NCBI GenBank assembly: GCA_947172415.1
Contig: OX359192.1
Span: 3,474,501-3,538,500, forward strand
Reading direction: 5' to 3'
Source: Chondrosia reniformis
Taxonomy: Eukaryota > Porifera > Demospongiae > Chondrillida > Chondrillidae
Length of the DNA stretch: 64,000 nucleotides
The first letter of the stretch is position 1, and each line of letters opens with the position of its first letter. Of this stretch, positions 1 through 64,000 are shown one piece after another. The position numbers and the translations under genes were made by a program. The notes beneath the pieces were generated by a model. It searched no databases, was not told the DNA's origin, and saw only the letters and a list, made by a program, of their open reading frames with translations.

Positions 1-1379
1 GTGCTAGTTGTATGCACTAGTAACTATCTGTATGTACTAGGTGTTTGCAATAGTTGTATGTACTAGTTGTATGTAGTTATATGTACTTGTTGTATATACT
101 AGTTGTGTGTAATTTTTGTACATACTAGTTATATTCACTAGATGTAGTTACCAGTTTTATGTACTAGTTATCTGTACTAGTTGTATGTCCTAGCTGTATG
201 TACTAGTCTTATGTACTAATTATATGTACTTGTTGTTTGTTCTAGTAAGTAGTTGAATTTACTAGTCATATGTACCAGTTCTATGTACTAGTAGAATGTA
301 CTAGTTGTATGTACTAATTGTATGTACTAATTGTATGTACTAGTTGTATGTACTAATTGTGTGTACTAGTTGTGTGTGCTAGTTGTATGTGCTAGTTGTA
401 TGTACTAGGTGTATGTACTAGTTGTATGTAGTAGTTGTATGCACTAGCTGTGCGTAATTGTTGAACGTACTAGTTATATTTACTTGTTGTAGTTACTAGC
501 TGTAAGTACTAGTTTTATGTACTAGTTGTATGCACTAGTAACTAGTTGTATGTACTAGGTGTATGTATTAGTTCTATGTATTAGTTGTATGTACTAGTTG
601 TATGTACTTATTGTGTGTAATTGTTTTACATACTAGTTATATTTACTAGTTGTAGTTACTAGTTACAAGTTTTATGTTCTAGTTGTATGTTCTAATAACA
701 AGATGTATGTTCTAGTTGCATGTACTAATTGTATGTACTAGTTGTATGTACTAGTTGTATGTACTAGTTGAATGTACTTTTTGTATGTAGTAGTTGTGTG
801 TACTTACTGTATGTAGTAGTTGTGTGTATTATCTGTGTGTACTAATTGTAGGTACTAATTGTATGTAATGTAATGTAGTTTTATGTACTAGTTGTATGTT
901 CTAGTTGTATGTACTAGGTGTATGTACTAGTTGTATGTACTAGTTTTATGTACTAGTTTTCTGTAGTAGTTGTGTGTAATTGTTGTACGTAGTAGTTATA
1001 TTTACTAGTTGTAGTTACTCATTGTATGTATTAGTTTTATGTACTAGTTGTATGTAGTTATATATAGTAGTTGTATGTAGTAGTTGTGTGTAACTGTTGT
1101 AGGTACTAGCTATATTTACTAGTTGTAGTTACTAGTTGTTCTTGTAATGTACTTGTTGTATGTACTAGTTGTGTGTACTTGTTGTATGTAGTAGTTGTGT
1201 GTACTAGCTGTGTGTACTAATTGTAGGTACTAATTGTATGTAATGGCATGTAGTTTTATGTACTAGTTGTATGTTCTAGTTGTATGTACTAGGTGTATGT
1301 ACTAGTAACAATCTGTATTTACTAGTTGTATTTACTAGTTGTATGTACTAGTTTTATGTACTAGTTTTCTGTAGTAGTT
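1..1379 (+). repeat. 13-bp satellite array, forward
   Basis: Degenerate tandem units of TACTAGTTGTATG with frequent variants (TTGTGTG, TTGTAGT, TAACTAG) and occasional one-base length changes. No gene is visible; short open frames here are translations of the repeat. The array ends abruptly at the retrotransposon 5' end. Confidence 0.95.
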
Positions 1380-1545
1380 GTGGGAATTGGAGGCTGTGGT
1401 TCCGAGCTGACAAGAGGATGGGTATTGTCCAGTTCAACCCCCCGACGGAGCAGGGTGCTTAGCCCTTCATGTGGCATCCTGTGGCTAAATCAGCCTCCCT
1501 GTCAGCATGGGCTAACCCCCTGTCTGGCAGCTTCACTGGGTTACG

Positions 1546-4500
1546 TTGCGCCATGAGAATGACAATTTTCAAGACAGGCTGTGGCCTAGGTGCATCAGTG
1601 GTGAAGAAAACCCTGGGTCAACCAGAATAGGTGATTCCACTGGTGCCTCACAGGTAGATGTACCTGAATGTAATAACCCTTCTTCGGCCCCCGTGATGGG
1701 CCAACCAGCCCTCTGGACCGAGGAAATGGTTAGGGCACTAATTGATTGCTTTGAGCGATCTGAACCCAAAAGAGGTGGCTATCAAAAGCGTTTAGAGCAG
1801 GAATGGCTGAGCAAATACCCACATTTGCCTCAGACCGGTTGAACCCTTGACTTCCAAGCCAAAAGGAACTTGGTAGGAGATGGAGTACTGCAAGTAACGG
1901 GTAGCCGAGATTTAGATTTGGTTAATGATGCACCGCAAGGTGCCTCTAGAAGGAGAAGGATCCAAGGGGTGATCTGGAACCTTCAGAGGGATAATATCCT
2001 CATGGAGCTCTACCGAGAAAGTAAGCCCATGGAAAAGGGGTATGCCAAGCGGTTGTACCGGGCTTGGAATGCTAAAATGCCAGACCATAAAACCACAAAG
2101 GTAGCGCTAACTACGAGAATTAGTAGAATCCGAAGAGGTCAAGGTCTCTCGAGACTAAACCTTATGGAACCTGACTCTTTTGGTTTAGCCACCCTAACTG
2201 AGACTGTGGAGGAAGGTGTGGGAGCCCAGGGGCAAGGCGAGCTTCACCAAGTTCAGGCTGTGACTGAACAAAATGGTGAGCTGCCTGCAGCCCCTGTTGA
2301 AACTCCTGCAATTGATCATCCTAGTCCTAGGACAAGTGGCAATGATCAACTGATGCAATTTTTAGGCAAAGCAAAAGATGCCTGTCTCCGAAAGAAACCT
2401 GGAGATTTCTCTGATAGAAAACCCTGTGGGGTAGTGCGGTTCAACCATGTTGATACGGCACTGCTTCAGGAGGCCAATAATTGGGTGGAGAAAGAGTGGC
2501 AGGAAGGCCCTAGGTCGGCCTGGCACCCGAACTGCCTAGTCTACTCTGTTGCTATGGCTGTGAGGGGAAAAACAACCTACAAATCGCAGCCATGCAACCA
2601 GGGAAGGAAATCAGATAATCAGAAGGGAAGTAAGAGACAGGAAGGTCATATAAGTGACAGGAAGGCCAAAGGCCTTAGGTTTAGAAGACTGCTTGCCTGG
2701 TTGGATGTGGAAATAGCGCGTCAACAGAATAATAATCCTATGACCAAACGCCAGAAAGTACTCCGAAGAAAGCTTAGGAGGGAGTTCCATTCATTAAACC
2801 TGAATGTGCTGATCAGAGCTCGGGAACAGACACTGGGGAAACTCAGGGTCTGGACCCTACAAGAGCGAAGATCGGCTGAACACAGGAAATTCCAGGAACA
2901 AAACCACCTTTGGAATACCCAAAGGAAGTTCCGGATGAATGGCAATGTTCCAACCTCCAATGAAGCTCCCTCAATTGAGGTAGTAAGAGACTTTTGGACA
3001 AAGATTGTAAGTACTGTTGGTAAGGTCAACAAAGACGACCCAGGGGTGAAAGAATGGCTAAAGGAAACCAAAAAGAGGGTGGGTAGAACCTCCTCTGAAG
3101 GTCCTGATAGCATTGATGAGACCAAACTGAAGAAAGCCTTGAAAAAGGCAAAAAGCTGGTCAGCCCCTGGGCCGGATGGCATTCACACTTTTTGGTGGAA
3201 AGCACTCCCCTCTGCACAGTCTGCCTTGGCAGATGTACTACGGAGGGTGGTGAGCGGAGATCTGTCAGTCCCAGACTGGCTTACAAAGGGTCGCACTCTA
3301 CGCATCCCCAAAAAGGGTGACCCAAAAAGTGTGGCCAACTACCGACCTATTGCGTGTTTCAACACAATGTACAAGGCTGTCACAGCATACATTGCATCAG
3401 AATTACTCACTTACACCTACACTAATGATCTTTTACCTATGGCTCAATGAGCCATGAGAAAAGGGAGGTGGGGCTGTGTGGACTGTCTACTGCTGGATCA
3501 ATCAATCGGTCTAGATGCCAAAATTATGGGCAAGCCACTTAGTGTGGCATGGATCGATTATGAGAATGCATATGACAGAGTCCCTCACAAGTGGGTGATG
3601 AAGGTGCTAAAAACCATCAAGTGCCCAGGTTGGATCCGGAGGTCTATAGAGCTCTTCTCCAAACACTGGGCTACTGTGCTTGAGTTGAGGACTGTGGGGA
3701 AGGTGGTTAGGAGCACCCCTGTTAAATATAACAGGGGACTCTTCTAAGGAGACTCCCTATCGCCATTCCTCTTTTGTCTGGCCATAGCTCCCATTTCCCA
3801 AGTTCTTAACAGAACCAAGGGATATACCCTCTGGCATAATGGGGAAAGGAACACCATGTCACACTTGCTGTACATGGATGACCTTAAGATATATGCTGGA
3901 GGGCCTAATAAACTCAGGAAAGCCATGGAATGTGTGGAGAAAACCTCAAATGCCATTGGCATGAGGTTTGTAGTGAGAAAGTGTGGAACAGCTCACATGC
4001 AAAAGGGGAAGTTCTGGCTGGCCCAGAAAATCCTGAATGCAGTGAAGAATCCATAAGAAGCCTTGAAAAAGGTACTACCTATAAGTACCTAGGGCTAGAA
4101 CAACTGTTTGAGGTAGATGACAGCAAGGTCAAAGCTTGCTTGATCAATGAATTGAGGAGGAGACTCCACAAAGTGTGGGGCTCTCACCTCAATGGTAAGA
4201 ATGCTGCAGAAGCCTCTAACATGTTGTGTGCCTCTTTATTGAGATACACTTACCCAGTTTTGAAGTGGACTCAAAGTGAGCTTCCAAAACTGGACCGAAT
4301 GGTGAGAAAGATCATGAGAAAGTACCAGTGTCATCACTATAACTCTGCCATTGAAAGAGTGAATTTGCCTTGCTCTCAAGGTGGTAGAGGGCTCTGTAGT
4401 TTTCCTTTGGATCACGACAGGGCTGTTGTGAATCTGGCAAGATACCTCCATACTGCCAATCATCCACTCATAGCTGTTGTGGTTAAACACCAAAAGTGGC

Positions 4501-5435
4501 TGGAGTGCTCAAAGCAGAGGAGGACTGTCTTGAAAGAAGCCAGATTGATACTGTGGCTAAAGACAGATCCCTCACAAAATAGTGTAAGAGAATGGAGGAG
4601 AGTGGCACGTGAGCTCCGGGAGGCTCAGACTGAAAGGTTAAAAAGTAACCTACCTGAAAAGTCTCACCAGGGCTCATACCACAGACAAGTCACAAATAGG
4701 GAGTCTTATGTGTGGCTTTCTGAGGGGAGACTCAGACCTCAAACTGAGGCTCTGATTCTCGCAGCCCAAGATGATGTGCTGCACACTAGGTGGTACCAAA
4801 ATAGGATTCTGAAGAATTCTAGCCTCCTAATGTGCAGAGAATGTGGCAAGGCTCTGGAAACAGTCAAACACATACTAAACATGTGTGAGCCCAAGGGATT
4901 TTCTCTCTACAAAGAGAGACATGATCGGGCAATACTGATAGTGTTGTGGAGACTGTTGAAAGAATATGGATTCAAGCAGGAAGAGCCCTGGTACAAACTA
5001 GAAGCAAAACCAGTCTATGAGAATAGGTCTGTCAAAATCTTGTTGGATCCTAATATCCCTACAGATGATGAAATGACAGAAAGAAGGCCAGACTTAGTGG
5101 TTGAGGATCGGCTATGTAAGTCCATCTTCATTATTGAGATGTCAGTTCCTACTGACAGTAATATTAATGGAAGATGGCAAGAGAAGTTCCAAAAGTACCA
5201 GAAGCTGGCGGCTGATATGAGGAAACAATTTAGGGGCTACCGAATTAAGGTAGTCCCGATGATAATTGGTGCTTTGGGGACAGTGGACACGCTCTTGGAA
5301 GACCTAAGTGGAATTCCAAAGCTGTCAAAAAGTGCAATAGAAGTGATGAGAGCGATGCAGAGAACTGTTCTCTGCTCGGCTGTAAGGATATTGAGGCGAC
5401 ATCTATCTGTTGAGGGATTGGAGCCTGGACGATAG
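1546..5435 (+). pseudogene. Retrotransposon polyprotein, Myb-RT-CCHC-RLE, copy 1
   Basis: One frame of about 1,296 codons from ATG 1546 to TAG 5433-5435, interrupted four times. In-frame stops lie at 1840-1842, 3448-3450 and 3745-3747; copy 3 has CGA, TGG and CAA there. A one-base deletion near 4011 (GAAGTTCT against GAAGGTTCT in copy 3) shifts the remainder to the next frame. Domains: two Myb-like repeats (W at residue 57 and W at 144, each with a GY.KRL...W helix), a basic linker, reverse transcriptase from about residue 540 (SAPGPDGIH, NYRPIA, motif A WIDYENAYD with Asp 671, motif B broken by the third stop, YMDD at 3871-3882), a CX2CX8HX4C knuckle at 4833-4886, and an RLE core RRPDLVV (5083-5103) with downstream IEM Glu at 5136-5138 and KYQKLA. 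By family knowledge the protein nicks target DNA and copies its own RNA onto it. As it stands it cannot make full-length protein unless stops are read through or edited. Confidence 0.9.
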
Positions 5436-5707
5436 GTAGTCCTGTCCCAGTCCTTGCCTGTCAACCTCTGGAAAGTAGTGGTGGATTTGTGTATGGAGGT
5501 ACTCCCTCCTATTATGACGGTCAACTTTGGCCCGACGTGCACCTGTCTGCTGCTGCCGGAAAGAGGCAAAGCCGAGGCTTCTGGCTAAAAACCCAAAGAA
5601 AGGAAAACATAACTGACTGAGGGTTGTCCAAGCCAGATACTCCTTGCCTAAGTACACTAAGGCAAGAAGTAAGAAGGTTCTCCATTAAGGCTTTTGTTTC
5701 TAAAGTA
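5436..5707 (+). other. Retrotransposon 3' UTR, copy 1
   Basis: About 270 bases after the TAG stop, nearly the same in copies 1 and 3 and ending without a poly(A) tract. In R2-like elements the 3' UTR RNA is what the reverse transcriptase recognises, so conservation here is expected. Any particular fold in this copy is inference. Confidence 0.55.
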
Positions 5708-7518
5708 ATATGAACTAGTTATATTTACTAGGTGTATGGACTAGTTGTATGTACTAGTATATACTAGGCTTATTTACCAGTTGTAGGTACAAGTTGTATG
5801 TACAAGTTTATGTAATAGTTGTTTGTACTGATTGTATGTACTAGTTGTATGTACTAGTTGTAAGTACCAAATATGTCGTTGTTGTTTATGCACTTTTTAT
5901 TGACTAGTTGTATGAACTAGTTTTATGAACTAGTTGGAGGTACTATTACTGGTAATATTAAAGAGTTGTAGGTACTATTACTGGTAATATTAAGGAGTTG
6001 TAGGTACTACTTGTATGTACTAGTTATATGTAGTAGTTATATATACTAGTTATATGTACTAGTTATATGTACAGGTATATATACTAGCTATATATATATA
6101 CTAGTTTTGTACTACTTCTATTTACTAGTTGAAATACTAATTATATGTACTAGTTGTATGTTCTATTTGTATGTATTATTTGCATGTACTAGTTATATTT
6201 ACTAGTTGTAGGTTTCAGTAGTGTGTACTAGTTGTATGAACTGAATGTATGTAATTTACTAGTTGTATGTACTGGTACTAGTTATATTTACTCCTTGAAG
6301 ATACTAAATGTACGTACAATTTATTTGAACTAGTTTTATTGACTACTTAAATGTACTAGTTGTATGTAATAGTTATATTTACTACTTGTATGAACTAGTT
6401 TCATGTACTAGTTGTATGGACTAGTTGTATGTCCTAGTACTAGGTTGATTTACTAGTTGTAGGTACAAGTTGTATGTAGAGATTTAATATAATAGTTTTA
6501 TGTATGTTCTAGTTGTATGTACTAGTTGTATATACTAGTTTTGTTGTATATAGCTGTTTGTGCTAGTTGTATTAACTAGTTGTATGCACTATTTACTAAT
6601 TGTATGTCCTAGTTGTTTGTTCTGGTTGTATGTGCTAGTTGTATTTACCAGTAATATGTACTAGTTGGGTGTACTAGTTGTAGATACCAGTGGTAGTTCT
6701 AGTTTTATGTACTAGTTGTAGATACTAGTTGTATGTACTAGTTGTAAGTAATAGTTATATGTACTAGTTGAATGAAGTAGTTGTTTATACTAGTTGTATG
6801 TACTCGTTGTATGTTCTCCTTGCTAGTTTTATGTACAAGTTGAAGGTACTAGTTGTTTGTAGTAGTTATATTTACTAGTTGTATGAACTAGTAACATGTA
6901 CTAGTTGAATGGACTAGTTGTATGTACTATTTAAGTAGTAGTTGTTTGTGCTAGTTGTATTAACTAGTTGTATGGACTATTTTTGAACTAGTTGTATGAA
7001 CTAATTGTATGAAATAGTTGTCTAAAATCGTTGTAGGTACTATTACTTTTCATATTAACTAGTTGTAGGTACTACTTGTATGTACTACTGGTATGTACTA
7101 GTTGTATGTACTAGTTTTGTACTAGTTGTTTGTGCTAGTTGTATGAACTAGTTGTATGAACTAGTTACTAGTTGAAAGTTCTAGTTGTATGTTCTATATG
7201 TATATACTAGTTATATGTACTAGTTTTGTGTACTAGTTGGAGGCACTAGTTGTAGGTATTAGTACTGGTAATATTAACTAGTTGTAGGTACTACTTGTAT
7301 GTACTACTGGTATGTACTAGTTGTATGTACTAGTTTTGTACTAGTTGTTTGTGCTAGTTGTATGAACTAGTTGCATGAACTAGTTACTAGTTGAAAGTTC
7401 TAGTTGTATGTTCTATATGTATATACTAGTTATATGTACTAGTTTTGTGTACTAGTTGGAGGCACTAGTTGTAGGTATTAGTACTGGTAATATTAACTAG
7501 TTGTAGGTACTACCTGTA
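5708..7518 (+). repeat. 13-bp satellite array, forward
   Basis: Forward satellite with higher-order structure, including the phrase TACTGGTAATATTAA that recurs after GGTACTATTAC or GTATTAG at several points. From the retrotransposon 3' boundary onward the block is paralogous to 44310-46003. No gene seen. Confidence 0.9.
7061..7498 (+). repeat. 219-bp tandem duplication in the array
   Basis: Two successive units with an offset of 219 bases (7061-7279 and 7280-7498), followed by the start of a third just before the TIR element. The paralogue ending at 46003 has one shorter unit, so the duplication probably followed the split of the two blocks. It also occurs in copy B at 23927-24364. Confidence 0.8.
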
Positions 7519-8774
7519 CACTGGTACCTTATGACTGTTCCTTAGGGATAGGCTGCCTTATAGCGATCAACACGTAACAAGCGATAATTAATAAAGAATT
7601 TTTGTTTTCAATCGGTAAGAGTGAATGCGTCATTTAGTGTTATCGGTTACACACCGGAAGGAATTTAAAATCGTCCATTGTTAAATTGGTTATAGCATCC
7701 TTTGGCTTAATTGATTTACATATTGTATATAATCATCTCGCTTCGTATCATTTTCTTATAATCGTCTCACTTCGTATCCTATTAATGTTTTATTTTATCG
7801 TCTCACTTCGTACGTATTGTATTATACAATTAATGTAAAGCTATAAAATGATTCACTTCTCTAGCTATCGTCGAATACTTACTTTTTACGTACCTTTTGT
7901 TAACGAATAATTCGTATGCAGCAACTCTTGAAAAGCCGCAGTTGAACTTCAGAGCAATCTGATTATCGACTGATATCCCTCTTGCCTTTTTGGGGGGCAT
8001 AATCTTCTCTGTTGTAGACGAAAATTCGAAAATTGGCGATCCTTAGTGTGAATAACACCTTACGGCGATCCTCAATCACTTGCGTCAACATACATACATA
8101 CATGTATACCAGTTACACAACTTAGAATTTGCGCAATATTAACATCCGGCTATAAAATTTCACCGTTTGCGTTTCAAATGTGTAAATCATCCCATGAATA
8201 AACTTATTTGCTAATGAATATGATTTAAATGTTAAGAAATGGCGTCTGTTGCAGAAGTGAAGGAAAATTGCCTATGCGCTTAAGTTAGAAGATCCTCATA
8301 GTCGCGTAGTCAGCTTCAATGGATTTAGTGAGTGTCATTTAGTAAGAATTAAGAAATCCGTTTGCGTCTGAGCTTTATTTCCCAAGATATGAAAGATTAT
8401 GTAGCATTTACTAATCAATTAAAAGTGTATTTTCACAGTTTTCTTCTCAACGGATGGGCGAATCGAAACGGACTTCTTAATTTTGTTAGAATACATTGTA
8501 ACCTTTCCAATAAAGTATTGAACATAGTTCTAGCTTTTTCCTAGACTAAGCGCATAGTGTCTGAGAGTTTTAAAATCGGCCCTTTTTAACACGTTATATC
8601 TCCGATATTGGTTGTTCAATCTCTCTCAAATTTTTGATTTCGCTGACATTTAAATAAGCGCTTCGATGTATACCAGTTTAAGTTAGCAAATCGTTTCTGT
8701 TAGAACGAAACTTGCTTTTAAAAGTGTTTATAAAAAAATGTAAAAACACGCAGATCAGTCATATGGCACCTGTG
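7519..8774. mobile_element. 1.26-kb TIR DNA element, copy 1, TA target site
   Basis: Non-satellite segment bounded by imperfect terminal inverted repeats of about 22 bp: left begins CACTGGTACCTTATGACTG and the right end, reverse-complemented, begins CACAGGTGCCATATGACTG. It is flanked by TA on both sides (7517-7518 and 8775-8776). The paralogous array at 45990-46010 reads straight through with a single TA, confirming both ends. Inside are three spaced copies of TCTCRCTTCGTA (7734-7815) and a nested inverted repeat (8347-8363 with 8466-8482, plus TATGCGCTTA with TAAGCGCATA further out). No transposase frame is present; the 60-codon frame at 8362 is broken in copy 3. A non-autonomous element; I cannot assign the superfamily. 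Confidence 0.85.
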
Positions 8775-9279
8775 TATGTATTAGTTGTATGTACTAGTTG
8801 TATGTTCTAGTTATATGGACTACGTTTGTGTACTAGTTGTATGTACTATTTGTGGGACTAGTTTTATGTACTAGTTGTATGTAGTAGATGTATTTACTAG
8901 TTGTAAGTAATCGTTCTATGTGCTAGTTTTATGAAGTAGTTGTTTATATATACTAGTTTAAGGAACAAGTTGTATGTACTCGTAGCTAGTTGTATGTACT
9001 GAGTGTATGTACTCGTAGCAAATTGTATGTACTAGTTGTATGTACTAGTTATATGTACTAGTACTGGTTTTATTTATTAGTTGCAGGTAATAATTGTACG
9101 TACTAGTTGTAGGTACTAGTTGAATTTTCTAGCTGAATGTAATATTTGTATGTACTAATTTTATGCACTCGTTGTATGTACTAGTTGTATGTACTAGTTA
9201 TGTACTAATTGTTTTTGCTAGTTACTAGTTATAAGTACTAGTTGTTTGTGCTAGTTTTATGTTCTAGTTGAAAGTACGT
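8775..9279 (+). repeat. 13-bp satellite array, forward
   Basis: Continuation of the array interrupted by the TIR element; it matches 46004-46505 phrase by phrase. No gene seen. Confidence 0.9.
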
Positions 9280-10056
9280 ATAGGATATATTATGGTAAAT
9301 ATTGGTTAAAAATTGTTGGATATATTTGGCAAAACTATGGGATATACTGGTCCATTGGATATATTAAGAAAAACTAAGGGTTATATTAGCAAAATTATGG
9401 GATATATAGGACAAAAATTATGGGATATAGTGTGGGATATATTTGACGGAAACTAAGGGGTATATTGGGTAAATCTGCGGGTTATATTAAGGGATATAAT
9501 TGGCAATATTTGTAAATTATTGGACACATTAAGCAAAAACAGGTATATATTAAGCAAAATTATGGGATATATTTGTCAAAAATTATGGGATATATTTGCA
9601 AAAACTATCGAATATATTGGGCTGAGGGTGTAGGTTATATTTTGGCATATATTTTGTAAAAGTTGTTGGATATATTTGGAAAAAAATGGGATATATTTTG
9701 GCAAAAAGGTGGGATATATTTGGAAAAATTATGGGAAATATTGGGCAAAAATTATGGGATATATTATGGGATATATTGGTCAAATATTGGGTGATATATT
9801 TGGCAAAACTATGGGATATACTGTTCCATTGGATATATTTAACAAAACTAATGGATGTTTAGGCAACATTATGGGATATATAGGCAAAAAATTATAGGAT
9901 ATACTTTGGGATATATTTGCAAAGCCATGGGATAGGATATACTGGTACATTGGATATATTAAGCAAAAAATGAGGGATTTACAAGGCAAAATTATGGGAT
10001 ATATTTGGCATTAATTGTGGGATATCTTTGCAAAACTATGGGATATATTCGGTAAC
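9280..10056 (+). repeat. GGATATATT minisatellite, copy A (truncated)
   Basis: Tandem AT-rich units of about 23 bp with core GGGATATATTTGGCAAAA and many one- or two-base variants, unrelated to the 13-bp satellite. It starts right after GAAAGTAC and stops abruptly at 10056, where reverse satellite begins. Open frames on both strands are simple translations of the unit (GYIG.. or NISHN..), not genes. Confidence 0.9.
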
Positions 10057-13000
10057 TAGTACATACATTTAGAAGGTACAACTACAACTTATAACTAGTA
10101 ACTAGTACATATAACTAGTACATAAAAATAGTACATACAACCAGAACATACAACTAGTACATACAACTAGTAAATAGTACATACAACTAGTTCATATAAC
10201 TAGTACATACAAGTAGTACCTACAACTATTTAAAATTACCAGTAATAGTACCTACAACTAATTCCTACAACTAGTTCATACAACTAGTACGTCAAAAGTG
10301 CATAAAACTAGTTAAGACAACTAGCACAAACAACTACAACATAACTACTACATGCAACTAGTATGTACAACTAGAACATACAATTGGTACATACAACTAT
10401 TACCTACAACTAGTAAATAAACCTAGTTCTAGTACATACAACTAGTACATGTAACTAGTTCATACAACTAGTACAATCAAAATAGTCCATAAAACTAGTT
10501 CATTCAACTAGTACGTACATTTAGTATCTACAACGAGTAAATATAAGAGTACTAGTTCATACAACTAGTACATACAACTAGTACATAAAACTAGCAACGT
10601 GTACACACGATAACTTACAACTAGTACATAAAAATACTTCATACCACTAGTACATATACCTTATTACTTACATCTAGTACATACGACTAGTATCTACAAC
10701 TAGTACATAAAACTAGACCTAACATTAGTACATACAACTAGTACACACAAGTAGTACATATTACTAGTTCATACAACTAGTACATACAAAGGAACCATAC
10801 AACTAGTACATACAACCAGACCATACAACTAGTAAATAGAACTAGCAAATTGTACATACAACTAGTACATATAACTAGTACATACAAGTAGTACCTATAA
10901 CTTGTTAATATTACTAGTACTAGTACCTATAACTAGTACACACAGCTGGTACATATAACCAGTACATATAACTAGTACATACACCTAGTACATACAACTA
11001 GTAAATAGTACATACAACTTGTACATATAACTAGTACATACAAGTAGTACCTACATCTATATAATATTACCTGTAATAGTACCTATAACTATTTAATATT
11101 ACCTATAATAGTATCTACAACTAGTTCATACAACTAGTTCATACAACTAGTACATAAAAGTGCATAAAACTAGTTAAGACAACTAGCACAAACAACTACT
11201 ACATAATTGGTACATACAACTAGGACATACAACTAGTACATACAATCAGTACAAACAACTATTACATAAACCTGTACATACAACTTTTACCTACAACTGG
11301 TAAATAAACCTAGTACTAGTACATACAACTAGTCATTACACCTAGTAAATATAACTAGTTCCTGCAACTAACAAATATAACCAGTACATACAACTAGTAC
11401 ATTCAGCTAGTCCATAAAACTAGTTCATACAACTAGAACATACGTTTAGGATCTTCAATGTGTTAATGAAACTATTACTAGTACATACAACTAGTAAATT
11501 ACTTACAATCAGTTCATACAACTAGTTCATGCAAATAGTACATGTAACTAGTACAAACAACTACTAAATATAACTTGTAAAAACAACTAGTACACAAACT
11601 ACTATCGAGTACATACAACTAGTACATATAACTAGTACAAACAATTAGAACATACAACTAGTACATACAACTGTACCATACAACTAGTATATACAACTAA
11701 TACGTACCACTAGTACATATAACTAGTAAGGACAACTAGTACACACAACTAGTATCGAGTACATACAAAACCAGCACATACAACTAGTACATACACCTAG
11801 TCCATACAACTAGTACATACACTTAGTCCATACAACTAGTACACACAAGTAGCACATACAATTAGTTCTATAATTAGTACATAGAACTAGTACATATATA
11901 TAGCCATTACAAACAATTAGTTCATAGTACTTGTAAATATAACTGGTACACATCTAGTACATATAAATAGTACATACAACTAGTACATTCAATTAGAACA
12001 AATACATAGAACATACACACATAACTAGAACATATAAATAGTACTTATAACTAGTACATTCAACTAGAACATAAAACTAGCACAAACAATTAGTACTTAC
12101 AACTAGTAACTAACAAAAACAACTAGTACATAACTAGTACACACATCTAGTACATACAACGAGTACACACAATTAGTACATACTAGTATTACATTCAGCT
12201 AGTAAATTCAACTAGTACCTACAACTAGTACATACAACTATTACCTACAACTAGTAAATATAACCAATACTAGTACATATAACTAGTACATACAACTAGT
12301 ACATACAACTAGCTACGAGTGCATACAACCAGTACATACAACTAGCTACAAATACATTCAACTTGTACCTAAAACTAGTATATACAACTACTTCATAAAA
12401 CAAGTCCATAAACAGGTAACTAGTACATATAAACAGTATACACAACTAGAACATAAACTAGAACATACAATTAGTATATTGAACTATTATATACAACTAG
12501 AACCTATTTAGTGTCTAGTACAACTAGTACTAGAACCCACAACTCGTACTTACAACTAGTACATACAACAACTATCGAGTTTAAAAGTAGTACTTACAAC
12601 TAATACTTACAACTAGTATCGAGTGCATACAACTAGTACATACAACTAGTCCATACAACTAGTACATACAACTAGTCCCTACCTAGTACCTAGTATAACT
12701 GATACTAGAGCGTACAACTAGTAATTACAACTAGTACATACAGCTAGTACTTACAACTAGTACATACAACTAGTACATATAAGCGGTTCATACAACTACT
12801 AAATATAACTCGTACAAACAACTAGTACACAAATTAGTATCGAGTACATATAACTAGTACATATAACTAGTACAAACAATTAGAACATAAAACTAGTACA
12901 TACAACTAGTACATACAACTAGTATAGAGTACATACAACTAGTCCATACAAGTAGTACATACCACTAGTTATTACAACTAGTACATACTATTAGTACGTA

Positions 13001-14140
13001 TAAATAGTGCATACAACTAGTACATGCAACTAGTACATACAGCTAGTACATACAACTGGAACATACAACTAGCACATACAACTAAAAATACAACTAGTAC
13101 ATACAACTAGTACATACAACTAGTCCATACAACTAGTCCATACAACTAGTACATACTACTAAGACCTACCTATTACATAGTTCAACTATACTAGAACCTA
13201 CAATTAGTACATAAAATTAGTACATACAACTAGTACATACAAGTAATAGATTCAACTGGGACATAAACTAGTACGTATAACTAGTGCATACAATTAGTGC
13301 ATATAACTAGTAAATATTACTAGTACTAGTCCATACAACTAGTACACACAAGTAGCACATACAATTAGTTCTATAATTAGTATATAGAAGTAGTACATAA
13401 AACGGGTACATAAAACTAGAACATACAACTTGTACATATAACAGGTACGTAGCCATTACATACAATTAGTTCATAAAACTTGTAAATATAACTGGTACAC
13501 ATCTAGTACATATACCTAGTATATACAACTAGTACATTCAATTAGTACATTTAAATAGAACATACACATATAACTAGAACATATACATAGATCATAAAAC
13601 TAGTACATTCAACTAGAACATAAAACTAGCACAAACAACTAGTACTTACAACTAGTAACTAGTAAAAACAACTAGTACATAACTAGTACTTAAGACTAGT
13701 TTTTACAACAAGTACGCACAATTAGTACATACAAATATTACATTCAGCTAGTAAATTCAACTAGTACCTACAACTAGTACGTACAACTATTACCTACAAC
13801 TAGTAAATAAAACCAGTACTAGTACATATAACTAGTACATACAACTAGTACATACAATTAGCTACAAGTACATTCAACCAGTACACACAACTAACTACGA
13901 GTACATACAATTTGTACCTAAAACTAGTATATCCAACTACTTCATAAAACTAGTACATAGAACGATTACTTACAATTAGTAAATACATCTACTACATACA
14001 ACTAGTACATAAAACTAGTCCTACAAATAGTACATACAACGAGTGCATACTACTAGTACACAAAACTACTTCATATAACTAGAACATACAACTAGTACAT
14101 ACAACTAGTACATAATAATATTACATACAACTAGCACATA
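10057..14140 (-). repeat. 13-bp satellite array, reverse orientation
   Basis: About 4.1 kb of ATACAACTAGTAC units, the reverse complement of the preceding array. It includes recurring phrases with TATCGAGTACATAC (near 11605, 11755, 12840) and local duplications. The left junction is at GGTAAC/TAGTAC (10056) and the right junction at about 14137-14141. No gene or other element seen. Confidence 0.95.
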
Positions 14141-15484
14141 GGTACTAGTTCCATGTACTAGTTGTATGTACTAGTTGTATGTAGTTATATGAACTAGTTG
14201 TATGTGATAATTGTGTGTAATTGTATGTTCTAGTTATATTTACTAGTTGTAGTTACTAGTTGTATGTACTAATTCTATGTACTAGTTCTATGTACTAGTT
14301 TAATGTACTAGTTGTATGTAGAAGTTGTATGTACTAGTTGTAAGTATTAGTAACTATCTGTATGTACTAGTTGTATGTACTAGTTATATGTTCTAGTTGT
14401 ATATAGTAGTTGTATGTACTAGTTGTATGTAGTAGATGTATGCACTAGTAACTGTCTGTATGAACTAATTGTTTGTTCTAGTTATATGTACTAGTTGTAT
14501 ATATGTACTAGTTTTAGGTACTAGATACTAGTTGTATATACTAGTTGTATATACTAGTTATATATACTAATTTTTTAACTGATTGTGTGTAATTGTTGAA
14601 TGTACTACTTACATTTACTCGTAACTAGTCGTAAGTACTAGTTATATGTACCAGTTGTATGTACTATTTGTATGTAGTTATATGTACTATTTGTATGTAC
14701 TAGTTGTGTGTAATTGAGTGTATTAGTTATATTTACTAGTTGTAGTTACTAGTTTTATGTACTGGTTATATGTACTAGTTGTATGTACTATTAAATAGAT
14801 GTATGTACTAGTTGTATGTACTAGTTGGATTTACTAGTTGTATGTACTAGTTGTATGCACTAGTTGTATGTACTAATTGTATGTACTAGCTGAATATACT
14901 AGTTGTATGTACTGGTTGAACGAACTCCTTACTAGTTGTATGTTATAGCTGTAAGTACTAGGACCACTTTACTAGTTGGAGGTTCTAGCTGTATGTACTC
15001 AAGTCTAAGTAGTAGTTGCATGTTCTCATTGTATGTACTTAATATATGGACTAGTAATATGTATATAGTTATATATATGTACTAGTTATATATACTGGTT
15101 TTATATACTAGTTGTATGTACTTGTATTTGCTAGTAGTATGTACTAGTTCTTTGCACTAGTAAACAGTTGATATATAAGTTATATGTACTAGCTGTATGT
15201 ACTAGTCTTCTGTACTAGCTGTATGTACTAATTGTATGTTCTAGTTGTATGTACTAGTAAGTTGTTGTATGTACTAACGAACGAAGTTGTATGTACAAGT
15301 TATATGTACAAGTAATCATCTGTTTGTACTAGTTATCTGTACTAGTTGTATGTACTAGTTGTGTGTAATTATTGTACATACTAGTTATATTTACTACTTG
15401 TAGTTACTAGTTTTATGTACTAGTTGTATTTACTAGTTGTATTTACTAATTGTATGTACTACTAGTTGTATGTTCTAATTGTAT
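14141..15484 (+). repeat. 13-bp satellite array, forward
   Basis: Forward units resume immediately after the switch at about 14140 and run to the unique island. No gene seen. Confidence 0.93.
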
Positions 15485-16013
15485 GAAAAATCTAAGATAC
15501 CATTTTCCTACATGCTATGCCTATTCTGTAAAAGAGACTATAGGGGAACTAAACCTGAAGAGAGCTTTGGATGAAGATACAGGAGTCTTTTCTTCCTTCT
15601 TTTCCCTTCTTTCATCTTCTTCTCTACTGGGTAAGACAGCCGTTTCTGGGAATTCCACCTTTTATCAGTGATCCTGAGAGTCTTTATCTTTTCTTTATCT
15701 TGATCTTCTGTGAATCTTTGGCTCTCTATGCTAAATCTAGGGGCCTTATATACACCAATTTGGCGCCAAAAGTTAAATAAGGTGTTAATTAAGACACATG
15801 ATGAAATTTAATTTTATGAAAGGAATGTAAGTCAAATTAAATTTTATGAATTTAATCTATTAGTAATCTTGCTTGTACAGGTAAAACAGATTCAGCATAA
15901 CCATAGACACAAGTAGGACATATTACATAAGTCTATCCTTAGGTCTTATAGTAGTAACATTCCTTTGGAGGTGGGGTAACACAATATGGGGTAACACAAA
16001 ACAGTCCTTAAGC
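15485..16013 (-). mobile_element. Possible solo LTR or LTR-derived island
   Basis: About 530 bp of non-satellite sequence. Read on the minus strand it begins near a doubled GTGTTACCCC, passes a TATA-like stretch (GTGTATATAAGGCCCC near 15740) just after the palindrome TTTGGCGCCAAA (about 15761-15772), and ends AGATTTTTCA, so TG...CA ends are possible. This resembles a U3-TATA-R layout, but there are no coding remnants, no second LTR and no convincing target duplication. The open frames of 73 and 69 codons on the plus strand are not recognisable. It could equally be a fragment of another mobile element. Confidence 0.4.
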
Positions 16014-18245
16014 ATACTAGCTACTATATAGTTGTATGTACCAGCTGTATGTACTAATTATATGTTCTACTTGTATGTACTAGGTGTATGGACTAATAAC
16101 AATCTGTATCTACGAGTTGTATGTACTAGTTGTATGTACTTATTGTGTGTAATTGTTGTACGTACTAGTTATATTTACTAGTTGTAGTTACTAGTTGTAG
16201 TTACTAGTTTTATGTACTAGTTGAATGTTCTGGTAACAAGATATATGTACTAGTTGTAGGTACTAGTTGTATGTACTAGCTGTATATCCTAATTGTACGT
16301 ACTAGTTGTATGTACTAGTTGTACGTACTTGTTGCACATACTAGTTGTATGTTCTAGTTGTCTGTACTCGTTATATGTAGTTGTTGTATGTACTAGCTGT
16401 ATGTACTAATTGTATGAACTAGTATGTAATTTTATGTACTAGTTGTATGAACTAGTTGTATGTACTAGCTAAATGTACTAGTAACAAACCTTATTTACTA
16501 GTTGTATTTACTAGTCATATGTAGTTATATGTACTAGTTATTTGTGCTCATTTTGTGAAATTGTTGTACGTACTAGTTATATTTACTAGTGATAGTTACT
16601 AATTGTATGTACTAGTTTTATGTACTAGTTTTTTGTAATTATATGTACTAGTTGTATGTACAAGTTGTGTGTAATTGATGTACATACTACTTATTTTTAC
16701 TAGTTGAAGTTACTAGTTGTATGTACTAATTTTAGGTACTAGTTGTATGTCCTAGTAACTAGTTGTATATACTAGTTGTATGTACTAGTTCTATGTTCTA
16801 GTTTTATGTACTAGCTGTATGTAAAAGTTGTATGTATTAGTTGTATGCCCTAGTAACTATCTGTATGTGCTAGTTGTATGCACTAGTAACTATCTGTATG
16901 TACTAGGTGTTTGCAATAGTTGTATGTACTAGTTGTATGTAGTTATATGTACTTGTTGTATATACTAGTTGTGTGTAATTTTTGTACATACTAGTTATAT
17001 TCACTAGATGTAGTTACCAGTTTTATGTACTAGTTATCTGTACTAGTTGTATGTCCTAGCTGTATGTACTAGTCTTATGTACTAATTATATGTACTTGTT
17101 GTTTGTTCTAGTAAGTAGTTGAATTTACTAGTCATATGTACCAGTTCTATGTACTAGTAGAATGTACTAGTTGTATGTACTAATTGTATGTACTAATTGT
17201 ATGTACTAGTTGTATGTACTAATTGTGTGTACTAGTTGTGTGTGCTAGTTGTATGTGCTAGTTGTATGTACTAGGTGTATGTACTAGTTGTATGTAGTAG
17301 TTGTATGCACTAGCTGTGCGTAATTGTTGAACGTACTAGTTATATTTACTTGTTGTAGTTACTAGCTGTAAGTACTAGTTTTATGTACTAGTTGTATGCA
17401 CTAGTAACTAGTTGTATGTACTAGGTGTATGTATTAGTTCTATGTATTAGTTGTATGTACTAGTTGTATGTACTTATTGTGTGTAATTGTTTTACATACT
17501 AGTTATATTTACTAGTTGTAGTTACTAGTTACAAGTTTTATGTTCTAGTTGTATGTTCTAATAACAAGATGTATGTTCTAGTTGCATGTACTAATTGTAT
17601 GTACTAGTTGTATGTACTAGTTGTATGTACTAGTTGAATGTACTTTTTGTATGTAGTAGTTGTGTGTACTTACTGTATGTAGTAGTTGTGTGTATTATCT
17701 GTGTGTACTAATTGTAGGTACTAATTGTATGTAATGTAATGTAGTTTTATGTACTAGTTGTATGTTCTAGTTGTATGTACTAGGTGTATGTACTAGTTGT
17801 ATGTACTAGTTTTATGTACTAGTTTTCTGTAGTAGTTGTGTGTAATTGTTGTACGTAGTAGTTATATTTACTAGTTGTAGTTACTCATTGTATGTATTAG
17901 TTTTATGTACTAGTTGTATGTAGTTATATATAGTAGTTGTATGTAGTAGTTGTGTGTAACTGTTGTAGGTACTAGCTATATTTACTAGTTGTAGTTACTA
18001 GTTGTTCTTGTAATGTACTTGTTGTATGTACTAGTTGTGTGTACTTGTTGTATGTAGTAGTTGTGTGTACTAGCTGTGTGTACTAATTGTAGGTACTAAT
18101 TGTATGTAATGGCATGTAGTTTTATGTACTAGTTGTATGTTCTAGTTGTATGTACTAGGTGTATGTACTAGTAACAATCTGTATTTACTAGTTGTATTTA
18201 CTAGTTGTATGTACTAGTTTTATGTACTAGTTTTCTGTAGTAGTT
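16014..18245 (+). repeat. 13-bp satellite array, forward
   Basis: Forward array; from 16867 it belongs to duplication copy B. No gene seen. Confidence 0.93.
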
Positions 18246-21200
18246 GTGGGAATTGGAGGCTGTGGTTCCGAGCTGACAAGAGGATGGGTATTGTCCAGTT
18301 CAACCCCCCGACGGAGCAGGGTGCTTAGCCCTTCATGTGGCATCCTGTGGCTAAATCAGCCTCCCTGTCAGCATGGGCTAACCCCCTGTCTGGCAGCTTC
18401 ACTGGGTTACGTTGCGCCATGAGAATGACAATTTTCAAGACAGGCTGTGGCCTAGGTGCATCAGTGGTGAAGAAAACCCTGGGTCAACCAGAATAGGTGA
18501 TTCCACTGGTGCCTCACAGGTAGATGTACCTGAATGTAATAACCCTTCTTCGGCCCCCGTGATGGGCCAACCAGCCCTCTGGACCGAGGAAATGGTTAGG
18601 GCACTAATTGATTGCTTTGAGCGATCTGAACCCAAAAGAGGTGGCTATCAAAAGCGTTTAGAGCAGGAATGGCTGAGCAAATACCCACATTTGCCTCAGA
18701 CCGGTTGAACCCTTGACTTCCAAGCCAAAAGGAACTTGGTAGGAGATGGAGTACTGCAAGTAACGGGTAGCCGAGATTTAGATTTGGTTAATGATGCACC
18801 GCAAGGTGCCTCTAGAAGGAGAAGGATCCAAGGGGTGATCTGGAACCTTCAGAGGGATAATATCCTCATGGAGCTCTACCGAGAAAGTAAGCCCATGGAA
18901 AAGGGGTATGCCAAGCGGTTGTACCGGGCTTGGAATGCTAAAATGCCAGACCATAAAACCACAAAGGTAGCGCTAACTACGAGAATTAGTAGAATCCGAA
19001 GAGGTCAAGGTCTCTCGAGACTAAACCTTATGGAACCTGACTCTTTTGGTTTAGCCACCCTAACTGAGACTGTGGAGGAAGGTGTGGGAGCCCAGGGGCA
19101 AGGCGAGCTTCACCAAGTTCAGGCTGTGACTGAACAAAATGGTGAGCTGCCTGCAGCCCCTGTTGAAACTCCTGCAATTGATCATCCTAGTCCTAGGACA
19201 AGTGGCAATGATCAACTGATGCAATTTTTAGGCAAAGCAAAAGATGCCTGTCTCCGAAAGAAACCTGGAGATTTCTCTGATAGAAAACCCTGTGGGGTAG
19301 TGCGGTTCAACCATGTTGATACGGCACTGCTTCAGGAGGCCAATAATTGGGTGGAGAAAGAGTGGCAGGAAGGCCCTAGGTCGGCCTGGCACCCGAACTG
19401 CCTAGTCTACTCTGTTGCTATGGCTGTGAGGGGAAAAACAACCTACAAATCGCAGCCATGCAACCAGGGAAGGAAATCAGATAATCAGAAGGGAAGTAAG
19501 AGACAGGAAGGTCATATAAGTGACAGGAAGGCCAAAGGCCTTAGGTTTAGAAGACTGCTTGCCTGGTTGGATGTGGAAATAGCGCGTCAACAGAATAATA
19601 ATCCTATGACCAAACGCCAGAAAGTACTCCGAAGAAAGCTTAGGAGGGAGTTCCATTCATTAAACCTGAATGTGCTGATCAGAGCTCGGGAACAGACACT
19701 GGGGAAACTCAGGGTCTGGACCCTACAAGAGCGAAGATCGGCTGAACACAGGAAATTCCAGGAACAAAACCACCTTTGGAATACCCAAAGGAAGTTCCGG
19801 ATGAATGGCAATGTTCCAACCTCCAATGAAGCTCCCTCAATTGAGGTAGTAAGAGACTTTTGGACAAAGATTGTAAGTACTGTTGGTAAGGTCAACAAAG
19901 ACGACCCAGGGGTGAAAGAATGGCTAAAGGAAACCAAAAAGAGGGTGGGTAGAACCTCCTCTGAAGGTCCTGATAGCATTGATGAGACCAAACTGAAGAA
20001 AGCCTTGAAAAAGGCAAAAAGCTGGTCAGCCCCTGGGCCGGATGGCATTCACACTTTTTGGTGGAAAGCACTCCCCTCTGCACAGTCTGCCTTGGCAGAT
20101 GTACTACGGAGGGTGGTGAGCGGAGATCTGTCAGTCCCAGACTGGCTTACAAAGGGTCGCACTCTACGCATCCCCAAAAAGGGTGACCCAAAAAGTGTGG
20201 CCAACTACCGACCTATTGCGTGTTTCAACACAATGTACAAGGCTGTCACAGCATACATTGCATCAGAATTACTCACTTACACCTACACTAATGATCTTTT
20301 ACCTATGGCTCAATGAGCCATGAGAAAAGGGAGGTGGGGCTGTGTGGACTGTCTACTGCTGGATCAATCAATCGGTCTAGATGCCAAAATTATGGGCAAG
20401 CCACTTAGTGTGGCATGGATCGATTATGAGAATGCATATGACAGAGTCCCTCACAAGTGGGTGATGAAGGTGCTAAAAACCATCAAGTGCCCAGGTTGGA
20501 TCCGGAGGTCTATAGAGCTCTTCTCCAAACACTGGGCTACTGTGCTTGAGTTGAGGACTGTGGGGAAGGTGGTTAGGAGCACCCCTGTTAAATATAACAG
20601 GGGACTCTTCTAAGGAGACTCCCTATCGCCATTCCTCTTTTGTCTGGCCATAGCTCCCATTTCCCAAGTTCTTAACAGAACCAAGGGATATACCCTCTGG
20701 CATAATGGGGAAAGGAACACCATGTCACACTTGCTGTACATGGATGACCTTAAGATATATGCTGGAGGGCCTAATAAACTCAGGAAAGCCATGGAATGTG
20801 TGGAGAAAACCTCAAATGCCATTGGCATGAGGTTTGTAGTGAGAAAGTGTGGAACAGCTCACATGCAAAAGGGGAAGTTCTGGCTGGCCCAGAAAATCCT
20901 GAATGCAGTGAAGAATCCATAAGAAGCCTTGAAAAAGGTACTACCTATAAGTACCTAGGGCTAGAACAACTGTTTGAGGTAGATGACAGCAAGGTCAAAG
21001 CTTGCTTGATCAATGAATTGAGGAGGAGACTCCACAAAGTGTGGGGCTCTCACCTCAATGGTAAGAATGCTGCAGAAGCCTCTAACATGTTGTGTGCCTC
21101 TTTATTGAGATACACTTACCCAGTTTTGAAGTGGACTCAAAGTGAGCTTCCAAAACTGGACCGAATGGTGAGAAAGATCATGAGAAAGTACCAGTGTCAT

Positions 21201-22573
21201 CACTATAACTCTGCCATTGAAAGAGTGAATTTGCCTTGCTCTCAAGGTGGTAGAGGGCTCTGTAGTTTTCCTTTGGATCACGACAGGGCTGTTGTGAATC
21301 TGGCAAGATACCTCCATACTGCCAATCATCCACTCATAGCTGTTGTGGTTAAACACCAAAAGTGGCTGGAGTGCTCAAAGCAGAGGAGGACTGTCTTGAA
21401 AGAAGCCAGATTGATACTGTGGCTAAAGACAGATCCCTCACAAAATAGTGTAAGAGAATGGAGGAGAGTGGCACGTGAGCTCCGGGAGGCTCAGACTGAA
21501 AGGTTAAAAAGTAACCTACCTGAAAAGTCTCACCAGGGCTCATACCACAGACAAGTCACAAATAGGGAGTCTTATGTGTGGCTTTCTGAGGGGAGACTCA
21601 GACCTCAAACTGAGGCTCTGATTCTCGCAGCCCAAGATGATGTGCTGCACACTAGGTGGTACCAAAATAGGATTCTGAAGAATTCTAGCCTCCTAATGTG
21701 CAGAGAATGTGGCAAGGCTCTGGAAACAGTCAAACACATACTAAACATGTGTGAGCCCAAGGGATTTTCTCTCTACAAAGAGAGACATGATCGGGCAATA
21801 CTGATAGTGTTGTGGAGACTGTTGAAAGAATATGGATTCAAGCAGGAAGAGCCCTGGTACAAACTAGAAGCAAAACCAGTCTATGAGAATAGGTCTGTCA
21901 AAATCTTGTTGGATCCTAATATCCCTACAGATGATGAAATGACAGAAAGAAGGCCAGACTTAGTGGTTGAGGATCGGCTATGTAAGTCCATCTTCATTAT
22001 TGAGATGTCAGTTCCTACTGACAGTAATATTAATGGAAGATGGCAAGAGAAGTTCCAAAAGTACCAGAAGCTGGCGGCTGATATGAGGAAACAATTTAGG
22101 GGCTACCGAATTAAGGTAGTCCCGATGATAATTGGTGCTTTGGGGACAGTGGACACGCTCTTGGAAGACCTAAGTGGAATTCCAAAGCTGTCAAAAAGTG
22201 CAATAGAAGTGATGAGAGCGATGCAGAGAACTGTTCTCTGCTCGGCTGTAAGGATATTGAGGCGACATCTATCTGTTGAGGGATTGGAGCCTGGACGATA
22301 GGTAGTCCTGTCCCAGTCCTTGCCTGTCAACCTCTGGAAAGTAGTGGTGGATTTGTGTATGGAGGTACTCCCTCCTATTATGACGGTCAACTTTGGCCCG
22401 ACGTGCACCTGTCTGCTGCTGCCGGAAAGAGGCAAAGCCGAGGCTTCTGGCTAAAAACCCAAAGAAAGGAAAACATAACTGACTGAGGGTTGTCCAAGCC
22501 AGATACTCCTTGCCTAAGTACACTAAGGCAAGAAGTAAGAAGGTTCTCCATTAAGGCTTTTGTTTCTAAAGTA
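18246..22573 (+). mobile_element. RLE-type non-LTR retrotransposon, copy 2 (inactivated)
   Basis: Second copy of the 1380-5707 element, carried by the 10-kb duplication rather than by a new insertion: flanks, stops and frameshift are all shared. Nothing distinguishes it from copy 1 at the sequence level that I could see. Confidence 0.92.
18412..22301 (+). pseudogene. Retrotransposon polyprotein, copy 2
   Basis: Same broken frame as at 1546-5435, with stops at 18706-18708, 20314-20316 and 20611-20613 and the frameshift near 20877. YMDD lies at 20737-20748, the CCHC knuckle at 21699-21752 and the PD of the endonuclease at 21955-21960. Duplicated together with its lesions, so it gives no independent evidence on activity. 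Confidence 0.9.
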
Positions 22574-24384
22574 ATATGAACTAGTTATATTTACTAGGTG
22601 TATGGACTAGTTGTATGTACTAGTATATACTAGGCTTATTTACCAGTTGTAGGTACAAGTTGTATGTACAAGTTTATGTAATAGTTGTTTGTACTGATTG
22701 TATGTACTAGTTGTATGTACTAGTTGTAAGTACCAAATATGTCGTTGTTGTTTATGCACTTTTTATTGACTAGTTGTATGAACTAGTTTTATGAACTAGT
22801 TGGAGGTACTATTACTGGTAATATTAAAGAGTTGTAGGTACTATTACTGGTAATATTAAGGAGTTGTAGGTACTACTTGTATGTACTAGTTATATGTAGT
22901 AGTTATATATACTAGTTATATGTACTAGTTATATGTACAGGTATATATACTAGCTATATATATATACTAGTTTTGTACTACTTCTATTTACTAGTTGAAA
23001 TACTAATTATATGTACTAGTTGTATGTTCTATTTGTATGTATTATTTGCATGTACTAGTTATATTTACTAGTTGTAGGTTTCAGTAGTGTGTACTAGTTG
23101 TATGAACTGAATGTATGTAATTTACTAGTTGTATGTACTGGTACTAGTTATATTTACTCCTTGAAGATACTAAATGTACGTACAATTTATTTGAACTAGT
23201 TTTATTGACTACTTAAATGTACTAGTTGTATGTAATAGTTATATTTACTACTTGTATGAACTAGTTTCATGTACTAGTTGTATGGACTAGTTGTATGTCC
23301 TAGTACTAGGTTGATTTACTAGTTGTAGGTACAAGTTGTATGTAGAGATTTAATATAATAGTTTTATGTATGTTCTAGTTGTATGTACTAGTTGTATATA
23401 CTAGTTTTGTTGTATATAGCTGTTTGTGCTAGTTGTATTAACTAGTTGTATGCACTATTTACTAATTGTATGTCCTAGTTGTTTGTTCTGGTTGTATGTG
23501 CTAGTTGTATTTACCAGTAATATGTACTAGTTGGGTGTACTAGTTGTAGATACCAGTGGTAGTTCTAGTTTTATGTACTAGTTGTAGATACTAGTTGTAT
23601 GTACTAGTTGTAAGTAATAGTTATATGTACTAGTTGAATGAAGTAGTTGTTTATACTAGTTGTATGTACTCGTTGTATGTTCTCCTTGCTAGTTTTATGT
23701 ACAAGTTGAAGGTACTAGTTGTTTGTAGTAGTTATATTTACTAGTTGTATGAACTAGTAACATGTACTAGTTGAATGGACTAGTTGTATGTACTATTTAA
23801 GTAGTAGTTGTTTGTGCTAGTTGTATTAACTAGTTGTATGGACTATTTTTGAACTAGTTGTATGAACTAATTGTATGAAATAGTTGTCTAAAATCGTTGT
23901 AGGTACTATTACTTTTCATATTAACTAGTTGTAGGTACTACTTGTATGTACTACTGGTATGTACTAGTTGTATGTACTAGTTTTGTACTAGTTGTTTGTG
24001 CTAGTTGTATGAACTAGTTGTATGAACTAGTTACTAGTTGAAAGTTCTAGTTGTATGTTCTATATGTATATACTAGTTATATGTACTAGTTTTGTGTACT
24101 AGTTGGAGGCACTAGTTGTAGGTATTAGTACTGGTAATATTAACTAGTTGTAGGTACTACTTGTATGTACTACTGGTATGTACTAGTTGTATGTACTAGT
24201 TTTGTACTAGTTGTTTGTGCTAGTTGTATGAACTAGTTGCATGAACTAGTTACTAGTTGAAAGTTCTAGTTGTATGTTCTATATGTATATACTAGTTATA
24301 TGTACTAGTTTTGTGTACTAGTTGGAGGCACTAGTTGTAGGTATTAGTACTGGTAATATTAACTAGTTGTAGGTACTACCTGTA
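22574..24384 (+). repeat. 13-bp satellite array, forward
   Basis: Copy B of the block at 5708-7518, including the 219-bp tandem duplication. No gene seen. Confidence 0.93.
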
Positions 24385-25640
24385 CACTGGTACCTTATGA
24401 CTGTTCCTTAGGGATAGGCTGCCTTATAGCGATCAACACGTAACAAGCGATAATTAATAAAGAATTTTTGTTTTCAATCGGTAAGAGTGAATGCGTCATT
24501 TAGTGTTATCGGTTACACACCGGAAGGAATTTAAAATCGTCCATTGTTAAATTGGTTATAGCATCCTTTGGCTTAATTGATTTACATATTGTATATAATC
24601 ATCTCGCTTCGTATCATTTTCTTATAATCGTCTCACTTCGTATCCTATTAATGTTTTATTTTATCGTCTCACTTCGTACGTATTGTATTATACAATTAAT
24701 GTAAAGCTATAAAATGATTCACTTCTCTAGCTATCGTCGAATACTTACTTTTTACGTACCTTTTGTTAACGAATAATTCGTATGCAGCAACTCTTGAAAA
24801 GCCGCAGTTGAACTTCAGAGCAATCTGATTATCGACTGATATCCCTCTTGCCTTTTTGGGGGGCATAATCTTCTCTGTTGTAGACGAAAATTCGAAAATT
24901 GGCGATCCTTAGTGTGAATAACACCTTACGGCGATCCTCAATCACTTGCGTCAACATACATACATACATGTATACCAGTTACACAACTTAGAATTTGCGC
25001 AATATTAACATCCGGCTATAAAATTTCACCGTTTGCGTTTCAAATGTGTAAATCATCCCATGAATAAACTTATTTGCTAATGAATATGATTTAAATGTTA
25101 AGAAATGGCGTCTGTTGCAGAAGTGAAGGAAAATTGCCTATGCGCTTAAGTTAGAAGATCCTCATAGTCGCGTAGTCAGCTTCAATGGATTTAGTGAGTG
25201 TCATTTAGTAAGAATTAAGAAATCCGTTTGCGTCTGAGCTTTATTTCCCAAGATATGAAAGATTATGTAGCATTTACTAATCAATTAAAAGTGTATTTTC
25301 ACAGTTTTCTTCTCAACGGATGGGCGAATCGAAACGGACTTCTTAATTTTGTTAGAATACATTGTAACCTTTCCAATAAAGTATTGAACATAGTTCTAGC
25401 TTTTTCCTAGACTAAGCGCATAGTGTCTGAGAGTTTTAAAATCGGCCCTTTTTAACACGTTATATCTCCGATATTGGTTGTTCAATCTCTCTCAAATTTT
25501 TGATTTCGCTGACATTTAAATAAGCGCTTCGATGTATACCAGTTTAAGTTAGCAAATCGTTTCTGTTAGAACGAAACTTGCTTTTAAAAGTGTTTATAAA
25601 AAAATGTAAAAACACGCAGATCAGTCATATGGCACCTGTG
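24385..25640. mobile_element. 1.26-kb TIR DNA element, copy 2
   Basis: Copy B of the element at 7519-8774 with the same TIRs and TA flanks; it came with the segmental duplication and is not a separate insertion. Confidence 0.87.
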
Positions 25641-26145
25641 TATGTATTAGTTGTATGTACTAGTTGTATGTTCTAGTTATATGGACTACGTTTGTGTACT
25701 AGTTGTATGTACTATTTGTGGGACTAGTTTTATGTACTAGTTGTATGTAGTAGATGTATTTACTAGTTGTAAGTAATTGTTCTATGTGCTAGTTTTATGA
25801 AGTAGTTGTTTATATATACTAGTTTAAGGAACAAGTTGTATGTACTCGTAGCTAGTTGTATGTACTGAGTGTATGTACTCGTAGCAAATTGTATGTACTA
25901 GTTGTATGTACTAGTTATATGTACTAGTACTGGTTTTATTTATTAGTTGCAGGTAATAATTGTACGTACTAGTTGTAGGTACTAGTTGAATTTTCTAGCT
26001 GAATGTAATATTTGTATGTACTAATTTTATGCACTCGTTGTATGTACTAGTTGTATGTACTAGTTATGTACTAATTGTTTTTGCTAGTTACTAGTTATAA
26101 GTACTAGTTGTTTGTGCTAGTTTTATGTTCTAGTTGAAAGTACGT
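25641..26145 (+). repeat. 13-bp satellite array, forward
   Basis: Copy B of 8775-9279. The single difference I saw between the large copies lies here (T at 25778). Confidence 0.93.
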
Positions 26146-27014
26146 ATAGGATATATTATGGTAAATATTGGTTAAAAATTGTTGGATATATTTGGCAAAA
26201 CTATGGGATATACTGGTCCATTGGATATATTAAGAAAAACTAAGGGTTATATTAGCAAAATTATGGGATATATAGGACAAAAATTATGGGATATAGTGTG
26301 GGATATATTTGACGGAAACTAAGGGGTATATTGGGTAAATCTGCGGGTTATATTAAGGGATATAATTGGCAATATTTGTAAATTATTGGACACATTAAGC
26401 AAAAACAGGTATATATTAAGCAAAATTATGGGATATATTTGTCAAAAATTATGGGATATATTTGCAAAAACTATCGAATATATTGGGCTGAGGGTGTAGG
26501 TTATATTTTGGCATATATTTTGTAAAAGTTGTTGGATATATTTGGAAAAAAATGGGATATATTTTGGCAAAAAGGTGGGATATATTTGGAAAAATTATGG
26601 GAAATATTGGGCAAAAATTATGGGATATATTATGGGATATATTGGTCAAATATTGGGTGATATATTTGGCAAAACTATGGGATATACTGTTCCATTGGAT
26701 ATATTTAACAAAACTAATGGATGTTTAGGCAACATTATGGGATATATAGGCAAAAAATTATAGGATATACTTTGGGATATATTTGCAAAGCCATGGGATA
26801 GGATATACTGGTACATTGGATATATTAAGCAAAAAATGAGGGATTTACAAGGCAAAATTATGGGATATATTTGGCATTAATTGTGGGATATCTTTGCAAA
26901 ACTATGGGATATATTCGGTAACGTATGGGATATATTGGGCAAAAACTATGGGATATATTGGGCTAAGGCTATAGCTTATATTATGGGATATATTTGGCAA
27001 ATATTATGGGATTT
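26146..27014 (+). repeat. GGATATATT minisatellite, copy B (longer)
   Basis: Same 23-bp minisatellite as 9280-10056 but about 90 bases longer. It ends ATTATGGGATTTACTAG, passing into forward satellite. This probably shows the original right edge that copy A has lost. Confidence 0.9.
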
Positions 27015-28329
27015 ACTAGTTGTATGTACTAGTGAGTAGTTGTATGTACTAGTTCTATGTACTAGTTCTATGTACAAGTGCTCTGTCCTAGTTGTATGTA
27101 GAAATTGTATGTACTAGTTGTATGTCCTCGTAATTATCTGTATGTACTAGTCGTACATACTATTTTTTGTAGGTATATGTACTAGTTGTATGTACTAGTT
27201 GTGTGTAATTGTTTTACGTACTAGTTATATTTACTACTTATGGGTTTTATGTATCAGTTGTATGTACTAGCTGTATTTACTACTAGTTGTATGTACTAGT
27301 TGTGTGTGCCACTAGTTGTATGTGCTAGTTGTATTTACTTGTTATATGTACTAGTTGTATGTACTAGTTGTATATATGTTCTAGTAAGTAGTTGTATGTA
27401 CTAATTATATGCACTAGTTGTTTATTCTGGCTGAATGTACGGGTTGTAGTTATTAGTTGTATGTACTAATTGTATGTACTAGTTGTATGTACTAGTAACT
27501 AGATGTATGTTCTATTTGTATGTAATAGTTTTAGGCTTTTTATAGTACTAGTTATAGTGGGTACTAGGTAAGTACAAGTTGTAGGTACTACCTGTTTGAA
27601 CAATTTGTATGTACTAATTTCATGTACTATTTGTATGTACTAATTATATACACTAATTATTTGTTCTATGTGTATGTACTACTTGTATGTACTTGTTATG
27701 TACTAATTGTATGTACTAGTTGTATATACTAGTAAGTAGTTGCATGTACTAGTTATATGTACTAGTTGTATGTGTATGTACTAGTTTTATGTAGTAGTAG
27801 TGTGTATTAGTTTTATGTAATTGGTGTATGTACTCATTGTATGTACTAGTGTTTTGAACTAGTACTAGTTGTATTAACTAATTGTTGGTACTAGTTGTGT
27901 GTACTAGTTGTATGTAGTCATTATGAACCAATTGTATGTTCTAGTTGTATGTATTAGCTATGTACTAATTGTATATACTAGTGGTATGTAGTATTTTTAT
28001 GTAATTATTGTAAGTACTAGTTGTGTGTACTAGTCTTATGTACTAGGTGTGTGTACTATATATATGTTCTAATTTAAGTGTAAGTACTGATTATATGTAC
28101 GAATTTTGTGTAATTGTTGTATATACTACTTGTGTTTACTAGTTTTATGTACTAGTTGTATGTACTAGGTGTGTACTAGTTGTATGTACTAGTTGTATGT
28201 ATTAGTTCTATGTACTAGTTGCTAGTTGAATGTAGTAGTTTTATGTTCTCATTCTTTGAACTAGTTCTATATAATATTTGTAGTTTTAGTTGTATGAACT
28301 AGTTGTATTTACTAGTTGTATGTATAGTC
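27015..28329 (+). repeat. 13-bp satellite array, forward
   Basis: Forward array outside the large duplication, with a recurring phrase TTATAGTGGGTACTAGG (27552) also found near 35985 and 41965 (with a one-base change). No gene seen. Confidence 0.93.
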
Positions 28330-31300
28330 GTGGGAATTGGAGGCTGTTGTTCCGAGCTGACAAGAGGATGGGTATTGTCCAGTTCAACCCCCCGACGGAG
28401 CAGGGTGCTTAGCCCCTCATGTGGCGTCCTGTGACTAAATCAGCCTCCCTACCAGTATGGGCTAACCCCCTGTCTGGCAGCTTCACTGGGTTACGTTGCG
28501 CCATGAGAATGACAATTTTCAAGACAGGCTGTGGCCTAGGTGCACCAGTGGTGAAGAAAACCCTGGGTCAACCAGAATAGGTGATACCACTGGTGCCTCA
28601 CAGGTAGATGTACCTGAATGTAATAGTCTTTCGTCGGTTCCCATGACGGGCCAACCAGCCCTATGGACCGAGGAAATGGTTAGGGCACTAATTGATTGCT
28701 TTGAGCGATCTGAACCCAAAAGAGGTGGTTATCAGAAACATTTAGAGCGGGAATGGCTGAACAAATACCCACATTTGCCTCAGACTGGTCGAACCCATGC
28801 CTTCCAAGCCAAAAGGAACTTGGTAGGAGACGAAGTATTGCAAGTAACGAGTAGCCGAGATTTAGATTTGGTTAATGATGCACCGCAAGGTGCCTCTAGA
28901 AGGAGAAGGATCCAAGGGGTGATCTGGAACCTTCAGAGGGATAATATCCTCATGGAGCTCTACCGAGAAAGTAAGCCCATGGAAAAGGGGTATGCCGAGC
29001 GGTTGTACCGGGCTTGGAATGCTAAAATGCCAGACCATAAAACCACAAAAGTAGCGCTAACTATGAGAATTACTAGAATCCGAAGAGGTCAAGGTCTCTC
29101 GAGACTAAACCTTATGGAACCTGACTCTTGTGGTTTAGCCACCCTAACTGAGACTGTGGAGGAAGGTGTGGGAGCCCAGGGGCAGGGTGAGCTTCACCAA
29201 GTTCAGGCTGTGACTGAACAAAATGGTGAGCTGCCTGCAGCCCCTGTTGAAACTCCTACAAATGATCATCCTAGTCCAAGGACAAGTGGCAATGATCAAC
29301 TGATGCAACTTTTAGGCAAAGCAAAAGATGCCTGTCTCCGAAAGAAACCTGGAGATTTCTCTGATAGAAAACCCTGTGAGGCAGTGCGGTTCAACCATGT
29401 TGATACGGACTGCTTCAGGAGGCCAATAATTGGGTGGAGAAAGAGTGGCAGGAAGGCCCTAGGTCGGCCTGGCCCCCGAACTGCCTATTCTACTCTGTTG
29501 CTATGGCTGTGAGGGGAAAAACAACCTACGAATCGCAGCCATGAAACCAGGGAAGGAAATCAGATAATCAGAAGGGAAGTAAGAGACAGGAAGGTCACAT
29601 AAGTGACATGAAGGCCAAAGGCCTTAGGTTTAGAAGACTGCTTGCCTGGTTGGATGTGGAAATAGCACGCCAACAGAGTAATAATCCTATGACCAAACGC
29701 CAGAAAGTACTCCGAAGAAAGCTTAGGAGGGAGTTCCATTCATTAAACCTGAATGTGCTGATCAGAGCTCGGGAACAGACACTGGGGAAACTCAGGGTCT
29801 GGAACGCAGGAAATTCCAGGAACAAAACAACCTTTCGAATACCCAAAGGAAGTTCCAGATGAATGGCAATGTTCCAACCTCCAATGAAGCTCCCTCAATT
29901 GAGGTAGTAAGAGACTTTTGGACAAAGATTGTAGGTACTGTTGGTAAGGTCAACAAAGACGACCCACGGGTGAAAGAATGGCTTAAGGAAATCAAAAAGA
30001 GGGTGGGTAGAACCTCCTCTGAAGGTCCGGATAGCATCGATGAGACCAAACTGAGGAAAGCCTTGAAAAAGGCAAAAAGCTGGTCAGCCCCTGGGCCGGA
30101 TGGCATTCACACTTTTTGGTGGAAAGCACTCCCCTCTGCACAGTCTGCCTTGGCAGATGTACTACGGAGGGTGGTGAGTGGAGATCTGGTTTACAAGGGG
30201 TCGCAATTTACTCATCCCAAAAAGTTGACCCGAAAAGTGTGGCCAACTACCGACCTATTGCGTGTCTCAAAACAATGTACAAGGCTGTCACAGCATACAT
30301 GGCATCAGAACTACTCACTCATACCTACACTAATGATCTTTTGCCTATGGCTCAATGGGCCATGAAAAAAGGAGGTGGGACTGTGTGGACTGTCTACTGC
30401 TGGATCAATCAATTGGTCTAGATGCCAAAATTATGGGCAAGCCACTTAGTGTGGCATGGATCGATTATGAGAATGCATATGACAGAGTCCCTCACAAGTG
30501 GGTGATGAAGGTGCTAAAAACCATCAAGTGCCCAGGTTGGATCCGGAGGTCTATAGAGCTCTTCTCCAAACACTGGGCTACTGTGCTTGAGTTGAGGAAT
30601 GCGGGGAAGGTGTTAGGAGCACCCCTGTTAAATATAACAAGGGACTCTTCCAAGGAGACTCCTTATCGCCACTCCTCTTTTGTCTGGCCATAGCTCCCAT
30701 ATCCCAAGTTCTTAACAGAACCAAGGGATATACCCTCTGGCATGATGGGGAAAGGAACACCATGTCACACTTGTTCTGGAGGGCCTGATAAATTCAGGAA
30801 AGCCATGGAATGTGTGAAGAAAACCTCAAATGCCATTGACATGAGGTTTGGAGTGAGAAAGTGTGGAACAGCTCACATGCAAAAGGGGAAGGTTCTGGCT
30901 GTCCCAGACAACCCTGAACAGAGTGAATCCATAAGGGGCCTTGAAAAAGTACTAGTTATAAGTACCTAGGGCTAGAACAACAGTTTGAGGTAGATGACAG
31001 CAAGGTCAAAGCTTGCTTGATCAACTAATTGAGGAGGAGACTCCACAAAGTGTTGGGCTCTCACCTCAATGGTAAGAATGCTGCAGAAGCCTCTAACATG
31101 TTGTGTGCCTCTCTATTGAGATACTCTTACCCAGTTTTGTAGTGGACTCAAAGTGAGCTTCCAAAACTAGACCGAATGGTGAGAAAGATCATGAGAAAGT
31201 ACCAGTGTCATCACTATAACTCTGCCATTGAGAAGGTAAACTTGCCTCGCTCTCAAGGTGTTAGAGGGCTCTGTAGTTTTCCTTTGGATCACGACAGGGC

Positions 31301-32618
31301 TGTTGTGAATCTGGCAAGATACCTCCATACTGCCAATCATCCACTCACAGCTGTTGTGGTTAAACACCAAAAGTGGCTGGAGTGCTCAAAGCAGAGGAGG
31401 ACTGTCTTGAAAGAAGCCAGATTGATACTGGGAAGCCACAGAATAGAACTAGAACCGGAAATGGGGCTAAGGACAGATCCCTCACAAGGTAGTGTAAGAG
31501 AATGGAGGAGAGTGGCACATGAGCTCCGGGAGGCTCAGACTAGAAAGGTTAAAAAGTAACCTAGCCGAAAAGTCTCACCAGGGCTCATACCACACACAGG
31601 TCACAAATAGGGAGTCTTATGTGTGGCTTTCTTAGGGGAGACTCAGACCTCAAACTGAGGCTCTGATTCTCGCAGCCCAAGAAGATGTTCTGCACACTAG
31701 GTGGTACCAAAATAGGATTCTGAAGAATTCTAGCCTCCTAATGTGCAGAGAATGTGGCAAGGCTCTGGAAACAGTCAAACACATACTAAACATGTGTGAG
31801 CCCAAAGGATTTTCTCTCTACAAAGAGAGACATGACCGGGCAATACTGATAGTGTTGTGGAGACTGTTGAAAGAATATGGATTCAAGCAGGAAGAGCCCT
31901 GGTACAAACTAGAAGCAAAACCAGTCTATGAGAATAGGTCTGTCAAAATCTTGTGGGATCCTAGTATCCCTACAGATGATGAAATGACAGAAAGAAGGCC
32001 AGACTTAGTGGTTGAGGATCGGCTATGTAAGTCCATCTTCATTATTGAGATGTCAGTTCCTACTGACAGTAATATTAATGGAAGATGGCAAGAGAAGTTC
32101 CAAAAGTACCAGAAGCTGGCGGTTGACATGAGGAAACAATTTAGGGGCTACCAAATTAAGGTAGTCCTGATAATAATTGGTGCTTTGGGGACAGTGGACA
32201 TGCTCCTGGAAGACCTTAGGGGAATTCCAAAGCTGTCAAAAAGTGCAGTAGAAGTGATGAGAGCCATGCGGAGAACTGTTCTCTGTACGGCTGTGAGGAT
32301 ATTGAGGCGACATCTACCTGTTGAGGGATTAGGGCCTGGACGATAAGTAATCCTGTCCCAGTCCTTGCCTGTCAACCTCTGGAAAGCAGTGGTGGATTTG
32401 GGTATGGAGGTACTTCCTCCTATTATGACGGTCAAATTTGGCCCGACGTGCACCTGTCTGCTGCTGCCGGAAGGAGGCAAAGCCGAGGCTTCTGGCTAAA
32501 AATCCAAAGAAGGGAAAACATAAGGGACTAAGGGTTGTCCAAGCCAGATACTCCTTGCCTAAGTTAACTAAGACAGGAAGTAACAAGGTTCTCTGTTAAG
32601 GCTTTTGTTTCTGAAGTA
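28330..32618 (+). mobile_element. RLE-type non-LTR retrotransposon, copy 3 (older, degraded)
   Basis: Independent insertion of the same family: ends match copy 1 but both flanks differ. Divergence by eye is a few percent plus indels. It keeps an open codon at each of the three positions where copies 1 and 2 have stops, and the base that they lost near 4011, so it helps to reconstruct the reading frame. It also sits in forward satellite with the same polarity as copies 1 and 2. Confidence 0.9.
28496..32346 (+). pseudogene. Retrotransposon polyprotein, copy 3 (many lesions)
   Basis: The N-terminal frame is open from 28496 across both Myb-like repeats until a one-base deletion near 29409. Further damage: a deletion of roughly 30 bases near 29805, loss of part of the segment near 30190, a one-base loss near 30611, a deletion near 30772 that removes the YMDD active-site motif, and stops near 31026, 31140 and 31632. 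The C-terminal part (31741-32346) is open for 201 codons and retains the CCHC knuckle, RRPDLVV and IEM motifs. With the polymerase active site gone it is certainly dead. Confidence 0.88.
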
Positions 32619-35600
32619 TACTAGGTGTATGTACTATTCATATATACTAGTTATATGTGTATGTACTAGTTATATGTACTAGTTATATGCAGTACTTATG
32701 TGTACTAGTTGTATGTACTAATTTTATGCACTGGGAGTATGTACTAGTTTTATGTACTAGTTGTATATACTAGTACTAGGTACACTTAATAGTTGTATGT
32801 TGTAGTTGCATGTAGTAATTGCATGTACGAATTGTATGTACTGGTTGTATGTATATATTACTTGTATGTCCTAGCTGTGCACTAGTTGTATATACTAGTT
32901 TTATGTGGTAGTTTTATGTTCACTTTCTATGAACTAGCTCTATGTACTGGTGTCTTGTTGTTCATACTAGTTGTATTCATGAGTTTTATTATTTCTTTCT
33001 ATGTACTAGTTGCATGTACTAGTTTCTAGTTAGTTTTGCGCACTGGTTGCGTGTACTAGTTGCAAATATTACTTGTATGTCCTAGTTGTATATACTAAGT
33101 GTATGTACTATTTATATATACTTGTTATATGTGTATGTACTAGTTATATGTACTATTTATATGCAGTACTTGTGTGTACTAGTTGTATGTACTAATTTTA
33201 GGTCTAGTTTTATGTACTAGTTGTAGATACTAGTCGTATGTACTAGTTATAACTTACAACTAGTACATACTAGTACATACTAGTTGTATGAAGTAGTTTT
33301 ATGTACTAGTTGTGAATGATCGTATATACTCGTTGCTAGTGTTATTTACTAGTTGTATGTACTAGTTGTATGAACTAGTACTAGTTATATTTACTCGTTG
33401 AAGATACTAAATGTATGTACTAGTTGTATGAACTCGTTTTTGGACTAGTTGATTGTACTAGTTGTATAAAGTAGTTATATTTACTAGTTGTATGAACTAG
33501 TAACATGTACTAGTTGTATGTACTTGTACTAGGTTTATTTACTAGTTGTAGGTAAAAGTTGTATGTACAGGTTTAATGTAATAGGTGTATGTACCAATTC
33601 TATGTTCTAGTTGTATATACTAGTTGTATGTACTAGTTATGTTGTAGTTGTTCGTGGTAGTTGTATTAACTAGTTTTATGCACCTTTTATGTACTAGTTG
33701 TATGAACTAGTTGTAGGTACTATTACTGGTAATATTAAATAGTTGAAGGTACTACTTTTATGTACTAGTTATATGAACTAGTTGTATATACTATTTACTA
33801 GTTGCATATACTAGTTTTATGTTCTGGTTGTATGTACTATTTTTATGTACTAGTTATATGTCCTAGTTATATGTACTAGTTACTAGTTATAAGTTCTAGT
33901 TGTATCTTCTAAATGTATGTACTAGTTGTACGTACTAGTTGTGTGTACAAGTTGTAGGCACTAGTTGTAGGTACTGGTAATATTAACAATTTGTAGGTAC
34001 TACTTGTGTGTACTAGTAATGTGTACTATTTTTATGTACTATTTACTAATTGTATGTACTAATTGCATGGTCTGGTTGGATGTACTAGTTGTATGAACCA
34101 GTAATATGTACTAGTTGTCTGCACTAGTTGTATGTACTAATTGTAGGTCTAGTTTTATGTACTAGTTGTATGAACTAGTACTAGTTATATTTACTCGTTG
34201 AAGATCCGAAATGTACGTAGAAGTTGCATGAACTAGTTTTATGGACTAGTTCATTGTACTAGTTGTATGTAGTAGTTACATTTACTAGTTGTATGAACCA
34301 GTCACATGCACTAGTTGTATGGAGTAGTACCTTGTTTATTTACTAGTTGTATATAGGTCCAAGTTGTATGTACAGGTTTAATGTAATGGTTGTGTGTACC
34401 AATTGTGTGTTCTAGTTGTATATACGAGTTGTATGTACTAGTTTTGTTTTAATTGTTTGTGCTAGTTGTGTAAACTAGTTGTATGTACTATTTATGTACT
34501 AGTTGTATGAACTAGTTGTATGAAATAGTTGTAGGTACTATTACTGGTAATATTAACTAGTTGTAAGTACTAGTTGTGTGTACTATACAGTAATATGTAC
34601 TAGTTGTGTGTACTAGTTGTATGTACTAGTTGTAGATACTAGTCGTATACACTAGTTGTAAGTAATTGTTATATGTACTAGTTGTATTAAGTAGTTTTAT
34701 GTACTAGTTGTATGTTCAAATTGTTTTTACTAGTTTTGTGTACTATTTACTAGTTGTATGTACTAGTTGTATGTACTTGTTGTATGTACTAGTTGTACGT
34801 ACTACTTATATATACTAGTTGTGTGTAATCGTTGTATGTCCTAGTTATATTTAGTAGTTGTATGTACTAGATGTATGTACTAGTTGTATGTAATAGTTAT
34901 ATGTACTAGTTGTATATACTAGTTGTAGGTTCTAGTACTAGTTGTACTAGGTATTAGATAGGTTCTAGTTGCATGTACTAGTTCAATGTACTAATGTTAT
35001 GTTCAAGTGTATATTCTAAATGTCTATAATCTTTATATGTACTAGTTACCTTTGTATGGACTAGTTTTATGTAGTAGTTGTGTGTACTAGTTATATGTGT
35101 ATGTAATAAGTATATGTACTAGTTGTATGTACTAGGTATAGGTAATAATTATAGGTTCTAGTACTAGTTATAGTGGTTACTAGGTGGGTACAAGTTGTAT
35201 GTACTAGCTGTTTGTACTACTTGTATGTTCTAATTGACTGTACTAGTTGATTTTACTAGTTGTATGTACTAGTACTAATTATATTTACTAGTTGTAGGTA
35301 CAAGTTGTATGTAGTAGTTGTATGTAATAGTTGAATGTAATAGTTTATGTACTAGTTGTATGCACTAGTTCTATGTATACATTACTTGTATGAACTAACT
35401 GTGTACTAGTTGTTTATACTAGTTTTATGTAGTAGTTTTAAGTTCACGTTCTATGAACTAGCTGTATGTACTGGTGACTTGATGTTGTATGTATGAGTTT
35501 CATGTACTCTTACTATGTACTTGTTGCATGTACTAGTTTCAAGTTGTATGTACTAGTTGTACTGGTTGTGTGGACTAGTTGTTTATAATACTTGTATATC

Positions 35601-38600
35601 CTAGTTGTATGTACTAGGTGTCCTAGTTATATGTTCTATATGTGTCCGATTGTTGTATGTACTCACAATATTTACTATTTCTAGTTACTAGTTGTATGTA
35701 CTAGTTCTTGTACCAGTAACTAGTTGTAGGTTCTAGTTGTACGTACTAATTGTATGTATTATATGTATGTACTAGTTTTATGTTCTAATGTTTTGTATTA
35801 GTTGTATGTATGTTGTGTGTACTAGTTGTATATAGTCGTTGTCTGTACTGTTTACAGGTACTAGTTGTGTTTACTAGTTGTATGCACTAGTTATATGAAC
35901 GAGTTGTAAGTTCTAGTTATATGTACTAGTTGTATATATGTTCTAGCTGTATGTAATAGTTATAGGTTCTTTATGGTACTAGTTATAGTGGGTACTAGGT
36001 AAGTACAAGTTGTATGTACTACCTGTTTGTTCTATTTGTATGTACTAATTGCATGTATTAATTATATGTACTAGTTGTATGTACTAGTTCTGTACCACTT
36101 GTATATACTTCTTGTATGTAGTAGTTGTAAGTGCTATTTATATGTACTAATTATATGTGTATGTACTAGTTTTATGTAGTAGTTGTGTGTACTAGTTGTA
36201 TGTACTAGTTGTATGTAGTAGGTGTATATACTAATTGTATCTACTAGTGTTTTGTACCAGTACTAGTTGTTTTAACTAATTGGAGGTACTAGTTGTGTGA
36301 ACTAGGTGTATGTAGTCATTATCAACCAATTGTATATAGTTGTATGTATTAGCTGTGTACTAATTGTATGTACTAGTTGTTTGTACTAGTCTTATGTACT
36401 AGGTGTAAGTACTATATATATGTACTAGTTATATGTGTATTCACTGAATATATGTATTAGTTTTGTGTAATTGTTGTATGTACTAGTTGTATGCACTAGT
36501 TGTATGTCATCGTTGTATTTTCTAGTTGTGGGTACTAGTTTTATGTACTAGTTGTACGCATCATATATATGTACTAGTTGTATGTACTAGTTGTAGGTTC
36601 TAGTACTAGTTATACTAGGTACTAGTTGTATGTATTAGTTGTATGTACTAGTTCTAGGTAATTGTTGTTGGTTCTAGTGCTAGTTTTACCAGGTACTAGG
36701 TGGGTTCTAGTTGTATGTACTAGTTGTTTGTACTATTTGTATGTACTAGTTGTATGTAGTAGTAACTAGTTGTATGTACTAGTTGTATGTGTCTAGTTGT
36801 ATGTGTCTAGTTGTATATACTCATTGTATATACTAGTTGCATGTTCTAGGCGCATGTACTACTTGTATGTTCTAGCTGTTTGTACTAGTTGTATGTAATA
36901 GTTCTATGTACTAGTTTTATGTATTAGTTGAATGTACTAGTTGTATGTAAATCCTAGTTGTTGGTTCTAATTTTATGTACTAATTGCATGTACTATTTGT
37001 ATGTATTCTTTGTATGTACTAATACTAGCTATAGTTTTACGGTGTGTGTACTGGTTGTATCTACTAGTTGTAGGTTCTAATTGTATACACTCATTGTTTA
37101 TATTAGTTGTTTGTACTAGTTGTATGTACTAGTTGCAGCCAATTGTTGTATATACTAGTTGTGTGTGCTGGATTTAAGTACTAGTACTAGTTCTGTTTGC
37201 TAGTTGTAGGTACTAGTAATATTTCCTTGTTGTAGGTTCAAGTTGTATGTTCCAGTTGTGTGCACTAATGGTAAGTAACAGTCACTTGTTGTATGCACTA
37301 TATAGTTGTGCTTTCTAGTTATATGTACTGGTTGTATGTACCAGTTGTATGTACTAGTATATACTAGATATATTTTCTAGTTATATGTACTTGTTGTATG
37401 TATTAGGTGTATGTACTAGTTAATGGATTAGTTGTATATACTAGGTGAATGTACTAGTGGTGTGTACTAGTTGTATGAACTCTAGATTTATATACTAGAT
37501 GTATACCAGTTGTATGTACTAGTTGTGGTTCTAGTTTTATGTAAAAGTTGTATGTACTAGTTGTGTATACCAGTTGTATGTATTATATATTGCGTGAACT
37601 AGTTTAATGTACTAGTTATATGTATTAGTTGTATGTACTATGTATATGTACTAGTTTAATGTTCTAGTTATATGAACTATTTGTACGTACTAGTTGTATG
37701 CACTAGATGTGTGTACTACTTCTATGTACTCATTAGTAGTTGTATCTACTAGTTGTGTGTTCTTGTTTATGTACTAGTTGTATGTACTAATACTCGTTAT
37801 ATTTACTAGTCACAGGTATTAGTTGTGTATACTAGTTGTATGTACTACTACTAGTTATATTTACTAGGTTTAATTATTAGTTGAATGTATTACTTGTAAT
37901 TAATAGTTGTATTTACTAGTTGTATATACTAGATGTATTTACTAGTTATATTTACTCATAACTAGCTGTATGTGCCAGTTGTATGCTCTAGTTATATGTA
38001 CTAATACTAGTTTTATTTACTAGTCGTAGATACCAGTTGTATGTACCAGTTATATGTACTGGTACTAGGTATATTTAATATTTGTAGGTACTATATGTAT
38101 GTACTAGTTGTAGGTACTAGATTTATGTTCCAGTTGTAGGTAGTAGTTGTATGTATTAGTTGTATGTAATAGTTTTTATGTACTCGTTACTAGTTGTTGG
38201 TACAAATTGTATGTACTACATATACGTACTCATAACTAGTTGCATGTACCAGTTGAATGTACTAGTAACTAGTTGTATGTACTAGTTATATGTACTAGTT
38301 GTATGTATTAGTTGAATGTACTAGTTGTATGTTCCAGTTGTATGTACTAGTTGTATGTTCTAATTGTATGTACTAGTTGTATGTTCTAATTGTTTGTACT
38401 AGTTGTATGTACTGGTTGTATGTACTCGATACTAGTTGTGTGTACTAGTTGTACAGCCTAGTTATATGTACTGGTTGTATGATCTAATTGTTTGTACTAG
38501 TTGTATGTACTAGTTGTATGTACGCAATACTAGTTTTGTGTACTACTTGTATGTACGAGTTATATGTACTAGTTATATTTAGTGGTTGTATGTACTAATT

Positions 38601-41600
38601 GTATGTAGCAGTTTCATGTACTAGTTGTAAATATGCACTATTTATATGTACTAGTTGTTCTTATTATTTGTATGTACTAGATGTGTGTTCTAGTTGTATG
38701 TACTTGATATATTTAGTAGGTGTATGTTCTAGTTGAATGTACTAGTTGTTTGTACTTGTTGTATGTACTAGTTGTATGCACTATTTATATGTACTTGTTT
38801 AAGTACTAGTTGTATGTTCTAGTACCCGTTGTACTAATAACTAATTAGGTTCTAGTTGGATGTACTAGTTCAATATACCAGTTGTATGTTCTAGTTTATG
38901 TTCTAATTGCATACACTATTTATATGTACTAGTTACCTGTGTATGAATTAGTATTTTGTTGCAGTTGTGTTTACTAGTTATATGTACTAGTTGTGTATAC
39001 TAGTTGTATGTACTAGTTGTATGTACTAGTTGTAAGTACTAATTGAACGTTCGAGTACTAGTTATACTAGGTACTAGGTGGGTACTAGTTGTATGTACTA
39101 GTTGTATGGACTAGTTGTATGTATTAGTTGAATGTACTAGTTGTATGTTCCAGTTGTATGTACTAGTTGTATGTTCTAATTGTTTCTACTAGTTGTATGT
39201 ATTGGTTGTATGTACTCGATACTAGTTGTGTGTACTAGTTGTACAGCCTAGTAATATATACTGGTTGTATGTTCTAATTGTTTGTACTAGTTGTATGTAC
39301 TAGCTGTTTGTTCTATTTGTATGTCCTGATTGTATGTACTAGTTGATTTACTAGTTGTATGTACTAGAACAAGTTATATTTATAATTGTAGGTACAAGTT
39401 GTATGTAGTAGTTGTGTGTAATAGTTTATGTACTAGTTATATGTCCTAGTTGTCTATACTTGGTTTATGTACTCGTTCTATGGACTAGTTGTATGTACTA
39501 GTTATATCTAGTACTTGTGTGTACTAGTTGTATGTACAAATTTTATGGACTAGGTGTATGGACTAGTTTTATGTACTAGTATTAGTTGTCGGTACAATTT
39601 GTATGTAGTAGTTGCATGTAGTAGTTGTATAAACAAATTGTTTGTACTAGTTGCATGGACTAGTTATGTACCAATTGTATGTACTAGTTGTATGTATATA
39701 TTACTTGCATGTACTAGATTAGTACTAGTTGTATAATTACTAGTTTTATGTGGTAGTTTTATGTACACATTCTATGAGCTAGCTGTATGTACTAATGTCT
39801 TATTTTTCGTACTAGTTGTATGCATGAGTTTTATGTACTCTTTCTATGTACTAGTTGCATGTACTAGTTTCTAGTTGTATGTACTAGTTGTATGCACCGG
39901 TTGTGTGTACAAGTTGTATATATTACTTGTGTGTCCTAGTTGTATGTACTGGGTGTATGTACTATTTATATATACTAGTTATATGTGAATGTAGTAGTTA
40001 TATGTCCACGTTGTGTCTATTTATTGTATGTACTAACTCTATTTACTATTTGTAGTAACTAGTTGTATGTACTAGTTGTACGTACTAATTGTATGTATTA
40101 GGTGTATGTACTAGTTGTAAGTTCTAATTGTTTGTACTAGTTGCATGTACTAGTTGTATTTACGAGTTATATGTACTAGTTGTATGTTCTAGTTGGGTGT
40201 AATAACTGTATGTACTAGTTATACTTTCTAGTTGTAGGTACTAGTTGTATGTACTAGTTTTATGCTCTAGTTGTAAGTTCTAGTAGTAGTTATACAAGGT
40301 ACTAGGTAGATCCTAGTTATATTTACTGGATATAAGTTGTATGTAGTAGTTGTACATACAAGATGGGTGTAATTTGTGTACGTACTAGTTGTATGTACTA
40401 GTTGTATATACTATTTATATGTACTATGTATATGTGTATGTACTAGTTATCTTTAGTAGTTGTGTGAACTAGGCGTATATACTAGTTTTTTGTACTAGTT
40501 ATATGTACTAGTTGTATGTACTAGTTGTATGCACCATTTACATGGACTAGTTGTATATACTAGTTGTAAGTACTAGTTGTAAGTTCTAGTACTAGTTTAT
40601 ACTACGTACTAGGTTGGTTCTAGTTGTACGCACTAGTTGTATGTACTAGTTGTTTGTACTAGTTTTATGTACTGAATACAAGTTGTATGTACTAGTTGTA
40701 TGTACTAGTTATATGTACTAGTTGTTTGTACTAGTTGTATGTACTAATTGTATGTTCTAGTTATGTTGTAGTTGTATATAGTATTTATATGTACTAGTTT
40801 AATGTAGTAATTGTGTGTACTAGTTATATTTACTGGTTGTGTGTACTAGTTGTATGTTCAAGTACAAGTTATAACAAAGTATTAGGTAGGTACTAGTTGT
40901 ATGTACTAATCGTTTGAACTAGTTCTATATACTAATTGTATATTCACGTTTTATGTACTAGTTGTATGTACTGGTTGTATGCACTATTTAGATGTACTAG
41001 GTATATGTGTATGTGCTAGTTATATGTAGTAGTTGTGTGTACTACATGTATATACTAGTTGTATAAAGTAGTTATATGTACTAGTTGTATGTACAAGTTA
41101 TAGGTTCTAGTATTAGTTATACTAGGTACTAGGAAGATTTTAGTTGAATGTACTAGACACAAGTTGTATATACTATTTGTATGTATTAATTGTGTGTTAT
41201 TGTTGTTTGTACTTGTTGTATGCACTATTTATATGTATTAACTGTATGTACTAATAGTAAGTACTAGTTGTATGCTCTAGTACTAGTTATACAAGGTACT
41301 AAGTAGGTACTAGTTGTATGTACTAATTGTATGTAGTAGTTGTATGTACTAGTTGTATGTACTCGATACTAGTTGTAGGTTCTGGTACCAGTTCTACTAC
41401 GTGCTAAGTGGCTTCTAGTTGTATGTACTAGTTTTATGTACCACTTGTAGGTTCTAGTTTATGTTCTAGTTGTATATACTATTTATATGTGCTAGTTTTC
41501 TGTGAATTCACTAGTTTAATGTAGTAATTGTGTGTACTATATATATGTACTAGTTGTGTGTAGTAGTTGCATGTACTATTTATATGTACTGGGTATATGT

Positions 41601-43103
41601 GTATGTACTAGTTATATGTAGTAGTTGTGTGTACTAGGTGTATATACTAGCTGTATGTTCTAGTTATATGTACTAGTTGTATGTACTGGTTGTAGGTTCT
41701 AGTCCTAGTTATACTAGGTACTAGGTTAATCCTAGTTGCATGTACTAGACACAAGTTGTATGTACTATTTGTATGTACTAGTTGTGTGTACTAGTTTTAT
41801 GTACTAGTTGTGTGTAGTAGTTGTACGTACTACATGTACTTACTATGTGTACGTACTAGTTGCATGCATTAGTTATATGTACGAGTTGTAAGTACTACTT
41901 GTATGCACTAGTTGTATATATGTTCTGGCTGTATGTAATAGTTAAAGGTTCTTTATAGTACTAGTTATAATGGGTACTAGGTAAGTACAAGTTGTATGTC
42001 CTATCTGTTTGTACTATTTGTATGTACTAATTATATGTACTAGTTGTATGTACTAGTTATGTACCACTTGTATGTACTAGTTGTATTTAGTAGTTGTAAG
42101 TACTATTTATATGTACTAGTTATATATGTATGTACTAGTTTTATGTAGTCGGTGTATGTATTACTTGTAATTAATAGTTGTATGTACTAGTTGCATATAC
42201 TAGATGTATTTACTAGTTATATGCACACATTACTAGCTGAATGTGACAGTTGTACGTTTTAGTTGTATGGACTAATACTAGTTTTATTTACTAGTCATAG
42301 ATACTAGTTGTTTGTAGTATCTGTATGTACTGGTACTAGGTATACTTAATATTTGTAGGTACTCTATGTATGTACTAGTTGTGTGTACTGGTTGCATGCA
42401 CTAGTTATATGTACTAGTTTTATGTATTAGTTGTAAGTACTAGTTTTAAGTACTCATTCTATGTACTAATTCTATGTGTTAATTGTATGTACTGTAACTT
42501 CTCCTTTCTATTTGCATGTACTAGTTTTATGCCCTAGTTGTATGTACAAGAACAAGTTATATTTACTAGTTTATGCACTAATCGTATATATTAGTTGTAT
42601 GTACTGGTTACTAGTTGAATGTACTAGTTTTATGTTCTCATTCTATTAACTAGTTCTATATAATATATGTAGTTCTAGTTGTATGTACTAGTTGTATGTA
42701 CGTGTTGTATGTATATCCTAGTTGTTTGTACTAATTGTATGTACTAGTACTAGCTATAGTTTTAAGTTGTGTGTACTAGTTGTATCTACTAGTTGCAGGT
42801 GCTAATTGTATACACTAGTTGTATGTAATAGTTTTATGTACTACTTGTATGTACTAGTTGCATGCAGTAGTTGTATGTACTAGTTGTGTGTACTAGATTT
42901 ATATACTAGTACTAGTTATGTTTGCTAGTTGTAGGTATTAGTTACATTTACTTGTTGTAGGTTCTAGTTTTATGTAGTTACTGATTGTACAAACTAGTTG
43001 TATCTACTTGTTGTATGTACTAGTTGTATGTACTAATACTAGTTATATTTACTAGTAATTGGTTCAAGTTTTATGTACCAGTTGTATGTACTAGTTACTA
43101 GTT
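32619..43103 (+). repeat. 13-bp satellite array, forward, with higher-order repeats
   Basis: About 10.5 kb of uninterrupted forward satellite. Within it, longer phrases recur: a module of roughly 200-280 bp with TTCACGTTCTATGAAC and TTGTTGTTCGTAC-like words (near 32920, 35440, 39755), a TTATACTAGGTACTAGG phrase (34935, 36605, 39060, 41115, 41705), and a close pair at 38303-38470 and 39118-39270. A small reverse block lies at 33248-33278. No gene seen; the 60-codon frame at 39554 is repeat translation. Confidence 0.93.
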
Positions 43104-43362
43104 GAGAGAATATAGGTTCATTGCTATGTTGTTTATATGGTTAATTAGTTGATGACCTTCCCGTAGCAGCGTGAAACAATTAATGAATTACTTCAGGACG
43201 TTTCGGTCCGTAGACCTTCATCAGCTGAATGACACAAATAAGTTACACCTTAGATGTAAACACACTGGTTGGTGAGGTAAGAAATCGTGACATAATGTGA
43301 TGTTGTCAATGATGATGTAATAGTTCTAAAAATAGGTCGTGAGGAAAAATAGGTAGTAAAAA
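43104..43362 (-). mobile_element. Short island containing a hammerhead-like motif
   Basis: About 260 bp of non-satellite sequence in forward array. The minus strand contains a hammerhead-like core (43192-43229). Such motifs are known from Penelope-like retroelements and retrozymes in metazoan genomes, so the island may be a fragment of one. There is no coding remnant, and the ends show no clear inverted or direct repeats. Confidence 0.55.
43192..43229 (-). ncRNA. Hammerhead-type ribozyme candidate 1
   Basis: On the minus strand: stem I TTCAG (43229-43225) pairs fully with CTGAA (43196-43192). Between them lie CTGATGA (43224-43218), a 4-bp stem II GGTC/GACC closed by a TACG (UNCG-class) tetraloop, GAAAC (43204-43200) and GTC (43199-43197). 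ACGT forms a self-complementary, loopless stem III, as in minimal type I hammerheads that work as dimers. Predicted cleavage follows the GTC. One unpaired A sits between CTGATGA and stem II, a departure from the textbook consensus, so activity is uncertain. Confidence 0.6.
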
Positions 43363-44061
43363 ACTAGTTGTAGTTACTAGTACTAGTTACTAGTTGTATA
43401 TAATAGATATATTTTCTAGTTATATGTACTTGTTGTATGAATTAAGTATATGTACTAGTTAATGGACTAGTTGTATGTACTAGGTGAATGTACTAGTTGT
43501 ATGTACTAAGTGAATGTACTAGTTGTATGTACTAGTTCTATCTACTAGTTGTGTGTACTTGTTTTATGTATATGTTGTATGTACTAATACTTGTTATATT
43601 TACTAGGTTTAGTTATTAGTTGTATGTATTACTTGTAATTAATAGTTGAATGTACTAGTTTTATATACTAGATGTATTTACTAGTTATATGTACTCGTTA
43701 CTAGCTGTATGTGCCAATTGTATGTACCAGTTGTATGTACTTGTACCAGGTATATTTAATATTTGTAGGTACTATATGTATGTACTAGTTGTAAGTACTA
43801 GATTTATGTTCCAGTTGTAGGTAGTACTTGTATGTATTAGTTGTATGTAATAGTTTTTATGTACTCGTTACTAGTTGTTGGTACAAATTGTATGTACTAC
43901 ATGTATGTACTCAGAAGTAGTTGTATGTACTCACTCTATATACTTGTTGTATATAATAGTTGTAAGTATTAGTTGTTTGTACTAATTGCATGCACTAGTC
44001 ATAGGTACTAGTTTTATGTACTAGTTGTGTGTACTAGTTGTGTGTACTAGTTATATGGACT

Positions 44062-44165
44062 AATACATACAGCTAGTACATACAACTAGTACATACAACA
44101 AGTACATACAACAAATACATACAACTTCTAAAAAACTAATAAAAACAACTAGTAAATATAACTAG
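44062..44165 (-). repeat. Small inverted satellite block
   Basis: About 100 bases of reverse-orientation units (ATACAACTAGTAC) flanked on both sides by forward array. It is a small-scale version of the kilobase strand switches. Confidence 0.8.
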
Positions 44166-44309
44166 TTGTAGGTACTAATTATATGTACAAATTATATGTA
44201 ATAGTGGTATGTACTGGTTGTATGTACTAGTTGCAAATAAAAGTTTTATAAACTAGTTTTATGGACTATCTGAATATACTAGTTGTATGTTCTAGTTATA
44301 TTTACTTGT

Positions 44310-46505
44310 TATATGAACTAGTTATTTTTACTATATAGGTGTATGGACTAGTTGTATGTACTAGTATATACTAGGTTTATTTACCAGTTGTAGGTACAAG
44401 TTGTATGTATAAGTTTATGTAATAGTTGTTTGTACTAATTGTATGTACTAGTTGTATGTACTAGTTGTAAGTACCAAATATGTCGTAGTTGTCAATGCAC
44501 TTTTTATTGACTAGTTGTATGAACTAGTTGCATGAACTAGTTGGAGGTACTATTACTGGTAATATTAAAGAGTTGTAGGTACTATTACTGGTAATATTAA
44601 GGAGTTGTAGGTACTACTTGTATGTACTAGTTATATGTACTAGTTATATATACTAGTTATATGTACTAGTTATATGTACAGGTTTATATATTAGCTATAT
44701 ATATACTAGTTTTGTACTACTTCTATGTACTAGTTGAAATACTAGTTATATGTACTAGTTGTATGTTCTATTTGTATGTATTATTTGCATGTACTAGTTA
44801 TATTTACTAGTTGTAGGTTTCAGTAGTGTGTACTAGTTGTATGAACTGATTGTATGTAATTTACTAGTTGTATGTACTGGTACTAGTTATATTTACTCCT
44901 TGAAGATACTAAATGTACGTACAAGTTATTTGAACTAGTTTTACGGACTACTTGAATGTACTAGTTGTATGTAGTAGTTATATTTACTACTTGTATGAAC
45001 TAGTTTCATGTACTAGTTGTATGGAATAGTTGTATGTCCTAGTACTAGGTTGATTTACTAGTTGTAGGTACAAGTTGTATGTAGAGATTTAATGTAATAG
45101 TTTTATGTACTAATTGTATGTTCTAGTTGTATGTACTAGTTGTATATACTAGTTTTGTTGTATATACTTGTTTGCGCTAGTTGTATTAACTAGTTGTATG
45201 CACTATTTATGTACAAGTTGTTTGAAGGATGTACTATCGCCAAGAGCGTATGAACTAGTTGTATTAACTAGTTGTAGGTACTTTTATTGGTTTTATTAAC
45301 TCGTTTTAGGTACTACTTGTATGCACTAGTTATATGTACTAGTTGTATGCACTATTTACTAATTGTATGTCCTAGTTGTTTGTTCTGGTTGTATGTGCTA
45401 GTTGTATGTACCAGTAATATGTACTAGTTGTGTGTACTAGTTGTAGGTACTAGTGGTAGTTCTAGTTTTATGTACTATTTGTAAGTTATAGTTATATGTA
45501 CTAGTTGAATGAAGTACGTATTTATACTAGTTGTATGTACTCGTTGTATATTCTCCTTGCTAGTTTTATGTACAACTTGAAGGTACTTGTTGTTTGTAGT
45601 AGTTATATTTACTAGTTGTATGAACTAGTAACATGTACTAGTTGAATGGACTAGTTGTATGTACTATTTAAGTAGTAGCTGTTTGTGCTAGTTGTATTAA
45701 CTAGTTGTATGGACTATTTTTGAACTAGTTGTATGAACTAATTGTATGAAATAGTTGTATGAAATTGTTGTAGGTACTATTACTGGTAATATTAACTAGT
45801 TGTAGGTACTACTTGTATGCACTAGTTGTATGTACTAGTTTTGTACTAGTTGTTTGTGCTAGTTGTATGTACTAGTTGAAAGTTCTAGTTGTATGTTCTA
45901 TATGTATATACTAGTTATATGTACTAGTTGTGTATACTAGTTGGAGGCAATAGTTGTAGGTATTAGTACTGGTAATATTAACTAGTTGTAGGTACTACCT
46001 GTATGTGTTAGTTGTATGTACTAGTTGTATGTTCTAGTTATATGGACTACGTTTGTGTACTAGTTGTATGTACTATTTTTAGGACTAGTTTTATGTACTA
46101 GTTGTATGTAGTAGATGTATTTACTAGTTGTAAGTGATCGTTCTATGTGCTAGTTTTATGAAGTAGTTGTATATATATACTAGTTTAAGGTACAAGTTGT
46201 ATGTACTTGTAGCTATTTGTATGTACTGGTTGTATGTACTCGTAGCAAATTGTATGTACTAGTTGTATGTACTAGTTATATGTACTAGTACTGGTTTTAT
46301 TTATTAGTTGTAGGTAATAATTGTACGTACTAGTTGTAGGTACTAGTTGAATTTTCTAGCTGAATGTAATATTTGTATGTACTGATTTTATGTACTCGAT
46401 GTATGTACTAGTTGTATGTACTAGTTATGTACTAATTGATTTTGCTAGTTACTAGTTACAAATACTAGTTGTTTGTGCTAGTTTTATGTTCTAATTGAAA
46501 GTACT
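44310..46505 (+). repeat. Array block paralogous to 5708-9279, lacking the TIR element
   Basis: From ATATGAACTAG at 44311 the order of variant units follows 5708 onward closely, through the TACTGGTAATATTAA phrases, and rejoins the sequence after the TIR element at 46004. Homology starts exactly where the retrotransposon ends in copy 1 and stops where the GGATATATT minisatellite begins. It also carries a small non-satellite word (ATCGCCAAGAGCG near 45238) absent from the other copy. Confidence 0.85.
46002..46003. other. Empty site for the 1.26-kb TIR element
   Basis: The sequence here is TACCTGTATGTGTTAG. At 7511-7518 and 8775-8782 the same sequence is split as TACCTGTA, element, TATGTATT. 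A single TA became two on insertion. Confidence 0.88.
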
Positions 46506-46818
46506 AGTTATATGTACTATTTATATGTTCTAGTTATATGTGTATGGACTAGTTCTATGTAGTAGTTGTGTGTACTAGTTATATGCGTATATAATAAGTA
46601 TATGTACTAGTTGTATGTACTAGTTATGTACTAATTGATTTTGCTAGTTACTAGTTACAAATACTAGTTGTTTGTGCCAGTTTTATGTTCTAGTTGAAAG
46701 TACTAGTTATATGTACTATTTATATGTTCTAGTTATATGTGTATGGACTAGTTCTATGTAGTAGTTGTGTGTACTAGTTATATGTGTATATAATAAGTAT
46801 ATGTACTAGTTGTATGTA
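46421..46818 (+). repeat. 199-bp tandem duplication in the array
   Basis: Two successive near-identical units (starting 46421 and 46620), both containing CTAATTGATTTTGCTAG and ATAATAAGTATATG. A recent local duplication. Confidence 0.85.
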
Positions 46819-48904
46819 CTAGGTGTATGTAATAGTTATAGATTCTAGTACTAGTTATAGTGGTTACTAGGTCGGTACAAGTTTAATGTAATAGCTGTTT
46901 GTACTATTTGTATGTACTAATTGTATGTACTAGTTGATTTTACTAGTTGTATATATGTACTAGTACAAGTTATATTTACTAGTTGTAGGTACAAGTTGTA
47001 TGTAATGGTTGTATGTAATAGTTTAATGTAATAGTTATATGTACTAGTTGTATGTACTAGTTGTATGTATATATTACTTGTCTGTACTAGCTGTGTACTA
47101 GTTGTATATACTAGTTTTATGTGGTAGTTTTATAGTGACGTTCTATAAACTAGTTGTATGTACTAGTCTCTTGTTGTTTCTACTAGATGTATGTATGAGT
47201 TTTATGTACTCTTTCTATGTACTAGTTGCATGTACTAGTTGCTAGTTGTATTTACTACTTGTTTGCACTGGTTGTGTGTACTAGTTGTGTATATTACTTG
47301 TATGTCCTAGTTGGGTGTACTAGGTGTATGTACTATTTATATATACTAGTTATATGTGTGTGTACTAGTTATATGTACTAGTTGTATATACTACATGTAG
47401 GTTCTAGTTCTAGTTATGCTAGGTACTAGGTAGATCCTAGTTGCATGTACTATATACAAGTTGTTGTGCTTTTTGTATGTTCTAGTTACATTTGTATGTA
47501 ATAAATATATGTACTAGTTGTATGTACTAGTTGTATGTACGAGTTATGTACCAGTTGTATGCACCAGTTGTATGTACCAATTTTATGTATTTGTTCTATG
47601 TTCTAGAGGTATGTACTAGTTCTATGTACTAGTGGTATGTACTAGTTATCTATAGTAGTTGTGTGTACTAGTTGTATGTACTAATTTTATGTACTAGGTT
47701 TTTGTACTAGTTTTATGTACTAGATGTATGGACTAGTATTAGTTATATTTAATAGTTGTAGGTACAAGTTGTATGTAGTAGTTACATGTACTAGTTATGT
47801 AACAATTGTATGTACTAGTTGTATGTATATATAACTTGTATGTACTAGCTGTGCACTAGTTGTATATACTAGTTTTATGTGGTAGTTTTATGTTCACGTT
47901 CCATGAAGTAGATGTATGTACTAATATCTTGTTGTTCGTACTAGTTGTATGTATTAGTTTTATGTACTCCTTTTATGTACTATATAGTTGCATGTACTCC
48001 TTTTATGTACTATATAGTTGCATGTACTAGTTTCTAGTTATATGTACTAGTTATATGTAGAACTTGTGTGTACTAGTTGTATGTACTAATTTTATGTACT
48101 AGGTGTATGTACTAGTTCTATGTATTAGTTGTATGGACTAGTATTAGTTATATTTATTAGTTGTAGGTACAAGTTGTATGTAGTATTTGCATGTGGTAGT
48201 TGTATGTACGAATTGCATGTACTAGTTGTATGTAATAGTTGTATGTACTAGTTATGTACCAATTGTATGTTCTAGTTGTATGTATATATAACTTGTATGT
48301 ACTAACTCTGTACTAGTTGTATTTACTAGTTTTATGTGGTAGTTTTATGTTCACCTTCTATGAACCAGCTGTATGTACTAGTGTCTTGTTGTTCGTACAA
48401 GTCGTATGTATGAGTTTTACTATACTCATTCTATGTACTAGTTGCATGTACCAGTTTCTAGGTGTATCTATACACTAGTTGTATGCACTGGTTGTGTGTA
48501 CTAGTTGTATATATTACCTATATGTCCTAGTTGTATGTACTAGGTGTATATACTATTTTTATATACTAGTTATATGTACTGGTTGTATATACTAGTTGTG
48601 GGTTCTAGTTCTAGTTATACTAGGGACTAGGTATTTCCTAGTTGCATGTACTAGATACAAGTTGATGTAAGTAGTAGTAATTTGTAAGTACTAGTTATAT
48701 GTGTATGTAATAAGAATATGTACTAGTTGTATATACTAGTTGTAAATACTAGTTGTAGCACTAGTTTTATGTAATAGTTTTATGTACTAGATGTATGTAC
48801 TAATTGTAAGTACTAGTTCTATGTACTAGTTGTATGAAGTAGTTGTATGTACTAGTAACTAGTTGTATGGTCTAGTTGTATGTACTAGGTGTATGTACTA
48901 GTTG

Positions 48905-48986
48905 GGGCGATGCAGGCGTCCCTATATTGTTTTCAGAACCATGTTAACGTATGGCTTCCTGTTCATAGTCTTGTATATATATATAT
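48905..48986. other. Left edge of complex island, unclassified
   Basis: Non-satellite sequence with a short (TA)n tract leading into the foldback element; no features recognised. Confidence 0.5.
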
Positions 48987-49676
48987 AGTGAAAGTTACTG
49001 GCAATATTACACAGTACAAGTTACAAATTTAAGAGGGCCAAGTGACTGTACAATATTAAAATTACAATCAAGTACTAGCTACACATGCAGTGCAAGTTAC
49101 AAATTGAAAGAGATCCAAGTGACCCCTAGGATAGGACAAAAAAGGCCAAGGCCTTTATATACGTATGTTATGTCCCTTGTGTACAAGTTACAAAATAGTC
49201 TCTAACCCTGTTGATTATGCAAATGCATGCAACCAACCGTCGGTGTTCTTAGCTCCCTCACAAGGCAAATCAAATCTGCTGTGGTTATTAGCTGAGACCC
49301 CTTTAATACTAGAACCTTTGTTGATATATGGCATGCAGATGCATCATCTTCAGTCTATACTAAGATGTGAAAAGGTAATTGGTAGGCCATTGTTCTACCA
49401 TGCAATTGGATGATCTGTATCAACTACTACTCTCTATGCAGTAGTTGAGGATTTCAAAGCCTGCAACAGTACTAGTGTGACTAAAGTCTTGTACTGTTTA
49501 AAATACTGATTATCCTAGGGGTCACTTGGATCTCTTTAAATTTGTAACTTGCACTGCATGTGTAGCTAGTACTTGATTGTAATTTTAATATTGTACAGTC
49601 ACTTGGCCCTCTTAAATTTGTAACTTGTACTGTGTAGTACTCGATTGTAATTTTAATATTGCCAGTAACTTTCACT
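48987..49676. mobile_element. Long-TIR foldback element A
   Basis: Nearly perfect inverted arms of about 147 bp (48987-49133) and 166 bp (49511-49676). The right arm has an extra duplication of the phrase CGATTGTAATTTTAATATT. The unpaired centre of about 377 bp contains an 82-codon open frame (49165-49413) with no recognisable homology. Element B shares arm phrases and part of the centre. A non-autonomous DNA element or foldback; no transposase. It should fold into a long hairpin when single-stranded or transcribed. Confidence 0.75.
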
Positions 49677-49785
49677 GTGTAGTGTACTTGAGTGTAATTA
49701 GCCTTCACTATACTTAAGACATTCACTATGAGCAATTTCGTTATGAGATTCTACTGTACACATGGAAAACGTACACACATGGATA

Positions 49786-49933
49786 AGAATAAAGCCTTGT
49801 TGAACATCAGTAACATAAATTTACTAATTCTGGACGTTTCAACCCGGAAGTCTTCATCAGAAATAAAGGAATGGGAATATCAAGTAGGAAATTAGTAAAT
49901 TTATGTTGCTGACGCTCAACAAGGCTTCATTCT
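49786..49933 (-). mobile_element. 148-bp hammerhead-like element with 44-bp inverted ends
   Basis: Inverted arms of 44 bp (49786-49829 and 49890-49933) match at all but a few positions, including AACATAAATTTACTAATT. The 60-base centre contains, on the minus strand, a second hammerhead-like core. The compact inverted-repeat-plus-ribozyme design differs from the island at 43104. Confidence 0.65.
49836..49860 (-). ncRNA. Hammerhead-type ribozyme candidate 2 (degenerate)
   Basis: Minus strand: CTGATGA (49860-49854), stem II GACT/GGTT with G-U pairs closed by a TCCG (UNCG-class) loop, then GAAAC (49840-49836) and GTC. The same extra A is present before stem II. The flanking bases form little or no stem I, so it is probably inactive or needs a different partner strand. 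Confidence 0.45.
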
Positions 49934-49939
49934 CATAAT

Positions 49940-50715
49940 GATCGCAACAAACACTCCTAATTCCTACACATGGACAAGTAAAAAATGTAAGAAGAGAAGA
50001 CAGAGCTATACGGTCGACCAAACGAATTTCGTTTGCATCAATATAGGGACAATTCTGCCTCAAACTTAACGAAAACGTACACAAATACGCTTTATCTAAC
50101 CTTCGCTACAACTCGTTTATTTCGTAGCTCCTTCTCATAGGAGAGTGTCGACTTGTCATAGCCGTTCTCGAAAGGATGATTTTCTGTAACAACGAGGAGG
50201 CGGTGACGTTTTTGCAACGTCACATGATAATCCACTAAATGCGAAGATGTTGATGACGCACTAGAGCAACATCACAATACATCACCAGATTGCGCAATTG
50301 TAAGCTTGAATTCTTCAGTATATCTCGATTATTTTGCAACTTTAATTAAGCAAAACTTCACCAGACGTTTGACATACACATGTACCATGATATATATCAG
50401 TTTCACAGTGATCTGACCAATTGATAATTGTTATCAATACAACACTTGGTTTCAATATAAATTTTCTATAGCTTTTCTATAGTCCTATGGCATTTTATAT
50501 GCAGACTTTGTCCTCCGTTTTCAAACAAACGGAGACCTACATCAAAAATCCCTTAATTTAAAATGAGTTTTATACCCTAAACTTTATGATACTATGCCCA
50601 TTCTGTTGTTAGGTCCTTTGCTGTAGCCATATGAATTATTTATATTATTTATTTATTTATTTATATTATATTATATTATATTAGATTACCTTAGTATATT
50701 GTAACTTGTACTGTA
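49940..50715. repeat. Tandem segment, copy 1 of island duplication
   Basis: Non-satellite sequence homologous to 51250-52090 in the same orientation, with many substitutions and small indels, so an old duplication. It ends in a TTTATTTA/TATATTATAT tract and the phrase TTAGTATATTGTAACTTG. It contains the broken exon at 50092-50234 and a hairpin at about 50510-50535. Confidence 0.8.
50092..50234 (-). pseudogene. Possible terminal coding exon, copy 1 (frameshifted)
   Basis: Minus-strand homologue of 51448-51586. A net frameshift (two extra bases plus one missing) lies about two-thirds of the way from the stop. The last 22 codons before TAA 50094-50092 remain alignable (YDKSTLSYEKELRNKRVV then AKVR). 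The AATAAA-rich tract downstream in copy 2 is absent here. Confidence 0.35.
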
Positions 50716-50720
50716 TATGG

Positions 50721-51096
50721 TGCAAGTTACAAATTTATATACGGATGCAAGTGACTCCCAAGATAATCACACTGAGGTATATAATATAATACGGATGCAA
50801 ATGACAACCAAAATAATCACAATCACTTATATTAAACACTACAAGACTTTAGCCACACTGAAATTCTCAACTGCTGCATACAGAGTAGTATAGTCTCTAC
50901 AGATCATATAAGGTTAAACACATGGTTTTCCAATTACCTTTTCACAACTTAGTACTAAGTACTAGTACTACCTTGTAGCGTTTAATATACATGATTGTGA
51001 TTATTTTGGGAGTCATTTCCATCCGTATTATATTATATACCTCAGTGTGATTATCTTGGGAGTCACTTGCATCCGTGTATAAATTTGTAACTTGCA
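50721..51096. mobile_element. Long-TIR foldback element B
   Basis: Inverted arms 50721-50853 and 50972-51096, about 130 bp each and nearly perfect, around a centre of about 118 bp. Arms carry an internal subrepeat with ACGGATGCAA and TAATCACA. The centre is homologous to part of element A's centre (TTTTCCAATTACCTTTTCACA) in the opposite orientation. It sits at the junction of the two tandem island segments. Confidence 0.75.
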
Positions 51097-51447
51097 CTGT
51101 GCAGTACTTGATTGTATTAATTATATATATATATATTATTATCTATTGTAAGTATACTTTTGCTGGGGCTAGCAATATACTCAGAGATTGACTATATGTA
51201 CCGTATGAGCTTGCACGCACGCATATTTATCCAAATCCACCCCTACGTATCCAATTACACTCCTACATACGTATGTCCACACATGGATAGGTAAAAATAT
51301 TAATAGAAAACAAAAGAAGAGATGGCGGAGCTTAAACTACCAAAGTTTTACTACGGTCGTCTAAACGAATTTATTTTATTTATTTTACATCAATATATAT
51401 AGCAACAATTCATGCTTAAACTTAACATGAACGTATACAAATACACT

Positions 51448-51586
51448 TTATCTAACCTTCGCTACAACTCGCTTATTCCGTAGCTCCTTCTCGTAGGAGA
51501 GCGTCGACTTGTCATAGCTGTTCACGAAAGAGATGATCTTCTTTAGCAACGAAGGAGGTGACGTTTTCGCAATGTCACAAGATCCA
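51448..51586 (-). CDS. Possible terminal coding exon of an unknown gene (or pseudogene)
   Basis: On the minus strand an acceptor-like TTTAG precedes 139 bases that read, from the second base, as 45 residues followed by TAA (51450-51448). The sequence starts GSCDIAKTSPPSLLKK and ends YEKELRNKRVVAKVR. AATAAA signals follow about 60-75 bases after the stop. Against copy 1, the four differences in the last 22 codons (ACA/ACG, TAT/TAC, CGA/CGG, AAA/AAG) are all synonymous third positions, a sign of past protein-level constraint. I do not recognise the protein and could not identify upstream exons with confidence. Confidence 0.35.
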
Positions 51587-51881
51587 CTAAATGTTTAGGG
51601 AGCGACATACGAGAGGTGTTGGTGACGCACAAAAGAAACATCATAATACATCATCAGATTGCGCAATCGTAACATTGAATTCTTCATTATTATCTTGATT
51701 ATTTTGCTCATTTAATTAAGCAAAACTTCGCCAGACATTTCCTATGCACATGTACCACGATATTTATTGGTTTCACAGTTATCTGACAAATGAAAATTTT
51801 TTATTAATATAACACATGGTTTGAATATAAATTTTCCATTGGTTTTCTATAGTCCTTGGTCTTTTATATGCAGACTTTGCC

Positions 51882-51905
51882 CTCCGTTTTCTAACAAACG
51901 GAGGC
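51882..51905. repeat. Conserved 9-bp hairpin
   Basis: CCTCCGTTT, six-base loop, AAACGGAGG. The counterpart near 50510-50535 keeps eight paired bases (CTCCGTTT/AAACGGAG) despite divergence around it. Function unknown; it may be the end of an old inverted-repeat element. Confidence 0.5.
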
Positions 51906-52090
51906 CTAAATAAGAAATTCCTTAATTTAAAACGAGTTTTATACCCTATACTTTATGATGATATGCCCATTTTGTTTCTAGATCCTTTCTTGGAACCATA
52001 TGAATTATTTAATTACATTATATTATATTATATTATATTATTTATTTATTTATTTAGATTACCTTAGTATATTGTAACTTGCACTGTATA

Positions 52091-52434
52091 TATCTGTCAA
52101 AAAATGGCGGACGTGCAGCTAGCTTTCATTTTCTAGCTTAAAAGTAGCTTTCTCTTCCTTAGCGTAGAACATTGAACGAACGAAATGGACTTAAAAACCA
52201 CCCTTACAAATACTATGTAACGTAGAGCTTGCACAAAAACGTTTTCTACGATATATGGTCTTGAAAAATTGACGGCCAACAAGAGTCGATCGGAAATGGC
52301 TTAGCTGGATATCTATAAGAACCAGCCAAGTAGTTCAAGTTTACTTAGGGGCATCTGGCGCCCCACAAGTTTTTTAAACTCGAACATCTTGTCTTATTAT
52401 TTACTTTAAGGTTTGTGCAACAATCCCAGCCTTT
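52091..52434 (+). repeat. Interspersed repeat, copy 1, and island right edge
   Basis: Positions 52152-52390 are homologous to 62761-62970 in reverse (shared phrases GAACATTGAACGAACGAAAT, TTGACGGCCAACAAGAGTCG and AAGTTTTTTAAACTC). This copy has about 25 extra bases near 52240. The sequence AAAAATGGCGGACGTG upstream looks like a start-codon context but is followed by a stop after ten codons. No protein seen. Confidence 0.7.
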
Positions 52435-53632
52435 GTATGTGCTTGTTTTATGTAGTAGTTGTGTGTACTATTTGTATCTAATACTTCTATGAACTAGTTG
52501 GGTGTAATTGTTTATTTACTAACTATATTTACTAGTTGTAGTTACTTGTTGTATGTACTAGTTGTATTAACTAGTAACTAGGTGCATGTACAAGTTATAT
52601 GTACTAGTTGTATTTATTAGTTGTATGTGCTAGTTGTATGTTCCAGTTGTATGTACTAGTTGTATGTTCTAATTGTTTGGACTAGTTGCATGAACTACTT
52701 GTATGTACTCGATACTAGTTGTGTGTATTAGTTGTGCGTACTAGTTATATGTACTAGTTGTACCTATTAGTTGTATGTACTAGTTGTATGTTCTATTTGT
52801 TGTACAAGTTATATGTAAGAGTTGTATATACTCAATACTAGTTTGTGTACTAGTTGTTTGTACAAGTTATAGTGAGTAGTTGTATGTACTAGTTATATGT
52901 ACTAGTTGTATGTACTATATAGTTGTATGTCTTAGTTGTATGCACTATTTATATGTACTAGTAGTATGTACTAGTTGTAATAACTAGTGGTATGTACTAG
53001 TTGTAGGTACTAGTTGTACGTTCTAGTACTAGGTATACTAAGTACTAGGTAGGTGCTAGTTGTGTGAACTAGTTGAATGTACTAGTTGTTTGTACTGGTT
53101 GTAAAAACTAGTTGTATATACTAGTATTAGTTATATTGAATAGTTGTAGGTACAAGTTGTATGTAGTAGTTGCATCTAGTAGTTGTATGTACGAATTTCT
53201 TATACTAGTTGTATGTATATATTACTTGTATGTCCTAGTTGTTTGTACTAGGTGTATGAACTATTTATATATACTAGTTATTTACTAGGTGTATGTACTA
53301 GTTCTATATACTAGTAATATATACTAGTTCTATGTTCTAATTTTTTGTACTAGTTGCATGTACTAGTTGTATGTACTCGATAATATTTGTGTGTACTGGT
53401 TGTGGGTACTAGTTATATGTACTAATTGTACATATTAGTTGTATGTACTAGTTGTATGTTCCAGTTGTATGTACTAGTTGTATGTACTAGTAATATGTAC
53501 TAGCTGTATGTACTAGTTGCATGTCCTAGTTGTATGCACTATTTATTTGTACTAGTAGTGTGTACTAGTTGTAATAACTAGTGGTATGTACTAGTTGTAG
53601 GTACTAGTTGTACGTTCTAGTACTAGTGAAAT
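52435..53632 (+). repeat. 13-bp satellite array, forward
   Basis: Last forward block; it contains repeated phrases such as GTACTCGATACTAG and an internal near-duplicate pair near 52960 and 53560. It ends at a strand switch near 53628. No gene seen. Confidence 0.93.
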
Positions 53633-55585
53633 ATACACACAACTAGTACATACAAGTAGTACATATAACTATATACAACTAGTTCAAACAACTAGTACAT
53701 ACAACTTGTATAGTCTGATAGTTACTAGTACATACAACTAGTACATACAATTAGTACATACACTAGTCCATACAGCTAGTACATACACTTAGTGCATATA
53801 ACTAGTACATACAACTACTTACTAGAACATATATACAACTAGTACAAAGAACTAGTACATAGAACTAGTGAATACAAATAGTACATACAGCTCGTATATA
53901 AAACTAGGACATAAAACTATTTTATACAACTAGGACATACAACTAGTTACTAGTACATACAACTAGTACATACAAAAGGTACCTACAACTAATATATATA
54001 ACTAGTACATACAGCTATTACATACAACAAGTACATATAACTAGTACATGCAACTACTTACAAGTACATACACTTAGAACATACAATTATGACATACAAC
54101 TAGTACATATAACTAGTACAGACAACCATTTACTAGTACATACAACTAGTATATACAATTAGTACATACAACTAGTACATACAGCTAGTACATACAACTA
54201 GTACATACAATTACTACACACATTTAGTTATTAGTACATTCAACTACTACATAAAACTAATAGCTACAAATTTAACTAGGATACAAAAAATCCACACAAC
54301 TTGTACATACAAGTAGTATATATAACTACATACAACTTGTACACGCAGCTAGTACATACAACTAGTTACCAGTACATACAACTAGTACATACAACTATTA
54401 TATACAACTAGTGCATATAACTAGAACATACAGCTATTTCATACAACTAGTACATAAAACTGGTACATATAACTAGTACATACAGCTAGTACCTACAACT
54501 AGTACTTATAAATAGTACATAAAACAATGGCACACAACTAGTATATACAACTAGTACATATAATTATATACATACAACTAGTACCTACAACTAGTACACA
54601 GAATTAGTAAATACAGATTATTACTAACGCATACACTAGTACATACAACTAGTTCATACAATTATTACAAATATCCAGTACATGCAACTAATTACTAGTA
54701 CTTACCACTACTACATACAACTAGTACATAAAGTTAGTAAATATAGTTTGTTAATAGTACATACACCTAGTGCATACAACTAGTACATACAACTAATACA
54801 TATAACTAGTACATATGATAACTACATACAACTTCTACATATAATTAGTACATATAACAATTTCACACAACTAGTACATACAACTAGTACATATAATTAC
54901 AAACAACTAGTACATACAACAAGTACATACAACTACTTCGTACAACTATTACGTATAATAGTTGCTAGTACATATAACTAGTACATGGAAATAGTACATA
55001 GAACTAGTAGTAACAGATTGTTACTAGTACTTACACCTAGTACATACAACTAGTACATGCAACTACTTACTAGTACATAGAACTAGTACGTAAAATTATT
55101 ACACACAACTAGTACATATAACTAGTACATACAACAATTTCACACAACTAGTAAATACAACTGGGAAATACAATTAGTACATACAACTATGTACTAATAC
55201 ATACAACTACTACATTCAACTAGTAAAAACAGAGAGTTACTAGTAGATACACCTATTATATACAGCCAGTACACACAACTAGTACATATAACTAGTTCAT
55301 ACAACAAGTATATACAACAAGTACATACAACTAGTACATATAATTAGAACATGCAACTTTTACTAGTTCATTCAACTACTACATACAATTAGAACATCCA
55401 ACTAGTTCTTGCATCTAGTACATACAACTAGCACATAAAATTAGTGCATAAAACTACATACTAGAACACATATACAACAAGTACTACAACTAACGACTAG
55501 TATATACAACTAGTATATGCAACAAGCTACTAGTATATACAACTAGTACTTAAAACTAGTACGTACAACAATTACACACTAGTAG
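53633..55585 (-). repeat. 13-bp satellite array, reverse orientation
   Basis: Reverse units with higher-order phrases (ACAGATTGTTACTAG). Positions 54930-55490 have a close relative at 59880-60300. No gene seen. Confidence 0.93.
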
Positions 55586-55587
55586 TA

Positions 55588-56026
55588 CAGTGTAACCCAG
55601 ATAATCTGCCCCCGCTTAATACGCACAACCCCCCTATTGGTCTGAGTTCCTATTAAACGAATTCATTTTCATACTAGAAGTATATATGTAATCTGCCAAC
55701 CGCCAAATCCACCATCCGCCATTATTTTCTCGCCTCAATTGTACATTTATAGGTGTTTTCCACCTTTGTAATCCGCCGCTTTCATCAACATTTTAATCGT
55801 ATGAAATAAATCTTAGAGATTACCTCTAAGCGTTCCAAAACTGACTTGAAAATTGCTCGATATGTGACTGTAAGAGGAAGAATTCGACGGCAACGAAAAG
55901 CAAATATCGTTCATCATTTTATTTAGCTGGTTATAATTAATGACGATATTTGGCTAATCCACCAAACTCAATATTCTGCCAAAAAAGTGCTTGAATGAAT
56001 TGTGGCGGATTTTCCCAGCTACACTG
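55588..56026. mobile_element. Pogo/Tigger-like MITE, 439 bp, TA target site
   Basis: Terminal inverted repeats of about 23 bp: left CAGTGTAACCCAGATAATC, right end reverse-complemented CAGTGTAGCTGGGAAAATC, both followed by YGCC. TA flanks lie at 55586-55587 and 56027-56028. TIRs starting CAGTG.AACC with TA duplication are typical of the pogo/Tigger branch of Tc1/mariner. The interior repeats the ATCCGCC motif several times and has no transposase frame, so it is non-autonomous. Confidence 0.85.
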
Positions 56027-56028
56027 TA

Positions 56029-56980
56029 CATATAAGTACATACAACTAGTACATAAAACTATTACATATAACTAGTTCATACATCTATTGCACACACTAG
56101 TACACACAACAAGTACATATATTTAACCATATACAACTATTACATACAACTAGTAAATACAACAAGTAGAGACAACTGGTACATAAAATTTGGTATATAC
56201 TACCAGTACATACAACTATGTAATACTTACAATTAGTAATACAACTAGTAATACAACTAGGACATAGTACTAGTACATACAACCTGTATATATAACTAGT
56301 ACATACAAATAGTACATACAAATAGTCCATACAAATAGTCCATACAAGAAGTACATACAACTAATTAATACTATATAGAACTGGTACACACAACTGCTAA
56401 CTGCAACTAGTAAATATATTTAGTAGATACAAAGATTACACACACCTAGTACTTTCAACTAGTACATACAACTAGTACATACAAATAGTTCATAAAACTA
56501 GTAAATATAACTGGTACATACAACTCCATAATAGTACATACAACTAGTACATACAACTAGTACAAACAACTAGTACATATAACTAGTACAAACAGCTAGT
56601 ACATACAACTAGTACATACAATTAGTAAATACAGATTGTTACTAGAACATACACCTGGTACATACAACTAGTTCATACAACTGTTACATATAACCAGTAC
56701 ATGTAACTACTTACTAGTTCTTACAACTATTACATACAATTAGGACATACAGCTACTACATAAAACAAGTACATACAACTAGTCCCTACAACTAGTAAAT
56801 ACAGATTGTTACTAGTTCTTCAACCTATAATATACATCTGATACATACAATTATTACATAAAACTAGTACATACAACTAGTACATGCAACAAGTATATAT
56901 AACTAATACATACCACAATTTCACACAAATAGTAAATACAACTAGTACATATAATTACTTACAACTAGTACATACAACTT
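56029..56980 (-). repeat. 13-bp satellite array, reverse orientation
   Basis: Reverse array; 56045-56640 is closely related to 60770-61330 (shared long phrase around AAATTTGGTATATACTACC). The 87-codon minus-strand frame at 56097-56360 is a translation of the repeat. No gene seen. Confidence 0.92.
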
Positions 56981-58214
56981 CACTGGTACCTTATGACTGT
57001 TCCTTAGGGATAGGCTGCCTTATAGCGATCAACACATAACAAGCGATAATTAATAAAGGATTTTCGTTTTCAATCGGTAAGAGTGAATGCGTCATTTAGT
57101 GTTATCGGTTACACACCGGAAGGAATTAAAAATCGTCCATTGTTAAATTGGTTATAGCATCCTTTGGCTTAATTGATTTACATATCGTATATAATCATCT
57201 CACTTCGTATCATTGTCTTATAATTGTCTCACTTCGTATCCTATTAATGTTTTATTTAATCGTCTTACTTTGTACGTATTGTATTATACAATTAATGTAA
57301 AGCTATAAAATGATTCACTTCTCTAGCTATCATCGAATACTTACTTTTTACGTACCTTTTGTTAACGAATAATTCGTATGCAGCAACTCTTGCAAAGCCG
57401 CAGTTGAACTTCAGAACAATCTGATTATCGACTGATATCCCTCTTGCCTTTTTGGCGGGCATAATCTTCTCTGTTGTAGACGAAAATTCGAAAATTGGCG
57501 ATCCTTAGTGTGAATAACACCTTACGACGATCCTCGATCACTTGCGTCAACATACATACATACATGTATACCAGTTACACAACTTAGGATTTGCGCAATA
57601 TTAACATCCGGCTATAAAATTTCACCGTTTGCATTTCAAATGTGTAAATCATCCCATGAATAAACTTATTTGCTAATGAATATGATTTAAATGTTAAGAA
57701 ATGGCGTCTGTTGCAGAAGTGAAGGAAAATTGCCTATGCGCTTAAGTTAGAAGATCCTCATAGTCGCGTAGTCAGCTTCAATGGATTCAGTGAGTGTCAT
57801 TTAGTAAGAATTAAGAAGTCCGTTTGCGTCTGAGCTTTATTTCCCAAGATATGAAAGATTAAATAGCATTTACTAATCTATTAAAAGTGTATTTTCACAG
57901 TTTTCTTCTCAACGGATGGGCGAATTGAAACGGACTTCTTAATTTTTTTAGAATACATTGTAACCTTTCCAATAAAATATAAAACGTAGTTCTAGCTTTT
58001 TCCTAGACTAAGCGCATAGTGTCTGAGAGTTTTAAAATCGGCCCTTTTTAACACGTTATATCTTCGATATTGGTTGTTCAATCTCTCTCAAATTTTTGAT
58101 TTCGCTGACATTTAAATAAGCGCTTCGATGTATACCAGTTTAAGTTAGCAAATCATTTCTGTTAGAACGAAACTTGCTTTTAAAAGTGTTTATAAAAAAA
58201 ACGTAAAAACACGC
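56981..58214. mobile_element. 1.26-kb TIR DNA element, copy 3 (right end missing)
   Basis: Independent insertion of the 7519-8774 family, a few percent diverged, beginning at the same left TIR (CACTGGTACCTTATGACTG). It stops at AAAACACGC, so the last 23 bases with the right TIR are absent. The short open frame of copy 1 has a stop here (GATTAAATAG), showing it is not a conserved gene. The internal inverted repeat is retained and more exact than in copy 1. Confidence 0.85.
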
Positions 58215-58852
58215 TAGTGCAAACAACTAGTACATACAACCAGAACATACATCCAGTTACTAGTACATACAACCAGAACATACCAGTAGTACCTATAACT
58301 ACATACAACTAGTATATAAATCTAGTATAAAAAGCTAGTACATACAACTAGTACATACAACTAGTTACTAGTATATACAATTAGTACAGGCAACTTCTAA
58401 ATATAACTAGTACATAGAACAATTACACACAACTTGTACACACAACTAGTACATACAACTAGTCCATACTACTAGTACATACAACAAGTACATACAAGTA
58501 GTACATACAACTAGTTAATACTACATACAACTAGTTACTACTACATACAACTAGTAACTACAACTAGTAAATAAAAGTAATACACACAACAATTACACAC
58601 AATTAGTACATACAATTAGTTCATATAACTAGTACATAAAACTAGTAACTACAACTAGTAAATATAACTTGTACATACAAAAATTACACACAACTGGTAC
58701 ATACAAGTAGTACATATAACTACATACAACTAGTATATAAAACTGGTAAAAACAACTAGTACATACAGCTAATACCAAAAACTAGTACATATAACTAGTA
58801 CATACAATCAGTACATTCAACTAATAAATACAACGAGCACATACATCTAGAC
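58215..58852 (-). repeat. 13-bp satellite array, reverse orientation
   Basis: Reverse array between two non-satellite segments; no gene seen. Confidence 0.9.
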
Positions 58853-58925
58853 GCTCCTAAAGTCGAAAATGAACCGTTACAAAGATAAGTTCGACGCAGT
58901 TAGAAGAAATCCTTATTCCATCACA
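58853..58925 (+). other. Short unclassified insert
   Basis: About 70 bases unlike the satellite. The plus strand has a short open frame from ATG near 58869 (MNRYKDKFDAVRRNPYS) that runs into the array and stops. It could be an exon fragment captured in the array, or chance; nothing supports expression. Confidence 0.35.
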
Positions 58926-61900
58926 TACATCTAGTTACTAGTATATACAACTAGTACATAATAAAAGTAACTTAAACTAGTAAATATAACTAGTGCTTAC
59001 AAAAAATACACACAACTAGTACATACATGTAGTACATACAACTAAATACAACTAATGCAAACAACTAATACATACAACTAGTATATACTTAAAGTTACTA
59101 GTACATATAACTAGTACATACAACTTCTGCCTACAACTAGTACATAAAACTAGTACTCAGAACAAGTACATACAACTATTACATGCAACTACCTACTCGA
59201 ACATACAACTAGCACATAAAACTAGTACAGATAAGTACATACAACTAGTACATATAACTAGTATATACAACTAGTATATACATACAATTAGTACACAACT
59301 AGTACATACATCTAGTAAATGCAACTATATATTACATACACCCAGTACTACAACTAGGACATAGAACTAGGACATACAAATAGTACATACAGCTAGTATA
59401 TAAAACTAGGACATAGAACAATTACACACAACCAGTATATAAATAAACCTATTTACATAAAACTACATACAACAAGTATGTGCAACAAGTTACTAGTACA
59501 TCCAACTAGTACATCAAACTAGTACATACAACTAGTACATATAACTAGTTACTAGTACATACAACTAGTACAAAGAAATAGTCCATACAACTACTACACA
59601 TAATTAGTACATACATCAATTTCATAAAACTAGTACATAAAACTAATACATAGAACTAGTACATAAAATTAGTACATACAACTAGTTACTAGTATAATCC
59701 AACTAGTGCATACAGCTAGTACATCCAACTAGTACATATAACTAGTACACACAGCCAGTCCCTCCAATTAGTACATATAACTAGTACATATAACAATTTC
59801 ACACAACTAGTAAATACAACTAGCACATACAACAAGTACATACAATATTTAAATAAAGATTGTTACCAGTACATACATTTAGTACATATAACTAGTTCAT
59901 ACAAGTATTACGTATAGTAGTTGCTAGTACATATAACTAGTACATACAACTAGTACATAGAACTAGTACATAGAACTAGTAAATACAGATTGTTACTAGG
60001 ACTTACACCTAGTACATACAACTAGTACAGGCAACTACTTACTGGTACATAGAACTAGTACGTAATATTATTACACACAACTAGTAGATATAACTAGTAC
60101 ATACAACAATTACCCACAACAAGTATATACAACTATTACATACAACTAGTACATACAACTAGAACATGCTACTTTTTACTAGTTCATTCAAATACTACAC
60201 ACAATTAGAACATCCAACTAGTTCTTGCATCTAGTACATACAACTAGCACATAAAATTAATGCATAAAACTACTTACTAGAACACATATACAACAAGTAC
60301 ATACACCTAGTACATACAACTAGTACATACAACTAGTACATACAACTAGTACATACAAAAAAACACAACTAGTACGTACAAGTAGTACATAAAATTACAT
60401 ACAAGGTGTTCAAACAACTAGTACATACAACTAGGACATACAGCTTGTACATTCAACTAGTACAAAAAACAATTTTACACAACTAGTACATACAATTAGT
60501 ATATATAATTACAAACAACTAGTAGAAACAACTAGTACATACAACTAGTTCGTACAACTGTTACATATAATAATTGCTAGTACATATAACTAGTACATAC
60601 AACTAGTACATAGAACTAGTACATAGAACTAGTAAATACAGATTGTTACAAAAACTTATACCTAGTACATACAACTAGTATATGCAACTATTTACTAGTA
60701 CGTAGAACAAGTATGTAAAATTATTACACACAACTAGTACATATAACTAGTACATACAATTAGTACATACAACTAGTATATACAACTATTACATATAACT
60801 AGTTCATACATTAATTGCATACACTAGTATACACAACAAGTACATATATTTAACTATATACAACTAGTACATACAACTAGTAAATACAACAAGTAGAGAC
60901 AACTGGTACATAAAATTTGGTATATACTACCAGTACATACAACTATGTGGTATTTACAACTAGTACTACAACTAGGACATAGTACTAGTACATATAACCT
61001 GTATATATAACTAGTACATACAAATAGTACATACAAATAGTCCATACAAGGAGTACATAAAACTAATCACTTCTATACAGAACTAGTACACACAACTGGT
61101 AACTGCAACTAGTAATTATACTTAGTAGATACAAATATTACACACAGCTAGTACATTCAACTAGTACATACAACTAGTACATACAGCTAGTTCGTACAAC
61201 TAGTACATATAACTGGTACATACAACTAAATAATAGTAGATACAACTAGTACATACAACTAGTACAAACAACTAGTACATACAACTAGTACATACAGCTA
61301 GTACATACAATTAGTACATTTAACTAGTACATACAAAAATTACACACCACTAGTACATACAACTGGTATGTATAAATACATACAACTAGTGCATACAATT
61401 AGTCTATACAACTAATAAATACAGATTGTTACTAGTACATACAATTAGTACATACCACTGGTACAACAGCTAGTACATACAACTAGTAGATAAAACTAGT
61501 ACATACAACTACTGACCAGAAGATATATACAACTAGTACATTCAACAAGTACATATGACTAGTACATACAAAGAGTACATAGAAATAGTACATACAACTA
61601 GTAACTACATCTAGTAAATATAACTAGTTCATACACAAATTTCACACAACTAGTACATTCAACAATTTCACACAACTAGTACATACAACTAGTACATATA
61701 ATTACTTAAAACTAGTACATTCAACTGGTACATATAACTAGTACATAGAACAATTGCACACAACTTGTATATATAACTAGTGCATACAACAATTTCACAC
61801 AACTAGTACATACAACTAGTACATTTTATTAATTAAAACTAGTATATACATTCAACTGGTATATACAATTAGTAAATACAGATTTTTACTAGTACCTACA

Positions 61901-62760
61901 CCTAGTACCTACAACTCCTTCATACAACTGTTACATATAACTAGTACATGCAACTACGTACTAGTACTTGCAACTATTAAATACCATTAGTACATACAAC
62001 TACTACATAATAGTGCATATATCTAGTTACTAGTACATACAACTAGTACATATAATTAGTAACTACAACTAGTAATTATAACTAGTTCATACACAAATTT
62101 CACACAACTAGTACATACAAGTAGTACATATAATTACATACGACTAGTTCAAACAACTAGTACATTCAACAATTTCACACAACTAGTACATACAACTAGT
62201 ACATATAATAACTTAAAACTAGTACATTCAACTGGTATATACAATTAGTAAATACAGATTGTTACTAGTACCTACACCAGGTACCTACAACTAGTTCATA
62301 CAACTATTACATTTAACTAGTACTTGCAACTACTTATTAGTACTTACAACTAGTATATACTATTAGTATATACAACTACTACATACAACTAGTGCATATA
62401 TCTAGTTACTAGTACATACAACTAGTAAATACAACTAGTACATACAACTAGTTCATATAACTAGTACATGCAATGAATAACTAGTAGATACCACTACTAC
62501 ATACAATTAGTACATACAACTAGTACATACATCTAGTACATACAACTAGTTCATATAACCAATGCAAAAACTACATACTAGAACACCTATACAACAAGTT
62601 CGTACAACTAGTACATAAAACTAGCACATTCAATTGGTACACAGAACTAGTACATTCAAAGAGGACATACAAGTAGTACATACAACTAGTTACTACTACA
62701 TACAACTAATACATACACTAGTAACTACAAATGGTAATTAAAATTAGTAGATACAACAAC
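58926..62760 (-). repeat. 13-bp satellite array, reverse, with higher-order repeats
   Basis: Reverse array in which units of several hundred bases recur: 59890-60100 against 60545-60740 (offset about 655) and 61620-61700 against 62085-62200. It also holds the second members of pairs from 54930-55490 and 56045-56640. No gene seen; the minus-strand frame at 60854-61045 is repeat translation. Confidence 0.92.
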
Positions 62761-62970
62761 AAAGAGTTGGAGTTTAAAAAACTCGTGGGACCCTAGGAGT
62801 CCCTGAGTAAACTCGAAATACTTGACTCGTTCTCATGGATATCCGGTAAACTGATTTCAAATCGACTCTTGTTGGCCGTCAATTTTTGCACAAGCTTTAT
62901 GTTACATTGTTTTAGTAAGGAAGGTTTTTAAGTCCATTTCGTTCGTTCAATGTTCTACCCTAAGGAAGAG
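62761..62970 (-). repeat. Interspersed repeat, copy 2
   Basis: Reverse-oriented relative of 52152-52390, diverged by substitutions and a missing internal segment. Both copies end at the same CTCTTCCTTA phrase, suggesting a real element end. Internal TTTAAAAAACTC and GAGTTTAC words are partly inverted. Family unknown. Confidence 0.7.
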
Positions 62971-63228
62971 AGTACATAAAACTAGTACATACAACTAGTA
63001 ACTACAACTAGTAAATGTAACTAGTACATACAAACATTACACACAACTGGTACATACAAGTAATACATATAACTACATACAACTAGTTCAAACTACAAGT
63101 ATATAAAACTAGTGAAAACCACTAGTACATACAGCTTATACCAAAAACTAGTAGGTACATACAACAAATACATACAACTAGTTATTTGTATGTACAACTA
63201 GTATTTACAACTAGTGCATAGAACTAGT
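62971..63228 (-). repeat. 13-bp satellite array, reverse orientation
   Basis: Short stretch of reverse array; no gene seen. Confidence 0.9.
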
Positions 63229-63350
63229 AGAGATAAGTGGTTTCCGAGCCGGAAGGCGAGACAAGTAATCTGGATGCCAGTCTCACCGTGCGTCTGTATG
63301 TATGTATATATCTATATATATATATATCTATATCCGTAGCATTTACATCA
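63229..63350. other. Unclassified insert ending in a TATG/TATA microsatellite
   Basis: A GC-richer segment of about 65 bases (GAGCCGGAAGGCGAGAC ... CTCACCGTGCGTCTG) runs into a TATG then TATATC microsatellite. It may be the tail of a retroposon ending in a simple repeat, but I cannot classify it. Confidence 0.4.
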
Positions 63351-64000
63351 TTTACATACAACTAGAACACACATCTAGTACCTACATCTAGTAAATAAAT
63401 AAATAGCACATACAACTAGTACATATAACCAATACAAACAACTACTTCATAAAACAAGTACATACAACTAGTATATACCACTTGTTCAATCAACTAGTAA
63501 CGAGTATATACAACTAGTACTTGGAACTAGTACAAACAACTGATACATACTACCGGTACATATAACTAGTACCTTCAACTAGTACATACATCTAGTGCAT
63601 ATAACTAGTATATACAACTAGTACATACAACTTATACATACAACGAGTACTTTCAAATAATTTCAGCAGCTAATAAATACAACTAGTACATACAACTAGT
63701 AAATATACCTCCGACATACAACTAGTGCATTACACTAGAACATATAACTAGTACATTCAACTAGTACATGCAACTAGTACATAAAAGTAGTATATACAAC
63801 TATTACTTTAAACTAGTACTACAACTAGTACATAGAACTAGCAGATAGAATTAGTAAATGCATATAGTATATACAACTAGTACATACAACTAGTACTTAC
63901 AACTTATCCATACCACTAGTATATGCAACTATACAAACAACTAGTACATAGAACTAGAGTATACAATTAGTACATACAACTTGTATGTACAACTAGTACT
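63351..64000 (-). repeat. 13-bp satellite array, reverse orientation
   Basis: Reverse array to the window edge; no gene seen. Confidence 0.93.

Follow-up and report, generated by a model that had tools for sequence, protein, structure and literature searches.

The question raised by this locus is whether a retrotransposon that sits several times within a 13-bp satellite is specific to that satellite. The window, by which we mean the whole stretch of 64,000 nt of Chondrosia reniformis (kidney sponge; OX359192.1, GCA_947172415.1) that was analysed, contains three copies of a ~4.36-kb RLE-type retrotransposon, all of them within the satellite (Table 1). A sequence-only reading of the window had described two independent insertions, both of the same polarity, into forward satellite and had suggested a satellite-specific lineage. 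The two insertions hold for copies 1 and 3, and both are inside the satellite, although their exact bounds begin at 1377 and 28327 rather than at 1380 and 28330. The true 5' end lies five bases before the apparent start, where GTCGT or GTTGT precedes GGGAATT. Since 1-8911 and 8913-10056 recur identically in the window at an offset of 16,866, copies 1 and 2 represent one insertion that was duplicated. All three copies are broken, with longest open frames of 526, 526 and 338 aa. At the 3' junctions AAGTA is followed by ATATGAACTAG in copy 1 and by TACTAGGTG in copy 3, which by a plain count are different phases. The element is probably an 18S-rDNA-resident RLE-type non-LTR retrotransposon of a new lineage, for which the satellite is a secondary target.

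Table 1. Positions of the retrotransposon copies, their parts and the longest satellite tract in the window
Feature	Positions	Strand	Remarks
Copy 1 of the retrotransposon	1377..5707	+	Frames broken; surrounded by forward satellite
Copy 2	18243..22573	+	Exact duplicate of copy 1 via a 16,866-bp tandem duplication; no separate insertion
Copy 3	28327..32618	+	Independent insertion; frames broken; 92.6% identity to copy 1; forward satellite
Putative HDV-like ribozyme fold (P1, P2, P3, P1', P4, J4/2 with CUAA, P2')	1377..1498	+	Found by hand
Two putative Myb-like modules (first from 1705, second 1948-2136)	1705..2136	+	Low-confidence helix pattern, modelled on the same region of copy 3
Reverse transcriptase (RT) region, SAPGPDG (3160) to YMDD (3882)	3160..3882	+	Broken in copy 1; homologous copy used for searches
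C-terminal CCHC zinc knuckle	4833..4886	+	Sequence alignment
PD..E motif, presumed restriction-like endonuclease	5082..5147	+	Motif found by eye
AAGTA at the element 3' end	5703..5707	+	Same as at the 18S junction (AAGTA followed by AAAGTCG)
Longest forward 13-bp satellite tract, unit TGTATGTACTAGT	32658..48904	.	Adjoins copy 3

Regarding the satellite, 104 junction records from the genome were collapsed to 90 independent 3' junctions. The satellite, which lies mid-chromosome and is estimated at 8.4 Mb (7%), holds 67 of them, 61 in one orientation and 6 reversed, and 28 of the 61 same-orientation junctions fall on one of the 13 phases (phase 4), against a background of 8%. Both orientation and phase are strongly non-random and therefore the satellite is a sequence-directed target. 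The worry about chance that accompanied the earlier proposal is thus removed once the genome-wide copies are counted. However, the same junctions speak against exclusive use of the satellite, because 23 of the 90 are not classed as satellite; 19 of the 90 are neither in this satellite nor in rDNA nor beside another copy. Copies cluster mid-chromosome, and satellite and non-satellite copies are intermixed in the tree. The proposed satellite-specific lineage is not supported, given these non-satellite junctions, the mixed tree and the 18S copies found on three chromosomes; a satellite-only lineage was rejected on account of the rDNA copies, the dispersed copies and the tree.

One exact site at the 3' end of the 18S rRNA gene is occupied on C4, C8 and C10, where the element ends in CAAGTA and AAAGTCGTAACAAGG follows. 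The stretch downstream of this junction is the SSU 3' end (Rfam RF01960), and on C10 the SSU 3' end is followed by 5.8S and LSU. On C6 there is a tandem pair of copies with AAAGTCGT in between, in presumed rDNA, which is probably a fourth chromosome with 18S-resident copies. The rDNA copies differ by 0.04-0.37% (the second C6 copy by 0.5%) and are interspersed in the tree among satellite and dispersed copies. Such similarity between rDNA copies could arise from concerted evolution alone. The element 3' UTR contains an 18S-like block, and 3 of 5000 shuffles were equally good. Upstream of the insertions the 18S gene reads N, and the upstream target, empty sites and ordinary 5' junctions are not readable there; the bases directly upstream of the site are presumably GAGGAA, in agreement with the Rfam consensus. 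The motif TAGCCAAA, which we take to be the mark of the 28S target of R2, was found in none of the 104 flanks.

The integration itself shows the marks of target priming, namely a fixed 3' end, target-site duplications and variable 5' ends. Duplications of 9-17 bp were found in 19 of 41 junction pairs, being less certain inside repeats, and the other 22 had no usable duplication. Of the 57 fetched loci, 12 had a 5' end where a full-length copy would have it, and 45 upstream stretches were without one there. Among 45 records, 36 have their 5' end at GTCGT; this is also where the ribozyme fold has its base 1, and cleavage is predicted just before base 1377. The fold is a predicted one: a strict HDV-like ribozyme descriptor, obtained by tightening a looser one after the sequence had been seen, matches from the first base of the homologous copy L021, and the looser descriptor is too permissive, matching 233 of 1500 shuffles. 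An Rfam search of the 5' end gave no match at E<=10, and its folding energy was no better than that of shuffled sequences (z -0.17).

As for the protein, uninterrupted frames were present in 12 of 30 loci and dN/dS was 0.2. R2 elements have one ORF without an early AUG, and the sponge element also has one ORF of this kind. The RT is of the non-LTR type (Pfam RVT_1, 2.3e-29) and its best PDB matches are R2 proteins (1.7e-22); a PDB search with a protein fragment from a window copy gave no matches, and NCBIfam gave just a distant group II intron RT match under its cut-off. The CCHC also resembles that of an R2 protein, with an alignment of only 8.7 bits. The structure model of the RLE region had a pLDDT of 35 and did not confirm the PD-(D/E)xK fold. 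The two Myb-like domains that had been proposed for the N-terminus are weakly supported, since the model of the copy 3 region does contain two three-helix modules but at a mean pLDDT of 53, and a Pfam search found no match over the region. No C2H2 zinc finger was found at the N-terminus, which is a difference from R2.

The placement of the RT, which had been recommended as a check, was approached by pairwise identity among four sequences only, with no tree. The element RT is 25-29% identical to R2Bm, R2Tg and a second vertebrate R2 (9nl2), whereas R2 A and D are 33-38% identical to each other, and on these values membership of the R2 clade (A/D) was rejected. RT motifs such as FQGDSLSPLLFC look nearer to the HERO, R4 and NeSL clades. 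These clades are described as mostly or partly target-specific in the cited part of PMC4640811. R8 of Hydra belongs to the R2A clade and has the 18S rRNA gene as its target (PMC5035012, PMC7650587). At the level of the target gene, R8 and the sponge element agree, both being RLE-type elements in 18S rDNA, but the sponge element is not R8, because the distance of its RT from the R2 A and D clades exceeds that between the two clades.

A motif for the nick, WRGWW, was inferred after inspection of the sites. It stands at the nick in 9 of 19 resolved sites, or in 11 if a shift inside the ambiguous bases is allowed, and 8 lack it even with the shift; the complete composite WRGWW^GTA fits only 6 of the 19. 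This composite fits the 18S site, and in the window satellite it occurs 722 times forward against 50 reversed, an excess that could explain the orientation and phase of the insertions. Apparently, the element is found in the satellite as well because 18S and satellite have a short sequence in common. It is not the common downstream motif AGTYGTA, which was rejected as the cause: it predicts phase 8, the best match to the 18S downstream AGTCGTA, and phase 8 is hardly used (3 of 61).

The mechanism we propose would start with element RNA co-transcribed with rRNA and cut by the HDV-like ribozyme just before GUCGU, where the element 5' ends begin. The encoded protein would then make its bottom-strand nick behind a WRGWW-like motif; the GUA at the RNA 3' end, with an rRNA tail, would pair with the nicked primer. 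The 18S gene would supply AGGAA^GTA and the 13-bp satellite TAGTT^GTA, almost only forward, so that many off-target insertions may be captured with a single orientation and, for the most part, a single phase. The rDNA copies would be a renewing source and the satellite a sink, in which copies would remain and decay. Going further, a sponge lineage outside R2 may perhaps parasitise 18S rDNA independently, its spill-over into a centromere-like satellite being set by one composite code of endonuclease motif and RNA 3' end/primer pairing; we put this forward tentatively.

The opposite roles, with the satellite as native target of a specific lineage and the rDNA copies as off-targets, would fit the concentration of junctions in a small part of the genome, in one orientation and phase. 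However, divergence is lowest among the rDNA copies, which lie at one exact site, the satellite copies are scattered among non-satellite copies in the tree, two non-rDNA copies (L039 and L082) carry 14-15 bp of 18S tail and the GTCGT at the element 5' end is also present in the 18S target, all of which makes such roles unlikely. If microhomology were sufficient, the RNA end GUA would anneal at any satellite GTA without any sequence preference of the endonuclease. Microhomology of at least 2 was indeed counted by script at 15 of 19 resolved sites, and at 11 of the 14 having the usual element 3' end. Nevertheless, background GTA precedes phase 8 more often than phase 4 (260 against 181 of 525), yet the two are used 3 and 28 times, and GTA alone is only 1.7-fold commoner forward in the satellite; microhomology alone was rejected on these grounds and we regard it as quite unlikely.

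Random insertion with retention in gene-poor heterochromatin, where arm copies are purged and satellite copies survive and multiply with the satellite, is very improbable as the explanation. It agrees with the clustering of copies mid-chromosome and with the duplicates among the 104 records, but retention cannot yield an orientation of 61:6 or the phase peak after these duplicates were collapsed. Heterochromatin retention may still contribute to the satellite enrichment.

Compared with known systems, the 18S-resident element that we favour shares several features with R2. In the cited part of PMC3774820, R2s are described with an HDV-like 5' ribozyme, which in many includes rRNA sequence, and a ribozyme of this type is predicted at the sponge 5' end. 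Likewise, pairing of the template 3' end with the primer is described for R2 in the passages cited from PMC12180492, and may also occur in the sponge element. The R2 target is in 28S, whereas our rDNA copies are read in 18S, and the sponge RT falls outside A/D. Closer in host are the R2-homologous and Utopia elements of Porifera, some with a Myb domain, surveyed in 2026; in the main text of that survey the R2-homologous elements are not in the R2 28S site, have variable flanks and are classed as non-site-specific, unlike the Chondrosia element with its exact 18S site (PMC13188248). That main text, supplements apart, mentions neither 18S nor Chondrosia. An rDNA-targeted RLE element in a phylum whose R2-homologous elements were surveyed as non-site-specific (PMC13188248) bears on the origin of rDNA targeting, and if our reading is true there is rDNA-specificity in Porifera after all. 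The element would then also be an example from nature of a target specificity that is caught between rDNA and satellite. The many independent insertions form a natural experiment: the orientation and position of off-target insertions may be predictable from a short rule, which can be tested in vitro and has relevance for engineered R2-type insertion tools.

The element is best read as an 18S-rDNA retrotransposon from a lineage outside the R2 elements sampled; the 13-bp satellite would serve it as a secondary target, matched in sequence. On chromosomes C4, C8 and C10 the element 3' end continues directly into AAAGTCGTAACAAGGTTTCCGTAGG, a stretch that on C8 is the eukaryotic SSU 3' end (Rfam, 57 bits), and downstream of the C10 junction we found 5.8S (151 bits) and then the LSU start (91 bits). 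C6 carries a head-to-tail pair of copies with AAAGTCGT in between and N outside. Because of these eight bases and the near-identity of the copies, this pair is presumed to be rDNA too, and it would then reveal the 5' junction AAAGTCGT|GTCGTGGG. A pattern fitting both occupied and empty 18S sites gave four exact matches, all of them element junctions and three in rDNA. The 18S gene upstream of the junctions is N in the assembly, which hides any unoccupied site, the fraction of genes occupied and the usual 5' junction. In two non-rDNA copies (L039 and L082) AAAGTCGTAACAAG(G) separates the element from foreign flank, as expected if element RNA reads through into 18S. Furthermore, a block of the element 3' UTR, GTAACAAGGTTCTCCGT, closely resembles 18S (16 identical bases, one gap); the match is equalled in 3 of 5000 shuffles, and the block is present in 28 of 30 loci.

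Regarding the window copies, the sequence-only reading counted two independent insertions, and this holds: copies 1 and 2 are one insertion, their identity being due to a tandem duplication within the window at an offset of 16,866, and copy 3 is separate. The tandem duplication, whose left edge lies at or beyond the left end of the window, is either a recent event or an assembly duplication. The reading frames of all the window copies are broken, and an uninterrupted frame of at least 1316 codons was found in 12 of the 30 loci examined elsewhere in the genome. This frame lacks an early AUG. Among nine uninterrupted frames (36 pairs) dN/dS was ~0.2, a value biased low by selecting intact frames.

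Features of the window and of the HDV-like fold at the element 5' end
Feature	Window position	Strand	Description
Copy 1	1377-5707	+	identical to copy 2
Copy 2	18243-22573	+	identical to copy 1
Copy 3	28327-32618	+	~4.3 kb, as copies 1 and 2; in forward 13-bp satellite, as they are; 92.6% identity
Tandem duplication	1-10056 = 16867-26922		single base difference over 10,056 bp
Second satellite-like repeat	9545-10049 and 26411-26966		unit ~22-23 bp (ATTATGGGATATATTTGGCAAAA)
P1			GUCGUGG/CCCCGAC, one mismatch
P2			GGAGGCUG/CAGCCUCC
P3			GAGCUG/CAGUUC
P4			CAGGGUGC/GCAUCCUG
J4/2			contains CUAA

The assembly searched comprised 117,379,552 bases in 15 contigs, the small mitochondrial one carrying cox1 with TGA read as Trp, and the window lies at C4:3474501-3538500; the genome description of Chondrosia reniformis gives 14 chromosomes and a 17.45-kb mitochondrion (PMC12181767). 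A DNA search for the element gave 461 candidates, 40 of them among the matches listed and 39 scored; the copies among the matches listed were concentrated mid-chromosome. A 21-base 3'-end pattern with at most 3 mismatches matched 279 times genome-wide and, when reversed as a control, 3 times; 100 of the 279 were listed and 97 of these typed, 23 being already among the 30 full-length loci. Thus, the junction set comprised 104 records, of which the best full-length loci supplied 30 and the pattern 74. Initial sorting placed 72 in forward satellite and 6 in reverse satellite and classed 26 as other; one of the latter (L016) was moved to forward satellite by inspection. After merging near-identical flanks 90 junctions were left (61 forward, 6 reverse, 23 other). 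Among the 23 others, two entries are rDNA (L019 with L063, and L048), and one that resulted from merging has a second element copy directly next (L038 in satellite, L056 on C6). One more adjoins an internal fragment of a related copy at 77% identity (L055), and another lies within a second satellite (L095), in a repeat similar to the ~22-23-bp one of the window. The remaining 18 include L039, with its 18S tail, and L106 and L107, whose 3' ends deviate from those of other copies and which may be diverged, older relatives of the family. At four junctions (L021, L058, L066 and L098) additional A-rich stretches, perhaps non-templated, separate the AAGTA end from the flank.

The proposed preference for the satellite is real. 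The 61 forward and 6 reverse insertions depart from equality (two-sided binomial p 1.5e-12), and the satellite strands are balanced genome-wide (14,481 vs 13,779 exact 18-mers). The satellite is estimated at ~8.4 Mb (~7% of the genome), from 28,260 exact 18-mers at an assumed window density of 137 per 40.8 kb. Phase TGTACTAGTTGTA (phase 4) holds 28 of the 61 forward 3' junctions (p 1.7e-14), or 19 of 42 counting confident ones only (p 2e-10), vs 84 of 1108 confident random positions in the forward satellite of the window. Half of the reverse insertions (3/6) have an unusual 3' end, two being aberrant (L012, L028) and one being the 18S-tailed L082.

A target-site duplication of 9-17 bp was seen in 19 of 41 junction pairs; matches inside repeats are less certain, and the 19 include a single duplicated insertion counted twice (L034, L036). 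WRGWW stands at the leftmost nick in 9 of these 19 sites (TAGTT^, AAGTT^, AGGTT^, AGGAT^), in 11 if a shift within ambiguous bases is allowed, and is missing even so in 8; the full WRGWW^GTA occurs in 6. We take the 18S site to be GAGGAA^GTA, and the Rfam SSU consensus agrees with GAGGAA upstream of the nick. From these sites we infer, post hoc, that WRGWW^GTA may be the target code. In 33.8 kb of window satellite neither WRGWW (2096 forward vs 1853 reverse) nor GTA (2931 vs 1739) has a strong strand bias by itself, whereas the composite motif has one (722 vs 50), near the observed insertion ratio. It is very improbable that microhomology alone, through annealing of the element's 3' GTA, sets the satellite position. 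At least two bases of microhomology to the element end were scored by script at 15 of the 19 sites (11 of 14 with usual ends, the four others having unusual last bases), and R2 in vitro makes use of pairing between the nicked primer and 5 nt of the template that derive from rRNA downstream of the site (PMC12180492). However, GTA is commoner before phase 8 than before phase 4 (260 vs 181 of 525) and usage is the opposite (3 vs 28, p 5e-8), and targeting by microhomology only was therefore rejected.

The satellite as the home of the element is not upheld: the exact 18S site is occupied, 23 of 90 junctions fell outside the satellite classes, and a tree of 34 copies has no satellite-only clade, so a satellite-only lineage was rejected. 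In it, dispersed copies are mixed with satellite copies, whether forward or reverse, and these copies are 0.23% to 3.9% from the nearest rDNA copy. Four rDNA or presumed-rDNA copies are 0.04-0.37% apart and a fifth, the second C6 copy, 0.5%. This fits rDNA copies being the sources of the others, although concerted evolution alone could also keep them alike. Two non-sister copies (L024, L037) share the site GAGGAT^GRGGATGTCCA in similar flanks, perhaps a dispersed repeat.

The RT motifs look reminiscent of R4, HERO or NeSL. The RT domain matches RVT_1 at 2.3e-29 and R2 proteins in PDB at 1.7e-22. The protein also has a C-terminal CCHC and a PD..E motif of a presumed endonuclease; its N-terminus may form two three-helix modules, according to a structure model of low confidence. 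RT identity to R2Bm, R2Tg and 9nl2 (by inference turtle R2) is 25-29%, vs 33-38% between R2 A and R2 D. R8 is placed inside R2A (PMC5035012), therefore the element is not R8. Among the open-access papers listed in literature searches, none was seen to describe a sponge element specific for 18S. A 2026 survey found sponge R2-homologous elements to lie away from the 28S site and classed them as non-site-specific, its main text mentioning neither 18S nor Chondrosia (PMC13188248), whereas the present element sits at an exact 18S site.

Regarding the 5' end, GGGAATT is preceded by GTCGT in 36 of 45 upstream records (copy 3 included) and by GTTGT in 4, and the first 122 bases can be folded by hand into an HDV-like ribozyme. 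A strict descriptor, with thresholds set after sequence inspection, matched element base 1, two other element starts and 1 of 150,000 shuffle starts, and is retained in 21 of 28 full-length copies. A looser one was unspecific (233 of 1500 shuffles and many element positions), Rfam gave no ribozyme match in the 5' end, and the folding energy, calculated without pseudoknots, was ordinary vs shuffles (z -0.17). R2 elements of many animals have HDV-like 5' ribozymes, often incorporating rRNA sequence (PMC3774820). One copy (L017) has its first ~19 bases twice more upstream of the complete 5' end (GTCGTGGGAATTGGAGGCC), a pattern expected from template jumping. Another (L124) has a doubled GTCGT ahead of the element (GTCGTGTCGAGGG), as between the two C6 copies, which suggests an RNA start five bases farther upstream.
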